Below, piece by piece: positions 1 to 64,000 of a DNA stretch of 64,000 nt (positions are counted from its first letter, which is position 1; the number at the start of each line of letters is the position of its first letter). Below the pieces are notes generated by a model, which saw only the letters and a list, made by a program, of their open reading frames with translations, was not told the DNA's origin and did no database searches. Origin of the DNA: Antedon mediterranea (taxonomy: Eukaryota; Echinodermata; Crinoidea; Comatulida; Antedonidae); contig NC_092673.1 of assembly GCF_964355755.1 (NCBI RefSeq), positions 17,549,001 through 17,613,000 on the forward strand. Reading direction: 5' to 3'. The position numbers and the translations under genes were made by a program.

Positions 1-160
1 TTAAAACTTGATGAAATTTGTTTACCGTTCCAAATTATATTATTGATTGAAAAGAAAATTAGACTTTTCAGTTTACCTCAAGGAATATGTGTAATTGTGT
101 ATTAAAAGGACCGAAGAGAAAGAAGAGAGAAGAAATCATTAAATGAAATAAAGTAGGTAA

Positions 161-1899
161 TGCTGTAGTAGACAGTTGTCAACATATTGAAGCTGTAACT
201 CAGTTGTGAATTGTGTACTCAATGCTGTAGTAGACAGTTGTCATCATATTGAAGCTGTAACTCAGTTGTGAATTGTGTACTCAATGCTGTAGTAGACAGT
301 TGTCAACATATTGAAGCTGTAACTCAGTTGTCAATTGTCTACTCAATGCTGTAGTAGACAGTTGTCAACATATTGAAGCTGTAACTCAGTTGTGAATTGT
401 GTACTCAATGCTGTAGTAGACAGTTGTCATCATATTGAAGCTGTAACTCAGTTGTGAATTGTGTACTCAATGCTGTAGTAGACAGTTGTCAACATATTGA
501 AGCTGTAACTCAGTTGTCAATTGTCTACTCAATGCTGTAGTAGACAGTTGTCAACATATTGAAGCTGTAACTCAGTTGTCAATTGTGTACTCAATGCTGT
601 AGTAGACAGTTGCCATCATATTGAAGCTGTAACTCAGTTGTCAATTGTCTACTCAATGCTGTAGTAGACAGTTGTCAACATATTGAAGCTGTAACTCAGT
701 TGTCAATTGTGTACTCAATGCTGTAGTAAACAGTTGCCATCATATTGAAGCTGTAACTCAGTTGTCAATTGTCTACTCAATGCTGTAGTAGACAGTTGTC
801 AACATATTGAAGCTGTAACTCAGTTGTCAATTGTGTACTCAATGCTGTAGTAGACAGTTGTCAACATATTGAAGCTGTAACTCAGTTGTGAATTGTGTAC
901 TCAATGCTGTAGTAGACAGTAGTCAACATATTGAAGCTGTAACTCAGTTGTCAATTGTGTACTCAATGCTGTAGTAAACAGTTGCCATCATATTGAAGCT
1001 GTAACTCAGTTGTCAATTGTCTACTCAATGCTGTAGTAGACAGTTGTCAACATATTGAAGCTGTAACTCAGTTGTCAATTGTGTACTCAATGCTGTAGTA
1101 GACAGTTGTCAACATATTGAAGCTGTAACTCAGTTGTCAATTGTCTACTCAATGCTGTAGTAGACAGTTGTCAACATATTGAAGCTGTAACTCAGTTGTC
1201 AATTGTGTACTCAATGCTGTAGTAGACAGTTGTCAACATATTGAAGCTGTAACTCAGTTGTCAATTGTGTACTCAATGCTGTAGTAGACAGTTGTCAACA
1301 TATTGAAGCTGTAACTCAGTTGTCAATTGTGTACTCAATGCTGTAGTAGACAGTTGTCAACATATTGAAGCTGTAACTCAGTTGTCAATTGTGTACTCAA
1401 TGCTGTAGTAGACAGTTGTCAACATATTGAAGCTGTAACTCAGTTGCCAATTGTGTACTCAATGCTGTAGTAGACAGTTGTCAACATATTGAAGCTGTAA
1501 CTCTGTTGTCAATTGTCTACTCAATGCTGTAGTAGACAGTTGTCAACATATTGAAGCTGTAACTCAGTTGTCAATTGTGTACTCAATGCTGTAGTAGACA
1601 GTTGTCAACATATTGAAGCTGTAACTCAGTTGTCAATTGTGTACTCAATGCTGTAGTAAACAGTTGTCAACATATTGAAGCTGTAACTCAGTTGTCAATT
1701 GTGTACTCAATGCTGTAGTAGACAGTTGTCAACATATAGAAGCTGTAACTCAGTTGTCAATTGTGTACTCAATGCTGTAGTAGACAGTTGTCAACATATT
1801 GAAGCTGTAACTCAGTTGTCAATTGTGTACTCAATGCTGTAGTAGACAGTTGTCAACATATTGAAGCTGTAACTCAGTTGTCAAATTGTCTACTCATTT
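161..1899. repeat. Tandem array, 62-bp unit, about 28 copies
   Basis: Units begin with tgctgtagtagacagttgtc and recur every 62 bases (first starts at 161 and 223). Variation is limited to a few positions (tcaacata or tcatcata; gtgaattgtg or gtcaattgtc), and the mix of variants suggests higher-order units in the first third. The length is not a multiple of three and no long frame stays open, so it is a non-coding minisatellite. The final unit decays near 1,890. Confidence 0.97.
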
Positions 1900-1997
1900 A
1901 TTTGTCATTTCATATTGAAAACCAATTGCTCTTACTATTTGAAAATGGACAGACAGACATGCTTACTATTTTTATATGATTACAGTCTAGATATCTG

Positions 1998-2146
1998 AAG
2001 TTACATAATTAGCATACACATTTTGATTGGTAGGAAGTTACATAATTAGCATACACATTTTGATTGGTAGGAAGTTACATAATTAGCATACACATTTTGA
2101 TTGGTAGGAAGTTACATAATTAGCATACACATTTTGCTTCGTAGGA
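1998..2146. repeat. Short tandem array, 37-bp unit, 4 copies
   Basis: Copies of a unit starting aagttacataattagcat begin at 1998, 2035, 2072 and 2109. Each full unit ends in ttgattggtag, a string also present in the next array, so the two arrays may share an origin. Confidence 0.93.
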
Positions 2147-2169
2147 TATGGGAACAAAAAGTGGGTTTT

Positions 2170-4768
2170 TTTTCAAATATTGATACAGTATTTTATAGTT
2201 AGATGGACAATTAGAGATGCCCCTACAATCTTATTCAAAGTGTATATTGCAGCTATTATTGATTGGTAGCACATCAAATATTGATACAGTATTAGATGGA
2301 CAATTAGAGATGCCACTACAATCTTATTGTTCAAAGTGTATTTTGCAGCTATTATTGATTGGTAGCACATCAAATATTGATACAGTATTAGATGGACAAT
2401 TAGAGATGCCCCTACAATCTTATTGTTCAAAGTGTATTTTGCAGCTATTATTGATTGGTAGCACATCAAATATTGATACAGTATTTAGTTAGATGGACAA
2501 TTAGAGATGCCGCTACAATCTTATTGTTCAAAGTGTATTTTGCAGCTATTATTGATTGGTAGCACATCAAATATTGATACAGTATTTAGTTAGATGGACA
2601 ATTAGAGATGCCGCTACAATCTTATTGTTCAAAGTGTATATTGCAGCTATTATTGATTGGTAGCACATCAAATATTGATACAGTATTTAGTTAGATGGAC
2701 AATTAGAGATGCCCCTACAATCTTATTGTTCAAAGTGTATATTGCAGCTATTATTGATTGGTAGCACATCAAATATTGATACAGTATTTAGTTAGATGGA
2801 CAATTAGAGATGCCGCTACAATCTTATTGTTTAAAGTGTATAATTGCAGCTATTATTGATTGGTAGCACATCAAATATTGATACAGAATTTAGTTAGATG
2901 GACAATTAGAGATGCCGCTACAATCTTATTGTTTAAAGTGTATATTGCAGCTATTATTGATTGGTAGCACATCAAATATTGATACAGTATTTAGTTAGAT
3001 GGACAATTAGAGATGCCGCTACAATCTTATTGTTTAAAGTGTATATTGCAGCTATTATTGATTGGTAGCACATCAAATATTGATACAAAATTTAGTTAGA
3101 TGGACAATTAGAGATGCCGCTACAATCTTATTGTTCAAAGTGTATATTGCAGCTATTATTGATTGGTAGCACATCAAATATTGATACAGTATTTAGTTAG
3201 ATGGACAATTAGAGATGCCGCTACAATCTTATTGTTCAAAGTGTATATTGCAGCTATTATTGATTGGTAGCACATCAAATATTGATACAGTATTTAGTTA
3301 GATGGACAATTAGAGATGCCCCTACAATCTTATTGTTCAAAGTGTATATTGCAGCTATTATTGATTGGTAGCACATCAAATATTGATACAGTATTTAGTT
3401 AGATGGACAATTAGAGATGCCGCTACAATCTTATTCAAAGTGTATATTGCAGCTATTATTGATTGGTAGCACATCAAATATTGATACAGTATTTAGTTAG
3501 ATGGACAATTAGAGATGCCGCTACAATCTTATTCAAAGTGTATTTTGCAGCTATTATTGATTGGTAGCACATCAAATATTGATACAGAATTTAGTTAGAT
3601 GGACAATTAGAGATGCCGCTACAATCTTATTGTTCAAAGTGTATATTGCAGCTATTATTGATTGGTAGCACATCAAATATTGATACAGTATTTAGTTAGA
3701 TGGACAATTAGAGATGCCGCTACAATCTTATTGTTTAAAGTGTATAATTGCAGCTATTATTGATTGGTAGCACATCAAATATTGATACAGTATTTAGTTA
3801 GATGGACAATTAGAGATGCCGCTACAATCTTATTGTTTAAAGTGTATATTGCAGCTATTATTGATTGGTAGCACATCAAATATTGATACAGTATTTAGTT
3901 AGATGGACAATTAGAGATGCCGCTACAATCTTATTGTTTAAAGTGTATATTGCAGCTATTATTGATTGGTAGCACATCAAATATTGATACAGTATTTAGT
4001 TAGATGGACAATTAGAGATGCCGCTACAATCTTATTGTTCAAAGTGTATATTGCAGCTATTATTGATTGGTAGCACATCAAATATTGATACAGTATTTAG
4101 TTAGATGGACAATTAGAGATGCCCCTACAATCTTATTGTTCAAAGTGTATATTGCAGCTATTATTGATTGGTAGCACATCAAATATTGATACAGTATTTA
4201 GTTAGATGGACAATTAGAGATGCCGCTACAATCTTATTGTTTAAAGTGTATATTGCAGCTATTATTGATTGGTAGCACATCAAATATTGATACAGTATTT
4301 AGTTAGATGGACAATTAGAGATGCCGCTACAATCTTATTGTTCAAAGTGTATATTGCAGCTATTATTGATTGGTAGCACATCAAATATTGATACAGTATT
4401 TAGTTAGATGGACAATTAGAGATGCCGCTACAATCTTATTGTTCAAAGTGTATTTTGCAGCTATTATTGATTGGTAGCACATCAAATATTGATACAGAAT
4501 TTAGTTAGATGGACAATTAGAGATGCCGCTACAATCTTATTGTTCAAAGTGTATTTTGCAGCTATTATTGATTGGTAGCACATCAAATATTGATACAGTA
4601 TTTAGTTAGATGGACAATTAGAGATGCCGCTACAATCTTATTGTTTAAAGTGTATAATTGCAGCTATTATTGATTGGTAGCACATCAAATATTGATACAG
4701 AATTTAGTTAGATGGACAATTAGAGATGCCGCTACAATCTTATTGTTTAAAGTGTACATTGCAGCTAT
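2170..4768. repeat. Tandem array, 101-bp unit, about 26 copies
   Basis: Units (gatggacaattagagatgcc ... gatacagtatttagtta) recur every 101 bases (for example 2998 and 3099). The first three units are a few bases shorter. Variants are substitutions (gccgct or gcccct, gttcaa or gtttaa) and small indels. Short frames at 2,173-2,492 are by-products of the repeat. Nearly every unit carries TACAGTA, so this array inflates any raw count of that heptamer. Confidence 0.97.
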
Positions 4769-5320
4769 AAACATGTTAAAGTAAAATAATAATTTGATAA
4801 ATGAAAACAATTCAAATTAATAAGAGGACGCAATAGGATATGATGGCAGCAAATATGTGTTTGATGGTGATAAAATGATTACTGATAATAATGTTGCTAT
4901 TTTTTTGTATTAATAACTATGGTAGTTATGATTAATGATGCTAAGTTGTATTTTAAATCAAGAAATCATGTAATAATTAGACTCATAACAATCTAAATGT
5001 ATTGTAACCAAGACAATAATATTTTCCACTCAACAATATAATTTTTGTGTGGATAAATTCAAAAGCTGTAAGAATCCTTGTATTTATAGTACAGAGATTT
5101 TTACAAAAAATGACCAAATTGATAATTATAACTATTAATGATGTGCAATTGTCAGTCTGTGTTAACTGTCACCATTTTTAATTCATATTTTGCGATATCA
5201 ATGTTGTCATTCTTCATGCTGCATATTGGTTAAAGTGTGGCCTACTGTACTTAATAGGCCTAACAATAAATATAATAAGTCAATTTACATTAATATTTTG
5301 TTCTTTCTTTTCTAAGTTTG

Positions 5321-5388
5321 CAAAATTACAAAAACAAAACATGACAAACACATATCTGTGTTTGTTCTGTTTTGTTTTTGTAATTTTG
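5321..5388. repeat. Near-perfect 32-bp stem hairpin
   Basis: The left arm starts caaaattacaaaaacaaaac and the right arm ends gttttgtttttgtaattttg. About 32 bases pair with one mismatch and one G-T pair, with a 4-base loop (tatc). The direct string tttacattaat lies outside both sides. It could be a small foldback element or a miRNA-like hairpin; the sequence alone does not decide. Confidence 0.75.
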
Positions 5389-5960
5389 AACATATTTACA
5401 TTAATTATAAATAACTAACATGTGTATATTATGCAAATTAGACCTGAGGTAAAACGGAAGTACAGAACGATGTTTAAACATAATGATTTGAATAAATAAA
5501 TGTTTTTGTACAGAACTGAATTATATTTTTTATATGAATGAATTTTCTAATACCTATTTGTTAAAAATGAAATGTTTTATATTTTGATATTTTTCACTTT
5601 TAATTCAATTTTGTAAATTAAAACTCAATTAAGTATTTATGCTGCTGTGTTTTAATGTTTATATTCATATATTCTTAAATAAATACTAATGAATGAAAAG
5701 CTTTTTGTTTGTTTGTAAGGATTGTGTGTTTGTTTGGAAGGGGGAGATTTTGACATCGGAGAGATCATTATACTGTATCAAAATGTACGTGCTTTGCTAT
5801 TCATCGTATATTATACAAAATATCCATTCCACCAATCCAGAGAGTAATAAAGTTCTTCGATATTATACATTACACAGCGATGTTAAGTCGTAGGCAAAAA
5901 TGGTGATTGCGCCCTCTATAAAAAATAAAAGTTTATTCACCCAACAAACCACTCAACAAC

Positions 5961-5999
5961 ATGCATGGATGGGATGCCGAAGAATGTCAAACACAAGAA
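5961..5999 (+). other. Weak candidate first coding exon
   Basis: An ATG in a fair start context (aacATGc) opens 13 codons that run into a strong splice donor (gaa|gtaagttttt). There is no downstream partner exon before the transposon stack and the peptide resembles nothing I know. It is recorded only because the donor matches consensus well. Confidence 0.15.
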
Positions 6000-6029
6000 G
6001 TAAGTTTTTGTTTCATTATTATCATTACT

Positions 6030-6225
6030 GTATCCTAGGCCTACAAACTTAGTACTATATTATATCGGCCTAAATAGGCCCATAGGCCTAGCTAGGCTAG
6101 TTCTAACTAGCTAGGGCAGGCCCTACCTCTAGCTATCAAAGGCTTTTAGCCCTTATAGCTAGGCCTAGGCCTATTCTATATACTATAGTGGGCCTAGGCT
6201 AGGCCCCTAGTAGAATAAAGACAGG
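6030..6225. repeat. AGGCCT/CTAGG palindrome-rich patch
   Basis: About 200 bases are built largely from overlapping taggcct, ctaggc and tagctagg strings. The same palindromic hexamer AGGCCT is scattered through the unique DNA of the window, but this is its densest cluster. Confidence 0.7.
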
Positions 6226-6370
6226 CCTGCTGAGGGAGTCTCCACAACTTGTCGTTAGAGAACAGACATCAACTGCATTGTGATTGGTCCTAAGACGAAC
6301 ATAAACACATGGATGGATGAGGATGTAGGGGGATTCTGGGTTTATAATTGCTTTTAAATATCGTTTTTTA

Positions 6371-7296
6371 GGCGCTAGGCCTTCTAGTTCCGTTTCGCAC
6401 CTGTCGTTTATTTCGACTCAAAATTGGTTAAGTAACTTTATCGTGAGTACCACACCTTAGAATTAGGCCTCAAAAATACTTTTACAAAGGAGATCACACA
6501 AAAAGTAAAAAATAAATCCTTTAAATTGATAAATTTACAGACGTGTTTCTCGCACATCGGTTTGTCAGGGAGTTGTTGTGAATTTCGCATACTCCATGTT
6601 CAATGTTGTTGTTTCTATGGAGCGCCAAAAGAGCAATCATAATAGAGGGCTAAAAACTCAGTAAATTGCGTATATTTAATGCATTTATTGGTGAAAATTA
6701 CGTTCAATTTTATCATATTTTGTCAATGTCAACGCAACAAAAATATTACTGTTGATACTGTACATGGTTTTTGCAGGAACTTTTATTTTAGGAATGAAAA
6801 TCGACAAATTCATTATCATATTACATGTACTGCTGTGATCTAAATAATATTCCTCTTAGTCTATATTCTTACTCTTAGTTAGGCCTAGGGTTGGTTGCTA
6901 TTTGAAAACAGCAAATTATTAGCAGTAAAATGTTACAGCATTTTTATTGACAAAATATATTAAAATTAAACGTGTATTTCAATAATAAATGCATTAAAAG
7001 ATTAGACGCATTCCACTGAGTTTTTAACCATCTATTGTTGTTGCTCTTTTGGCGCTCCATAGAAACGAAAATATTGAACTTCGAGTATGCTAAATTCGCG
7101 AACGGTATGCGAGAATCATGTCTGTAAAATCATCAATTTAAGGATTTATTTGTTACTTTTTATGTGATTCTTCTTCATAAAAGTACTTTTGAGGCCCAAT
7201 TTTAAGGTGTGGTATTCACAATATTAATAAGTTGCTTAACAATTTCGAGTCAAAAGGAAGTCGAAATAAAAACAGGTGCGAAACGGAACTAGCGCC
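6371..7296. mobile_element. Foldback DNA element, 8-bp target duplication
   Basis: The element is flanked by gtttttta at 6,363-6,370 and 7,297-7,304. Ends are inverted (ggcgct...agttccgtttcgcacctg), and the inversion continues through nearly the whole 926 bp: the string around 6,615 (tctatggagcgccaaaagag) returns inverted near 7,050. It has no coding capacity. An 8-bp duplication is usual for hAT and some other superfamilies; the GGCGC end is not diagnostic. The sister TTAA copy lacks it, so it arrived after the two copies split. Confidence 0.85.
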
Positions 7297-7448
7297 GTTT
7301 TTTATTAAATAAAAAATATTATAACTAGGCTAAGCCTATATCGACATGTCAGAATGAAGAAGTAATATTAATAACGAGAAATTTAAACAATTAAATTTCA
7401 TATACATTTTAGGGTAAATTCATGGAGAGTCTGTTTTTCAGCAGCTTA

Positions 7449-8967
7449 AGCCTGGTTTCCAGTTGACGTAAGATTTGTTTCCGCTTACGATTGCGTCGTT
7501 TTCTTACGATTACGCTTGCGTTCCGATCAGTTGACCAAAAACTAACGTCGACACAAAATTGTCATAATCACGTTGGACCGCAAAAATTTAGATCATTACA
7601 TGTGCTGATTCCGTCGTTACGAAAGTTGAATTTATCGCAAAGTCTGTCCTTCTTGCCCTTACGTCGAGTTGAAATTTTTCCTTGCGATTTCAACACATAT
7701 GACGTGATAACAAGAAATGATTTCTGATTGGCTCATAAATTCCGCGCGAAAAGAGGAGGCCATTTTCCAAAACATAAACAGTGCAGTGAGGCTATGACAT
7801 ATTTTTTACATAATCTTAATTAGTTATTAATTAAAATGTTTTATCAGTTCTTCTTTTGATAGTCGCCGACAAATTTAGTCTTTTTATTCTGAGAATTATT
7901 TTATGAGCGGCTTAAACAATCCCATGATTTTACCCACCCGAGAGAGCTTGTTTATCGGAGTTTTAATTTTGTGTCTGCCGCCTTTTGTTTTGATTTTTTT
8001 TGTACCACCCTGCCTGGCTTAATTATTGTTTATGATTAGACTGTTGTTATAACGTTGAATATCATGACTTGCCTACGATGTTATTTACATATATATTTTA
8101 TCTATTGGTTTTTTTTACCCGGTTTTCATTTTTTTATAAATAGATAATTCAAATGATGTAGGCTAATAATTATTTATTTTCATAATCAAATTATCATAGG
8201 CCTATAAATTGCAAACACTACAGTGAATTTAATAAATATATATTATTAATTTATTACCTAAACCTACCTTAATCCTACAATTAAAACAAAATCATTATGT
8301 AATTTTTCCCCACCTGCTTTTGAATGCAAACTATATGCCAGGTGAACGTATTGTTATCCTGATGATCCTGATGATGACACTGTTCTCTAACATTTTATGA
8401 CATTTTATTGCCATATAGTTTTTAATTTAGTCTGCCTATGTGTATTATTTTTACCCATTATATCGTATTTTGACTATGTTTATATAATTATATTTAAGTA
8501 ACAAGCAAGACAATTTTGTATAGTTCTCACATCTATTTTGTATTTCATCCACCTAAATTATTACATTCTATCACGAATTGAACAAAATCGTGGTTTAGGT
8601 TTATTTACGTATCATTTATTGTCAACAATTCTTATATTATATACAGTATGGTACTTTCTACTTTATTTCACCTTTCCAAGCTTTAACCTTCTTGCCAACG
8701 TCACATAATCGTCGTCACTGATTGGCTGGTTCTCAAGTCAACTTTCGTAAGTTTTCCTGTCGAACCGTCGAATATCGACGTAACAGACGGAAGCTTCAGT
8801 CACCGGTTTCCTGTCAAACACTTGTACTACGGCGATTTCTACTTGCGTTACGTCGTTTTGACATTTAGCTTTTTTCAACCGGTTTCCTGTCGATTTTCAA
8901 TTTCCAATGTAAAAATGACGCAATCGTAAAGAAATTCTAATTTCTTACGTCGACTGGAAACCAGGCT
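7449..8967. mobile_element. Non-autonomous PIF/Harbinger-like element, copy A
   Basis: Flanked by TTA on both sides (7,446-7,448 and 8,968-8,970). The terminal inverted repeat is agcctggtttcc(a)gt...acgtaag. The sister TTAA element has the empty site agcTTAggga. The 1.5-kb interior has no transposase frame. Repeated ccggtttcctgt motifs lie near the right end (about 8,802 and 8,878). The 3-bp TTA duplication suggests PIF/Harbinger; the assignment is inference. Confidence 0.82.
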
Positions 8968-9540
8968 TTAGGAAAGCTCATTAATATTCATGAGATATTA
9001 CAAAATCACGTCATCAGTGGATTCCAAACTCGCGACGTCATGTACGTTGTGTTTGTCGACTAATTTACATCTCTCTCCCCTGTCAAACGACGACCACCCG
9101 ATCATTGTGAAATACATTTTTTGTAGATTTTCTAAGCTAGAAGGTCTAAAGTGTAATAATAACAGTAGTAGCATATATTTATTTGACATTTAATGAAATA
9201 CAAAATTTAGTACAGATCATAGAGTCATAAATTATACTATTTTTACCTCTATAGTACAGATCGTATTATCGGCTTCACGTACTAGGCCTAGCCTAAATCA
9301 TTTTTTTTATGGGTGAGAGCCATTCTGACTAGGGATTCCATGTCATGATGGCTACGTTAAAACATTGGGGCCCATGGGCCTAGCTAGCCTACTAGACGAT
9401 TGGCCCATAAATAACAAAACTCAGTGGATTCCAAACCCATCCTATCGATCAAACTCCTAAACAATCTAAACCTAAAACGTTCTAAAAAATCGGCTGTAAA
9501 TATTGAGGCAAAACAAGGTCCGATCGCCGTCCGCACGTTA

Positions 9541-11006
9541 AGGCTGGTTTCCTGTCGACGTAAGAAGTCGAATTTTGCAACGACTCTTGCGTTTCATACG
9601 TTTCTTACGTCTCTTACGAAAGTTGAGAAAAAATTGACGTCGTTGACGTTAGTCAAGATCGTGTCAGGCCGCAGAGAAACATCTGTAGTTATGCTGCTCC
9701 CGAAAGTTGAAATTTTGGCTGTGAAACACACGTCGTATGCTTACGTCGATTTTAGTGGTGTTACGAAAGTTGAAATTTTTTTCTTTCGTCGGTCAGATTT
9801 ATGACGTATTTGAAACAACATCTATGATTGGTGTTTCTTTTTAGAGCGGGTTTTATCATTTTTCGCGCGAAATGTTGAATGTTGTTATTGTACCTGTAGC
9901 TACTCAGTGTCAGTGCAGCACACCAACATATTATTTTTAGTAGATAGGCTAGGCCCTAGTATTAGTAATAATACTTAATTAATACTACTAATAGGAATGG
10001 ATTTGACCAAAATATAATCAAACTAGCCTAGGAGCCAGGCTAATAGGCTAGGCCTATGCACTATTGTATGAACCAAAATATGAATTAATTATTCTGGCCT
10101 TAGTAGGCCTAGCCTTAAATAGTTTTCAAAATTAAAAAACGGCAAATCATTTCGGGATTCCTATTATTATTAGACCTACCTATGGGCCCAGGCATACCGT
10201 ACTCTAATCGAGCATGAGATAGTACTAACGCAGTAAGATACCCATTATTTACCTATAATAAGAATAAATTTGACAAAACAATATAAATTATACAAAATCA
10301 AGCAAACATTTTTTTTTAAAGTTACATAATAATATTATATTGCTTACAAGGGCTTTCTATATCTTATCTTGTTGCAAATGTTCATTTTCGCGACGTTTCT
10401 ACCGACAAATAGAACAGAAGAATGTCGGTTTCAATGCGGATTGTTTATTGCACGTCCATAAATAAGAGTATTATATTTTGATATGAGTTGTAAACTCCCT
10501 GATTAGAACAATATTATATTGAAACTACTGTACACTTGTAAAGTATGTACATTGTACAACATCGTAAAGTGGGCTAAAATTGTAGTAGTACGGTAAATAC
10601 ATACAAATGTTATTGTCCGGCTATATTTCACTGTAAGGTCTTACACATTACGTCATAACTCTTGTCGCTCATTGGTTGCTTGTTACGATTGCGCTTACGT
10701 CTCTTGCGAAAGTTGACTTCAAGTCAACTTTCGTAAGAGACGTAAGAAACGTGACGCAAGGGCGTTCATTCAAGCGTAAGATCAAAAATCCCGGTTTCCT
10801 GTAAAATCGGAAGAAAACGTCGTAACGCAACAATTGTTAGGTCACCGGTTTCCTGTAAAATCGTTTGTCGTTACCATTTTTCTTACGTTACGTCGATTTC
10901 ATAAATTTTCGATCGTAATCGGTTTCCTGTAAAATCCGCATTTCTTACGACAAATCGACGTAGTCGCAACAAAAGTGATGTTCTTACGTCGACAGGAAAC
11001 CAGCCT
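9541..11006. mobile_element. Non-autonomous PIF/Harbinger-like element, copy B
   Basis: Flanked by TTA (9,538-9,540 and 11,007-11,009), with ends aggctggtttcctgtcgacg and its inverse. It shares end sequence and subterminal ggtttcctgtaaaatc motifs (about 10,792, 10,845, 10,921) with the element at 7,449-8,967, so both belong to one family. A strong palindrome lies at 10,694-10,746. The sister TTAA element shows a near-empty site (gcacgtatgg). The 126-codon frame at 9,424-9,804 straddles the left boundary and is accidental. Confidence 0.82.
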
Positions 11007-11447
11007 TTATGGTGTCCCGCGATCGTCTAAGTAGGCCTAAAATAGTTTACTCTCCAAAAAAGCAGATACTGCATCAAGCAAGTAGACTTTAGTAGTAGGA
11101 AGGAGACCTAGCCGATCCGGCCCAGTTAAAAATTGAGCTAGCTAGTGTTGTAGACCCTATGCGAATTGATACTACCAGGCCTTTTACTATAGGCTATACT
11201 TGTTAAAATTAGCAATACTATGTTCACCAATATTCCAACTCTCTCATTCGATCTCTATTATCTATAAGATACCATTCCGGTAGGTCGAGTCGACCTTCAA
11301 TGAAATACTGTACATCGTTCATGTTGTGATTATAGACGGGGTATACTCGACCCGACCAGTTTGGTATTGTATACTGTACCTGCTTATCATGTGACGATGT
11401 CAGGCATGGGCAGAGAGCATGTGTATCGCTCCTCAGCAGCAGGAATG

Positions 11448-11454
11448 TACAGTA
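11448..11454. other. TACAGTA: 5-bp insertion relative to sister transposon copy
   Basis: This TTAA copy reads gaatgtACAGTatacg where the copy at 15,531-17,124 reads gaatgtatacg in the same orientation. The extra five bases turn a TA into TACAGTA, the form left by excision of a Sleeping Beauty-type Tc1 element. Confidence 0.8.
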
Positions 11455-11853
11455 TACGTTACGCTTCATTGATTATGAAGGCTTTTCCCTAAGTCAGTGC
11501 GAACATCGGCAAACGTAAACTGAATCTCCAAATGATTTGACACAATTTTGATGAATTTTCATAGAAAATTGACTTTATAAATGGGAAGACCGACTAAAAT
11601 TACATCAGATAAGTATAATTTTACAAAAGTAATTGATATGGTTAATGATAACGAGTCGTCGGAAGATTGACCATTTCACGAATTTCCTATTCTGTAACCA
11701 CAGTGTTATTTTGCCGTAGCTGCACTTGTAATCTGGCCTCATTTCACAGCCTTCGTTCTGCTTCACTGGGCGCTTATATAAATTGAAACTTTTACCGTTG
11801 AAGAGATAAACAAATATATTTTATATAATTTTAAACCTGGAACCCTCCTTTAA

Positions 11854-12447
11854 TGTTCATGCTCGACTCATTATTGAGGAGATCGGGCCTCCAGTCCTTG
11901 TAACCAAACATTTTTAAAAACCCATGAAAAAGATAAAAAAGAATTGACAAGCAGAGAGTCGACCCCTGCAACCCTGCCTCTAGGCCTATACCCTCATCAA
12001 TACACCACCGATCCATCCAGCTTGTTGATCGAATCAGGTTTTACTTTGTATAATATGAATAGAGAACAAATGTATTATATGTATTAGCATTTTAACCAAC
12101 CAATCAGAACTGAGTTGACCTTGTTTCTATACTGGTGTCACCACATAACAAACAGGCCTTCCTGGGGTTTCCCTGATCTCACAACATGCATTCAAACACA
12201 CCGTTGTGGTCTTTCATTTTCAGAAAACACAGTGTGGTGGTCTTTTGTTTTCATGATGCATCAAACAACTACAATGCACTGCAAGTTTGACGTGATGCGT
12301 AAAAAAACTTTTCTATTTAATTGTAACGGTAGTCGTGTCGAGGGCCAAGACAATAACGATGGCAAAAAATTATCAATGTACAAAATATAATATTTATTCA
12401 ATCAAAAGTAATATTATAAAACAATGTGAAAATGTAGTGATTCTGAC
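11854..12447. other. Unassigned spacer between two transposons
   Basis: I recognise no gene, RNA or repeat. Short frames here (minus 11,831-12,016; plus 12,115-12,390) have no recognisable domain. Confidence 0.5.
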
Positions 12448-12675
12448 TGATGTTATAGTCTCAAGAATCAATACCCAAACTAACTAACTTAACTACAAAA
12501 CATATATTTATATTAAGGGGACAAAAGTATGAGTAATTAAATGGTAACACATCCTGATTGACTTTCCTTGGAAGACCCTCCTCAGGAATGTAGTGTTCCA
12601 AGTTAAGTAGGCATCGGGGAGAGGAAGGGGTGAATAGCCTGTGTGACTAATAGGGTTTGGTCCCACCATGTTACA
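12448..12675 (-). repeat. 3' LTR of the Gmr1-like element
   Basis: On the plus strand it begins tgatgttatagtctcaagaa and ends ccaccatgttaca, giving TG...CA ends on either strand. It differs from the other LTR at about three positions by eye (gagtaa/gactaa, gtaacac/gtaccac, gaggaag/gagtaag), so the insertion is not ancient. Confidence 0.9.
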
Positions 12676-12685
12676 TTCCCCCGCT
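12676..12685 (-). promoter_or_regulatory. Polypurine tract next to 3' LTR
   Basis: Read on the minus strand, agcgggggaa directly precedes the 3' LTR start (tgtaacatgg). A purine run at this spot primes plus-strand DNA synthesis in LTR elements and supports the LTR boundary and the orientation. Confidence 0.7.
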
Positions 12686-13439
12686 CGTCAATTCGAAGCC
12701 ATGTCTTCGAAACCAACGAGTCACTGAGCCAAAAGTGTATTGACAAACAAACAAACAAACTTAACTACGAACATCTTAAATTTAAACAAAAAGAAAAAGT
12801 AATTAATGCAAATCGTCACAAATTAATAAATCGGCAAACGTGGCAAAATATACAAAATTAAAAGTAAAATTGTTCAAAGTTCCCAATTTAAAAGTCATAA
12901 TAATAATATAAAGTGTTCAGCTCAGCAATGCTCAGTTAAAAAAAGTCAGTTGGTCATAAATTCAGTATTAACTCCCGATGGATGCATCAATCAGCAGTCT
13001 ACCAGTCCGTTGCCAGGAAACAGTTTGTATTTTTGTAACAAAAAAAATCTGTAAACAACATAACTGCAGTTGACTGCTCATTATATCTTGAAGAAAATGT
13101 TTAAAAAATGTACATTTCTGGACTCAAGTTTATCATTAAAGTGAAACAGTTTATCAATAAGTAATTATCATGTAAGTGTTAAAAGTTTCTTGTGATCCAT
13201 TGTAAACTTCATTCAGGGAACATAGTTGTGAAAAGCTTCTTATATCTAGTGGGCAGGAGGGGAGAACCAATAAAACACAATTCAACATACACATCATCAT
13301 GAAAGTTGCAGTAAACTTAATACTACATTTAACTAAATCCAATTTGATAAGCAAATATTAGCGTATTATATTTAAGATTATACATTACAAACATGAAAGT
13401 GATTTTACAAAATTATTGAAAAAGGCACTCTTAACTACT
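12686..13439. other. Retroelement 3' internal remnant, non-coding
   Basis: This lies between the truncated reverse transcriptase and the 3' LTR. I see no conserved RT or RNase H motif. The frames at 12,643-12,861 and 13,154-13,354 show no recognisable protein. Confidence 0.5.
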
Positions 13440-13449
13440 GTACTGTACA

Positions 13450-14095
13450 TAAGATAAAATACGTAGTGATCCATCAGGTTTGGGGACAGAAGCAATGGAG
13501 GCAGACCATGGGATTGTCAATGGTTCAATAATACCATTATCATGCATGTGTTGTATTTGTAATTTGACTTGGTCTTCTAATGCATAAGGGATTCTATAGG
13601 CTTTTTGTCTTACTGGGGTATCTGTTGTTGTACAGTACGTACTTCATGTTTAACCATATCTGTTCTACCTGGGATATCTGTAAACATAAATCGTTTTGAG
13701 TCATGATTTGGTGAAGGTCGCCTTTCTGGGAAGGAGTAAAGGTAGCCCGGGATTTCAATATCTTTATAGGATTGGGCTTGGGAAGTGGCGGGGCCTGGTG
13801 GCTCGGGAGGGAACCAGTCGTCTGGATCTGGGTCACGTGCAGTGTACATACAATCATTGTTTCGTTTCTGTGGACGTTCGTTATATAACCGTAGTGAATT
13901 AATGTGGTATGTTTTGTGTTTGTTACCAACTAGTATTTCATAATTAACATCACTTAAAACTTTAGAGATAGGATAGGGACCTTGCCATTTAGATTTAACT
14001 TTCGATGTGTCATCTGGGAGGAGAATTAATACTTTCTGTCCAACCTTAAATTTTCGAGGCAATGTTTTCTTATTATAATAATGTTTCTGTTTCAC
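13450..14095 (-). pseudogene. pol fragment: integrase C-terminus followed by RT start
   Basis: The frame at 14,095-13,610 opens with a typical integrase tail: KQKHYYNKK, then KVGQKVLILLP, WQGPYPI, VNYEI and KTYHINSLRLY. It runs without a break into an RT leader (FTDIPGRTDMVKHEV). A frameshift at 13,631-13,637 follows, where TACAGTA on the plus strand adds five bases. In the shifted frame the first RT block continues (PWSASIASVPKPDGSLRI) and stops near 13,450. The catalytic aspartates are absent. Because integrase and RT leader share one frame, the order is native and not a rearrangement. Confidence 0.82.
13631..13637. other. TACAGTA causing frameshift in pol
   Basis: Seven bases TACAGTA (TACTGTA on the coding strand) sit exactly where the integrase-RT leader frame gives way to the RT frame. 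Taking out five bases joins the two frames. Confidence 0.8.
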
Positions 14096-14289
14096 TTGGG
14101 CTTGTTTAAGGTTGGTTCTAGCAATGTCATTTTTCTTGGGAAAGGTTTAAGTGGTAGGGCATCAGTGATTGGGAACGTTTTAACGTTAAGGGCCGGCAGC
14201 AGCTAAATTAATAGCCTCTTGTCTTTCTTGGTCACGGGCTTGTTTTCTGGTAATAGCTAATATAGAAGGGGCCATGTGACGTCGTTTGG

Positions 14290-14580
14290 GTTACCGGTCA
14301 TAACTTTGTTGCCAAGTAATAAGTCTTTAGGGGTGTCATTACACACGGCTGCCTTTAATTTTCCTTTATAAGCCTTACAATCAATATGTACGTGTACAAC
14401 TGGGAGGGTTATGCATTGACCAGTAAAGCCTTGTACGGTAACAGTTTCACTGGTATAATCCTTGTGTTTAACAAAAGTACTTTTTACAATGCTTTGGGAG
14501 CACCCAGTGTCTCTACGTATTTCGGCCTGTCTGTTGTTAATTGTACCAGACAGTAACCATGGGTTTGTCCCACAATTGTG
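14290..14580 (-). pseudogene. Retroviral-type aspartic protease relic
   Basis: Read on the minus strand, one frame gives AEIRRDTGCSQSIV, an Asp-Thr-Gly active-site triad in the DTGC form, and about 75 residues later DLLLGNKVM, the LLLG signature near the protease end. It follows the gag zinc knuckle after a short linker in another frame, so the gag-pol frame is broken or shifted here. It would have cut the gag-pol polyprotein. Confidence 0.75.
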
Positions 14581-14623
14581 TTCAATATACAGGCCTAGTA
14601 ATTGATCTTTTGCAGGGTTGTTG

Positions 14624-15216
14624 TTAAGGGGGCATTGTCAATGAAATGTGGCCTGGTTTATTACATTTGTAGCACATAATGTTTTGTGTAGTGTAGTGGT
14701 GATTGGTGTAGGTACCGCTAGGGGCTGAATAATTATCAAAAGGGATCGAGAGCAAGGGTTCTGGGGAATAACTCGATGTAGGTTGGGGAGGGCCTTGGGA
14801 TGCGGGACTGTAACTAGGAAACGGCGGAGCTATTGATGGAATGGTGGATATTCTCGGGGAAGGTCTGGTGTTGGGTTTAGAGATAGATTCCATCCAGGGT
14901 TTACCTTTAATTTCAATCAGGGTATCGGCAATTCGGGAAAATTCATGGGACGTTTTAGGCTCTCTTTCTTTGATTAGGGAAGCAAGTGGGAAGGGGAGTT
15001 TTTGGATCGCCTGATCTAAAAGAAAAAAGTCAAGAATTTCCTTGGGGTCTTGTAGGTTACCTTTTGCACTTCGGAGCCACCTCGTCATGTCTCGATCAAG
15101 TTTTCCAACCCACACTCTAGTGGACATTGAAAGGGGTTTTGGGGTTTGTCTAAATTGTTTCCGATATGTTTCAGCTGTGAGGTGGTACTTCAGGATAGCA
15201 TCTTTAAGGTCGTTGC
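14624..15216 (-). pseudogene. gag C-terminal part with CCHC zinc knuckle
   Basis: The frame starts inside gag (DLKDAILKYHLTAETYRKQF), continues through a SCAN-like helical segment (DRDMTRWL, LDQAIQKLPFPLASLI) and a Pro/Ser-rich linker, and ends with CYKCNKPGHISL, a zinc knuckle cut before its last cysteine. The upstream boundary at 15,216 is exactly the edge of the inserted TIR element. The N part of the same gag lies beyond it at 19,069. Confidence 0.82.
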
Positions 15217-15530
15217 AGACCTTGATTTATAAATATAAGAGGAGAGCTCCTAATGGCCTTGTTGAGGCCATTAGGAGAGCCATTATTTTGATTAAGTATC
15301 CGAGGCACAGGCCCACCATGGTTGGGCCTGTGGCGAGCCGAATTTTGATAAATGACACCTCTAGATGGCCGGAAATGGTACTCTCGCACGTAAAATTCAT
15401 CGTAGGTCAATGACCGTGTTCGTACGGCGATTGAAATACACGTTTATTTGGTTTTTACCCTTGGGGTAAAACCCATACGACGTTCGTACGAATAAACAAA
15501 GTACCGGTAAGCTGACACGAAACCAATTAA

Positions 15531-17124
15531 AGGGGGGTTCCGGGTTTAAAATGAATAGTAAAAAATGTAAAATATGTTTGTTTGTCTCTTGAACGGTAAA
15601 AGTTTCAATTTATATAAGCGCCCAGTGAAGCAGAACGAAGGCTGTGAAATGAAGCCAGATTACAAGTGCAGCTACGGCAAAATCACACTGTGGTTACAGA
15701 ATACGAAATTCGTGAAATGGTCAATCTTCCGACGACTCGTTATCAATAACCATATCAATTACTTTTGTAAAATTATACTTATCTGATGTAATTTTAGTCG
15801 GTCTTCCCATTTATAAAATCAATTTTCTATGAAAATCCATCAAAACAGTGAAAAATTAGATAAGTTTGCACTTTACGTTTGCCGATTTTCGCACTGACTT
15901 AGGGAAAGCCTTCAAAATCAATGAAGCGTAACGTATACATTCCTGCTGAGCAAGGAGAGCGAGACGACGATACAGTGCTCTCTCTGCCCATGCCTGGCAT
16001 CGTCACGTGATAAGCAGATACAGTATACAATACCAAACTGGTCGGGTCGAGTATACCCCGTCTATATCACAACATGAACGATGTACAGTATTTGATTGAA
16101 GGTCGACTCAACCTACCGGAATGGTATAGATAATATAGCTCGAATGAGAGAGTTGGAATATTTGTAAACATAAGTACAGTATTGCTAATTTTAACAAGTG
16201 TAGCCTATAGTAAAAGGCCTGGTAGTATCAATTCGCATAGGGTCTACTACACTGGCTAGCTCAATTTTTAACTGGGCCGGATCGGCTAGGCTAGGCTAGG
16301 TCTCCTTCCTACTACCGGTATACTTGCTTGATGCAGTATCCGATTTTTTGGAGAGTAAACTAGGCCTACTTATTAGACGATCGGGACACCATACGTGCGG
16401 ACGGCGATCGGACCTTGTTTTGCCTCAATATTTACAGCCGATTTTTGTAGAACGTTTTAGGTTTAGATTGTTTAGGAGTTTGGTTGATAGGATGGGTTTG
16501 GAATCCACTGAGTTTTGTTATTTATGGGCCAATCGTTTAGTAATAGGCTAGCTAGGCCCATGAATGATGGCCATCGTGGCATGGAATCCCTAGTCAGAAA
16601 TGGCTCTCACCCCGGCATGAATAAAATGATTTAGGCTAGGCCTAGCCTAGTACGTGAAGCCGATATACGATCTGTACTATTAATTCGAGGTATAAAAATA
16701 GTATAATTTATGACTCCGTAATCTGTACTAAATTTTGTATTTCATTAAATGTCAAATAAATATATGCTACTACTGTTATTATTACACTTTAGGCCTAGCT
16801 TAGCAAATCTACAAAAAATGTATTTCACAATGATCGGGTGGTCGTCGTTTGACAGAGGAGAGAGAACACAACGTACAAGCTTGACGTCGCGAGTTTGGAA
16901 TCCACTGATGACGTGATTTTGTGAATATCTCATGAATATTAATGAGCTTCCCTAAGCTGCTGAAAAACAGACTTTCCATGAATTTACCCTAAAATGTATA
17001 TGAAATTTAATTTTTTTAATTTCTCGTTAGTACTTTTTCATTCTGACATGTCTATATTGTTATAATATTTTTTATTTAATAAATAAACGATATTTAAAAG
17101 CAATTTTAAACCCAGAATCCCCCT
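15531..17124 (+). mobile_element. TTAA-type non-autonomous DNA transposon, copy 2
   Basis: A 1,594-bp element lies between TTAA at 15,527-15,530 and TTAA at 17,125-17,128. Its ends are aggggggttccgggttta and, inverted, agggggattctgggttta. It matches copy 1 (6,327-11,849) in reverse orientation over its length but lacks the three inserts, giving empty sites for all of them. Scattered frames such as 16,324-16,551 do not resemble a transposase. Confidence 0.88.
16175..16181. other. TACAGTA: 5-bp insertion relative to copy 1
   Basis: In the orientation of copy 1, this copy reads agcaaTACTGTActtatg while copy 1 (about 11,212) reads agcaatactatg. Removing five bases aligns the two, with one remaining single-base difference. 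Confidence 0.65.
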
Positions 17125-17354
17125 TTAAGATCAGAATTCTTAGGTCAAAAAGCGCCCTCTGTGCGTCGACCCATATCAATTGACATGGCGTGTTGACATA
17201 TTCAACTGGATATTGCATGTCGTTTTGTGCGCGAATCGTTCAATTATTATTTTTCAATCGACAACCAGACCTATATATTTATAATACATCGAATACAATT
17301 TATTTTTTAACTAAATAATGATCGAAAATCCTGCTAACGTATGTTGTTTGTTGA

Positions 17355-17645
17355 CCACGTGTATTTATCGTGCGAGCCGAACTATTGTTGTGGAAATTCC
17401 ATTTAATGTACACGCACTGTACCCCTCTTGTAAAAATCACCACGTGTATTTATCGTGCAAGCCAAACTATTGTTGTGGAAATTCCATTTATTGTACACGC
17501 ACTGTACCCCTCTTGTAAAAATCACCACGTGTATTTATCGTGGGAGCCGAACTATTGTTATAAAAATTCCATTTAATGTACACGCACTGTACCCCTCTTG
17601 TAAAAATCACCACGTGTATTAATCGTGCGAGCCGAACGGTTGTTG
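17355..17645. repeat. Tandem array, 85-bp unit, about 3.5 copies
   Basis: Units starting ccacgtgtatttatcgtg begin at 17,355, 17,440, 17,525 and 17,610. Each contains the E-box-like palindrome CACGTG. Confidence 0.92.
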
Positions 17646-18554
17646 TGGTGAAGTCACAGACACCAGGCTACCACAATACAGAACTCCCTGCCGTTACATG
17701 TACATTATAAGCCACCGATTCGCAAGTTCAGGTCACCGGAGAAAACCAACGAGTTGATTATTTACATATAATTTTACAAAACAATAGATATACATTCGCA
17801 TTAACGAAAAAGAACATTTTAAACAATAATTGCTAAACAATCAGAAAGCTTATTTGAGGTCGTGATTTGACATGACCCCGTTAACGCTTGATTAATTATA
17901 CCCCGAGGCAGTGTGTAATTGGAATGGGATTGTAATAACCAGTAAAGTTGGTGGATTTTTCGTCCAGATGGTTTTCTAAATTTTTATAGCCAGAGGCGTA
18001 AGTTAATTGCCACACGCGACCTCACAGTTGGAAGTACACGGTAGTTTCAGCCCCGTCCGAACGGGCCCATTGTTCTCTGAACGTAGTCTACGATGTATTG
18101 TTATGATAATTATCTACGCGTCGATCGTAGGGTGGTTAGTAAACACCATTGTCATTGCCTTTAGAAGCATGGACAATGCAAACAAACAATGTATTGTTTG
18201 CTAATTAAAATCATATCTAAAGATAGTAGACGTCAATTTTTGTAGCCACCCTAGCTAGGCCTACGCATCGGTTATCCTAATTTGGACGGAAATCCGCCGA
18301 CGAGACGACATCGGGTCCGTGGACCTCAGCTCACGCAGAGAGAGTCGAGGCTATCTAGTCTAGTTTCGGCGGCCTACACTATAAATTATTTAATCCTACC
18401 TTGGGTTAGCGAATTATAAAAAGAACGACACCTAGCCTAGGCTAGGACACCAACAAAATATATGCAAAATAAATATATATTCCATATTATTATTAATTAC
18501 TATAAGATTTAACATAAAGGCTTAAGCCTTTTAAAATGATTACGACCAGAATTT

Positions 18555-18770
18555 GGAGGGGAAAACATGTGAGCAGTTAAGATCAGAGAGTATTATGTTT
18601 CATGTCATGTGACACAAAATCCAGGTACACGATCTTAATTACTGTTTATCGTCGGCAGCCACCCTCCAAAAAAACATGTGAGATGTTGCGGTAAAGCAGA
18701 GAGTATCGCGTTTCATGCCATGTGACCAAAAAAACTAGGTCTGTATAATTACGGTCTTCTGTCGGCAGTC
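18555..18770. repeat. Diverged direct duplication, two copies of 105-110 bp
   Basis: Both halves share aacatgtgag, cagagagtat, gtttcatg and catgtga and end in gtcggcag. They lie inside the 15,217-19,068 element. Confidence 0.7.
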
Positions 18771-19068
18771 TTTTTGAGCGACCGATTGAACGTTCTGATA
18801 CTACAGTATATTTAGAATGAATTGTTTACGATATTTTTCTCGCAACATCAAAGATCGTAGGCGCGCCTAGCCTATCGGGGGTAGCCATAACAAAGATCGT
18901 TTGCGCGACTATATATAGACTGTGTGTTGTATTCGGGGTTAATATTCTTATTATTTTTATGACGCACTGTAACAGGTTGGGGAGCGCTATTTTAGGCGCT
19001 CCTTTGATCGTTTTCAGGAGCGCCAAGGAGCGTCAGCGCCATGGCGCTCCTTTTAAATCAAGGTCTGT

Positions 19069-19270
19069 CGTTGTATGTGAAGTTCTGTAAGGGCATATCG
19101 TTGTAGGCCTCTCTGGCTTTACCAGTTAATTTTGGGAGAAGAAGGTGTAGAGTCCAATTTTCAGGGGGAATTTGGCACTGTCTTGCAATACGCTCAAAGC
19201 ATGACAAGTAAATATCAATTTCATCCTTATCTGTGATTTTAGGGATCTTATTAATGAAGCAATCTCCTTC
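19069..19270 (-). pseudogene. gag N-terminal part, separated by insertion
   Basis: Read on the minus strand, one frame gives DKDEIDIYLSCFERIARQCQ, then ENWTLHLLLPKLTGKAREAY and ends NFTYND at the edge of the inserted element. This is the capsid-type helical region of gypsy gag. It joins in sequence and sense to the gag piece that starts at 15,216, so both were one gene before the insertion. A stop lies just upstream in the same frame. Confidence 0.8.
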
Positions 19271-19330
19271 AGTGCGATCCAGTCAAGGAAGCCCTTCAAC
19301 AGTCGGACCCAGCATATATTTGGATGCTAC

Positions 19331-19558
19331 TGATGTTATAGTCTCAAGAATCAATACCCAAACTAACTAACTTAACTACAAAACATATATTTATATTAAG
19401 GGGACAAAAGTATGACTAATTAAATGGTACCACATCCTGATTGACTTTCCTTGGAAGACCCTCCTCAGGAATGTAGTGTTCCAAGTTAAGTAGGCATCGG
19501 GGAGAGTAAGGGGTGAATAGCCTGTGTGACTAATAGGGTTTGGTCCCACCATGTTACA
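19331..19558 (-). repeat. 5' LTR of the Gmr1-like element
   Basis: This is a direct copy of 12,448-12,675 with about three differences. It is the upstream LTR for minus-strand transcription. No convincing primer-binding site follows it. Confidence 0.9.
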
Positions 19559-19914
19559 CTAATACTGAAATTTATTACAAAAATTTGAGAACTAATAAAG
19601 AAATTGGTACACTATTTAAAAAGTGTAATAAGGGATCATCTCACAGTGTGTTGATTGACTTGGTACTTTGGAGGGAACATAAAGTTGTGAACAACCTAAA
19701 TACACATTTTATATGTCAAGGAGAATAATAATAATAATGCTGTCTGTATTATGGCTACTGTAAATCTGATTCAAGCTTCGCCGTCAAAAATACTTATTCT
19801 TTTTTGTTTTTATTGACATTAATTTATTGTGACTTAAAAGTTTAATTTGTTTAAAAGAATATTAGTATTTCTAATCTAGAGTATACTACAAAGGATTGTG
19901 TTGTTTTGTGTGTT
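19559..19914. other. Spacer, nothing recognised
   Basis: The stretch between the 5' LTR and the next tandem array is AT-rich and shows no conserved frame. Confidence 0.5.
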
Positions 19915-20843
19915 AGATTGTGTACATAAGGCATGTGCATTGTTAGATTGTACACATAAGGCATGTGTATTGTTAGATTGTACACATAAGGCATGTGCAT
20001 TGTTAGATTGTACACATAAGGCAGTGTATTGTTAGATTGTGCACATAAGGCATGTGTATTGTTAGATTGTACACATAAGGCATGTGCATTGTTAGATTGT
20101 ACACATAAGGCATGTGTATTGTTAGATTGTACACATAAGGCATGTGTATTGTTAGATTGTACACATAAGGCATGTGCATTGTTAGATTGTACACATAAGG
20201 CATGTGTATTGTTAGATTGTACACATAAGGCATGTGTATTGTTAGATTGTACACATAAGGCATGTGCATTGTTAGATTGTACACATAAGGCATGTGCAGT
20301 GTTAGATTATGCACATAAGGCATGTGTATTGTTAGATTGTACACATAAGGCATGTGTATTGTTAGATTGTACACATAAGGCATGTGCATTGTTAGATTGT
20401 ACACATAAGGCATGTGCATTGTTAGATTGTACACATAAGGCATGTGTATTGTTAGATTGTACACATAAGGCATGTGTATTGTTAGATTGTACACATAAGG
20501 CATGTGCATTGTTAGATTGTACACATAAGGCATGTGCAGTGTTAGATTGTACACATAAGGCATGTGCAGTGTTAGATTATGCACATAAGGCATGTGTATT
20601 GTTAGATTGTACACATAAGGCATGTGTATTGTTAGATTGTACACATAAGGCATGTGCAGTGTTCGATTGTACACATAAGGCATGTGCAGTGTTAGATTGT
20701 GTACATAAGGCATGTGCAGTGTTAGATTGTACACATAAGGCATGTGCATTGTTAGATTGTACACATAAGGCATGTGCAGTGTTAGATTGTGTACATAAGG
20801 CATGTGCATTGTTAGATTGTACACATAAGGCATGTGCATTGTT
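19915..20843. repeat. Tandem array, 30-bp unit, about 31 copies
   Basis: The unit is acacataaggcatgtgcattgttagattgt with a few alternatives (tgtgca/tgtgta, cattgt/cagtgt, gtacac/gtgcac/gtgtac). Because 30 is a multiple of three, frames stay open on both strands for 290 codons (20,029-20,910 plus; 20,003-20,881 minus). These are repeat by-products: the first units include one of 29 bp that shifts the frame, and there is no start context or splice signal. Confidence 0.96.
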
Positions 20844-21270
20844 ACCGCACAAAATAAAACTGATGAGAAATTTAATTTCATTATGCAATTTTATCTTAAT
20901 TAGTCAGTAAAACATTTTTTCATGGCTTACTAATGGAGATTTTGATGTAGTTTTATTTGATTAACAAATGGTAACATGCATTGATAGTTGACAAACATTT
21001 TGTGGTTTTAATAAAATGAAATAATTTATTATATAATATAGAGTAAATTACACAGAAAAAGTAATGTGATGATGTGTGTTTGCCTAGCCTTTGTTTACTG
21101 TGCACTTTCACATTGGCTGGAAAATGCCAGGGCAATTTACAGTCATTGTTGTCTTTCAGGTTTAGACTTATTATTATTAATTATAGAAGTGATTATTAAT
21201 TTCCAATAGACCATATCATAAAAACCCATCAAAAACTGCGTTTGTGATTTTGTTCTCTGTTATATAAAAT
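20844..21270. other. Spacer, nothing recognised
   Basis: AT-rich, without a conserved frame. Confidence 0.5.
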
Positions 21271-21274
21271 CTTT

Positions 21275-21445
21275 TATTTTCTATTGAATAGGCTGACATG
21301 CAAGACTGATTTAGGAAGTCAGGTGATGCACAGAACGCGGCAAAGAGGGTGTTGGCACTTTGCATAACAATAAACACCTTATAGGCTGGTAGCGTACAAT
21401 CCCATTGCTGGACCAGTGAATGGAGGATTCTTTTCCAGACAAATG
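21275..21445 (+). repeat. Copy 1 of a ~165-bp dispersed segment
   Basis: It shares ataggctNacatgcaagactg, aagtca.gtga.tcacagaa, ataaacacc.tata and ccagtg.atggaggatt with 35,450-35,615. The second copy lies upstream of the host gene, so this may be a duplicated 5' region of a related gene. It could also be an unclassified repeat. Confidence 0.6.
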
Positions 21446-21741
21446 ATGTAATTTTATGGTTAACATTATTTATGAATTCATTAGTGTGATGTGAGTTATA
21501 TATTTTTTAAATTTCATTATAGTAATTTGACTTTTAAGCTAGTAGAGCTCATTATATAAAGGTTTAAACAGTCTGGTTTAAAGCTAGTCCGTAATAATAC
21601 GACACAATGGTTCATACAACAAACAGTAGCCAAAACATATTTTGGTTTATAATCCAACAGATATGTTGTGTGAGAATAAATGCTGTTTTAAATGTCTTAT
21701 TAATTCTTTTTAATTGTGGTTTGCTGTCTTTAAATTAGCTT

Positions 21742-24160
21742 TTGATTGCCATGTTGATACTGAGACTATCTTACCTATTTATTGCCATGTTGATACTGAG
21801 ACTATCTTACCTATTGATTGCCATGTTTATACTGAGACTATCTTACCTATTGATTGCCATGTTGATACTGAGACTATCTTACCTATTGATTGCCATGTTG
21901 ATACTGAGACTATCTTACCTATTTATTGCCATGTTGATACTGAGACTATCTTACCTATTGATTGCCATGTTGATACTGAGACTATCTTACCTATTGATTG
22001 CTATGTTTATACTGAGACTATCTTACCTATTGATTGCCATGTTGATACTGAGACTATCTTACCTATTTATTGCCATGTTGATACTGAGACTATCTTACCT
22101 ATTTATTGCCATGTTGATACTGAGACTATCTTACCTATTGATTGCCATGTTGATACTGAGACTATCTTACCTATTGATTGCCATGTTTATACTGAGACTA
22201 TCTTACCTATTGATTGCTATGTTTATACTGAGACTATCTTACCTATTGATTGCCATGTTGATACTGAGACTATCTTACCTATTTATTGCCATGTTTATAC
22301 TGAGACTATCTTACCTATTTATTGCCATGTTTATACTGAGACTATCTTACCTATTTATTGCCATGTTTATACTGAGACTATCTTACCTATTGATTGCTAT
22401 GTTTATACTGAGACTATCTTACCTATTGATTGCCATGTTGATACTGAGACTATCTTACCTATTTATTGCCATGTTTATACTGAGACTATCTTACCTATTT
22501 ATTGCCATGTTTATACTGAGACTATCTTACCTATTGATTGCCATGTTAATACTGAGACTATCTTACCTATTTATTGCCATGTTTATACTGAGACTATCTT
22601 ACCTATTGATTGCCATGTTGATACTGAGACTATCTTACCTATTGATTGCCATGTTTATACTGAGACTATCTTACCTATTTATTGCCATGTTTATACTGAG
22701 ACTATCTTACCTATTGATTGCCATGTTGATACTGAGACTATCTTACCTATTTATTGCCATGTTGATACTGAGACTATCTTACCTATTGATTGCCATGTTT
22801 ATACTGAGACTATCTTACCTATTTATTGCCATGTTTATACTGAGACTATCTTACCTATTGATTGCCATGTTGATACTGAGACTATCTTACCTATTGATTG
22901 CCATGTTTATACTGAGACTATCTTACCTATTTATTGCCATGTTTATACTGAGACTATCTTACCTATTGATTGCCATGTTGATACTGAGACTATCTTACCT
23001 ATTGATTGCCATGTTGATACTGAGACTATCTTACCTCTTGATTACCATGTTGATACTGAGACTATCTTACCTATTGATTGCCATGTTTATACTGAGACTA
23101 TCTTACCTTTTGATTGCCATGTTTATACTGAGACTATCTTACCTATTGATTGCCATGTTTATACTAAGACTATCTTACCTATTGATTGCCATGTTTATAC
23201 TGAGACTATCTTACCTATTTATTGCCATGTTTATACTGAGACTATCTTACCTATTGATTGCCATGTTTATACTGAGACTATCTTACCTATTTATTGCCAT
23301 GTTTATACTGAGACTATCTTACCTTTTGATTGCCATGTTTATACTGAGACTATCTTACCTATTGATTGCCATGTTGATACGGAGACTATCTTACCTATTG
23401 ATTGCCATGTTTATACTGAGACTATCTTACCTTTTGATTGCCATGTTTATACTGAGACTATCTTACCTATTGATTGCCATGTTTATACTGAGACTATCTT
23501 ACCTATTGATTGCCATGTTGATACTGAGACTATCTTACCTATTGATTGCCATGTTGATACTGAGACTATCTTACCTATTGATTGCCATGTTTATACTGAG
23601 ACTATCTTACCTACTGATTGCCATGTTTATACTGAGACTATCTTACCTATTGATTGCCATGTTGATACTGAGACTATCTTACCTATTGATTGCCATGTTT
23701 ATACTGAGACTATCTTACCTATTGATTGCCATGTTTATACTGAGACTATCTTACCTATTGATTGCCATGTTTATACTGAGACTATCTTACCTATTGATTG
23801 CCATGTTTATACTGAGACTATCTTACCTATTGATTGCCATGTTGATACTGAGACTATCTTACCTATTTATTGCCATGTTGATACTGAGACTATCTTACCT
23901 ATTGATTGCCATGTTTATACTGAGACTATCTTACCTTTTGATTGCCATGTTTATACTGAGACTATCTTACCTATTTATTGCCATGTTTATACTGAGACTA
24001 TCTTACCTATTGATTGCCATGTTTATACTGAGACTATCTTACCTATTGATTGCCATGTTTATACTGAGACTATCTTACCTATTGATTGCCATGTTGATAC
24101 TGAGACTATCTTACCTATTGATTGCCATGTTGATACTGAGACTATCTTATCTACTGTAAC
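21742..24160. repeat. Tandem array, 30-bp unit, about 81 copies
   Basis: The unit is attgccatgttgatactgagactatcttacct (30-bp period) with two main binary positions: gttgat or gtttat, and ctattgat or ctatttat. In the 22.6-23.0 kb part a three-unit pattern recurs, which points to higher-order duplication. Two plus frames stay open for over 800 codons only because the period is divisible by three. No splice sites, composition change or conserved domain supports a protein. Confidence 0.97.
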
Positions 24161-27100
24161 AAACAATATTATTTATGTAATTATTAGAATCAGGGACATT
24201 TCGGATCAGTCATAGAGGAAACAATTAAATAGTTTTTTCCTCCATAGACCAAGATCCCACAATTAGGATATAAATGGTTGGTAGTTTGCAATAGTTATAC
24301 AATTTTAAACGAATGATTTTTTAAACTGAATAATCAACTATTTTATTATATGGTTTACAATTTTTATAAAAATTTTGATTTTCTCTTTGTGAAAAAAATT
24401 GGTCATACTTAAAATTGCAGTGTAAGGCAATAATTGTCCTTTTTAAGTGCTTATAACATCATGTAATTGTGCGTTATTTTTTTATGCTTACTATGGAATG
24501 ACATATAATGCCTGCGTGTTAATAATTAGTTATCTGCTTAGTAGCGGATAACTCCTTGTGATTGTATTGGATCAATTTTTTTTTTTCTGTATACGTTCTT
24601 CTTTCTTTCTTTCTCGCTATTTTTGTGCATCGCGTTTCTCTAAAATGTGTAAGCATAACATTTCATAACTTTGACAGCATGTGGACATTTACCTGAAGTT
24701 GTGCACCTCCTATTTTTGAATGACGTCATAGTTGCGCAACGTGACTTGCACGCAATTTTATGAATTTCAATGATTGATCATAGATTAAAAACCAAAAGTC
24801 ATTTAGTATTGGCACTTTGACAAAATTTAAGTCATATCAGGGGCAAACTTTCTACGGATTAAAAATGGCATGTTTCACAAGAAGTTACGCGCGCACCACA
24901 GCATTTACACTTGGATATTTTTTGTACCGCCGCCAGCGAGAATAGCATAGCGCGTACATGTGCGATCGTTAATTGACAGGTTGTACTACCCAATCAGGAG
25001 CGCTTCTACCCGGCCAAGCACAGTGTGCGTCAACCTCCTAGCCAGGCCCACAGTACCACTCTCTGTGTATTCTTTTAGGCCTATCTATGTGACTTTGTTG
25101 AACACATTTTTTATCGAATTTGGACGTAATTAGAAACAAATTAAACATATATTTACAATTAAAAACAATTTACCTTTATAATGTAGGCTTATATTTTGTA
25201 ATTATAGTCTTTGTTTCACCTTATATTAACAACGGTAGGCCAAAGAGACCGCCGACGTTCTTTTTAATTAATTTAGGATTTTATACTAGCCTAGGTAGGC
25301 CAGATCATAGAGGGAATTATTTCCTTACATCACAAATAAAAATAGCCAACCAAAAAGGAAAAGAAAGATAAGAGGTAGACAAGAGTGTAAAGATATTATT
25401 AATATGTTTCAATTGTTACAATATTCAATTTAGGAAATGATAAACTGACTGGTATTTTTCTTTTTTTTCAGGTCTTCCGAGTTTACTGGTTTATGATTCC
25501 ATTCATATTTATTATTTAACATACTGTACTTGCAAATAAAATGAGTTGAATAATTCAACCACAAATCCTACAACTACAGTAGTAGTTAATAAAGTAATAA
25601 GAAAAATTAAAACAATACAAATATCAATTAATAAATTATAATTTATTCATTTGTTACACATTTTCTAGCTTATAGTTCAGTACAACTTATTAAATGATTA
25701 TATTTATTTGTATCTATAATTTATTTATGCTTAGGCCTATACTATATAATTATAAATAATATTTAATAAATATCAGAACCGTGGCTGTCGAACCATGTAT
25801 ATTGTAGTCGATATCAGTGAAGCAATCTGAAAAATGTAAAGAAAAAAAATGTTATTTATAATAAATGATTTAAAGCAAAATATAAATAGGCTAGGCCTAG
25901 TTTTCAGATTTTATTAATTAGGCAAGAAAATACAAATTTATATATAATAATATGTACGAGTATAAGCCGGCTAGGAAATAGAACAATTTGAATAGGCCTA
26001 CTTAGGGTACCATATCTATTTGGTTTAGGCTATACTAGGCTAGGCCTAAACTCTAGGGAGCATTCATATTCCGCATGCCGTGAAAAGAACGTTACCCGTG
26101 CCCGGCCGTGTGCGCCTCTCTAACACAAAGCGTTGCACAACCAATTTATTGCGTTGAGCCTGTTTTGCTGAATAAGGGCCTGGACGGGCGCACGTAATTA
26201 AGCTACTGTATTTGCATACTGTTAATTATCACGTTTTATATATCAACATGACCCTAGATAAATGATGCAGTTAGCTGACTATTCAAAAAAATATGTTTAC
26301 ATTTAAATAAATAAGATATAACGATAAATTTAACTTACTATGCGAAAATCTCGCTTTCGGCGCTTCCTCTCACAACAAGCGAGGTTTCCCTAGAAATTAT
26401 TTATAGTCAACTAGGTGTTCAAACTTATGAGGAATCCGAATTTTCTATCTAAAAACCGATCTGATTGGTCAATTTTCTGGAATCTAGGCGCTACGAAATG
26501 CTATTTTTTGTATTCAATTAGCCAATCCGCGACTCTATAATACAGGCGCTCGGGCTACAATTTCTATGACGTCATATTTCCTGAAGTGGGCGGGGCTTAG
26601 TTCCAATGTTAAGGAAGAGCTGTAGCGTAAATGCTGTGGCACGCGCATTTAAAATTTCAAAATGCATTATTTACGCGCGCGGTGCGCACGTAGCGTTGAA
26701 AACATATTTTTTTCTCTTGAAAAATATTTTCAAGCCTTTCCTAGTAATTTTGGAAACAATTTAGACCTTTTGCACTTAAAATAACACCATACGAACACGT
26801 TAAATTAGATTAAATTATTGGATCATGCATCAATAAGGCTAAACAAACATTGTGATGTCATCGTATGGCCACACGAATGTAAAATATAGGATTTTTATCT
26901 TTTTCGTTATTGCTCATCACATTCAATGGAGCGCATCACGCTTATCCGTATTCCATTTTCTCCAAGATTTTAAAATTGTTTAGGTCAATCAACTATCTTT
27001 CGCATGAGTTAAAAATATTTTAATTTTTATGACGTCATCATGTCTAAAAATGTAAATAACGTGGGTCACTTTGATTAAAACATTTTCTGGAAGCTATTGG

Positions 27101-28110
27101 ATTGTAGATACAAAATCATGAGAACATTTTGCCAATTGGATATTGTGACATCATCATATGACCAGTTAAATAAAAAAAGTTGTGTTTTCGTCTTTTGCGT
27201 CATAGTTCACTACATTTCAAAGAGTGCGTATCAATATTTCACGTATTCAAATTTCTTCTACACCTTAATATGTTGTTGCTAAGATAATTTCCTTCCGAAA
27301 TTGCTACCTTCGTGTTTCATTTTGAAACCGTCAACATGTTAAAAATTTGAATAAATAGCGGGTCCCGTAATTTCACCTATTCTACAGTGTATGTGATATG
27401 TATACAGATTATACTGTGTATAATATGACACAACATAACAGAATTCAGCAATAAAAACATATCATATTCTTCAGTTCAGGTCATAATAATTTTGATATTG
27501 AAAATGTGTGTAGTTGGTTGCTTTCTTGTCGATGCTTTTATTGTAGAACGTAATTTATTTATTTTTCTCTGTTCTGGGTTGACCAACTAGCATGGTCTTT
27601 CCGTGCCTCCTTTTATAATTGTTTTGTCTTTTTTGTTATGTATATGGCTGAAATTGAATAGATAAAAAATAAAAAAAATTAAAAAATAAATAATGCGGAT
27701 AACTAACTCTTCAAAGTGACGAGTTTCATGTCTAGTTTTTTTATTCATATTCATTAAATCAGCCATCATAAATAGGCTAAGTGTAGTTTCATTTACAACA
27801 TAATAATGATATTTAAACCTATTTTAATGAAATATCCACTTTGGTAATATTTATTATTTTTCAAAAAATCTTAGATATCAAAAATATCCTATAATTTGTT
27901 TTATTACATATAGTCTATGTAAATACATGAACGTGATTGGTTGAAACTGCATCACATGACTACCGCTGCGAGGATCGTAAATCGTATATATCCTCGAGTA
28001 CGATGATATTGACTGAGTAATTTTCACGTAATTATCGTGTCCCTGTCATTAAACATATAAAACCCAGCAAATTCTCGAGTACGATGATATTGACTGTAAT
28101 TTTTGTGTGG
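24161..28110. other. Intergenic DNA with degenerate repeats
   Basis: No gene is recognised. An inverted resemblance links 24,880-24,905 (gcgcgcaccacagcattta) with 26,625-26,650. Diverged ~150-190-bp direct units containing gacgtcatcatg/gacatcatcatatg run from about 26,845 to 27,300. These look like decayed transposon DNA, but no boundary is clear. Confidence 0.45.
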
Positions 28111-28114
28111 CAAC

Positions 28115-28210
28115 ACTCGCGTCATCTACTGGGTCTTGAACTCGCGATGAAATTGTCATTCCATCGCAAGACAACGCCTCATGTACTGCGCCACGGAACT
28201 TGCTTGAAGA
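28115..28210 (-). mobile_element. tRNA-derived SINE head
   Basis: On the minus strand, gtggcgcagtacatgagg resembles a Pol III A box and, about 45 bases on, gcgagttcaagaccc resembles a B box. The cloverleaf is not intact, so it is a SINE promoter relic and not a tRNA gene. Nearby, a ~30-bp string (ctcgagtacgatgatattga) occurs twice at 27,993 and 28,075. Confidence 0.55.
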
Positions 28211-28631
28211 AATTAATCAACTAAACTATTTAAACTATGCATACATAGCGCCTTCATTTGTTATTAGTCCTCCCTAGATGTGATGAAAGACCATTTGTGA
28301 TTGATTAATACTCACAGTAGTAACTCAGTATGCGCGTGACGCGGTGAACATCCGGTGATTCGACACTAAGAAGACGAATTATTATTTATTCGGCCTACCT
28401 GATTATAATATTAATGTATAGGCTTATTGGTGGAAATTCTTCTGTTATTATTTAAACGACCTAGGCTAGTGATTATTTTATTGCCAAGGAATCAGTAATT
28501 AGTAATTACTGTATATATTATTCTTCGCAAGGTAAGGTGTCTAGGCAGCTTGTTTACATACAATAAAAAAAGGAGGCCTAGCCTAGCTACCAGACCCAGC
28601 AGATATTCTACTTGTTGTTGGCTATGTAATA

Positions 28632-28806
28632 TAACAGATATCGCCTTTTATATCGGTAAAATATAAGATTTGACATCCATCGGGAATGATATTATGTTCT
28701 CGGGGAATTATATATTTCCCTCAGCTGGTGCTTCAGGAAATATATATTCCCTCGAACATAATATCATTCCCTCTTATATGTTACCTCTAAGCAGGCAATA
28801 TCTGTA
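28632..28806. mobile_element. 175-bp foldback hairpin (MITE-like)
   Basis: The arms acagatatcgcc ... ggcaatatctgt close a long stem whose inner part pairs gggaatgatattatgttc with its inverse and ggaaatatatattccc across a short loop near 28,722. No target duplication is obvious. The AT-rich stem could extrude or be transcribed as a hairpin. Confidence 0.75.
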
Positions 28807-28876
28807 TAATAATGAGTTACAAATTATTATATTATTATTATTGCTTTTAACTTTGATGAAACTGAAAAAAAAATGA

Positions 28877-29490
28877 AAATATTATGAGGATAATTACAGC
28901 ATGATTGACAAAGCTAATATGCACACGCACTTTTATCAATCATACTTTGACTTTTGACAAGATCGCCTACATTTTTAGTATTACTTTACAATACTTGGTG
29001 TTGTATATTCTGGAACAGCCGCTCCATAATCTATTCTTCCTTATATCTTTACTCTTATTTTAAAAGTTAATACTAACAAATTTAATTAAATGAATGTATC
29101 TAATGATCAAATAACTGTTTTCTCATCGTAATTTATTTACAAAATGTAAAAAACCATCAACAATTTTTAATAAACATAATGTACATTATACATCGTACAT
29201 TCCTATCATAACAAACTATTCAAAACTTTCTATTATTTAAAAATCAAAGAAAATCGGGTCTCAGATCCATCCTATATGTGTTTCTCGGAGACTTGGTTAT
29301 CGGAGGGAAAGTCGGATGAACGTTTTGAGATTTGTGGGTTCCAGTTATTTCGAGGAATTCCCTGCTACAATTGTAAATAATAGTGCAATGGTTTTGCACA
29401 ATAATAAAGTTAAATAGCCTAATTAAATTGCACAAGAGAAGCTTTTGCACAATTTGATACCACAACAACCTAATGAGGAACATACAGTAC
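28877..29490. other. Spacer, nothing recognised
   Basis: AT-rich. The minus frame at 29,244-29,507 resembles no known protein. Confidence 0.45.
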
Positions 29491-29496
29491 ATAGCC

Positions 29497-29712
29497 AATC
29501 CAATCACTCACTGCACAGCCAATCCCATAACTCACTGCACAGCCAATCCCATAACTCACTGCACAGCCAATCCCATCATTCACTGCACAGCCAATCCCAT
29601 AACTCACTGCACAGCCAATCCCATAACTCACTGCACAGCCAATCCCATCACTCACTGCACAGCCAATCCCATAACTCACTGCACAGCCAATCCCATCACT
29701 CACTGAACAGCC
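29497..29712. repeat. Tandem array, 24-bp unit, about 9 copies
   Basis: The unit is cactgcacagccaatcccataact with minor variants (cataa/catca/catca). The frames open through it on both strands arise because 24 is divisible by three. Each unit contains an inverted CCAAT box (ccaat). Confidence 0.95.
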
Positions 29713-32440
29713 GACCACTTTTCTATCCAAAATTCTCCTCCACAATATTAGTTTGTGTGTGATTTGTATTTATTTCTTCTAGGTTGCATTTGCTATGTAT
29801 TATTTGTATGGCATTTGATAGACTTGCCCCAAGTCTGTATTATCTTTTTTTTTTAATTTTTTGTTTTTATTTCAACCGCGATTTTTGTCTGAAAATACAG
29901 ACTTGTGAAACACGTATAGAAATCGATTTGCAGACCGCAAACATACGATAAGAATGACGTAGGTTATCATACCGTATTTGGCTATATGGGGCGGGCGGTA
30001 TGTAAATATGGATTTCGAATCAACCAATGATCATTTTGTTTCAAAATGAAAGAGATCGAGTACGTAGGCCTACCAGTGCTTAATGTACGATCGAGACTGT
30101 TGAAATATAAAATAGTAATGCTAAGTTGTTTTGTTTATTAATTGTTTAGTCCTTGGCCTAGGCCTCTTTCGTAGGTCCTACTCAACTCGCACGTATGACC
30201 TGCCAAATAAAACGCCAATGAAGTAGGCCTACATACCACCGGCACACAACAGGGCTACACCACCACACAGAACAAGACAGGGTCTGGGTGGGAATTAAAT
30301 CAAAATTATCTCCGCGTAATAAATGATCCATTCAATGTTTGATTTGCGGAGAAGCTAGCCTATCATATATCAAGACGAGTTTTCATGTTTCAAAGATCCC
30401 ATCAAATGTTTACCAGACTACTAGGCATATAAAATAATTTCTAGCCTTCAGAACTTTCATAAATGTACCCAAGTACACATTGTCTAAACGTAACATAGCG
30501 CATGCGCATCATCTTATTTGTTGAGTCTTTGAAATTCTTAAATATGAATATTTAAACGGTGTACGAGAGAGTAGCCAATCGCATGCAGCTGAAACTAGTC
30601 AACCGGATAATCGTATGCACCAAGAATTCTTGGTGTCAAACCACGTGACTTGTGCGTGTTTCCCCAGACGGAGTATCCAAAATCAAGTAGTATACGTATG
30701 AACGCCATATGTGCCAAAATATTTATCTTTTAACTAATATTAAGACAAAACTCCGTCTGGAACCCAGACTAGGCATTTGATTGAATAAATGTATGTTGAA
30801 TTGAATTGAAGTCCTGGGTGGGCTATTGCACCATTGGTGACCTCTTAAGATCTAAAACTTTGGCATTTCTACTATACTAGTGGTACAGTAACTCACTGAC
30901 ACTGACAGACTATAGTAATCTACAGTTTAAATTCTGCAGACACAAGTTTGGACTGAAATATTGGAATCTAACAATGAGTAATCTAACCAGGCAGTTTTCT
31001 TGGGTGGTTTATAAGTTGTATTAAAGTCCAGTAATTGTTGTTACAAATAACTACATATCAATATCAATCTATGTGTTATTACAAAATAGAAAGAATGTTG
31101 TAAACATTTTAAAATAAAGATTATAGATCCAATATGTGCTTCTACATGTTCACAAGTATTCCTTACATCATTGACAATCAATTTAATCATTATCATCGTC
31201 AAATTGACCTTTCACCTGCATTTAGATTAATATTTTTTCAAATTTTAATTTTTCATTTTTTCTTCATGTCAAGCAATTTCAGTTGTTATAAACTGCTGTG
31301 TGTTCTATTTATTATCTTTGTTTAACATTAGAATACAATGTTAATATTAAATCTATGGTAAAGATTATCTGATAACAAATTGTATTAACAGGAACTCAAT
31401 AAAACAAAACAAACTAATCAATTAATTTTTTTAAATAACAATTTTTACCCTGGATTTCTGTATAAATGTTATAATGAACTTTGACTTGTATTAATTGAGA
31501 ATACCTGTTTTTAATCCCACTATCAGAAAGGATTACATAATTGCAGCCAATAAAAATCTAATTCAAACCAAATTAATAATAATATGTCTGAGAACTTACT
31601 TACAGTAGACAGATTAATTAACAATTGCAAAATGATTTTTTAAGCATTTTATAGCAATTATTTATAATAAAAACTAGATTTGAACTTATCATGGTAATGA
31701 GTTAGGCTATTGCACAACGCATTGTAACACACACATACTATTATGTGCAATTGTACGAACAGCATAGCCATAGGCCTAATCCATTTCAGTCGATCAAAGG
31801 GGTATTTCTACCGTTCAACAAGCGTCAACATTTGACTGTAATAGCATTGTAAACAGTTTAGTTGATGGTTAGTTTTTATTTTACGCAACTCGCGTTTATA
31901 TAAACATTTGAATATGATGACTTTTTCAAAATGAAAAATAAATTCATATGTCTGAAAGATACTTGTTTGAGTAAATTGGAAGAAAACTGATAAAAATTAA
32001 GTAAGGCAATAAGATGATGTAGCTGCTCACAATTAAAATAGTGAGATAGATAGTAGTTTTTGTTTCATTATGCAATGATAAATAAAAAAATAAAATTAAT
32101 GTGATGTGAAGTAGGATTGCCCTCCCCATGGATATCTTTTTTCCTTCTTGATATACCTTACCAATAATTAACCAGTATATAGGCCAATAAATAATATTAT
32201 CAATACTAATCACAATATAAAATGGCATAGTAGGCCTCTACTAACCAAACAGAGTCTCCCTAATTAGCCTTTAGTGAAAATTGTTTTTTATACCTAAACA
32301 ATTCCTTCAAAATACACATTATTATCCTAAAGCACAAAATATTATTAATTTGCACTTTTTTTTATAAAGCTAACATTATTATTATTGGTAATTTGTGAAT
32401 CTTTATTTTACAGTTGCAATTCTACATGTTATCCTATTTC
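29713..32440. other. Intergenic DNA, no gene recognised
   Basis: Only short AT-driven frames occur. A hydrophobic minus frame at 31,944-32,228 lacks homology or codon bias that would support it. Confidence 0.5.
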
Positions 32441-32455
32441 TTATAGAATTACTTT

Positions 32456-32634
32456 ACATTTACCTACTCAACATGCAAGGTGTCCTTTAAATTGAGTAAA
32501 TGGCTCAGCCCAGAGATATATAAAGAGTTACAACATTGAATGATTACATTTACCTAATCAACGTGCAAGGCGTCCTTTAAATTGAGTAAATGGCTCAGCC
32601 CAGAGATATATAAAGAGTTACAACATTGAATGAT
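32456..32634. repeat. Direct duplication, two ~89-bp copies
   Basis: Two nearly identical copies of acatttacctactcaacatg ... ttgaatgatt follow each other. A diverged inverted relative occurs near 35,310-35,380 (taactctttgtatgg ... ggctctgccca). Confidence 0.9.
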
Positions 32635-33709
32635 TAGAAGCCATTTTTGTGTCAAAGAATTTGCACGCTCCATGCACACTTGTTTATTTTGTATAGTGTT
32701 TTCCTGTAGTTCATGCATTATTTTTAGATCTATGAAATAATGCTTAGATTCTGTTTATATTTTAGTAATTTATTTTATTAATGGTCTTGATTCGGTAGCC
32801 TATATGTATTTTTTATAATGAACAAAAAAATAAATTCTACATGCAAGTTGGGATAAATCAAAGCTATAACACACATATTCATCCCTCTTTATGGCTCTGT
32901 GTTTTTAACACAAACTGCTCCACCAACTTTATTAAAGATGTATTGTCCCTTGAAACACAAAAAAATGAAGGTCAAAATATTCTAAATTTAAATTGGCCAT
33001 ATCAAAGTAATATTAAAGTTATACACTTTAAGTCGAAAATTTTAGCCAAAAACAACAATTTTGCGTAATTAACAGGTAAATTAATTTGATTACATTTCGT
33101 CTGGAAGATCGTCGCGAGCGAAAGATAAACAAAGATTTCAAACCATTATGCATGATGCTAATTAGGATTGTTTACAACTCGTCACGGTTGAGAAGGTGTT
33201 CTCACACAGATCGCGAGGAAGTTTTATGATTATGCATACAGAGTAGCCAAACATGCGCGTTGCATTATAAGATGTGTTTTGATCGAAAACTTTGACTGGA
33301 AGTCAAAGTTATTTTTTTAACAAAAAAACGTCTGTATTTCAGTTAAATGATTGAATTTTTTCCGACTAATTTTTGGTGAAAGTTTAATAACTATTATGAT
33401 ACTTCAAAATGAACCACTTTTTTTGGAAATCTTTTTTTAAATATTTTTTTGGAATTGGTCAAAGGGAGAATACATCTTTAAATTTCCAAGACTCGTTCAT
33501 CATTTCATTTGTAATAATTTGCCTTTATTATTTTAATATTGTTTATACCCTTTTCAGTATATTAACCAATATATCCACGACACTTTATTATTTTATTTAG
33601 TCATCAAAGCATGCATTATGAATTAAAAAATATTACATAGTTATGTTCCAAAATCAATAAATCTTATAATGTACTAGCCCAATTATTTATTCTTTGCCGC
33701 AAGTACTTC

Positions 33710-35191
33710 CAGTGTTCTCCCCAGGATTCACATCAAGCATCACGCTTCCGCCCCCCCCCCCCCGATTTTTGGTAATTGACACCCTAGATGGCCGGAAATT
33801 ATCATATAAATTATTAAAATTGTCTAGAAACATAATCAAGGGTTACATTTAAAATCACTTGAAATAAAAAAGGGCTACACATTTATATTAAAACTTATAC
33901 AGCATATGTCACACAAATATAAAATACAATTGTAAATCGTAGGGAGAGAGATCTCCAGCACATATATATTTTAATTATTCAATAAGTCAAATATCTTGTC
34001 TTTACTATTTTTCCATTTCTGATCAGCAGTATAAAAGTCATACGAATACTCATTATTTATGAGGTTTATAATTTCATTTTTAAATAGACCCCAAATATTT
34101 GCAAATTCTTTTTTTTCTGTCGTTTCTAGTTCTTTATATATTATGGAGGATTTATATATATACAAAATGTAAAAACTGAAATTAATTCGTTTACAAGTTT
34201 GTTTGTTGTTCCCAAAATTACATTAACCCACTTTGGGAAGTCTTGCTGTACTGTAACCTCATTTGGAAGACACTGAAACTTTTTCCAGACTGGTTCAATA
34301 GTTTTACATGCAATTAATAAGTGTTCTTCATTTTCTATATGATTTTTACACTTATTACATTTGTCTGTTGTGGATAATTTCCACCTTTTTAGTATTTTTT
34401 TACATATAAGGATTCGATGTAACAACTTAAAATTAAATTGAGCTACTTTTACCATGTGTTTCATTCTACATACTTTTCTATTCCATATTTCATTCCTGTC
34501 AATAATTTCATCTCTAAATTCTATTTCCCATTTCATTTGAGGAAAGGACACTTCATAGCGCGCTAGCAAACAGCAGAACAATCGTAGCCTTCTTGATTGG
34601 AATGCAAATGTATGATCGATTCAGCTAGCAAATGAATTGCGCCTAGCAATTTAAGTTTTTTTTATGGTGTGTGCATACGTAACCGACGAAAGAGTAATTA
34701 AATTTTACCAATCCATAGAGAGTCAATTAATTCAGTGTGGTATTGAAAATATCATTAATAATTTATTTGTTAATGCACATAACATTTTTACAAGAAAATA
34801 TAAATACAATCATTATTTTAACTTTATTTACAATATACAAGTTACTGCATTTTAAACGATTCAGGCAACAGCCAATACTAGAGATCAAAAGAGAAACATC
34901 TCTCGGTGGTGGCCGATGAAAGTGCGTCTCAGTCGCAGTAACACTTTGTTACGCAGTCTTTTGTTTTTCGTAGTGGTCATGTCACGTGTCTCGTATGCAT
35001 TAGGCACTTTATGCATGCCTCAGCTCTAGAAAGTACCTGCCTGTTATTAATCTATTTTTAGAAAGGTTGTGGTTGATATTTTGAAGCGTCACGGATAAGG
35101 TTTTAAGCGTCACAGCCGACCGTAAAGCGTCACGGCAGAGAACCCAAGCGTCACGATACGGTGACGCTTCAAGGGCCAGGGGAGAACACTG
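33710..35191. mobile_element. hAT-like TIR element with subterminal GTGACGCTT repeats
   Basis: The ends are cagtgttctccccagg and its inverse (ggggagaacactg). Near the right end the nonamer gtgacgctt, or its inverse aagcgtcac, occurs at least five times (35,086-35,170), and a diverged copy is at the left end. CAGTG ends with subterminal repeats are typical of hAT transposons. The flanking 8-mers (agtacttc and aattacat) do not match, so the target duplication has decayed or never formed. A 13-base C run (33,751-33,763) and a LINE fragment lie inside; no transposase is present. Confidence 0.65.
33971..34585 (-). pseudogene. LINE ORF2 3' fragment with RVT zinc-binding domain
   Basis: Two minus frames join across a frameshift near 34,150. 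The first has the reverse-transcriptase C-terminal zinc-binding motif: FNFKLLHRILICKKILKRW, then CNKCKNHIENEEHLLIAC and PVWKKF, with Cys-x2-Cys...His-x4-Cys spacing. The second (ELETTEKKEFANIW...) is the remaining tail. No polymerase core is present. It is a truncated non-LTR retrotransposon captured in the hAT-like element. Confidence 0.78.
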
Positions 35192-35449
35192 AATTACATT
35201 TTTTTAAATATAAGAAAACGTTTAAAATATTTTGTTGCTCCTAATCTATACTTTACATGGGTTAATGGAGATAATTTTGACACAATTTGATCTGTATATC
35301 ACATGACTTTTAAGTTTAACCCAATGTCGTAACTCTTTGTATGGCACTGGCTCTGCCCATAATTTGTTCGTTTACATTGGTTAATAGGAATTATGATATC
35401 TTCCTAACACTATCTTTGTTTATATGAAGATAGATAGGTAAACACGATT

Positions 35450-35615
35450 TATATTTTCTATTTAATAGGCTAGCATGCAAGACTGATTGGGAAGTCATGT
35501 GACTCACAGAAGCAGTGACAATTATAAACACCCTATAGTCAAGTAGCGTCTGTTGATGTAGAGCTGTTCAGTTGGACTGATTTACCAGTGGATGGAGGAT
35601 TGTTTCCAGGGTAGG
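35450..35615 (+). repeat. Copy 2 of a ~165-bp dispersed segment, possible 5' exon
   Basis: It is related to 21,275-21,445. It ends with ATGGAGGATTGTTTCCAGG followed by the donor-like gtaggg, a possible first coding exon (MEDCFQ) for the downstream gene. The phase does not fit directly to the exon at 37,609, so at least one unseen exon would be needed. The evidence is weak. Confidence 0.4.
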
Positions 35616-37600
35616 GTACCAACAATTCTGTTGTTCAGATTCAGTTGTAGTGTGAGTTTTTATATTATTTATTTAATATTTAATTTGACTTACAGAATTG
35701 TGCTTTGTTTTATGACAATTACAGGAATAGCAATACTTTGTTTGGAAATGTTGGTTTATGGCAACCCAGTTGCATCCATTGAAGTGTTTCTCAACTATTT
35801 TATTTTTACAGCAAAAATTGCAATACAATAAAATTACAGATTTTAATTCGAAATTCAGAGGCTTAAAAGGTAATCTTGGTGAACACTACAAGGGTGATCA
35901 CTATCTTTTGCTCAAATTCTGCCTATGTTATCACTTACCTTTTAGGATTTTCATTTAATAGCACATAAATTGTTCAATAAACTTGTGTTAAAATGTTAAT
36001 ATCAAACGTACTAATGTCTGTTGTTGGAGAGTACAAAGGTCACAGAAGTTAGGCTGCTGAATATCTTGTAGTACTAAGTATATATTGAACGAAACATGTC
36101 TGACATGAAAATAAAAAAAGGTGTATTAGCCTGATAGTACAGTGATACGCCCGTATTCTTAAACCGGACTTTAGTCGTAGTTTGAACTTTGACTTCAAAA
36201 AGTGTTAGTTCGAGCTACAGGCTCTAGACCCCTTGATTTCTATGCTACAATTTACCCGATAAATATAGGCATATTTTGAACTTTAAAGGTCACTTTTTAA
36301 AATTGAAAAAATGGATTGACACAGTTATTGTGCATCGGTTTTTTGCACGCAGTATTTTATTTATGCATTATGAAAAATGGAAAAAGTGGCTACCCTAAAT
36401 CTGATTAAAATTGCCTCAAATGACGCTAGAACGCGTTGCTTCCAGGGGCTTCGCCATCTGGACCCCCACCGGGGGCCCTTGGCGGCCCCTCCCTGACACC
36501 CAGCATAGAGAGAGATTAACCAAATTATTAACCAAATAACTGATACGTTTTTCTGATACTCACAATTGCCTAGAGGGATGTTTTTGCTGTTTTTTTAGGG
36601 TATAAAGTATAGCGGCCAAACTGAATGGCAGCCATTTGTTGTGTATTAATTAAAGAAAAGTCATAATTGCCGTTTGGGAAAATGAATCCACAAAACAATG
36701 TTTCCAGTTGTTGATCTTTCAATCAATTATTATGAACAAAACAATAATCTTCATTCAGTAACGCCAGCATACAAGTCATCTTCATTCAGTAACACCAGCA
36801 TACAGGTCGTCTTCATTCAGTAACGCCAGCATACAGGTCATCTTCATGTAGTAACACCAGCATACAGGTTGTCTTCATTCAGTAACGCCAGCACACAGGT
36901 CATCTTCATTCAGTAAAACCAGCATACAGGAGTCATCTGCATGCAGTAACACCAGCATACATCTCATCTTCATTCAGTAACACCAGCATTTATACAGGTC
37001 ATCTTCATTTAGTAATATGCAGACATACAGGAGTCATCTTCATGCAGTAACACCAGCATACAGGTCATCTTTCATTCATTTAATGCAAAGGTTTCTGTCT
37101 GATGGAATTATGTTTTACATTCATATTTTCAGAAGAGAATGTGTAGTCTTACTTTTACACTAGAAGCTATCGGCATTAAGAATTGTTAAATGAAGACACT
37201 GTATTTTTGCAATGGAAAGGTACGTTTTTAACAATTATTTCAAACAAAAATAACCAGCTCCAATATGTGTTGATATTATTGAAATATGTAACTATTAAAA
37301 ACAAATTAAAATGTTTGAATAGTTATATTGACATACATATATATAACATACTTTATAATCAGAATTTATAGTTCAAACAAAAAGAAAACACTTTGATTTT
37401 AAGATATTCTTTTGAGAAAAATACTTCAAACTTTCTTAAAAGATTATAAAATCCAAAATTATTTCTTTCTTTCTTTAAAAATTATGAAATCATAAATATA
37501 CAATTAAAGCGCTTATTCTCATTAAATATAATAATAATAATATTTCCATCAATCATCATTCTCAATAAATACACGGGTATAAATGGATTATTTCTTACAT
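35616..37600. other. Possible 5' part of the host gene, mostly unresolved
   Basis: I cannot place exons here. A GC-rich island (36,420-36,505, with ccccaccgggggcccttgg) stands out from the AT-rich surroundings and looks like a transposon remnant. A 31-bp array follows. Confidence 0.4.
36749..37072. repeat. Tandem array, 31-bp unit, about 10 copies
   Basis: The unit is cttcattcagtaacgccagc plus atacaggtcat, with indels in later copies (36,930-37,070). Confidence 0.9.
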
Positions 37601-37608
37601 TTTGACAG

Positions 37609-37702
37609 GAAACATTTGGTAGAAGCTTGGTCAAGGAATGATTTGAAAACAATTAAACAAATCTGTAAGACGCAACCAGGTCTTCTGAAATCTATCAATG
37701 AG
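37609..37702 (+). CDS. Exon: first visible ankyrin-type segment
   Basis: The acceptor tttgacag and donor gag|gtataa frame a 94-base exon. It reads KHLVEAWSRNDLKTIKQICK then TQPGLLKSINE, the helix-turn-helix part of an ankyrin repeat whose loop and TPLH start come in the next exon. Its first base completes a codon from an unseen upstream exon. Confidence 0.75.
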
Positions 37703-40700
37703 GTATAAAAACAGATATATTTTTATAATATTATCAAAGAAGAAATTCTTTTCATTAAAGTTTAAAATTATAGAGGATGTAATTTTATTTAATAGTTTAA
37801 AGCTTTTTTACTTAATGAATTACAATTCTTTTGCATTATCACACTGATGATGGAGGTATAACCTGCATATACTGATTAACCACATTAGGCTAAAAATAAT
37901 AATATAGATACACACTGATGATGGAGGTATAACCTGCATGTACTGATTAACCACATTAGGCTAAAAATAATAATATAAATACACACTGATGATGGAGGTA
38001 TAACCTGCATATACTGATTAACCACATTATACACACTGATGATGGAGGTATAAACCTGCATGTACTGATTAACCACATTAGGCTAAAAATAATAATATAA
38101 ATACACACTGATGATAGGGGTATAACCTGCATGCACTGATTAACCACATTAGGCTAAAAATAATAATATAAATACACACTGATGGGTATGGCAAGCCTCA
38201 GCTGTCTGGAGTATTCGAAATATTATATTATTAATAATGTGGTAAACCATTCTATTTTGTTCTACTCATTTATTAATAATGATAATTATGATTATTTACC
38301 ACAATATTTAGCAGCAATTGTTGTTGTTTGTATTGACAAAAAACAAACAATTTCACATAATGTCTGTTGTCAATATTTATAAACTTTATTGTGATTCCTT
38401 TCCAGGATGGTGAAACTCCATTACATATATATCTGTGGAGTGGATATCCACCTAACTTAGAAATAGTGACGTGTCTCATTCAGCATGGGGCACCAGTAGC
38501 ATTGCAAAATAAGGTAATGTACAGGGATTTGCTGGTGTAATAGGCTAACATTCTATAGATATGCTGTGGTAAACCATTCTATTTTGTTCTACTTATTTAT
38601 TAATAATAATAATTATGATTATTTACCACTTTATTTAGTAGCAATTGTTGTTGTTTGTATTGACAAAAAACAAACAATTTCACATAATGTCTGTTGTCAG
38701 TATTTATAAACTTCATTATGATTCCTTTCCAGTATGGTGAAACTCCATTACATTCATATCTGAGGAGTAGATATACACCTACCTTAGAAATAGTGACTTG
38801 TCTCATTCAGCATGGGGCACCAGTAGCATTGCAAAATAAGGTATTGTACAGGGATTTGCTAGTGTAATAGGCTAACATTCTATAGATATGCTGTGGTAAA
38901 CCATTCTATTTTGTTCTACTCATTTATTAATAATGATAATTATGATTATTTACCACAACATTTAGCAGTAATTGTTGTTGTTTGTATTAACAAAAAACAA
39001 ACAATTTTACATAATGTCTGTTGTCAGTATTTATAAACTTCATTATGATTCCTTTCCAGAATGGTGACACTCTATTACATTCATATCTGTGGAGTGTACG
39101 TACACCTACCTTAGAAATAGTGACTTGTCTCATTCAGCATGGGGCACCAGTAGCATTGCAAAATAAGGTATTGTACAGGGATTTGCTAGTGTAATAGGCT
39201 AACATTATATAGATCTGCTGAAGTAAACCATTCAGCAGTAATTGTTGTTGTTTGTATTTACCAAAAAAAAAACAATTTTACATAATGTCTGTTGTCAGTA
39301 TTTATAAACTTCATTATGATTCCTTTCCAGAATGGTGACACTCTATTACATTCATATCTGTGGAGTGTACGTACACCTACCTTAGAAATAGTGACTTGTC
39401 TCATTCAGCATGGGGCACCAGTAGCATTGCAAAATAAGGTATTGTACAGGGATTTGCTAGTGTAATAGGCTAACATTATATAGATCTGCTGAAGTAAACC
39501 ATTCAGCAGTAATTGTTGTTGTTTGTATTTACCAAAAAAAAAACAATTTTACATAATGTCTGTTGTCAGTATTTATAAACTTCATTATGATTCCTTTCCA
39601 GAATGGTGACACTCTATTACATTCATATCTGTGGAGTGTACGTACACCTACCTTAGAAATAGTGACTTGTCTCATTCAGCATGGGGCACCAGTAGCATTG
39701 CAAAATAAGGTATTGTACAGGGATTTGCTAGTGTAATAGGCTAACATTATATAGATCTGCTGAAGTAAACCATTCAGCAGTAATTGTTGTTGTTTGTATT
39801 TACCAAAAAAAAAACAATTTTACATAATGTCTGTTGTCAGTATTTATAAACTTCATTATGATTCCTTTCCAGAATGGTGACACTCTATTACATTCATATC
39901 TGTGGAGTGTACGTACACCTACCTTAGAAATAGTGACTTGTCTCATTCAGCATGGGGCACCAGTAGCATTGCAAAATAAGGTATTGTACAGGGATTTGCT
40001 AGTGTAATAGGCTAACATTATTTTCTATTTTGTTCTGGTTTACCACATTATTTAGCAGTAATTTTTACTGTATTGTCTCATATTATGGTATATCTGCAGC
40101 ACTGCAAAATAGGGTAATGTAGGCTTACAAAGAATTGTCAGGACAATTTCACATTTTATTGTTATCAGTATTTATAAACTTCAACTTCAGTATCAATTAG
40201 CCTCCATATTAATCAATAGTATTACTACCTCAAAGAGTAGTATTATTTAATCAGACTTACAGATATAGAATTCTCAAGTGTTTGATTTTTTTCACATTTT
40301 TCTCTTTTTACACATAGCACATTCTAACAAGTTTGTTTTGATTTAGATATTCATTTATAAGTCAACTATAATTGTAATGTGTTGTTGTTGTTTTAATATT
40401 TCATTTGTATCTGGATAGTATCCAAATATTATTTTCTTTGAAAGTTTATAGTAAAACTATTTGTTGTTTTATATTATGGCTCAAACATTTTAACACATTT
40501 ACCTACTGTTCCAAAGTAAACTTTTATTCAATTTATCTCTCTCTCTCTCAATGTTGAAGGCGGTAGACTATAAACGGCAGCGCTTAAGTTTTGGTTTGGA
40601 TACAGGAGTTATAGGTGGCGCACTGTACAAGTTGATGTCATTTATTGGCAAATAGTAATTTCTATTCACGTCCTAATTTACAACCAATGTTAAAAAATAG

Positions 40701-43700
40701 TAAATCTACGTGTTATCACATGATGCTCTTTCATCCAATCTCTAGATGGTAAATGTTTGAGCCATGACTGTATGTATGTGATGCGTATTAAAGTGTGTTA
40801 TATTGTATATCAATAATTTCTCAAAAACTACTAAGTAACTACACCCATTTTTTAATAGGATGGAAATACACCTGTCTCTGTTTTAGAAAGTAACAGGTGG
40901 ATAGGGTACCAGAGAAAAATTGAAATTTTAAACTTCTTTAAAAGTAAGTGAAGTTTTAATTATTAAAATTTTGGAATCAACTAGTTTTCATTACAAACGA
41001 TAAAGATTTGATTTTTTGTCCCAAATGAAGAAGACTGTCCAGATAAAGAAAATTAACATTTATGATATCATTCACAGGTTCAGATGGCAATAGATTAAAT
41101 AATCCACTGGGATTGTAGTAAACATGGAAGTTGTGATATGTTGCAAGATGTAAAAACCTTATTTTTTATGATTTGAAAATTGCAAATAAATTAGAAAAAT
41201 TATTTTGCCATTACGATAAAAATACACAAAAATGCAAACTTTAAAATTCCTTTGAATTAACAATATTGAATAAATTTGGCCACACTTTTTTTTTATGGAA
41301 CGTCATTTTTCACATCAAATCAATCTCTTTATTCATCAATACATCAAAACAATTATACATAAACAAATTAAAGATGTGAAGATGAAAGGGACCTCCAAGA
41401 AACCCAAAGGGACTTGTGATAAAAGGACCACTATAAGCTAGTTACAAAAAAAACATACAAAAAATAAATTAATAAAATTAATAAAAATCCTGTATAGACA
41501 AATACACGGGATGCGCATTGTTAAGGAATATTTGAACTTTATTAATTGCATATAAATGTAAATGTAGAATATTTTTTTTTTAAATGTAATCTATTTTATA
41601 TATAATGGTATTATTTAAAATATGTATTCGCAATCGAGGCAAACAATTTACGATAGGAGGAGATAAATATTGAATTTAACAAGGCCATATAGATGTCTGC
41701 AGTCGCTTGCTCAAGTTAGTGTTTACCAACCGACCGACATAGTGAGTTGTAGAGTGGCGTTGCACGTGACTAAAAATCTAATTTTCTTGTTAATCCCATT
41801 TTTTGTTTCCACAATGAATGAATTTTCTTCACATACTTTAAGCCAGCTTAAGAATTCTATTTCTCTGTATGTAAAATTAAGCATCATACATAATGTATTT
41901 TACCTTGGCTCCTACAATTGTATTATCTTGCAACTTCTTATGCAAATAGGCACAAAATAATAAGTAATATTTGAGCATAAACGCTTAAATAATTGTAAAA
42001 GTTGTTATAAATTAATGAGCTTTCAGTAGAGTACTTATACACAGAATAATAGAATATTGCATTCATATTTTGTTTCTTTTTCTTCCCAACTTGTTGTTAC
42101 TTTTTTCTGGGAGCCTAGGCTTAAAGTTTTATACTTTTAAGGTTTCCTTCCACACATACTATGTTTTATTAATTATTATCTTACATGTTTATATAATTAT
42201 TATTTTATGTATTTTTAATATGTGTGAAGAATATTTATTCAATATCTATTGAATATTGCATAAACGAATTAAATTTCAAATATTTATCCTTGGCTTGGTG
42301 TAGGCCTACTAAAAAAGGTTGAGAATACAGAACCAAAACTGATAGTAATGTATGACAAAGTGAACAAACTTTTATAGTCTAAGGAACTTTCTTAGTCAAT
42401 ACATACAAGATTAAACCATTAGGTAAGAGTTCAAAATCTATTTCAAAGACCCTTTCCTTACAATTTTCGACGTTTTGTAAAAATAATGGAATATTACTTT
42501 AAAAACATTAAACCAGGTTATTCCTTGTCTTAGATGTACGTTTTATGGTAATTTATGATAAAATGAGAGAAAAAATGCACTACCTAAGTAGCTCGCAGTT
42601 TATTTATTATTATAAAGTTTATTAAAATCATTAATAAACTTATATTATATATTTGATACTTTCTGATCGTACCAGACGTAACCATAGCCAGTGGAACAAA
42701 GCAATGATTTTTAACCAATAACGAATAATAAAAATAAAGCAATCAATGTTTAAGGATAGTCTGCCTAATTCTGATCCGACAGCCACGCTGGGTGTGCTGT
42801 TTCCAATGCCTAAAATGAATCTTGAAAAACGTGTCTGTAAATGATCAATTGGTGATAAATTCGAAAAGCCCCATGTCTCACTCCCGTAAATTAAAATTTG
42901 TAAAACTTTGTCAAAAATGTGTTTCCATATATTCTCTGGTAGGTATTGTGTTTTGCTAATAATTGATTGTAAATAGTACGTACGTTATTTGTTTTTTGAC
43001 AATTGTGTTCAATTGTGTTATTCCACTGACCATTTGAATTGAAAACCACTTCCAAGTAAGTATACGATTTAACAACTTCCATTTTAATGTTTATGTAATA
43101 CCATTTTTCATATTTTCTTAATTTTTCATCTTTTTTAAATACCATTATTTTTATTTGTTTACATTACACTAAGACGTGTCACAAAATATTTCCAATATAA
43201 TTATTAAATGTTGTAAGCCTTTACTGTGTCTGCGAATAGTAATAAATCAGCAGCATTATTACTTTCGTTATTTTGATTTAGCTAGTAATTCATAAATATA
43301 TTAAATAGAGATGATGGCAGGGGTGACCCTTGTTGTATTCCAATTGAACATTCAAATAGGAGCGTTAATGAGTTTCCTATTTTTACATGTGCTAATAATT
43401 GGAAACTAAATAATAATATATATGACGTCATATAATATTATTGACGCCTATTCTTAATTTTAATAATAGAAAATTATGCTTTATACTGTCAAGTGCACGT
43501 TTTAGATGAACGAAGCAACAAAATAGTCTACCCCTTTTTTTACGTAGATATTTTTTAATTATCCTGTTAAGAATGAAAATATTATCTAATGTGCGGAATC
43601 CCTTGCGAAAACTTGATTGTTCTTATTAAATAATGTTATTGTTTTCAGTTAGTTATTCTAGTGTTAAGGATGTTTAAAAATATTTTGCCAAGAATTGGAA

Positions 43701-46700
43701 TTAGAGAAATGCCCCTATATTAAATACTAGGCTAGACTTACCAAATATTTATTTTGTTTTCAAATTTAGCGCCAGCTGAACCGCTGCTTCAATAGGCTAA
43801 AATAGTCCTTGGCTGTACTGCTAATAACTAATTGTACTGTATATTCATTACATTGGTGGGGGGCGGGGGGCGGTGTTCTTCTAAACACCAAGCCCTTCAA
43901 AGTATAACTAAGCTCTACCAAGTGTATAAAGTGTATATTTTACAAATATTTATATATACAAACATTTAGAGTTTTTAATCAATTATGCAAGCAAGCAATT
44001 ATGACACATTGTACATTCTAGGCTGATGTTTAAATTTTTTATTTTTTTAAATTAATATTTACAAAGTGTAGCGTACACACATAATGGGGAACTAACGACT
44101 GGGGACAGTGGGCACGTTTTCTGAGCGTGCTTTAGTAGGACCAGAAAAGCGCCCTTATTGTAAGCCTTTAAAGGTGCAATTCCAGGTCTATATTGGCAAA
44201 ATTGTTTGACATCAGCCTAAACCATGGTGGGGCTCGAGTTATCTTTATTGTGTTTTGACAAACAGGTATAAAAACAAAATTGATTACTGGTCATAAAACA
44301 GAATATAAATTAAAATATTCAAAAAGTTAATTCAAAGCATATTGAAAACTTACGATAGATGTTTTTAATCGCATTTCCTACTGCCTAATGAATCATACCA
44401 GTTATTCATTTCAGGATTACTTTATTTTCACTTTACCCATTGAAACCATGCTAATCAACCGTATGTTGCTAATTTCAACGATTTAGATTCAGGATCGCTG
44501 TCAAAAAATGTTGCATAACGTCTATATGTTTGGATGAGTTTGAGTTCCACAATTTTTATTAGGACATAATTTAAATTAATAACAGTAGTTGTTAACTGTA
44601 TACATTGTAGTTAAAAATATACATTATTATTATTATTATATTATATTCAGAATGAATGATTGCTTGTACACAGTCACCCACAAGTGTTTGTAAGGCTTTG
44701 TATCACACAGAGCCTTTATATAACCTTATACCATTGAAAAAAAAAGCTATGACTTTTAATATAGTGTTTTTTATGAAAATTAAATATGTAATATTTTGGT
44801 TTTGTGCATTTTTTTAGATTTACCAAGTACTGTTGATGAGCAATTTCAAACACAATTTCAGAAACAGGCAAGTGACGAACAGAAAACAAAACTTCTTAAG
44901 CCAGAGAGTGGTAAGTTTAAGAATAAGAGCTGCTGTATGTTTTATGATTGTATCTATATATAATTTAACAGAATTGTGATTAAAATGGGATTTCAGTAAA
45001 GAGAGAAGTAGACGCTAATGTTATTTAAAAAAACATTTCTGAGCGGTACTGTAAAAAGGCGAAAAGTGTCCAACTGATAACAAATAACAAATGGAGAGAT
45101 TTTATTTATCATAAATAAAACAAACAGTTGATTGTTTCCATTTAAAATACTGTAATAATGCAATGAAGCTAGTTTGCAGATTTATGTGGCATGCTTGCTT
45201 GATTTTTGCTTGATTGTTGATTTTTAGGTTATATGCATTATCATGCGATCACGCACGTACAACCTTTCTTTAATAATATCATCATATTTTATTCACTTTT
45301 CAACTCGAATTTGCGTTATACGAGCACGTCAAAAGTGACAGGCTACGCACGTGTAAGTTAACAAAATGGTAAAAATATGCTAAATTTTAAAAATAATATA
45401 GATCGTCAGAATGCTCGGGAACACATATTTTTTATTTCATTTTCTTGAAGTGTATGTATCATATGTATGATTTATTATGAAATTAAGAGTACAAAAGTTG
45501 ATCAAGTCATCATTAATTGCATTTTAAATTTAAAAAAATTTATTTCGACAATCAAAAAATTATGACATTTTCTTAGGCCGAAATAACAAACTTTAACTTT
45601 CTTCCTTCAAAATAAAAGTTCATATATTAAAGTTAAAAGTATATAGTTTGACAGTGCATGATTTTTTAACATTTTTAAAGATGTCATCATAGTAAAAAAT
45701 ACACGGAGGAATCTTTCTACAACTTTTAGTCAGTTGTGTATGGCTCGGTGGTCTGTGCTCGTGTCTATGGCATTCAAGGTACCAAGATCGAGTCTCATAT
45801 TGGGAAACGAAATAATATTTTTTTTATTATCCATATTGTTTGTTAGTCATTTTATTTGTTAGTGTATAGATTATACACATAATTTATAATGAAATCTAGA
45901 TAAAAAGTAAGTAATGTCTTTATTATTATGTAGTGGTTTATGACATTATACGCAGAGGGATCTTTGATCGGATTGTGATACAGAATATTGTATTCGCATT
46001 AGCAAGGTCCTATATCTATATATAAATTTACGTAAGGGCAAAATTCGCGGTTTATTTCTAGAATTTATACTCAATGGTATATAAAGTTGGTTCGTACTTT
46101 CGGTACTCATTTTAACCATCTGATGTAACCCTGTTTACTAATTAAATTGAGTTAAATAATTAGTTATTGACAATTAAAACAAATTCAGGTTCAACGATTT
46201 GCCCCAAATAGGGGTGTTTCGTGGTTGTGGTATACACTGTATAATGGATGTCAATCTTAATAAATACCCACACACAATAATACGAGGATGCTTCGCATTT
46301 TCCTATCTCCTCCTCAATAATTGTTTTTAATAGCTGAAAACTGGTTGAACAGCTCGAGTACAGCATCATAATGTTGAAGATTTTCTTTAAAAAATACTAT
46401 TTTGATAGATTTAATAAACGTTTATACAAATGTTTTGATCTGGGATAAATGGAACATTCCAATCTCTGTTCCACAAGTTTCTATTCCCTTAGGCGTCGTA
46501 AAGACAAGTACAGTCATAACAGAAATTCGATCCATTTTTTTTCAATCTGTGCGGATTACCAATAAAAAAAAAAACCAAAATTCATATCTTTAACAACGCA
46601 TTAACAGGAATACTATCAAGTTTCCAACTCTTAACCAACGGAGGAACTACTTTTATTGTATTTGTCTCTATAAATGTATCAATGTGTCATTTGGGTCCTT

Positions 46701-49700
46701 TCTCCTTTCTTTATTTGAATGAATATTCTTAAAAACGGATTTACCATTTTATGGGCCCTCAACAAGACAAAACAACAAACAACAACAAAGAATTATAAAA
46801 ATTAAAATAAAGATATGAACAAGATGATAATGACAAAGAAGTTTGTGTTAATAAGAATGATATTACTCTAACATAATAATTAGTATCATATTTTAACACA
46901 AAGAATATAATGCTGATTATTAAGATAAACATAAAGTGTGTAGTTTTGTTGTACTGTAGTTGAATTTCTAAAGCTGATTATAGATATAGAAAGTTATTAT
47001 AATGTTTCACAAATCTTTCTGAAAACAATGATTTCAACAATAAATATAGCATAGCATAGTTAAATGTAGACAGTGAACAATTTTATTCCCTGGTGGTAGT
47101 GTTTTCTCTGCTTTGGCCCTCCTCAGCACTCCACATTTTGCTGAAACAAATAAAAATTGAAATTTACATCATTGTGTGAACAGGTGCCATGTTAAAATAT
47201 ATTAAATATAAATTAGACAAATTTCATATATATCTTGTTTTTAAAATAGACTTATATATATATTATATAAAAATCATAGATAAAATCTCATTGATTAGAT
47301 GATAAGTGAGAGTACCAATGCCTATTATTGTAGATAAAGGTTATATATAATAATATGATACCATGATGATGATCAAGATATGATAATGACACTCGGGCTA
47401 TGTTCAGACATAGCCTCACCAGCCTTTGTAACCTACACCAGTATAAAAATAGATAAATTATTATTATATGGTAGCATTATGAACATTAACAATTTTTGCC
47501 AAGTTGTGTCTTTTAATATTTCTTTTTATGAAAAATATGTGTAAAAGATTTTGTATGTTACATTTTTTAGATTTACCAAGTCTTGTTAGTAAACAGTTTG
47601 AGAAACTAATGGTTGAAGAACAGAAAACAAAGCTTAAACCAGTGATTGGTGAGTTTAAGAATCGTATAAGGAGTTGTATGGTTCAATGTAACATATTGTG
47701 ATTAAAATGGTATTTCAGTAGTGGACTTGTAGTAAGAATTTCATTCATTTATTTTATCATATATTATATAATATACAAATTCTTATAATTGCGTGCAACT
47801 TCAATAGCTTAAATTGTCCTTGGCTGTACTGCTATGATTATAAGTTTCTCACTCATGGTTCAAAATTTGGCACAAAACATTTTCAATGAGTTGAAAGATT
47901 AAGAGAATAATTTAATTGGTCAGATGTTTTGTCTTATTCTGACGTAATTGCACTGTATACTCAGTTCAATGAGAACACTTTGCGAACAAATTTAAAAGTA
48001 TTTGACAGATTGGACTCAAACCCATGACCTCCAGATTACTAGCATTGCGTATATACCTCCAGACCACCGAGCTCAGTAGTATAGAGAGGTTTGAGTCCCA
48101 TCCACACACTCATTATAGTGTAAATATCTTTTTAAATGGTTACATATTATTTTAGTTACTGTTCATGTATTTATTACAACAGATGGCATGGTAATGATAC
48201 CACAACCAAAGTTGGCTGCAATAATATTAAAAACAGGAAAAACTATTTTTGTTATAAAATTAAATAGAACTAACACTGTGCAATTCAAGTTGAAATAAAT
48301 GAATTGAGGAAAATAGACAATCTTACATTGCTGTATATAAATTGTTCTGCTAGTTAACTTAATGACATGTTCAAATATAAGCTGTATTACTGTATCTACT
48401 ACTGTACTGTTAATATAATCTTGACAATAAAGATGATTTGGTACTATTTTTGTTAAGGAGTTATACTCTAAAGAGAGCTAACATTGTAACTTTGTCATGG
48501 AAGAAAGTATAATTGTATTATGAAGGAGATTGCAACAATTACTATATAAACACAATTCAAATAATATTTCATTCTGCAGATCAAATGGAGTTAATTGTGG
48601 ACTCTACAGGTGGAACTCTTCACCTTAAGGATGAAGACATCAAGTTGGAGATACAACCTGGAGCAATTGAAGAAGGAAAAACAGTTAAAATATCACTAGA
48701 AAATATTTTGGAGGAAACAGACATGCCTGTATTTCATCCACTTGAATCAATAATATCACCTATTGTTAAATGTGGACCAGAAGGCACCATCTTCCACAAG
48801 CCCTGTTTACTGTCATTTCCACACAATGCTGTAAATGAAGAGTTTTGGGAATTCACTTTACTTTTTCAAAAATGCTCTCAAGATAAATGGAAAAAACTGA
48901 CAGAAAGTAATGAAAAGGACATCAATTTTACATTAAAGAATGGTCGATGTTTTATAAATTTAATTCACTTCAGTGGTTTTGCATTTATGGGTCGAATAAG
49001 AAACGTTTTTCATGCTAAGAAAAGTATAAAATTTGGAGTCTTTGGAAAGATGATTGTAAATGAATATCAGCTTCGAGTAAAATTTTGGATGCCGGAAAAA
49101 CAGCAGGTCATTTTAAATTTGTTTAAATATTCATATTCTTTATTTCAAATCGTACTTACAGTGAAACACTGAATTACTGTAATTTTTACAATGTTAAAAC
49201 ATTTTAAAACTATTAAATTAAATTTTAATAGTAAGTAACACCATATAAAACTAAACTACTGTACACATAAATAACAGAAAAAAAATAAAGTTGCTGTGAT
49301 TTTCAGCTTCCTAAAAAAATTCAGTTGCACTAAACAACACAAAAGAAATTTAATGGAAAATCAGCCTACAATTTGTCTGAAATTGATGGCGAATTAAATA
49401 CAGTAATTGTATAAAATCTTCAATACTTCAAAGAACTGCAGTTTTACCACACTGCCGTCATTCTAAAAGCTGTATTTAGATTATTATTATTTAACTTTAT
49501 TTATACTATATGTATAAATTTTATTGATTGGACTAATCATTATAAATACACTTAAAAAATGTAAACAACATTTTTAAACTTGAAGCAGATCACAAGTGCT
49601 TGAATTCAGAGCGGAATAGAAGATTCAGAGACATATGTACTGTACTCATAAAACAGCCTATAGTTGATCAAAAATGTTCAGTTTAAAAAAATCTTGTCTG

Positions 49701-52700
49701 AATTTTAGGAGGTTGATAAAGAACAAGCATACCAGGGAGAGAAACTTTTAGAAGGAGGTACAGTACGGTCTTTGTATAAAGACTTGGAAATAAGTGTTGA
49801 AATACCAAATCAAGAATGGAGAATAGTGGATAAAAGAAAAAAAGTAAGAATATTTATTTTGTTTTTCTTTGTAATAATTAATAATTGAAAATTCTATCTA
49901 TCTATACAAAATTTAATATCATCACAATGATTCCAATTAAACAGGATATTGAAAAAATCTCTAAACCCCACCTTAACATTTCTGAAATAAATAAAAAACT
50001 TGAAGTGAGTAAAAAACAATAAGAATTTGTTGATTATTGGTACTGTACTACCAATGGTCTGAAAAAACCCATTAAACTAGGCCTACTAGACTCAAGCCTC
50101 ATTTTTTGTTTATTACTCGATAGTTTTACTTGTAAATGTTTGAATTCAATTCAATTAAATTCATTTATTTTCCAGAAAGACATAAAAAACATATATTTAT
50201 TTGTAAACACTTTTATTTTCATTTATCCGACTCATCGTCAGGGCTTAATGTATATATATTACTGTATTTTCAATTGGATTTAATTGATTATGAAATTAAA
50301 ATATAAGATTTTTAAATAAATTGGTTTTCTTGTTTGATTTTCCTGAACTAGGGTAGGCTCCATCCTACTGGAAGATAACTGGTTCCCAAAAGATAGAGTT
50401 TTGTCATTTTGCGTGTGAATTAATGATTAGCTTACTTCTAACTATAGGCCTATGTCTGAATCGATTAATACTTTGCTCGGAGCGCTTATGTCAACTGAGT
50501 TGAGTTTGAGCCCAGGTTTTTGAGAATTACGGCCCACCACTGTTGAAATGAAATTTCTTTGATTTGAAGATAACCTGGTTTGATATTGACCTTAATCTAA
50601 TGACCTTACAGTATTTGAGTATTAAAAATCTGACTACAGTGCCCATCTACAAATTCAAAATCAGTAAAAACTAACTACTGTACTTTTTAAAATTTATCAC
50701 CATACTTTCTTTTTAGATTATTCCTGCTGAATACCTATCGTTCGAAATATCATATGAGAAATTTTTTTTAAAAAGAAAGAATTCATCCACAAATCTTCTA
50801 AAGGCAAAGTTATTGCTTTCACAAGATTCAAATTTTATTCCCGAAGTGGAAGTGGTTTGTAAGTACAATTTAAGTAGCAAAAATCTACATATAAAACACA
50901 TTATAATTTATAAAGTACATTGTTCTTTTTGAAAACTATTGAATCTGTGATCTTGGACATGTATCCTAATTAAACCACAAATCATATTTTTTTTCCAGGT
51001 GATATTGGAACATTGGTTTCAAGCCAAAGTATGTATTTTCAGTAGTAACTGTTTATATTATATATTTCCTTCATGAAAAACTAATAATTCGTCCATCCAA
51101 AATAGAGCAACTTTTGTTTTAGTTAAATTTTTAGTAACATAAAAAGAGATTGTTTGCATGAGGTACAGTATATTTTTTTGTTTTTAGTCAGAATTCAAAT
51201 TAACATGCTACATTCTTCACATGCAAAAATAATGTTGTTATAACCACTTGAATGTATTGTTTGTTACAGGTAATGTTGTACCATCAAGATCAAATTCAGG
51301 TATAATTATTATATTTTTATGTTCCAATTTTTTTTTTGTACAATGATGGTGACAGTGAATGGATTAACATCAATAATCTAAATCAACAGTATTAATTATA
51401 AAAGAAAGTGTGTATTAGTCATAACAGGGACCAGTAAGTAAGTATATCAAAATAAAGAAATTTAAGTAAACCATTCAAAATCATTGTAATTAATTATGGG
51501 TAAAAAGACATTTATTAACACACAAGAAGAATAGGCCTACTTCTTCATATAATTCAAAGAAACCTAATAGAATTATCAACTGTTTCATTCCAACTTTTCA
51601 AAATAAATCATTTTAATACAGTTTTTTTTATATGAGTGTGCAAATGTAATTGTTTATTTTTTAATGAAAATTGGTAATTTAGTGAATAACTAGAGGGTAC
51701 TCCGAGAGTACAAACCTCCGCCTACTGTAAAATTCCCCTACATAAAATTTTCCCGGAAAATATATATAGTTCTAAGTGTAAATAGGCTAACTGCACACTA
51801 CAAAGTTGTGGATGAGAGTTTGGTGTAATGGTTATGTATCCAGCCTCTCACAGTTGAGATCGCTGGTTCAAGTCCCACTGAAGTTATTTTTTTTTAATTA
51901 TTATTTTTTTATTTCTTTTTTTGTTTTGTTTTTTGTGGACCTTAATGATCTTTGACCCTGACCCTTCAAAATTTAACCACAATTATATGATGAGTCATTG
52001 ATCATTGTGGCTAAGTTTGGTGAGATTTGGATAAAAACTGTGGTCTCTAGGCAGTAAAATAGTTTTTTGTTAGTTGTGACCTTGAACTATGACCTTTTCC
52101 CCTCAAATTCAAACTCGTCCGAGCTTTTGAGGAATAGATCATTGTAGCCAAATTTGGTGAGATTCGGATAAAAACTGTGGCCTCCAGGCTGTTCACAGAC
52201 ACACACACACACAAACACACAGGGGTGAAAACCTCCATGGCGGAGGTAATAAAATAGTATTACTCAAAAGATAATGCTACTTAAATCTATTATAAGCAAA
52301 TTTAAAAGGTTTAGCTCTTTAATAATTAAAACAAAATTGCACACATGAATGCATTTCAACTTGTAAAGATTTGTTTTTACAATCTATATATAAATTATGG
52401 TTAATTCTGACATAGTTGAGGACAATGGAAAAACTTCGGTATAAATCTAGAGAACCATTCGGGTACAACCAGTGGAGGGTGCGCGAGCGAACCCTCTAGT
52501 AGTGATAATTGTAATTGTAATAAAGAGGACTACTTTTTTCTTTTTGCAGTCACTGTAAATCCATGGCAAGTAAGGTTCAACAAGTTGAAACATGATCTTA
52601 GTCTAGTCTATGTTGGTGATAAATTTCTCTTACTGAGATGCTGTCTCTTTGACCACATAGATCTACATCACCTTACTGATCCAGGTAGCATCGCACATTA

Positions 52701-53183
52701 CCTATTTAACAAACTCCATGAAAAGCGTTATATCACACCTACTAATGTCAGTCTATTGTTAGACATTGCTAAAGTATCAGATTTGAATGATGTTGAAATT
52801 CTTATAAATCAGTATGTGATTGACAACAAGGTTCCAAACACTGATGAAGAAAAACTTTCACCATACAGGTCAAAATTGTGTGAGGCATTGAAGCAATTTG
52901 ACCAAAATACTTTAAATGGTGTAATTGCTTTCTATGGATTGGATTCAATGAGAATGCAATTGCCAACCATTTGGGATTTAGTGTTTCACCTGGAGAGAAC
53001 TGGAAAATTAGTAGAAGAATCAGAAAGGAAGATTTTTGCTGAGCGTCTTGGAACAATTGCAAACAATATACTATTAACGGTATGTATTTGGTAAATTAAA
53101 CATTTTTTTTATAAAAAAAAAACCCACAAAAATGCCATTCACTACCAACCTGTTTTTTCCTACAGGTACTTGCTGATGAATGA
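37609..53183 (+). CDS. Ankyrin-ZU5-UPA-DED-like death-fold signalling protein (5' partial)
   Basis: Eighteen exons join with consistent phases and GT-AG borders: 37609-37702, 38406-38513, 38733-38840, 39060-39167, 39331-39438, 39602-39709, 39873-39980, 40859-40943, 44818-44910, 47571-47648, 48580-49106, 49709-49843, 49945-50004, 50717-50858, 50999-51028, 51270-51299, 52550-53079, 53166-53183. Together they code about 822 residues plus a TGA stop; the first listed exon enters mid-codon, so the start is upstream and unseen. Order: an ankyrin-like opening, six ankyrin repeats, a degenerate repeat, a charged linker, ZU5, an UPA-like sandwich, a linker, then two death-fold modules closest to DED. 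Known relatives (UNC5, PIDD, ankyrins) place ZU5-UPA before a death domain in apoptosis or NF-kB signalling. A cytosolic adaptor role is inference; no signal peptide or membrane span is seen in the visible part. Confidence 0.83.
37842..38182. repeat. Intronic tandem array, 71-bp unit, about 5 copies
   Basis: The unit starts acactgatgatggaggtata; starts fall at 37,841, 37,912 and 37,983, with a shortened unit at about 38,033 and further starts at about 38,104 and 38,175. It lies in the intron between the first visible exon and the ankyrin exon array. Confidence 0.93.
38406..39980 (+). CDS. Six tandem ankyrin exons of 108 bp, phase 0
   Basis: Each exon encodes one 36-residue ankyrin repeat, beginning (D/Y/N)G(E/D)T(P/L)LH and ending APVALQNK. 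All start and end on codon boundaries, so copies can be gained or lost without a frameshift. Exon starts are 38406, 38733, 39060, 39331, 39602 and 39873. Spacing is 327 bp for the first two units and 271 bp for the rest. Exons 3 to 6 are identical by eye, as are the introns between them. The variable residues sit in the loop and first helix (YLWSGYPPN, YLRSRYTPT, YLWSVRTPT). The later repeats carry TLLH in place of the usual TPLH. Confidence 0.88.
40020..40170 (+). pseudogene. Decayed seventh ankyrin exon unit
   Basis: After the sixth exon a further unit is recognisable by its borders: ttgttctggtttaccacatt, then ttgtctcat..tatgg, then agcactgcaaaatagggtaatgta, which corresponds to the exon end and donor. 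The middle is deleted and no frame is open. Confidence 0.7.
40171..40858. other. Intron, nothing recognised
   Basis: AT-rich intron without repeat or gene signal. Confidence 0.5.
40859..40943 (+). CDS. Exon: last, degenerate ankyrin repeat
   Basis: It reads DGNTPVSVLESNRWIGYQRK then IEILNFFK. It starts with the ankyrin loop (DGNTP) but diverges afterwards, as capping repeats do. It enters in phase 0 and leaves in phase 1. Confidence 0.75.
41310..41450 (-). mobile_element. Possible LINE 3' end in intron
   Basis: On the minus strand the sequence ends ...gatgtattgatgaataaagagattga, a tail of the kind seen at non-LTR 3' ends, preceded by the non-coding string gtccctttgggtttcttgg. No coding region adjoins it, so the identification is tentative. 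Confidence 0.35.
42660..43780 (-). pseudogene. Decayed non-LTR reverse transcriptase in intron
   Basis: Minus-strand frames show RT blocks in order. One resembles YFVA...(A)LDSIKH near 43,510, another is GIQQGSPLPSSLFNIF near 43,330, a third is KMEVVKSYTYLEVVFNSNG near 43,050, and the last is VLQILIYGSETWGF then TRFSRFILGIGNSTPSV and ELGR near 42,800. The blocks lie in different frames with several frameshifts and stops, and the catalytic YxDD block is not readable. It is an old LINE insertion in the intron between the ankyrin and linker exons, antisense to the gene. Confidence 0.75.
44818..44910 (+). CDS. Exon: charged linker, copy 1
   Basis: A 93-base exon in phase 1-1, reading LPSTVDEQFQTQFQKQASDE then QKTKLLKPES. 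It is Gln/Lys/Glu-rich and probably helical, linking ankyrin repeats to ZU5. It is a duplicate of the exon at 47,571, and the introns downstream also share sequence (ttgtgattaaaatgg.atttcag). Confidence 0.7.
45010..46014. other. Intron, nothing recognised
   Basis: AT-rich intron. A weak tRNA-like stretch (about 45,740-45,800) is too degraded to call. Confidence 0.4.
46015..46600. repeat. Dispersed repeat, copy 1 (~570 bp)
   Basis: It matches 63,235-63,800 in the same orientation, starting atataaatttacgtaagggc, through aggttcaacgatttgcccca, to aaattcgatccattttt. It has no coding frame and lies within an intron of the host gene. Confidence 0.85.
47571..47648 (+). CDS. Exon: charged linker, copy 2
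   Basis: A 78-base exon in phase 1-1, reading LPSLVSKQFEKLMVEEQKTK then LKPVI. It is shorter than and diverged from the exon at 44,818. Equal phases mean either or both can be included in a transcript. Confidence 0.7.
47995..48110 (-). mobile_element. tRNA-derived SINE relic in intron
   Basis: On the minus strand gagctcggtggtctggaggt carries an A-box-like block, and gggtttgagtccaat carries a B box (GGTTYGAGTCC form) about 50 bases later. The fold is not a complete tRNA. Confidence 0.55.
48580..49106 (+). CDS. Exon: ZU5 domain and start of UPA-like domain
   Basis: This 527-base exon (acceptor ttctgcag, donor cagcag|gtcatt) carries a clear ZU5 domain. STGGTLHLKD, then LEIQPGAIEEGKTVKISL, matches the ZU5 core GG.L.....V.L.IPPGAI..G; FHPLESIISPIVKCGPEGTI and FHKPCLLSFPHNA match the second conserved block. 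INLIHFSGFAFMG closes the sandwich. The UPA-like strand pattern then begins (IKFGVFGKMIVNEYQLRVKF). ZU5 mediates intra- or intermolecular binding in UNC5, PIDD and ankyrins; in PIDD it precedes an autocleavage site, and no such His-Phe-Ser site is obvious here apart from HFSG, which deserves attention. Confidence 0.88.
49709..50858 (+). CDS. Exons: rest of the UPA-like domain
   Basis: Three exons (49709-49843, 49945-50004, 50717-50858) continue the sandwich after ZU5. They read EVDKEQAYQGEKLLEGGTVR, then LYKDLEISVEIPNQEW, then DIEKISKPHLN and YLSFEISYEKFFLKRKN. Alternating strand patterns and position directly after ZU5 fit the UPA domain shared by UNC5, PIDD and ankyrins. Sequence identity to named members cannot be judged by eye, so the domain name rests on architecture. 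Confidence 0.7.
50999..51299 (+). CDS. Two 30-bp linker mini-exons
   Basis: Exons 50999-51028 (CDIGTLVSSQ) and 51270-51299 (SNVVPSRSNS) are each in phase 1-1 with good acceptors and gtatgt/gtataa donors. They form a Ser-rich hinge between the UPA-like and death-fold modules. Such small symmetric exons are often alternatively included. Confidence 0.6.
51690..52250 (+). mobile_element. SINE-like composite repeat in intron
   Basis: A tRNA-like head at about 51,812-51,885 has an A box (tttggtgtaatggtta) and a B box (ctggttcaagtcccac). It is followed by a T-rich run and a body with two diverged copies of aatttggtgagattcggata. A CA microsatellite and the string acctccatggcggaggt end it. Aacctccgcc near 51,713 is the inverse of ggcggaggt at the right end. 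Boundaries are approximate. Confidence 0.55.
52550..53079 (+). CDS. Exon: tandem DED-like death-fold modules
   Basis: One 530-base exon encodes two helical modules. The first (about 80 residues, from WQVRFNKLKHDLSL through FDHIDLHHLTDPGSIAHYLF and TPTNVSLLLDIAKV to INQY) follows the death effector domain pattern, including the late 'xLF..L.E...I.P.N.SLLL.I' helices. The second runs from SPYRSKLCEALKQFDQNTLN through FYGLDSMRM and IWDLVFHLERTGKLVEESER to NNILL. It resembles DED-like modules paired with DEDs in invertebrate death-fold proteins. Such modules self-associate to build signalling platforms with caspases or FADD-type adaptors. The RxDL motif of classical DEDs is not clear, so death-fold is firm and DED is probable. 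Confidence 0.75.
53166..53183 (+). CDS. Terminal exon, five codons and stop
   Basis: After a polypyrimidine tract and acceptor (tttttcctacag) the frame continues VLADE and stops at TGA. The downstream frame stays open in the same phase into the 60-bp array; only this TGA separates them. A donor-like cag|gtacca lies at 53,206-53,212. Confidence 0.6.
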   Translation, partial: VLADE

Positions 53184-53221
53184 GAAGATCCACTTTCATC
53201 CAAGCAGGTACCATGTGAGAC

Positions 53222-54306
53222 AATGAAGAAAGTAATTTACCATTACCATGTAAACCATTGCCATGTGAGACAATCTAGCAACTACCATTGCCGTGTGAAA
53301 AAATCAAGCACGTACCATTGCCATGTGAGACAATCTAGCAACTACCATTACTGTGTGAAAAAATCAAGCAAGTACCATTGCCATGTGAGACAATCTAGCA
53401 ACTACCAGTACTGTGTGAGAAAATCAAGCAAGTACCATTGCCATGTGAGACAATCTAGCAACTACCATTATCATGTGAGAAAATCAAGCAAGTACCATTG
53501 CCATGTGAGACAATCTAGCAACTACCATTATCATGTGAGAAAATCAAGCAAGTACCATTGCCATGTGAGACAATCTAGCAACTACCATTATCGTGTGAAA
53601 AAATCAAGCAAATACCATTGCCATGCGAGACAATCTAGCAACTACCATTACTGTGTGAAAAAATCAAGCAAGTACCATTGCCATGTGAGACAATCTAGCA
53701 ACTACCATTATCATGTGAGAAAATCAAGCAAGTACCATTGCCATGTGAGACAATCTAGCAACTACCATTATCGTGTGAGAAAATCAAGCAAGTACCATTG
53801 CCATGTGAGACAATCTAGCAACTACCATTACCGTGTGAAAAAATTAAGCAAGTACGGTACCATTGCCATGTGAGACAATCTAGCAACTACCATTATCGTG
53901 TGAAAAAATCAAGCAAATACCATTGCCATGCGAGACAATCTAGCAACTACCAGTACTGTGTGAGAAAATTAAGCAAATACCATTGCCATGTGAGACAATC
54001 TAGCAACTACCATTACTGTGTGAGAAAATTAAGCAAGTACCATTGCCATGTGAGACAATCTAGCAACTACCAGTACTGTGTGAGAAAATTAAGCAAGTAC
54101 CATTGCCATGTGAGACAATCTAGCAACTACCAGTACTGTGTGAGAAAATCAAGCAAGTACCATTGCCATGTGAGACAATCTAGCAACTACCATTATCGTG
54201 TGAGAAAATCAAGCAAGTACCATTGCCATGTGAGACAATCTAGCAACTACCAGTACTGTGTGAGGCAATCTAGCAACTACCATTATCATGTGAGGAAATC
54301 TACCTA
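53222..54306. repeat. Tandem array, 60-bp unit, about 18 copies, just after the host gene stop
   Basis: The unit is caagtaccattgccatgtga + gacaatctagcaactaccat + ta.cgtgtgaaaaaatcaag, itself built of related ~30-bp halves. One unit carries a 5-bp insertion (gtACGGTacc at 53,853-53,859). The plus frame that continues from the host gene's stop is open to 53,873, where this insertion shifts it; the alternative frame then runs to 54,307. A translated unit would be a His/Tyr/Ser/Lys-rich 20-mer. It is probably a 3'UTR or intronic minisatellite. Confidence 0.95.
53853..53859. other. TACGGTA: 5-bp insertion within the 60-bp array
   Basis: All other units read agcaagtaccattg; this one reads agcaagTACGGTAccattg. 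The form differs by one base from the TACAGTA found elsewhere and could be a mutated footprint. Confidence 0.6.
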
Positions 54307-54969
54307 AAAGTACCATTACCATGTGAAACAATCAAGCTAGTACCATCGAGTGACAATCAAGCAACTACAATTATTGTGTGTGACAAGCAAGTACCATTAC
54401 TATGTGACAAGCAAATGCCACTGACTGATAAAATCAAGTGAGTACCATAAATACTGTGTGAGGTTTAAAAAATGCCACCAATCTTCTATCAGTACTGTAA
54501 ATCACAACGCAAACAAATTGACCAATTAAAAACAAATTTATTATTAAATTATTATGATCAATTCGCTTGCATTGCGGTTTACGCCCTTGCGATGCGTCGT
54601 ATTGAGAAATAAGAATGTTTCCAGTCACTTTGAACAAACATTTCGTTAGATCAAGTATAAAAATAAATGGTCTGAACAACTTGCATTCAGTCTTATGTTT
54701 TTAGACTTTTACTAGTTACCAAGGTTAGGTTATAATAAGATTTTTCAACAAAATGTTCATATTAGTGTATAGTGAATATAATAATCAAATTTCAAAACCG
54801 TTCAGTAGATTAAGTAAAGATTAAGCAATAATTTCTTCATGAAGAACTCCTTGTCACCATTTACAGCAAAGAAACTGTAAAAAGACATTCCTAAGTAAAG
54901 TGCCATGTTTAAATAAATGCCTATAAAGTACAGAAATAGGATCATAACTAATTATTGTGTTAATTTTAG
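54307..54969. other. Spacer downstream of array
   Basis: The first ~120 bases contain decayed array units. The rest shows no recognised gene. Confidence 0.5.
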
Positions 54970-55420
54970 GCAGTAGTAGTGAAGATGAAAGTGAGGGCAC
55001 ACCATTGAGTCAAAGTTACTAGAGTACATTTAATGTCTAATCTTAAGTTTAAGAATAAAACACATTAGGTATTAATTGTTTTTTCTTGTTTCTAGAGCTG
55101 AATATAGATAAACCACTAAAAAATTATATTCATAACCATATTCTTAAAATTTCAAGATAATTTATGATTCAAATGATTGCTATATTATACTGAATTCATT
55201 ACATGATATGAAAACCTGTTTTTCTTCATATAGATTTCTCAGAGGACGGTTTTAAACAGTTGATTGCAGACTTTGCAAAATGGTTTGATGAACGTGAACT
55301 CCTTAACAGGCTACAAGTTCTATTTATAGAAATAAGAGACATTGAAGAAGTGAAAATTTTATTTTGGATCTGGAATCGCGAGGGTTGCTGAGTGAAGACC
55401 AAATTGAATCCATTGAGAAG
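54970..55420 (+). pseudogene. Second, decayed linker and DED-like exon set
   Basis: A 21-base exon candidate (54970-54990, GSSSEDE, donor gtgagg) and an exon starting at 55234 (acceptor tcatatag) both fit phase 1, the same phase used to enter the DED exon at 52550. The second reads DFSEDGFKQLIADFAKWFDE, then RELLNRLQVLFIEIRDIEEV. After a one-base shift near 55,357 it continues LDLESRGLLSEDQIESIEK, a typical late DED segment. A stop (TGA) closes the unshifted frame at about 55,390. It is either a broken paralogous exon or an alternative 3' end. Confidence 0.6.
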
Positions 55421-55530
55421 TCATATTGTACACTACATTGCAGATTGTACACTATAGTCTATCTTGTGTGAGCAGCCATTTTTTTGTCAATGTAGTGTTA
55501 GCGTGTCATACCTCAGTGTGTGTATTGTAA

Positions 55531-55537
55531 TACTGTA
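55531..55537. other. TACTGTA: 5-bp insertion in one array unit
   Basis: This unit reads gtaaTACTGTAccac; sister units read gtaataccac. Confidence 0.85.
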
Positions 55538-55815
55538 CCACAATGCAGGTAGTACACTAATAGTTGAATGAGCAGCCATTTATTTGTCAATGTAATGTTA
55601 GCGTGTCATACTTCAGTGTGTGTATTGTAATACCACAATGCAAGTAGTACACTATAGTCTGAGCAATGAGCAGCCGTTTATTTGTCAATGTAATGTTAGC
55701 GTGTCATACCTCAGTGTATGTATTGTAATACCACAATGCAGGTAGTACACTAATAGTTGAATGAGCAGCCGTTTATTTGTCAATGTAATGTTAGCATGTC
55801 ATACCTCAGTGTATG

Positions 55816-55822
55816 TACAGTA
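55816..55822. other. TACAGTA: 5-bp insertion in one array unit
   Basis: This unit reads gtatgTACAGTAttg; sister units read gtatgtattg. Confidence 0.85.
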
Positions 55823-56010
55823 TTGTAATATCACAATGCAGGTAGTACACTATAGTCTGAGCAATGAGCAGCCGTTTATTTGTCAATGTAATGTTAGCGT
55901 GTCATACCTCAGTGTATGCATTATAATACCACAATGCAGGTAGTACACTATAGTCTGAGCAATGAGCAGCCGTTTATTTGTCAATGTAATGTTAGCGTGT
56001 CATACCTCAT

Positions 56011-56885
56011 TATTTGTACAGACACAGTTGTAGCAGACCTACCACTAAAACAATTCAACATTTACTTTTAATTTGATTATTTATACATCCTCTATATATC
56101 TCTTTATTTAACCTCACATTGACAGGTTACCTTCACTTTTCTAGCTAATGGATTTTAAGAATGTTAATGACTCTAACAGAAAACCACATTAATTCTCTTA
56201 ATCCTAATTGGTCAGATGAGATGGGCCAAGCCCAATATTATCATGCACTGACCACATTATTAACACTCTTTTCTCAACTAGTCATGTAGCTACACCGTTT
56301 TATTGCTCTGTCTTATCAAACATTGTATATTGTATATTTTATCTGTTTATTGAGAATCCTCACTTAATTCACTTGGAATAAATGGCATACTTACTTTATA
56401 CATTTAGTAGTTGTTTTATTTTACCGTTGCGCCAACAATTACTAAACAGTATTATATTATACATATTTTATGCAACCGTAAGATTAAAGTTTTGGTTTTT
56501 TTTATTGGTTTCCATTTTATAATAATTTAGTATTTGTTTGTTTAAATGAATTTGAATAACAATAGCTATGTATGTGTTTAATAGCCCTTAACATTTTTGG
56601 GAAATTGTTTTTAAATGCAAACAAACTACCGGCATAAAAACGATAATGCAATTAAGAATTCATTTTATGTTTACAATGAGATTTCAATTTAGCATAAATG
56701 ACCCACCCTTTTATTTATTTGTTGACCTTTCACCTTTGAATCAGTGACACAAAAAGTGTTGCAGTCAAGTTTAAAAACAAACAGAAAATATGAAATTAAA
56801 TAATAAAAAAGGGAAAATAAATGGGAAGTACCCATAAGTAAAATATGTTAAAATTAAAGCTAATCAGAAGAAAAATGACTTAAGT
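56011..56885. other. Spacer, nothing recognised
   Basis: AT-rich DNA between the array and the LINE; no conserved frame. Confidence 0.5.
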
Positions 56886-56959
56886 AACTTACTTACTTAC
56901 TTGTTTACTTGTTTCCGGAGCTCAGCAATGCTGGGTCCGGAGTCGAGGCTAGGCTATGC

Positions 56960-58420
56960 CTATAAGCCCCTCTTGATAATTACATCAACTCTTGAATATG
57001 GCGCAAATTTAAGAGGGTGGTTGGACCATGCCCGTTCAAGACCGGACTTAAATTGATTGGTTGATCTTGAAGCTACTACATCCTCCGATAACGAATTCCA
57101 TAATATAATAGCTTTTCGACCAAATGAGTCCCTCATCCAATTTGTGCGTGAGAACTTAAATTTTAATTTAAAAGAATGACCACGTGTTCTAACATCTTCA
57201 TCACGCTCAAAAAAAGAATCAGCAGAAATACTATCCACTCCATGTAAAATTTTAAAAATCTGTATCAAATGAGCTCTTTGCCTTCTGTATGCGAGAGTAG
57301 GTAGGTTGAGAATTTTCAGCCTTTCTGAATAAGGTAAATGACGAATGGAAAAAATAAGCTTGGTGGCGCGTTCTTGGACTTTTTCCAATAGGTCTTCCTC
57401 CTTACAATGTAGCGAGTTAAAAACAACGTTGCAGTATTCCAAGGTCGGACGAATAATAGCTTTATATAAACGAAGAAACCCATCCATATTTAAAAACTTG
57501 AAAGCTCGATATACCATGCCCAACTTCCGATTTGCTCTCATTGCTACATCTGCCACATGTACATTAAAAACAAGTTTAGAGTCAATAGTAACACCGAGGT
57601 CTTTTTCATGATCAACTTCATTCAATAAGAAACCACGCATGGCATACAGATGTTTGTTGTTTTTCTTCCCAAAGTGCATTACTTTGCACTTACCCTCGTT
57701 AAAAGGTAATTGCCATTTGTCAGACCAGTCACATGCTTTCTCTAAATCTTCTTGTAGAACTTGAGCATCATTCACAGTGTTAACTACTCTATACAATTTA
57801 GTATCATCTGCAAACATGCGTACAGAGGAAGAAATAACAGAAGGTAAATCATTTATAAACATACAGTAATGAAAAGAACAGGTCCAACGACGCTTCCTTG
57901 CGGGATACCACTACGAACATCAGCCCAATCTGAAACACATCCATTGACACTAACCCGTTGTTGTCTATCGTTAAGAAATTCTTGAAACCAGTTTAGAAGT
58001 TTACCTCTAATACCCAATGCACTCATTTTCAGAAGGAGTCTATGATGAGGCACACTATCGAAAGCCTTCTTGTAGTCAAGGTAGATACAATCAAAACAAT
58101 CCTGATTATCAAAATAAGAAAACCAGTTTTCAAGAACATCAAGTAATTGTAAAGCACAGGAACGACCTTGCCGGAAACCAAATTGCTCATAACAAATAAG
58201 TGAGTGATGTTCAAGAAAGTCCAATAATTCCTTCCTGATAATTCTCTCCATAATTTTACCAACTACCGAAGTTAAACTCACAGGTCTATAGTTGCTTGGG
58301 TCAGACTTCACTCCTTTTTTAAAAATCGGTACCACTGTAGCCCGTTTCCAACTATTAGGGACGGCTCCTTCTAGAAACAATTTCGTAAAAATAATATGGA
58401 GGGGGTAGCAAATGATATCC
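56960..58420 (-). pseudogene. LINE ORF2 C part: reverse transcriptase in two frames
   Basis: RT blocks in order: GAVPNSWKRATVVPIFKKG, SNYRPVSLTSVVGKIMERII, QFGFRQGRSCALQLLDVLEN, YLDYKKAFDSVPHHRLLLK, SGIPQGSVVGPVLF, then after a frameshift at 57,862-57,868 INDLPSV, MFADDTKLY (the catalytic ADD) and KCKVMHFGKK. The C-terminal region typical of CR1 follows (LYKAIIRPTLEYCNVVFNS, YRRQRAHLIQIFKIL, FGRKAIILWNSL). All catalytic residues are present; only the two 5-base insertions break the frame in this part. Confidence 0.87.
57862..57868. other. TACAGTA frameshift in LINE RT
   Basis: On the coding strand TACTGTA lies between the GPVLF and INDLP blocks. Removing five bases joins the frames with the spacing expected for this RT block. 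Confidence 0.88.
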
Positions 58421-58422
58421 TT

Positions 58423-58429
58423 TACTGTA
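58423..58429. other. TACTGTA frameshift at the start of LINE RT
   Basis: On the coding strand gaacTACAGTAaag makes the stop TAA. Removing five bases restores the frame from HPRILVEL into the next RT segment. Confidence 0.88.
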
Positions 58430-59780
58430 GTTCGACTAAGATGCGTGGGTGAATACCATCAGGTCCAGCTGTTTTAGTAATATTCAACGTTGATAAAATA
58501 TTTAAGATTTCGTCACAAGGAAAGTCAACTTGAGATAAAAAATCCTCTGAAGTGTCATCAATAGCCGGTACATTCGAAAAATTTTCATCGACAAATACAC
58601 TACTAAAAAACGTGTTTAGCAACTCAGCCTTGTCCTTGTCATCAGACACATGCCTTCCATTACTATCAGTTAAGTTGGGTATACCAGACTTTATATTGAT
58701 CTGAGAACTGAGATACCTCCAAAAAGACTTTTCATTAGATTTGATCTCAATTGCTATTTTATTTTCGAAGTCAGATTTACTACATCGAATCAGATCTACT
58801 GTTTGATTTCTTACTTGGACAAACTTCGACCATTTTGCTGACACACATACTTTTTGTTTTCTCTTGGCCTTTACATACTGTTTCCAACATTTATTCTTTT
58901 TGGCAATCTGCTTTTCAATTTTTTTGTTCATCCAAAGAGGTTTTCTTCCGTGGCAAACCTTCCTCATCGGGATACACTCATCAATATTCTTCGCAAGAAT
59001 ATGCTCGAATTCGTCCCACGATTGAATACCTGATTTGTCATTGAAAACCACATCCCAATCTACCAAACCAATTTTCTCGCGCAGCAAATCATAGTTACCA
59101 TGCCTGTAACTTCGAATATTTGGTTCAATTCTGTCATCTCTTACAAGATCCAATGAAAATTGTAACATCATATGGTCGCTTTTACCCAGTAGTGGAGACT
59201 GCATAATGCCATTTATAGTATTCTCTTTGTCTGTAAAAACCAGATCCAAAACATTGGGTGTTTCGCCTTCTCTGTATCTAGTAGGTTCCATAACGTGTTG
59301 AATTAAAAATAGATCGTTGATGGTGTCAAAGAAACTTCTGCTGGAATCTCCATCTTCCGAAGACACACAATTTAATTCCCAGTTAATACTTTTATAGTTA
59401 AAATCGCCGACAACGATTAAATCAGAAAAAGATGATTTATATACTTCACGGAACAATGAGTTCAGCTTGATATTATTATCCATACTACAAGTCGGGCTAC
59501 GGTAAACACAACCTAATAAAAGATCCGTTTTTACTTCTTTTACTCTAACCCAAACTGACTCTACAAACTTATTCTTCTTAAAGAAAATTTGAGAAACTGA
59601 AATTCCATTTCTGACATAAATTAAAACACCACGACCAGAAGTAAAATCCTCATTCGAAAAAAATGCTTGGTAACCTTGGACACGAAATTCATTTATCAGT
59701 GGCGGGTACAAACAATGCAAAGTAACTCTGACTTCTTATTTAGAAAACCATCACAATTTGAGTACCAAAAGTTAAATTTC
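58424..59780 (-). pseudogene. LINE ORF2 N part: APE-type endonuclease, damaged
   Basis: The N-terminal block NFWYSNCDGFLNKKSELL is readable at about 59,773-59,720 but runs into a stop at about 59,697. In a second frame the domain resumes at YPPLINEFRVQGYQAFFSNE. Compared with CR1 endonucleases, the segment with the catalytic glutamate (TE.. block) is missing, a deletion of perhaps 20-30 codons. Later blocks are intact: SGRGVLIYVRNGIS, GCVYRSPTCSMDNN, VVGDFNYKSINWELN and LLGKSDHMMLQFSL (the SDH catalytic histidine). The frame continues through the linker to GPDGIHPRILVEL at the start of RT, and stops at 58,422 by a frameshift. Confidence 0.82.
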
Positions 59781-59834
59781 TGATTGGAAAACGTACTTTC
59801 TTTTAAATTAGAGAACTTTCTGTTTTTATTTTCT

Positions 59835-60689
59835 TTATTGGGAACGAAAAAGCTTCACAATCTTCCCACTTCGGATAACTATGTCTTTCTCACCTGCATC
59901 TAATCGCGTTTTTAATTCACCTTTTAACTTAGTGAATGCTTCTCTTTCTTTCATGGTTCTATCATTACTAACAGCAAAACCCTTTTGAATTGCTAGAGAA
60001 AAAACTTGACGTTTAATAGACTCCTTTCTGAAAACTAATTTCAAAGGCCTCTTAATATCCTTCTCAGCTTTTCCAACACGATAGATAACTTTCATTTCGG
60101 CGTCGATATCAACTGAACCGTTACAAAAAGAACGGATAACAGATAAGTCATGTTGTTTGCGGATTATGGGATCACTACTTGTATTTTCCTCAATATTATA
60201 TAACATTAGGTTACACCTTCTTCTTTCCTTCTCAGCTTCATCTTCAAATCTCTCATTTATTGCTGTTAACAAATCAATCTTATCAGTTGAATCCTTAGCC
60301 TTGAGATCAGCAATATCACTTGAATTTCGTGTGATAGTTTCATCTATACGTTTTATGTCTTTGAGAATATTTTCTTGTGTTTTACCGATCGTCGACAACG
60401 CTTTCAAAAAACCACAAGCAGACTTATTACAGGTACGACAATACCAATGAAGGCCCTGTTCACCAGATGAAATAACATCAAATAAAGACTTTCCTACGTC
60501 TTGACATGAACAATGAAAACAAAACCCACACATGCCACACGTTACTGATTGATTGTCAACAGCTTTACTACAACTACCACATAGGCCTAGATGAGGAATC
60601 GAATCATCCCCCGCTGGGGTTAACGCCGACCTAAGCTTACGAGCTGTCTTAGGCCTACCACCACCTCCAATATAGCCTCCACTAGCCAT
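59835..60689 (-). CDS. LINE ORF1 protein with PHD-type zinc finger
   Basis: An intact 284-residue frame. A basic N-terminus is followed by a Cys/His-rich finger at about residues 36-90 (LCGSCSKAVDNQSVTCGMCG, FHCSC, WYCRTC). Next come a coiled coil at about 105-155 (ILKDIKRIDETITRNSSDIA, RFEDEAEKERRR) and an RRM-like/C-terminal domain (CNLMLYNIEEN, KVIYRVGKA, RPLKLVFR). In CR1 and L2-like LINEs this protein binds the element RNA and trimerises through the coiled coil. The ATG is the first in frame, and ORF2 begins shortly downstream. Confidence 0.85.
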   Translation of the reverse strand: MASGGYIGGGGRPKTARKLRSALTPAGDDSIPHLGLCGSCSKAVDNQSVTCGMCGFCFHCSCQDVGKSLFDVISSGEQGLHWYCRTCNKSACGFLKALSTIGKTQENILKDIKRIDETITRNSSDIADLKAKDSTDKIDLLTAINERFEDEAEKERRRCNLMLYNIEENTSSDPIIRKQHDLSVIRSFCNGSVDIDAEMKVIYRVGKAEKDIKRPLKLVFRKESIKRQVFSLAIQKGFAVSNDRTMKEREAFTKLKGELKTRLDAGEKDIVIRSGKIVKLFRSQ

Positions 60690-60987
60690 CCTTAAAAATC
60701 ACAACAATCCTTGAACAAAAAGGCTTGTTTTCTATGAATCCGTCAAGCAATAATACTAAAGAGCAAATAGCGTTATGTTTTTTAAATACTTGCGATCGAA
60801 AAGTGTAAAAATTATGATAGTAAAAAGATCTCCAGACTACGAAATCACAAACACGACCAACCACCGCTAGTGCGCCCTCTAATCGCTAATCGTAACTTTA
60901 TTAAAATAACGATACTGGAATATTTACAAACATTAATAATACAAGCAATCATTGGGATTTGTTTATTTTAATTTTATATTACATAAA

Positions 60988-61042
60988 GCATAGAGATATT
61001 ATAGTGAACTATATATAATAGTTCACTATAATATCTCTATGC
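60988..61042. repeat. Perfect 23-bp stem hairpin
   Basis: gcatagagatattatagtga (plus act) is followed by a 9-base AT loop and the exact inverse. The flanking acataaa and gcataaag strings extend the symmetry weakly. Confidence 0.85.
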
Positions 61043-62080
61043 ATAAAGTGATAAAGCTGTGAGTTTTTCTTGTCAGAGAATAATAGAGATTCTCTGCTAT
61101 TCTGTATACATTTGTACATTACAGTGATAAAATATTACATAAAATGTGAATAAAGATGATTTATTTTTGTATATAGAAAATTGTAACAAAAAATAATTTA
61201 TATTTTGATTCATTGTATCAGTCATTGTGTTTTGTGTGTATAGCAATATAAAGGATTATTTGTGTGTTACATTGTCTGCTACATTGATTTGTAACTAAAA
61301 TACAGTCAACTCTCAAACCCTAAACATTCATGAAAACTCCTGACAAGACCATTTTAAAGACCAGAATTCCTTTCTTGCTTTTATAAAATATTTTTAAAAA
61401 ATCATACTTTTTAGCTTGGATGAAGTGTGTCTTGCTTCATTAAGGAGCATTGGCTCTATACTTTAATTAATATAATAGGTGTTACGTTACCAGTTTTGTC
61501 TACAATAAACATTTCTTGGTTTTCTTATTTTGCAATTATACATTTTCAGCCTTAAAATTGCTTTTTTTTCTACCCATAATACAAATATAAAACAAATCAA
61601 TGCAAAATTTTGAGTAATAAGACTATAAAAAATAGAGAGGTAAAATACGCTGGAACTGGAATCTTACTGGAGGCTTACTTGTCTTGTAATCAAATTAATT
61701 TGTGTTATGTATATTGGAAAACCAAACAGGACAAGATAGACGCACAAAATCAAATGTAAAATTGGAAATTACTCTTTATAAAAGAAAGATTATATTGGAA
61801 GAGGTGATGTATTATATTATGATTGATATTTGATAAGAAATGTAGGCCTACTACAATTTATAGCAATATAATATTTGTATCCATTTTACCATGGAGAAAT
61901 AATCTTATTAACCCGGAGTTTCCCCTTGATTACTGTAGGGTTTTTTTATGCGACTGTGGCCAATGTTCTCCGATTTTGACATGGACCTATTCTAATTTAT
62001 AGGTCCTGGTCCATGATTTTAGGATTTTAGAGATAAACATTGATTGCGCCCTCAATAAAGTATAATTTCAAAAAACATAA
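61043..62080. other. Spacer, nothing recognised
   Basis: AT-rich. The string tacagtcaactctcaaaccc at 61,300 resembles a pogo/Tc1-type end, but no inverted partner was found. Confidence 0.4.
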
Positions 62081-62097
62081 CACACCAACATCGAGGA

Positions 62098-62225
62098 GTG
62101 TTGACAAAGTGCGAGGCAGCGAGGCAAGCGAGGCATGCCAAATATTTGTGCGAGGCATCATTTTATCATTTCCAAAAGTGCGAGGCATATAGTTTACAAT
62201 TTCAAAAAGGTGCGAGGCATATCTT
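62098..62225. repeat. Short irregular repeats of gtgcgaggca
   Basis: Four copies of gtgcgaggca with irregular spacing (about 62,108, 62,149, 62,188, 62,210), plus the related gcgaggcaagcgaggcat. Confidence 0.75.
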
Positions 62226-63230
62226 AACGTGCTATTATGCTATATTATAGGCCTAATAATCAATCGATACAAGCGTATCTAAATAGATTCGTGTATACAC
62301 TCATCATGTTGTTTATTTTTATGTAACGATTGTTTTTTTATTCAAGTCATATCGTGTCAAATTTTACTTTTACAAAAGTGCCCAAACTACGGTTCAAAAA
62401 TCTGAACGACAGTCTTCAACTTTCGATAAACAATAATTGTTATAGCGACACACTCAGCAAATGACTGCAATGTTTGTTGGCATTTCGAGCGTGTTCACTC
62501 ACATGTCTTTCGAACATAGCAGAGTGAAAGTAATATTTTGTCACACCCCTGCGCCTAGATCCGGTAGACCCGAGAGATGGAAAATCCCTCTTTACTATTT
62601 AGCAGGTAGCGGAATGATTCAGCCCTCAGCTCAGAGGATTGTGGTGCATTCCCCTCCTATAGCACGTGGTTTCAGCAGCAACGCACAGACTTCTCTCTGA
62701 GCGGCGTGCCAAAGACATTTTTGACATTCCATTCTCTAAGAACAACACGTGTACCTCTCTCGCAAATAAGGTGAACAGCGATTGCGAGGACAAGTTCAAT
62801 AACTGGCGGTGAATAAAAGGTAACTGATATGCCGATCCAATAACATGCCGCAAAGAAAAAAATTGCGACAGAATTCTGGAGCGCGTGTGAAAAAAGACTT
62901 ACGTCCGACAATTGTAATACTAGGCCTAAAATTAAACTTTAGCTAATATGCTTAGCCCCAACCTAGATAAAGGCCTATGTAGAAAATAGTTTAATCAATT
63001 TTGATAAAATAATAATTGGTGTAATATTTAATAATGATACACTATTCCTGTTTTAGTAAGCTAGGTATATTACGAACGATTTTTATTTATTTATACGATT
63101 TTACGTTAGGATACGTCTATAGGAGGCCTCCTGCACCTGTTTTTGTGAAACGATCCAATGAGCTATGCTCGACGCGATTATGAGATCATGTTTTCGAATA
63201 TGAGCACTGTTTCTATAATTTGACAGTAGG
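62226..63230. other. Spacer, nothing recognised
   Basis: Frames at 62,461-62,700 (plus) and 62,626-62,911 (minus) overlap on opposite strands and match no family I know. Confidence 0.45.
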
Positions 63231-63234
63231 ATTC

Positions 63235-63800
63235 TATATATAAATTTACGTAAGGGCAAAATTCGGTAAATCTCGGTTTATTTCTAGAATTTCTACTCGA
63301 TGGTATATAAAGTTGGTTCATACTTTCGGTACTGATTTTAACCATCTGATGTAACCCTGTTTACTAATTAAATTGAGTTAGGTAATTAGTTATTGACGAT
63401 TAAAACGAATTTAGGTTCAACGATTTGCCCCAAATAGGGGTGTTTTCCGATCGTGGTATACACTGTCTAATGGATGTCCATCTTGAAAAAAACCCGCCAC
63501 AAAAATACGAGGAGGCTTCGCATTTTCCTATCTCCTCCTACGATAATTGTTTTTAATAGCTGAAAACTGGTTGAACAGCTAGAGTACAGCATCATAATGT
63601 TGAAGACAGGCCAATTTTCTTAAAAAAATACTATTTTGATAGATTTAATATACGATTATACAAATGTATTGATTTGCGATGAATGGAACATTCCAATCTC
63701 TGTTTCACAAGTGTCTATTCCCTCAGGCGTCGTAAAGGCAAGTACAGTACTGTATACTCGAAATTCGATCCATTTTTGTTTTCAATCTGTGCTGCAGAGG
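63235..63800. repeat. Dispersed repeat, copy 2 (~570 bp)
   Basis: It matches 46,015-46,600 in the same orientation with scattered substitutions. At 63,743-63,754 it has TACAGTACTGTA where copy 1 has tacagtcata, so this copy again carries an additional five bases. Confidence 0.85.
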
Positions 63801-64000
63801 TTGGATATAATTTTTTTTTAAACGGATAATGAGCTAGCGTTTTCACTCGCCGTATATTATGTACAAATCTTTATTATTGCAGTTAAACCACCCACATCAT
63901 CACCTTTCCCTCACTGGCATGAGTAGCGTTGTAAAACCAGTAGAGAATAGGCCTACGGTACATCACATGCCCTAAACGCAGAACAACTTTGGTGGGTAGG

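What the first reader, a model, noticed from the sequence alone, without database searches (positions are those of the whole stretch)
11448..63754. Window-wide five-base TACAGTA/TACTGTA insertions that look like Tc1 (Sleeping Beauty-type) excision footprints
Seen directly: five extra bases turning TA into TACAGTA or TACTGTA at 57,862 and 58,423 (both break the CR1 ORF2), 13,631 (breaks LTR-element pol), 11,448 and 16,175 (one TTAA-transposon copy versus the other), 55,531 and 55,816 (single units of one array) and 63,748 (versus the 46-kb repeat copy). 53,853 has a one-base variant, TACGGTA. Removing five bases restores frame or homology each time. Known: Sleeping Beauty-like Tc1 elements leave TA-CAG-TA or TA-CTG-TA on excision. 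Inference: a Tc1 family, probably non-autonomous, has hopped in and out repeatedly and is a main source of frameshifts here. By eye the heptamer occurs about 50 times outside the 101-bp array, against roughly 15 expected from base composition.
Basis: partly seen in the sequence, partly recalled or inferred. Interest (0 to 1): 0.92.

Follow-up and report, generated by a model that had tools for sequence, protein, structure and literature searches.

The report
Jumping-gene exit scars in feather star
The DNA of this feather star is peppered with five-letter scars of the kind left when cut-and-paste jumping genes leave a site, and young jumping genes with the expected ends are found elsewhere in the same genome.

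Summary
Supported. The window is Antedon mediterranea, C4:17549001-17613000. TACAGTA/TACTGTA: 73 in the window; 49 outside the main arrays, against 8.8 in shuffles (maximum 20 of 200). Genome-wide: 314,048 against 118,829 for the reversed word. In a 200-kb sample it leads the 32 TANNNTA word pairs. Of nine named sites seven are borne out: five-base TA insertions at 11448, 16175, 53853, 55531, 55816 and frame switches at 57862, 58423. 63748 is not clean; 13631 was not tested.

A candidate parent exists: TA-flanked elements ending CAGTACTGACTACA, 23 exact inverted end pairs. One 5.5-kb copy has an unbroken 340-residue Tc1-type transposase. Two 1.6-1.8-kb copies read whole show none and differ by 2.2% outside gaps. 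Inferred, not shown: that this family made the scars, and that three-base overhangs, as in Sleeping Beauty, explain CAG/CTG; no site was seen both occupied and vacated. A second word set, TAGGCCTA/TAGGCTA, is also strongly over-represented; its origin is open.

The parts
11448..11454 (+).
   Evidence: 5 of 22 copies carry it, 1 diverged, 16 lack it
16175..16181 (+). TACAGTA, 5-bp insertion in the second copy of the same element
   Evidence: clean against L053 and L057
11306..11312 (+). TACTGTA shared by both window copies (the other at 16084) and by most aligned genome copies: an older scar or original sequence
13631..13637 (+). TACAGTA in an LTR element's pol region; frame effect not tested
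   Evidence: ORF 13610-14146(-) with an Integrase_p58_C match just under its cut-off
53853..53859 (+). TACGGTA, 5-bp insertion in one unit of a 60-bp array; perhaps the scar of a CCG-ended family
   Evidence: CCG-ended inverted repeats L009:2821-3541, L009:6689-7466, L008:20-958
55531..55537 (+). TACTGTA, 5-bp insertion in one unit of the 98-bp array
55816..55822 (+). TACAGTA, 5-bp insertion in another unit of the same array
57862..57868 (+). TACAGTA at a frame break inside the CR1-like reverse transcriptase
   Evidence: relatives P0034, P0060, P0064, P0069 end at 57868-57871 and restart in another frame at 57868; P0048 and P0066 restart there too but also run on in the old frame; P0031, P0041, P0044, P0074, P0079 end at 57865-57868 without a listed restart
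58423..58429 (+). TACTGTA at a frame break inside CR1-like ORF2
   Evidence: Antedon mediterranea protein P0006, 99.3% identical over 289 residues, switches frame at 58425
63743..63754 (+). TACAGTACTGTA, two overlapping words; differs from the 46-kb copy by 4 bp plus substitutions
2173..4768 (+). 101-bp tandem array; 21 units carry TACAGTA as array sequence, left out of the counts
48388..51729 (+). densest stretch: 13 of the 49 non-array words, around a ZU5-domain (UNC5-like) exon
   Evidence: ZU5 match, Antedon homologues

Best explanation
Most of the excess TACAGTA/TACTGTA words are excision footprints of Tc1-type transposons that insert at TA and end in 5'-CAG. Shown here: five-base insertions at TA between repeat copies; a strong genome-wide excess of this word pair; a Tc1-type family in the same genome with TA outside and CAGTACTGACTACA ends, one autonomous-looking copy and young copies without recognisable transposase. 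Inferred: the transposase cuts three bases inside the element on the 5' strand; the CAG 3' overhangs of the two flanks meet with one central A:A mismatch (recalled for Sleeping Beauty); end joining and repair leave TACAGTA or TACTGTA. The family found is a plausible main source, but a second Tc1 family with a CAG end (L039/L040) could share in it.
For: Excess: 49 against 8.8 in shuffles; 314,048 against 118,829 for the reversed word; 166 against 36-45 in 185 kb unmasked. For comparison, a passage of PMC4378557 gives over 300,000 such sites in the mouse genome, which is several times larger (recalled). TACATGTA, the two-base product of Tc1/Tc3 (recalled), shows no excess: 2 against 1.9. Empty-site comparisons: with a private TACAGTA in L060. 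CR1 frame breaks; P0006, on another contig, is 99% identical without that break, so the event looks young. Flanks of 162 sampled words show no shared sequence beyond a G+C preference at +-1. Parent: DDE_3 in 8 places, a lower bound; L037 element of 5.5 kb with matching ends; L029 transposase of 340 residues, DDE_3 at 5.7e-23, relatives named Tcb2 transposase at 48-49%; 61 exact ends, 46 of them in 23 inverted pairs; L061 and L062 differ at 34 of 1551 aligned bases. Known behaviour: Sleeping Beauty footprint TAC(A/T)GTA (PMC3432063, passages); CAG footprint, TA duplication, 3' overhangs repaired by end joining (PMC8151067, passages).
Against: No complete element of this family was seen in the window or in L001-L028 (the pair scans reached 3.5 and 4.5 kb only), just one 104-bp end remnant (L016). 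Words outnumber recognisable ends some 230 to 1 (195,219 excess words, 847 excess ends at up to 2 mismatches). Other five-base TA insertions occur (TAAGATA, TACTATA, TATTATA, TAAAATA), so part of the class may have another cause. Copies of one repeat share words, so words are not events. The PF01498 search found nothing, but its controls found nothing either. Window flanks are asymmetric (A at -3 in 30 of 49, G at -1 in 21 of 49), which the model does not predict; the sample shows little of it. CAG words also cluster mildly (10 neighbours within 100 bp against 4.5).
Confidence: 0.85

Rival explanations
1. The words are mostly decayed ends of elements whose inverted repeats begin CAGTA, not scars of excision.
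For: The family found here begins CAGTAC, so each insertion shows TACAGTAC at both ends; some Tigger-like MITEs of Rhodnius begin TACAGTA (PMC4678618, passage); one such end remnant lies in L016.
Against: Flanks of 162 sampled words show no shared sequence (three 12-base flanks recur three times each, as copies of repeats do); 1183 ends at up to 2 mismatches of this family against 314,048 words; pairwise comparisons show five added bases, not a truncated element.
Confidence: 0.05
2. Ordinary short duplications or polymerase slippage in AT-rich sequence make five-base TA-flanked insertions.
For: Other TA-NNN-TA five-base events occur; AGTACAGTAC contexts can be read as a tandem duplication of AGTAC (contexts).
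Against: The clean events at 11448, 55531, 55816 and L060 are not tandem copies of their flanks (by eye); slippage does not favour one G+C-containing word 4-5-fold over its composition.
Confidence: 0.07
3. The scars come mainly from another CAG-ended TA family (the second Tc1 family, or a pogo/Tigger-type family), not from the CAGTACTGACTACA family.
For: L039/L040 carry Tc1-type transposase sequence and share an end TA|CAGTACCGGACAG; their second end was not recognised. A pogo search (PF03184) was asked but not answered, so such families are untested.
Against: The CAGTACTGACTACA family shows recent spread: 23 exact end pairs, two copies 2.2% apart outside gaps.
Confidence: 0.35

Closest known systems
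Sleeping Beauty (salmonid Tc1-type transposon) excision footprint
   Same: TA target, CAG ends, TACAGTA/TACTGTA product (PMC3432063, PMC8151067: passages); transposase also 340 residues
   Different: Natural, accumulated scars in an echinoderm, not an engineered system; ends differ after CAGT; transposase about 28% identical to the recalled Sleeping Beauty sequence; cutting stagger not measured
Tc1-like transposases named Tcb2 in cnidarians
   Same: 48-49% identical along the whole length (P0090, P0114, 120 of 1945 hits listed)
   Different: Their ends and footprints were not examined here
C. elegans Tc1/Tc3
   Same: CAGT ends, TA duplication (recalled)
   Different: Two-base stagger giving TACATGTA (recalled); that word is not in excess in the window
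Zebrafish ZB and pogo-type Passer
   Same: Tc1/mariner-group elements with 0-3 and 0-4 bp footprints (PMC7913693, PMC9976928: passages)
   Different: Different transposase families; their footprint sequences were not read

Membership tests
Tc1 family (Tc1/mariner superfamily) | Transposase with DDE_3 catalytic domain and paired-like HTH | tested here: met
   L029 ORF: DDE_3 5.7e-23 and PAX 23.5 bits over their cut-offs; HTH_32, HTH_Tnp_Tc3_2 and HTH_SB matched below theirs
Tc1 family (Tc1/mariner superfamily) | DD34E spacing | tested here: met
   Hand count on the sequence: 34 residues between the second D (DNDPKHT) and E (PIEN); no formal alignment
Tc1 family (Tc1/mariner superfamily) | TA target-site duplication | tested here: met
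   TA outside both ends of L037 and of 10 of 10 fetched copies with unrelated further flanks; the pattern used to choose the 10 contained the TA, so that count is by construction. Independent: BLAST identity of L037 and L038 stops at the TA
Tc1 family (Tc1/mariner superfamily) | Terminal inverted repeats beginning CAGT | tested here: met
   CAGTACTGACTACA at both ends of L037 (21 of 24 bases); 23 exact inverted pairs
Sleeping Beauty-type excision | TACAGTA/TACTGTA at a TA that is plain in relatives | tested here: met
   Five-base insertions
Sleeping Beauty-type excision | Three-base staggered cut | not testable with these tools
   Inferred from the word; TACATGTA not in excess
Sleeping Beauty-type excision | Same locus seen occupied and vacated | not tested
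   Needs reads or assemblies of other individuals
Sleeping Beauty-type excision | Long IR/DR ends of about 230 bp | tested here: inconclusive
   About 28-31 bp of matching inverted ends by BLAST in L061, L062, L037; internal direct repeats not looked for

The most novel reading that the evidence does not exclude
The commonest odd words of this genome are footprint signatures of several TA-inserting families, each fixed by its first three bases and by how its overhangs pair: CAG ends give TACAGTA/TACTGTA; GGC ends would give TAGGCTA/TAGCCTA when the overhangs pair in register (central G:G mismatch) and the palindrome TAGGCCTA when they pair shifted by one base; CCG ends give TACCGTA/TACGGTA. 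The genome would then be a readable record of lifetime transposition by families whose living copies are few. For: excess of all three sets, GGC- and CCG-ended inverted repeats beside TA, indels TAGGCTA and TAGGCCTATA between repeat copies. Against: strong clustering of the GGC words (9 neighbours within 8 bp against 0.7 expected), and the one 6-base TAGGCCTA event (L001) lies beside an existing TAGGCCTA and can be read as a tandem duplication.
Probability: 0.25. Interest if true: 0.75.

Novelty: new member of a known kind. Interest (0 to 1): 0.58.

Why it matters
Footprints are known from transposon tools and single loci. Here they would make one heptamer the most over-represented TANNNTA word of a genome sample and break reading frames in a young repeat copy. 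Because scars stay when the element leaves, they may record past transposition where copy number cannot, and each repeat family supplies its own empty-site control. In the listings of my paper searches (20 of 182, 12 of 12, 15 of 20, 12 of 849, 12 of 45 and 10 of 56 papers shown) no title announces a natural genome-wide layer of Tc1 footprints; I read passages of only a few, and one listed paper (PMC1925063, title and abstract start) treats excisions of a Stowaway element in grasses.

Tried and rejected
Chance: rejected by shuffles and by the genome count. Two-base Tc1/Tc3 footprint: TACATGTA not in excess in the window. Full fill-in product TACAGCTGTA: none in the window. Element ends instead of scars: in the window the best TA|CAG end pair (19 of 24) lies inside the 6384-7292 palindrome and the only TA|CAGT pair reaches 15 of 24; in L001-L028 the three TA|CAG pairs reach 17 of 24 and look AT-rich or chance. 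A flank rule A-N-G before TACAGTA looked strong in the window and faded in the genome sample. Window tblastn for a Sleeping Beauty-like transposase: nothing convincing, best E 0.23. PF01498 genome search: no hit, control also silent. Paper search for TAGGCCTA: the listed papers looked unrelated. A genome search with a CR1 piece, to count copies with and without the two breaks, was asked eight times and not answered; likewise a genome count of TAGGCCTA, PF03184 and the Sleeping Beauty protein.
Full report
What the window is. A ZU5-domain exon at 48513-49172 is 82% identical over 77% of its length to an Antedon mediterranea protein, and contig C4, in which the window lies (C4:17549001-17613000), has the length reported for the contig of those proteins (36,192,472). 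The genome held has 354,431,138 bases in 18 contigs.

The observation. TACAGTA/TACTGTA occurs 73 times. With 13 tandem-array stretches masked, 49 remain in 51,284 bases; 200 dinucleotide-preserving shuffles gave a mean of 8.8 and a maximum of 20. Genome-wide there are 314,048 against 118,829 of the reversed word. In twenty 10-kb stretches at round coordinates on contigs C1-C10 (185,492 bases after masking) it is first of 32 TANNNTA word pairs: 166 against 36-45 expected. In the window it is second, after TAGCCTA/TAGGCTA.

The five-base insertions. Between the two long copies TA becomes TACAGTA at 11448. A genome search scored 40 of 359 candidate copies; I fetched 20 of the 40 and aligned them with the two window copies. 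At 11448, 5 of 22 carry the word, 1 has a diverged form, 16 lack it. At the 16175 site 13 carry it, 1 has a variant, 6 lack it, 2 cannot be compared. L060 alone has a further TACAGTA. In the 98-bp array single units carry it at 55531 and 55816. In repeat pairs of the 288 kb then held, 21 five-base indels were found, 8 with TA on both sides, 4 of them CAG/CTG; further cases are in L016 and L022. Against: the same kinds of comparison show TAAGATA, TAAAATA, TACTATA and TATTATA insertions, and 63748 is not clean against its copy.

CR1. Antedon protein P0006 matches 59291-58425 at 99.3% identity and continues from 58425 in another frame, where TACTGTA lies. Around 57862-57868, P0034, P0060, P0064 and P0069 end and restart in another frame; P0048 and P0066 restart there but also run on in the old frame; five others end there without a listed restart. 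Both breaks are thus at the word. P0006 comes from a contig of another length than C4, so a near-identical relative without the first break exists and that event looks recent.

Scars, not ends. In the genome sample the flanks of 162 words show no shared sequence beyond a G+C preference next to the word. No convincing element with paired TA|CAG ends was found in the window (pairs up to 3.5 kb) or in L001-L028 (up to 4.5 kb).

The parent. DDE_3 transposases are found in 8 places, a lower bound. One, in L037, lies in a 5.5-kb element bounded by TA and by inverted ends CAGTACTGACTACA. Its reading frame of 340 residues is unbroken and matches DDE_3 at 5.7e-23, PAX over its cut-off, and the Tc3 and Sleeping Beauty HTH models below theirs. 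Proteins named Tcb2 transposase in two cnidarians are 48-49% identical. The DD34E spacing is my hand count. The end motif with its TA occurs 61 times exactly, 46 of these as 23 inverted pairs: 22 spaced 1.57-2.65 kb and one 5.5 kb; with up to two mismatches 1183 times against 336 for the reversed pattern. I fetched ten of the 22 shorter pairs, two whole and eight by their ends. TA on both sides holds in 10 of 10, by construction of the pattern; the next 43 bases agree between the eight copies read by their ends, end by end, and the flanks outside the TA differ. Independently, identity between L037 and L038 stops at the TA. The two whole copies (1591 and 1771 bp) gave no match to either transposase query and differ at 34 of 1551 aligned bases, with ten gaps of 3-91 bases besides. 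They share about 150 bp of one end with L037 at 87-88% and about 290 bp of the other at 76%. A second Tc1-type family (L039/L040) shares an end TA|CAGTACCGGACAG; its other end was not recognised.

Mechanism. Sleeping Beauty leaves TAC(A/T)GTA (PMC3432063, passages); Tc1/mariner elements cut the non-transferred strand inside the element, leaving 3' overhangs joined by end joining, and the CAG footprint comes from the element's ends (PMC8151067, passages). The A:A mismatch account of CAG and CTG is recalled. The same chemistry predicts the words here. The absence of a TACATGTA excess in the window speaks against a two-base cut. What is not shown is a vacated site whose occupied form is also seen.

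Scale. The excess over the reversed word is about 195,000 words, against about 850 excess ends at up to two mismatches. Words are inherited by copies of repeats and lie also in arrays, so this is not a count of events. A cut-and-paste element with bounded copy number can still leave many scars over time; this is an argument, not a measurement.

A second set. The palindrome TAGGCCTA has 34 non-array sites in the window against 0.4, and 74 in the sample (148 counted on both strands against 2.6-4.0). TAGGCTA/TAGCCTA: 35 against 4.3 in the window, 54 against 15-17 in the sample. They cluster with one another. They could be scars of GGC-ended TA elements; GGC-ended inverted repeats beside TA exist in L022, but this is unproven.

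Noticed in passing
window-wide, e.g. 5255, 6036, 6083, 10049, 30065, 60582; genome sample L009-L028: Palindrome TAGGCCTA and TAGGCTA/TAGCCTA are strongly over-represented, often chained; possible scars of GGC-ended TA elements or another mechanism.
   Followed up: partly
L009-L028: TGACGTCA (a CRE-like palindrome, name recalled) is about 19-fold over-represented in the genome sample, 37 sites against about 2, with skewed flanks, so perhaps carried by a repeat family.
   Followed up: no
L009:2821-3541, L009:6689-7466, L008:20-958: Inverted-repeat elements of 0.7-0.9 kb beside TA whose ends begin CCGTA; they may explain the excess of TACCGTA/TACGGTA (36 against 15.5) and perhaps 53853.
   Followed up: partly
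G000 contigs: Exact end pairs of the CAGTACTGACTACA family are unevenly spread: 9 of 23 on C4 and 5 of 23 on C5, none on C3, C9 or C10; local hopping or a special chromosome are possible causes.
   Followed up: no
window 48388-51729: 13 of 49 non-array words fall in about 3.3 kb around the UNC5-like exon, perhaps an insertion preference for open chromatin.
   Followed up: no
L064, L068: Two element copies sit at a TA that is itself part of a TACAGTA or TAGGCCTA word.
   Followed up: no
window 6384-7292: A 0.9-kb imperfect palindrome (72% identity), perhaps a fold-back element.
   Followed up: no
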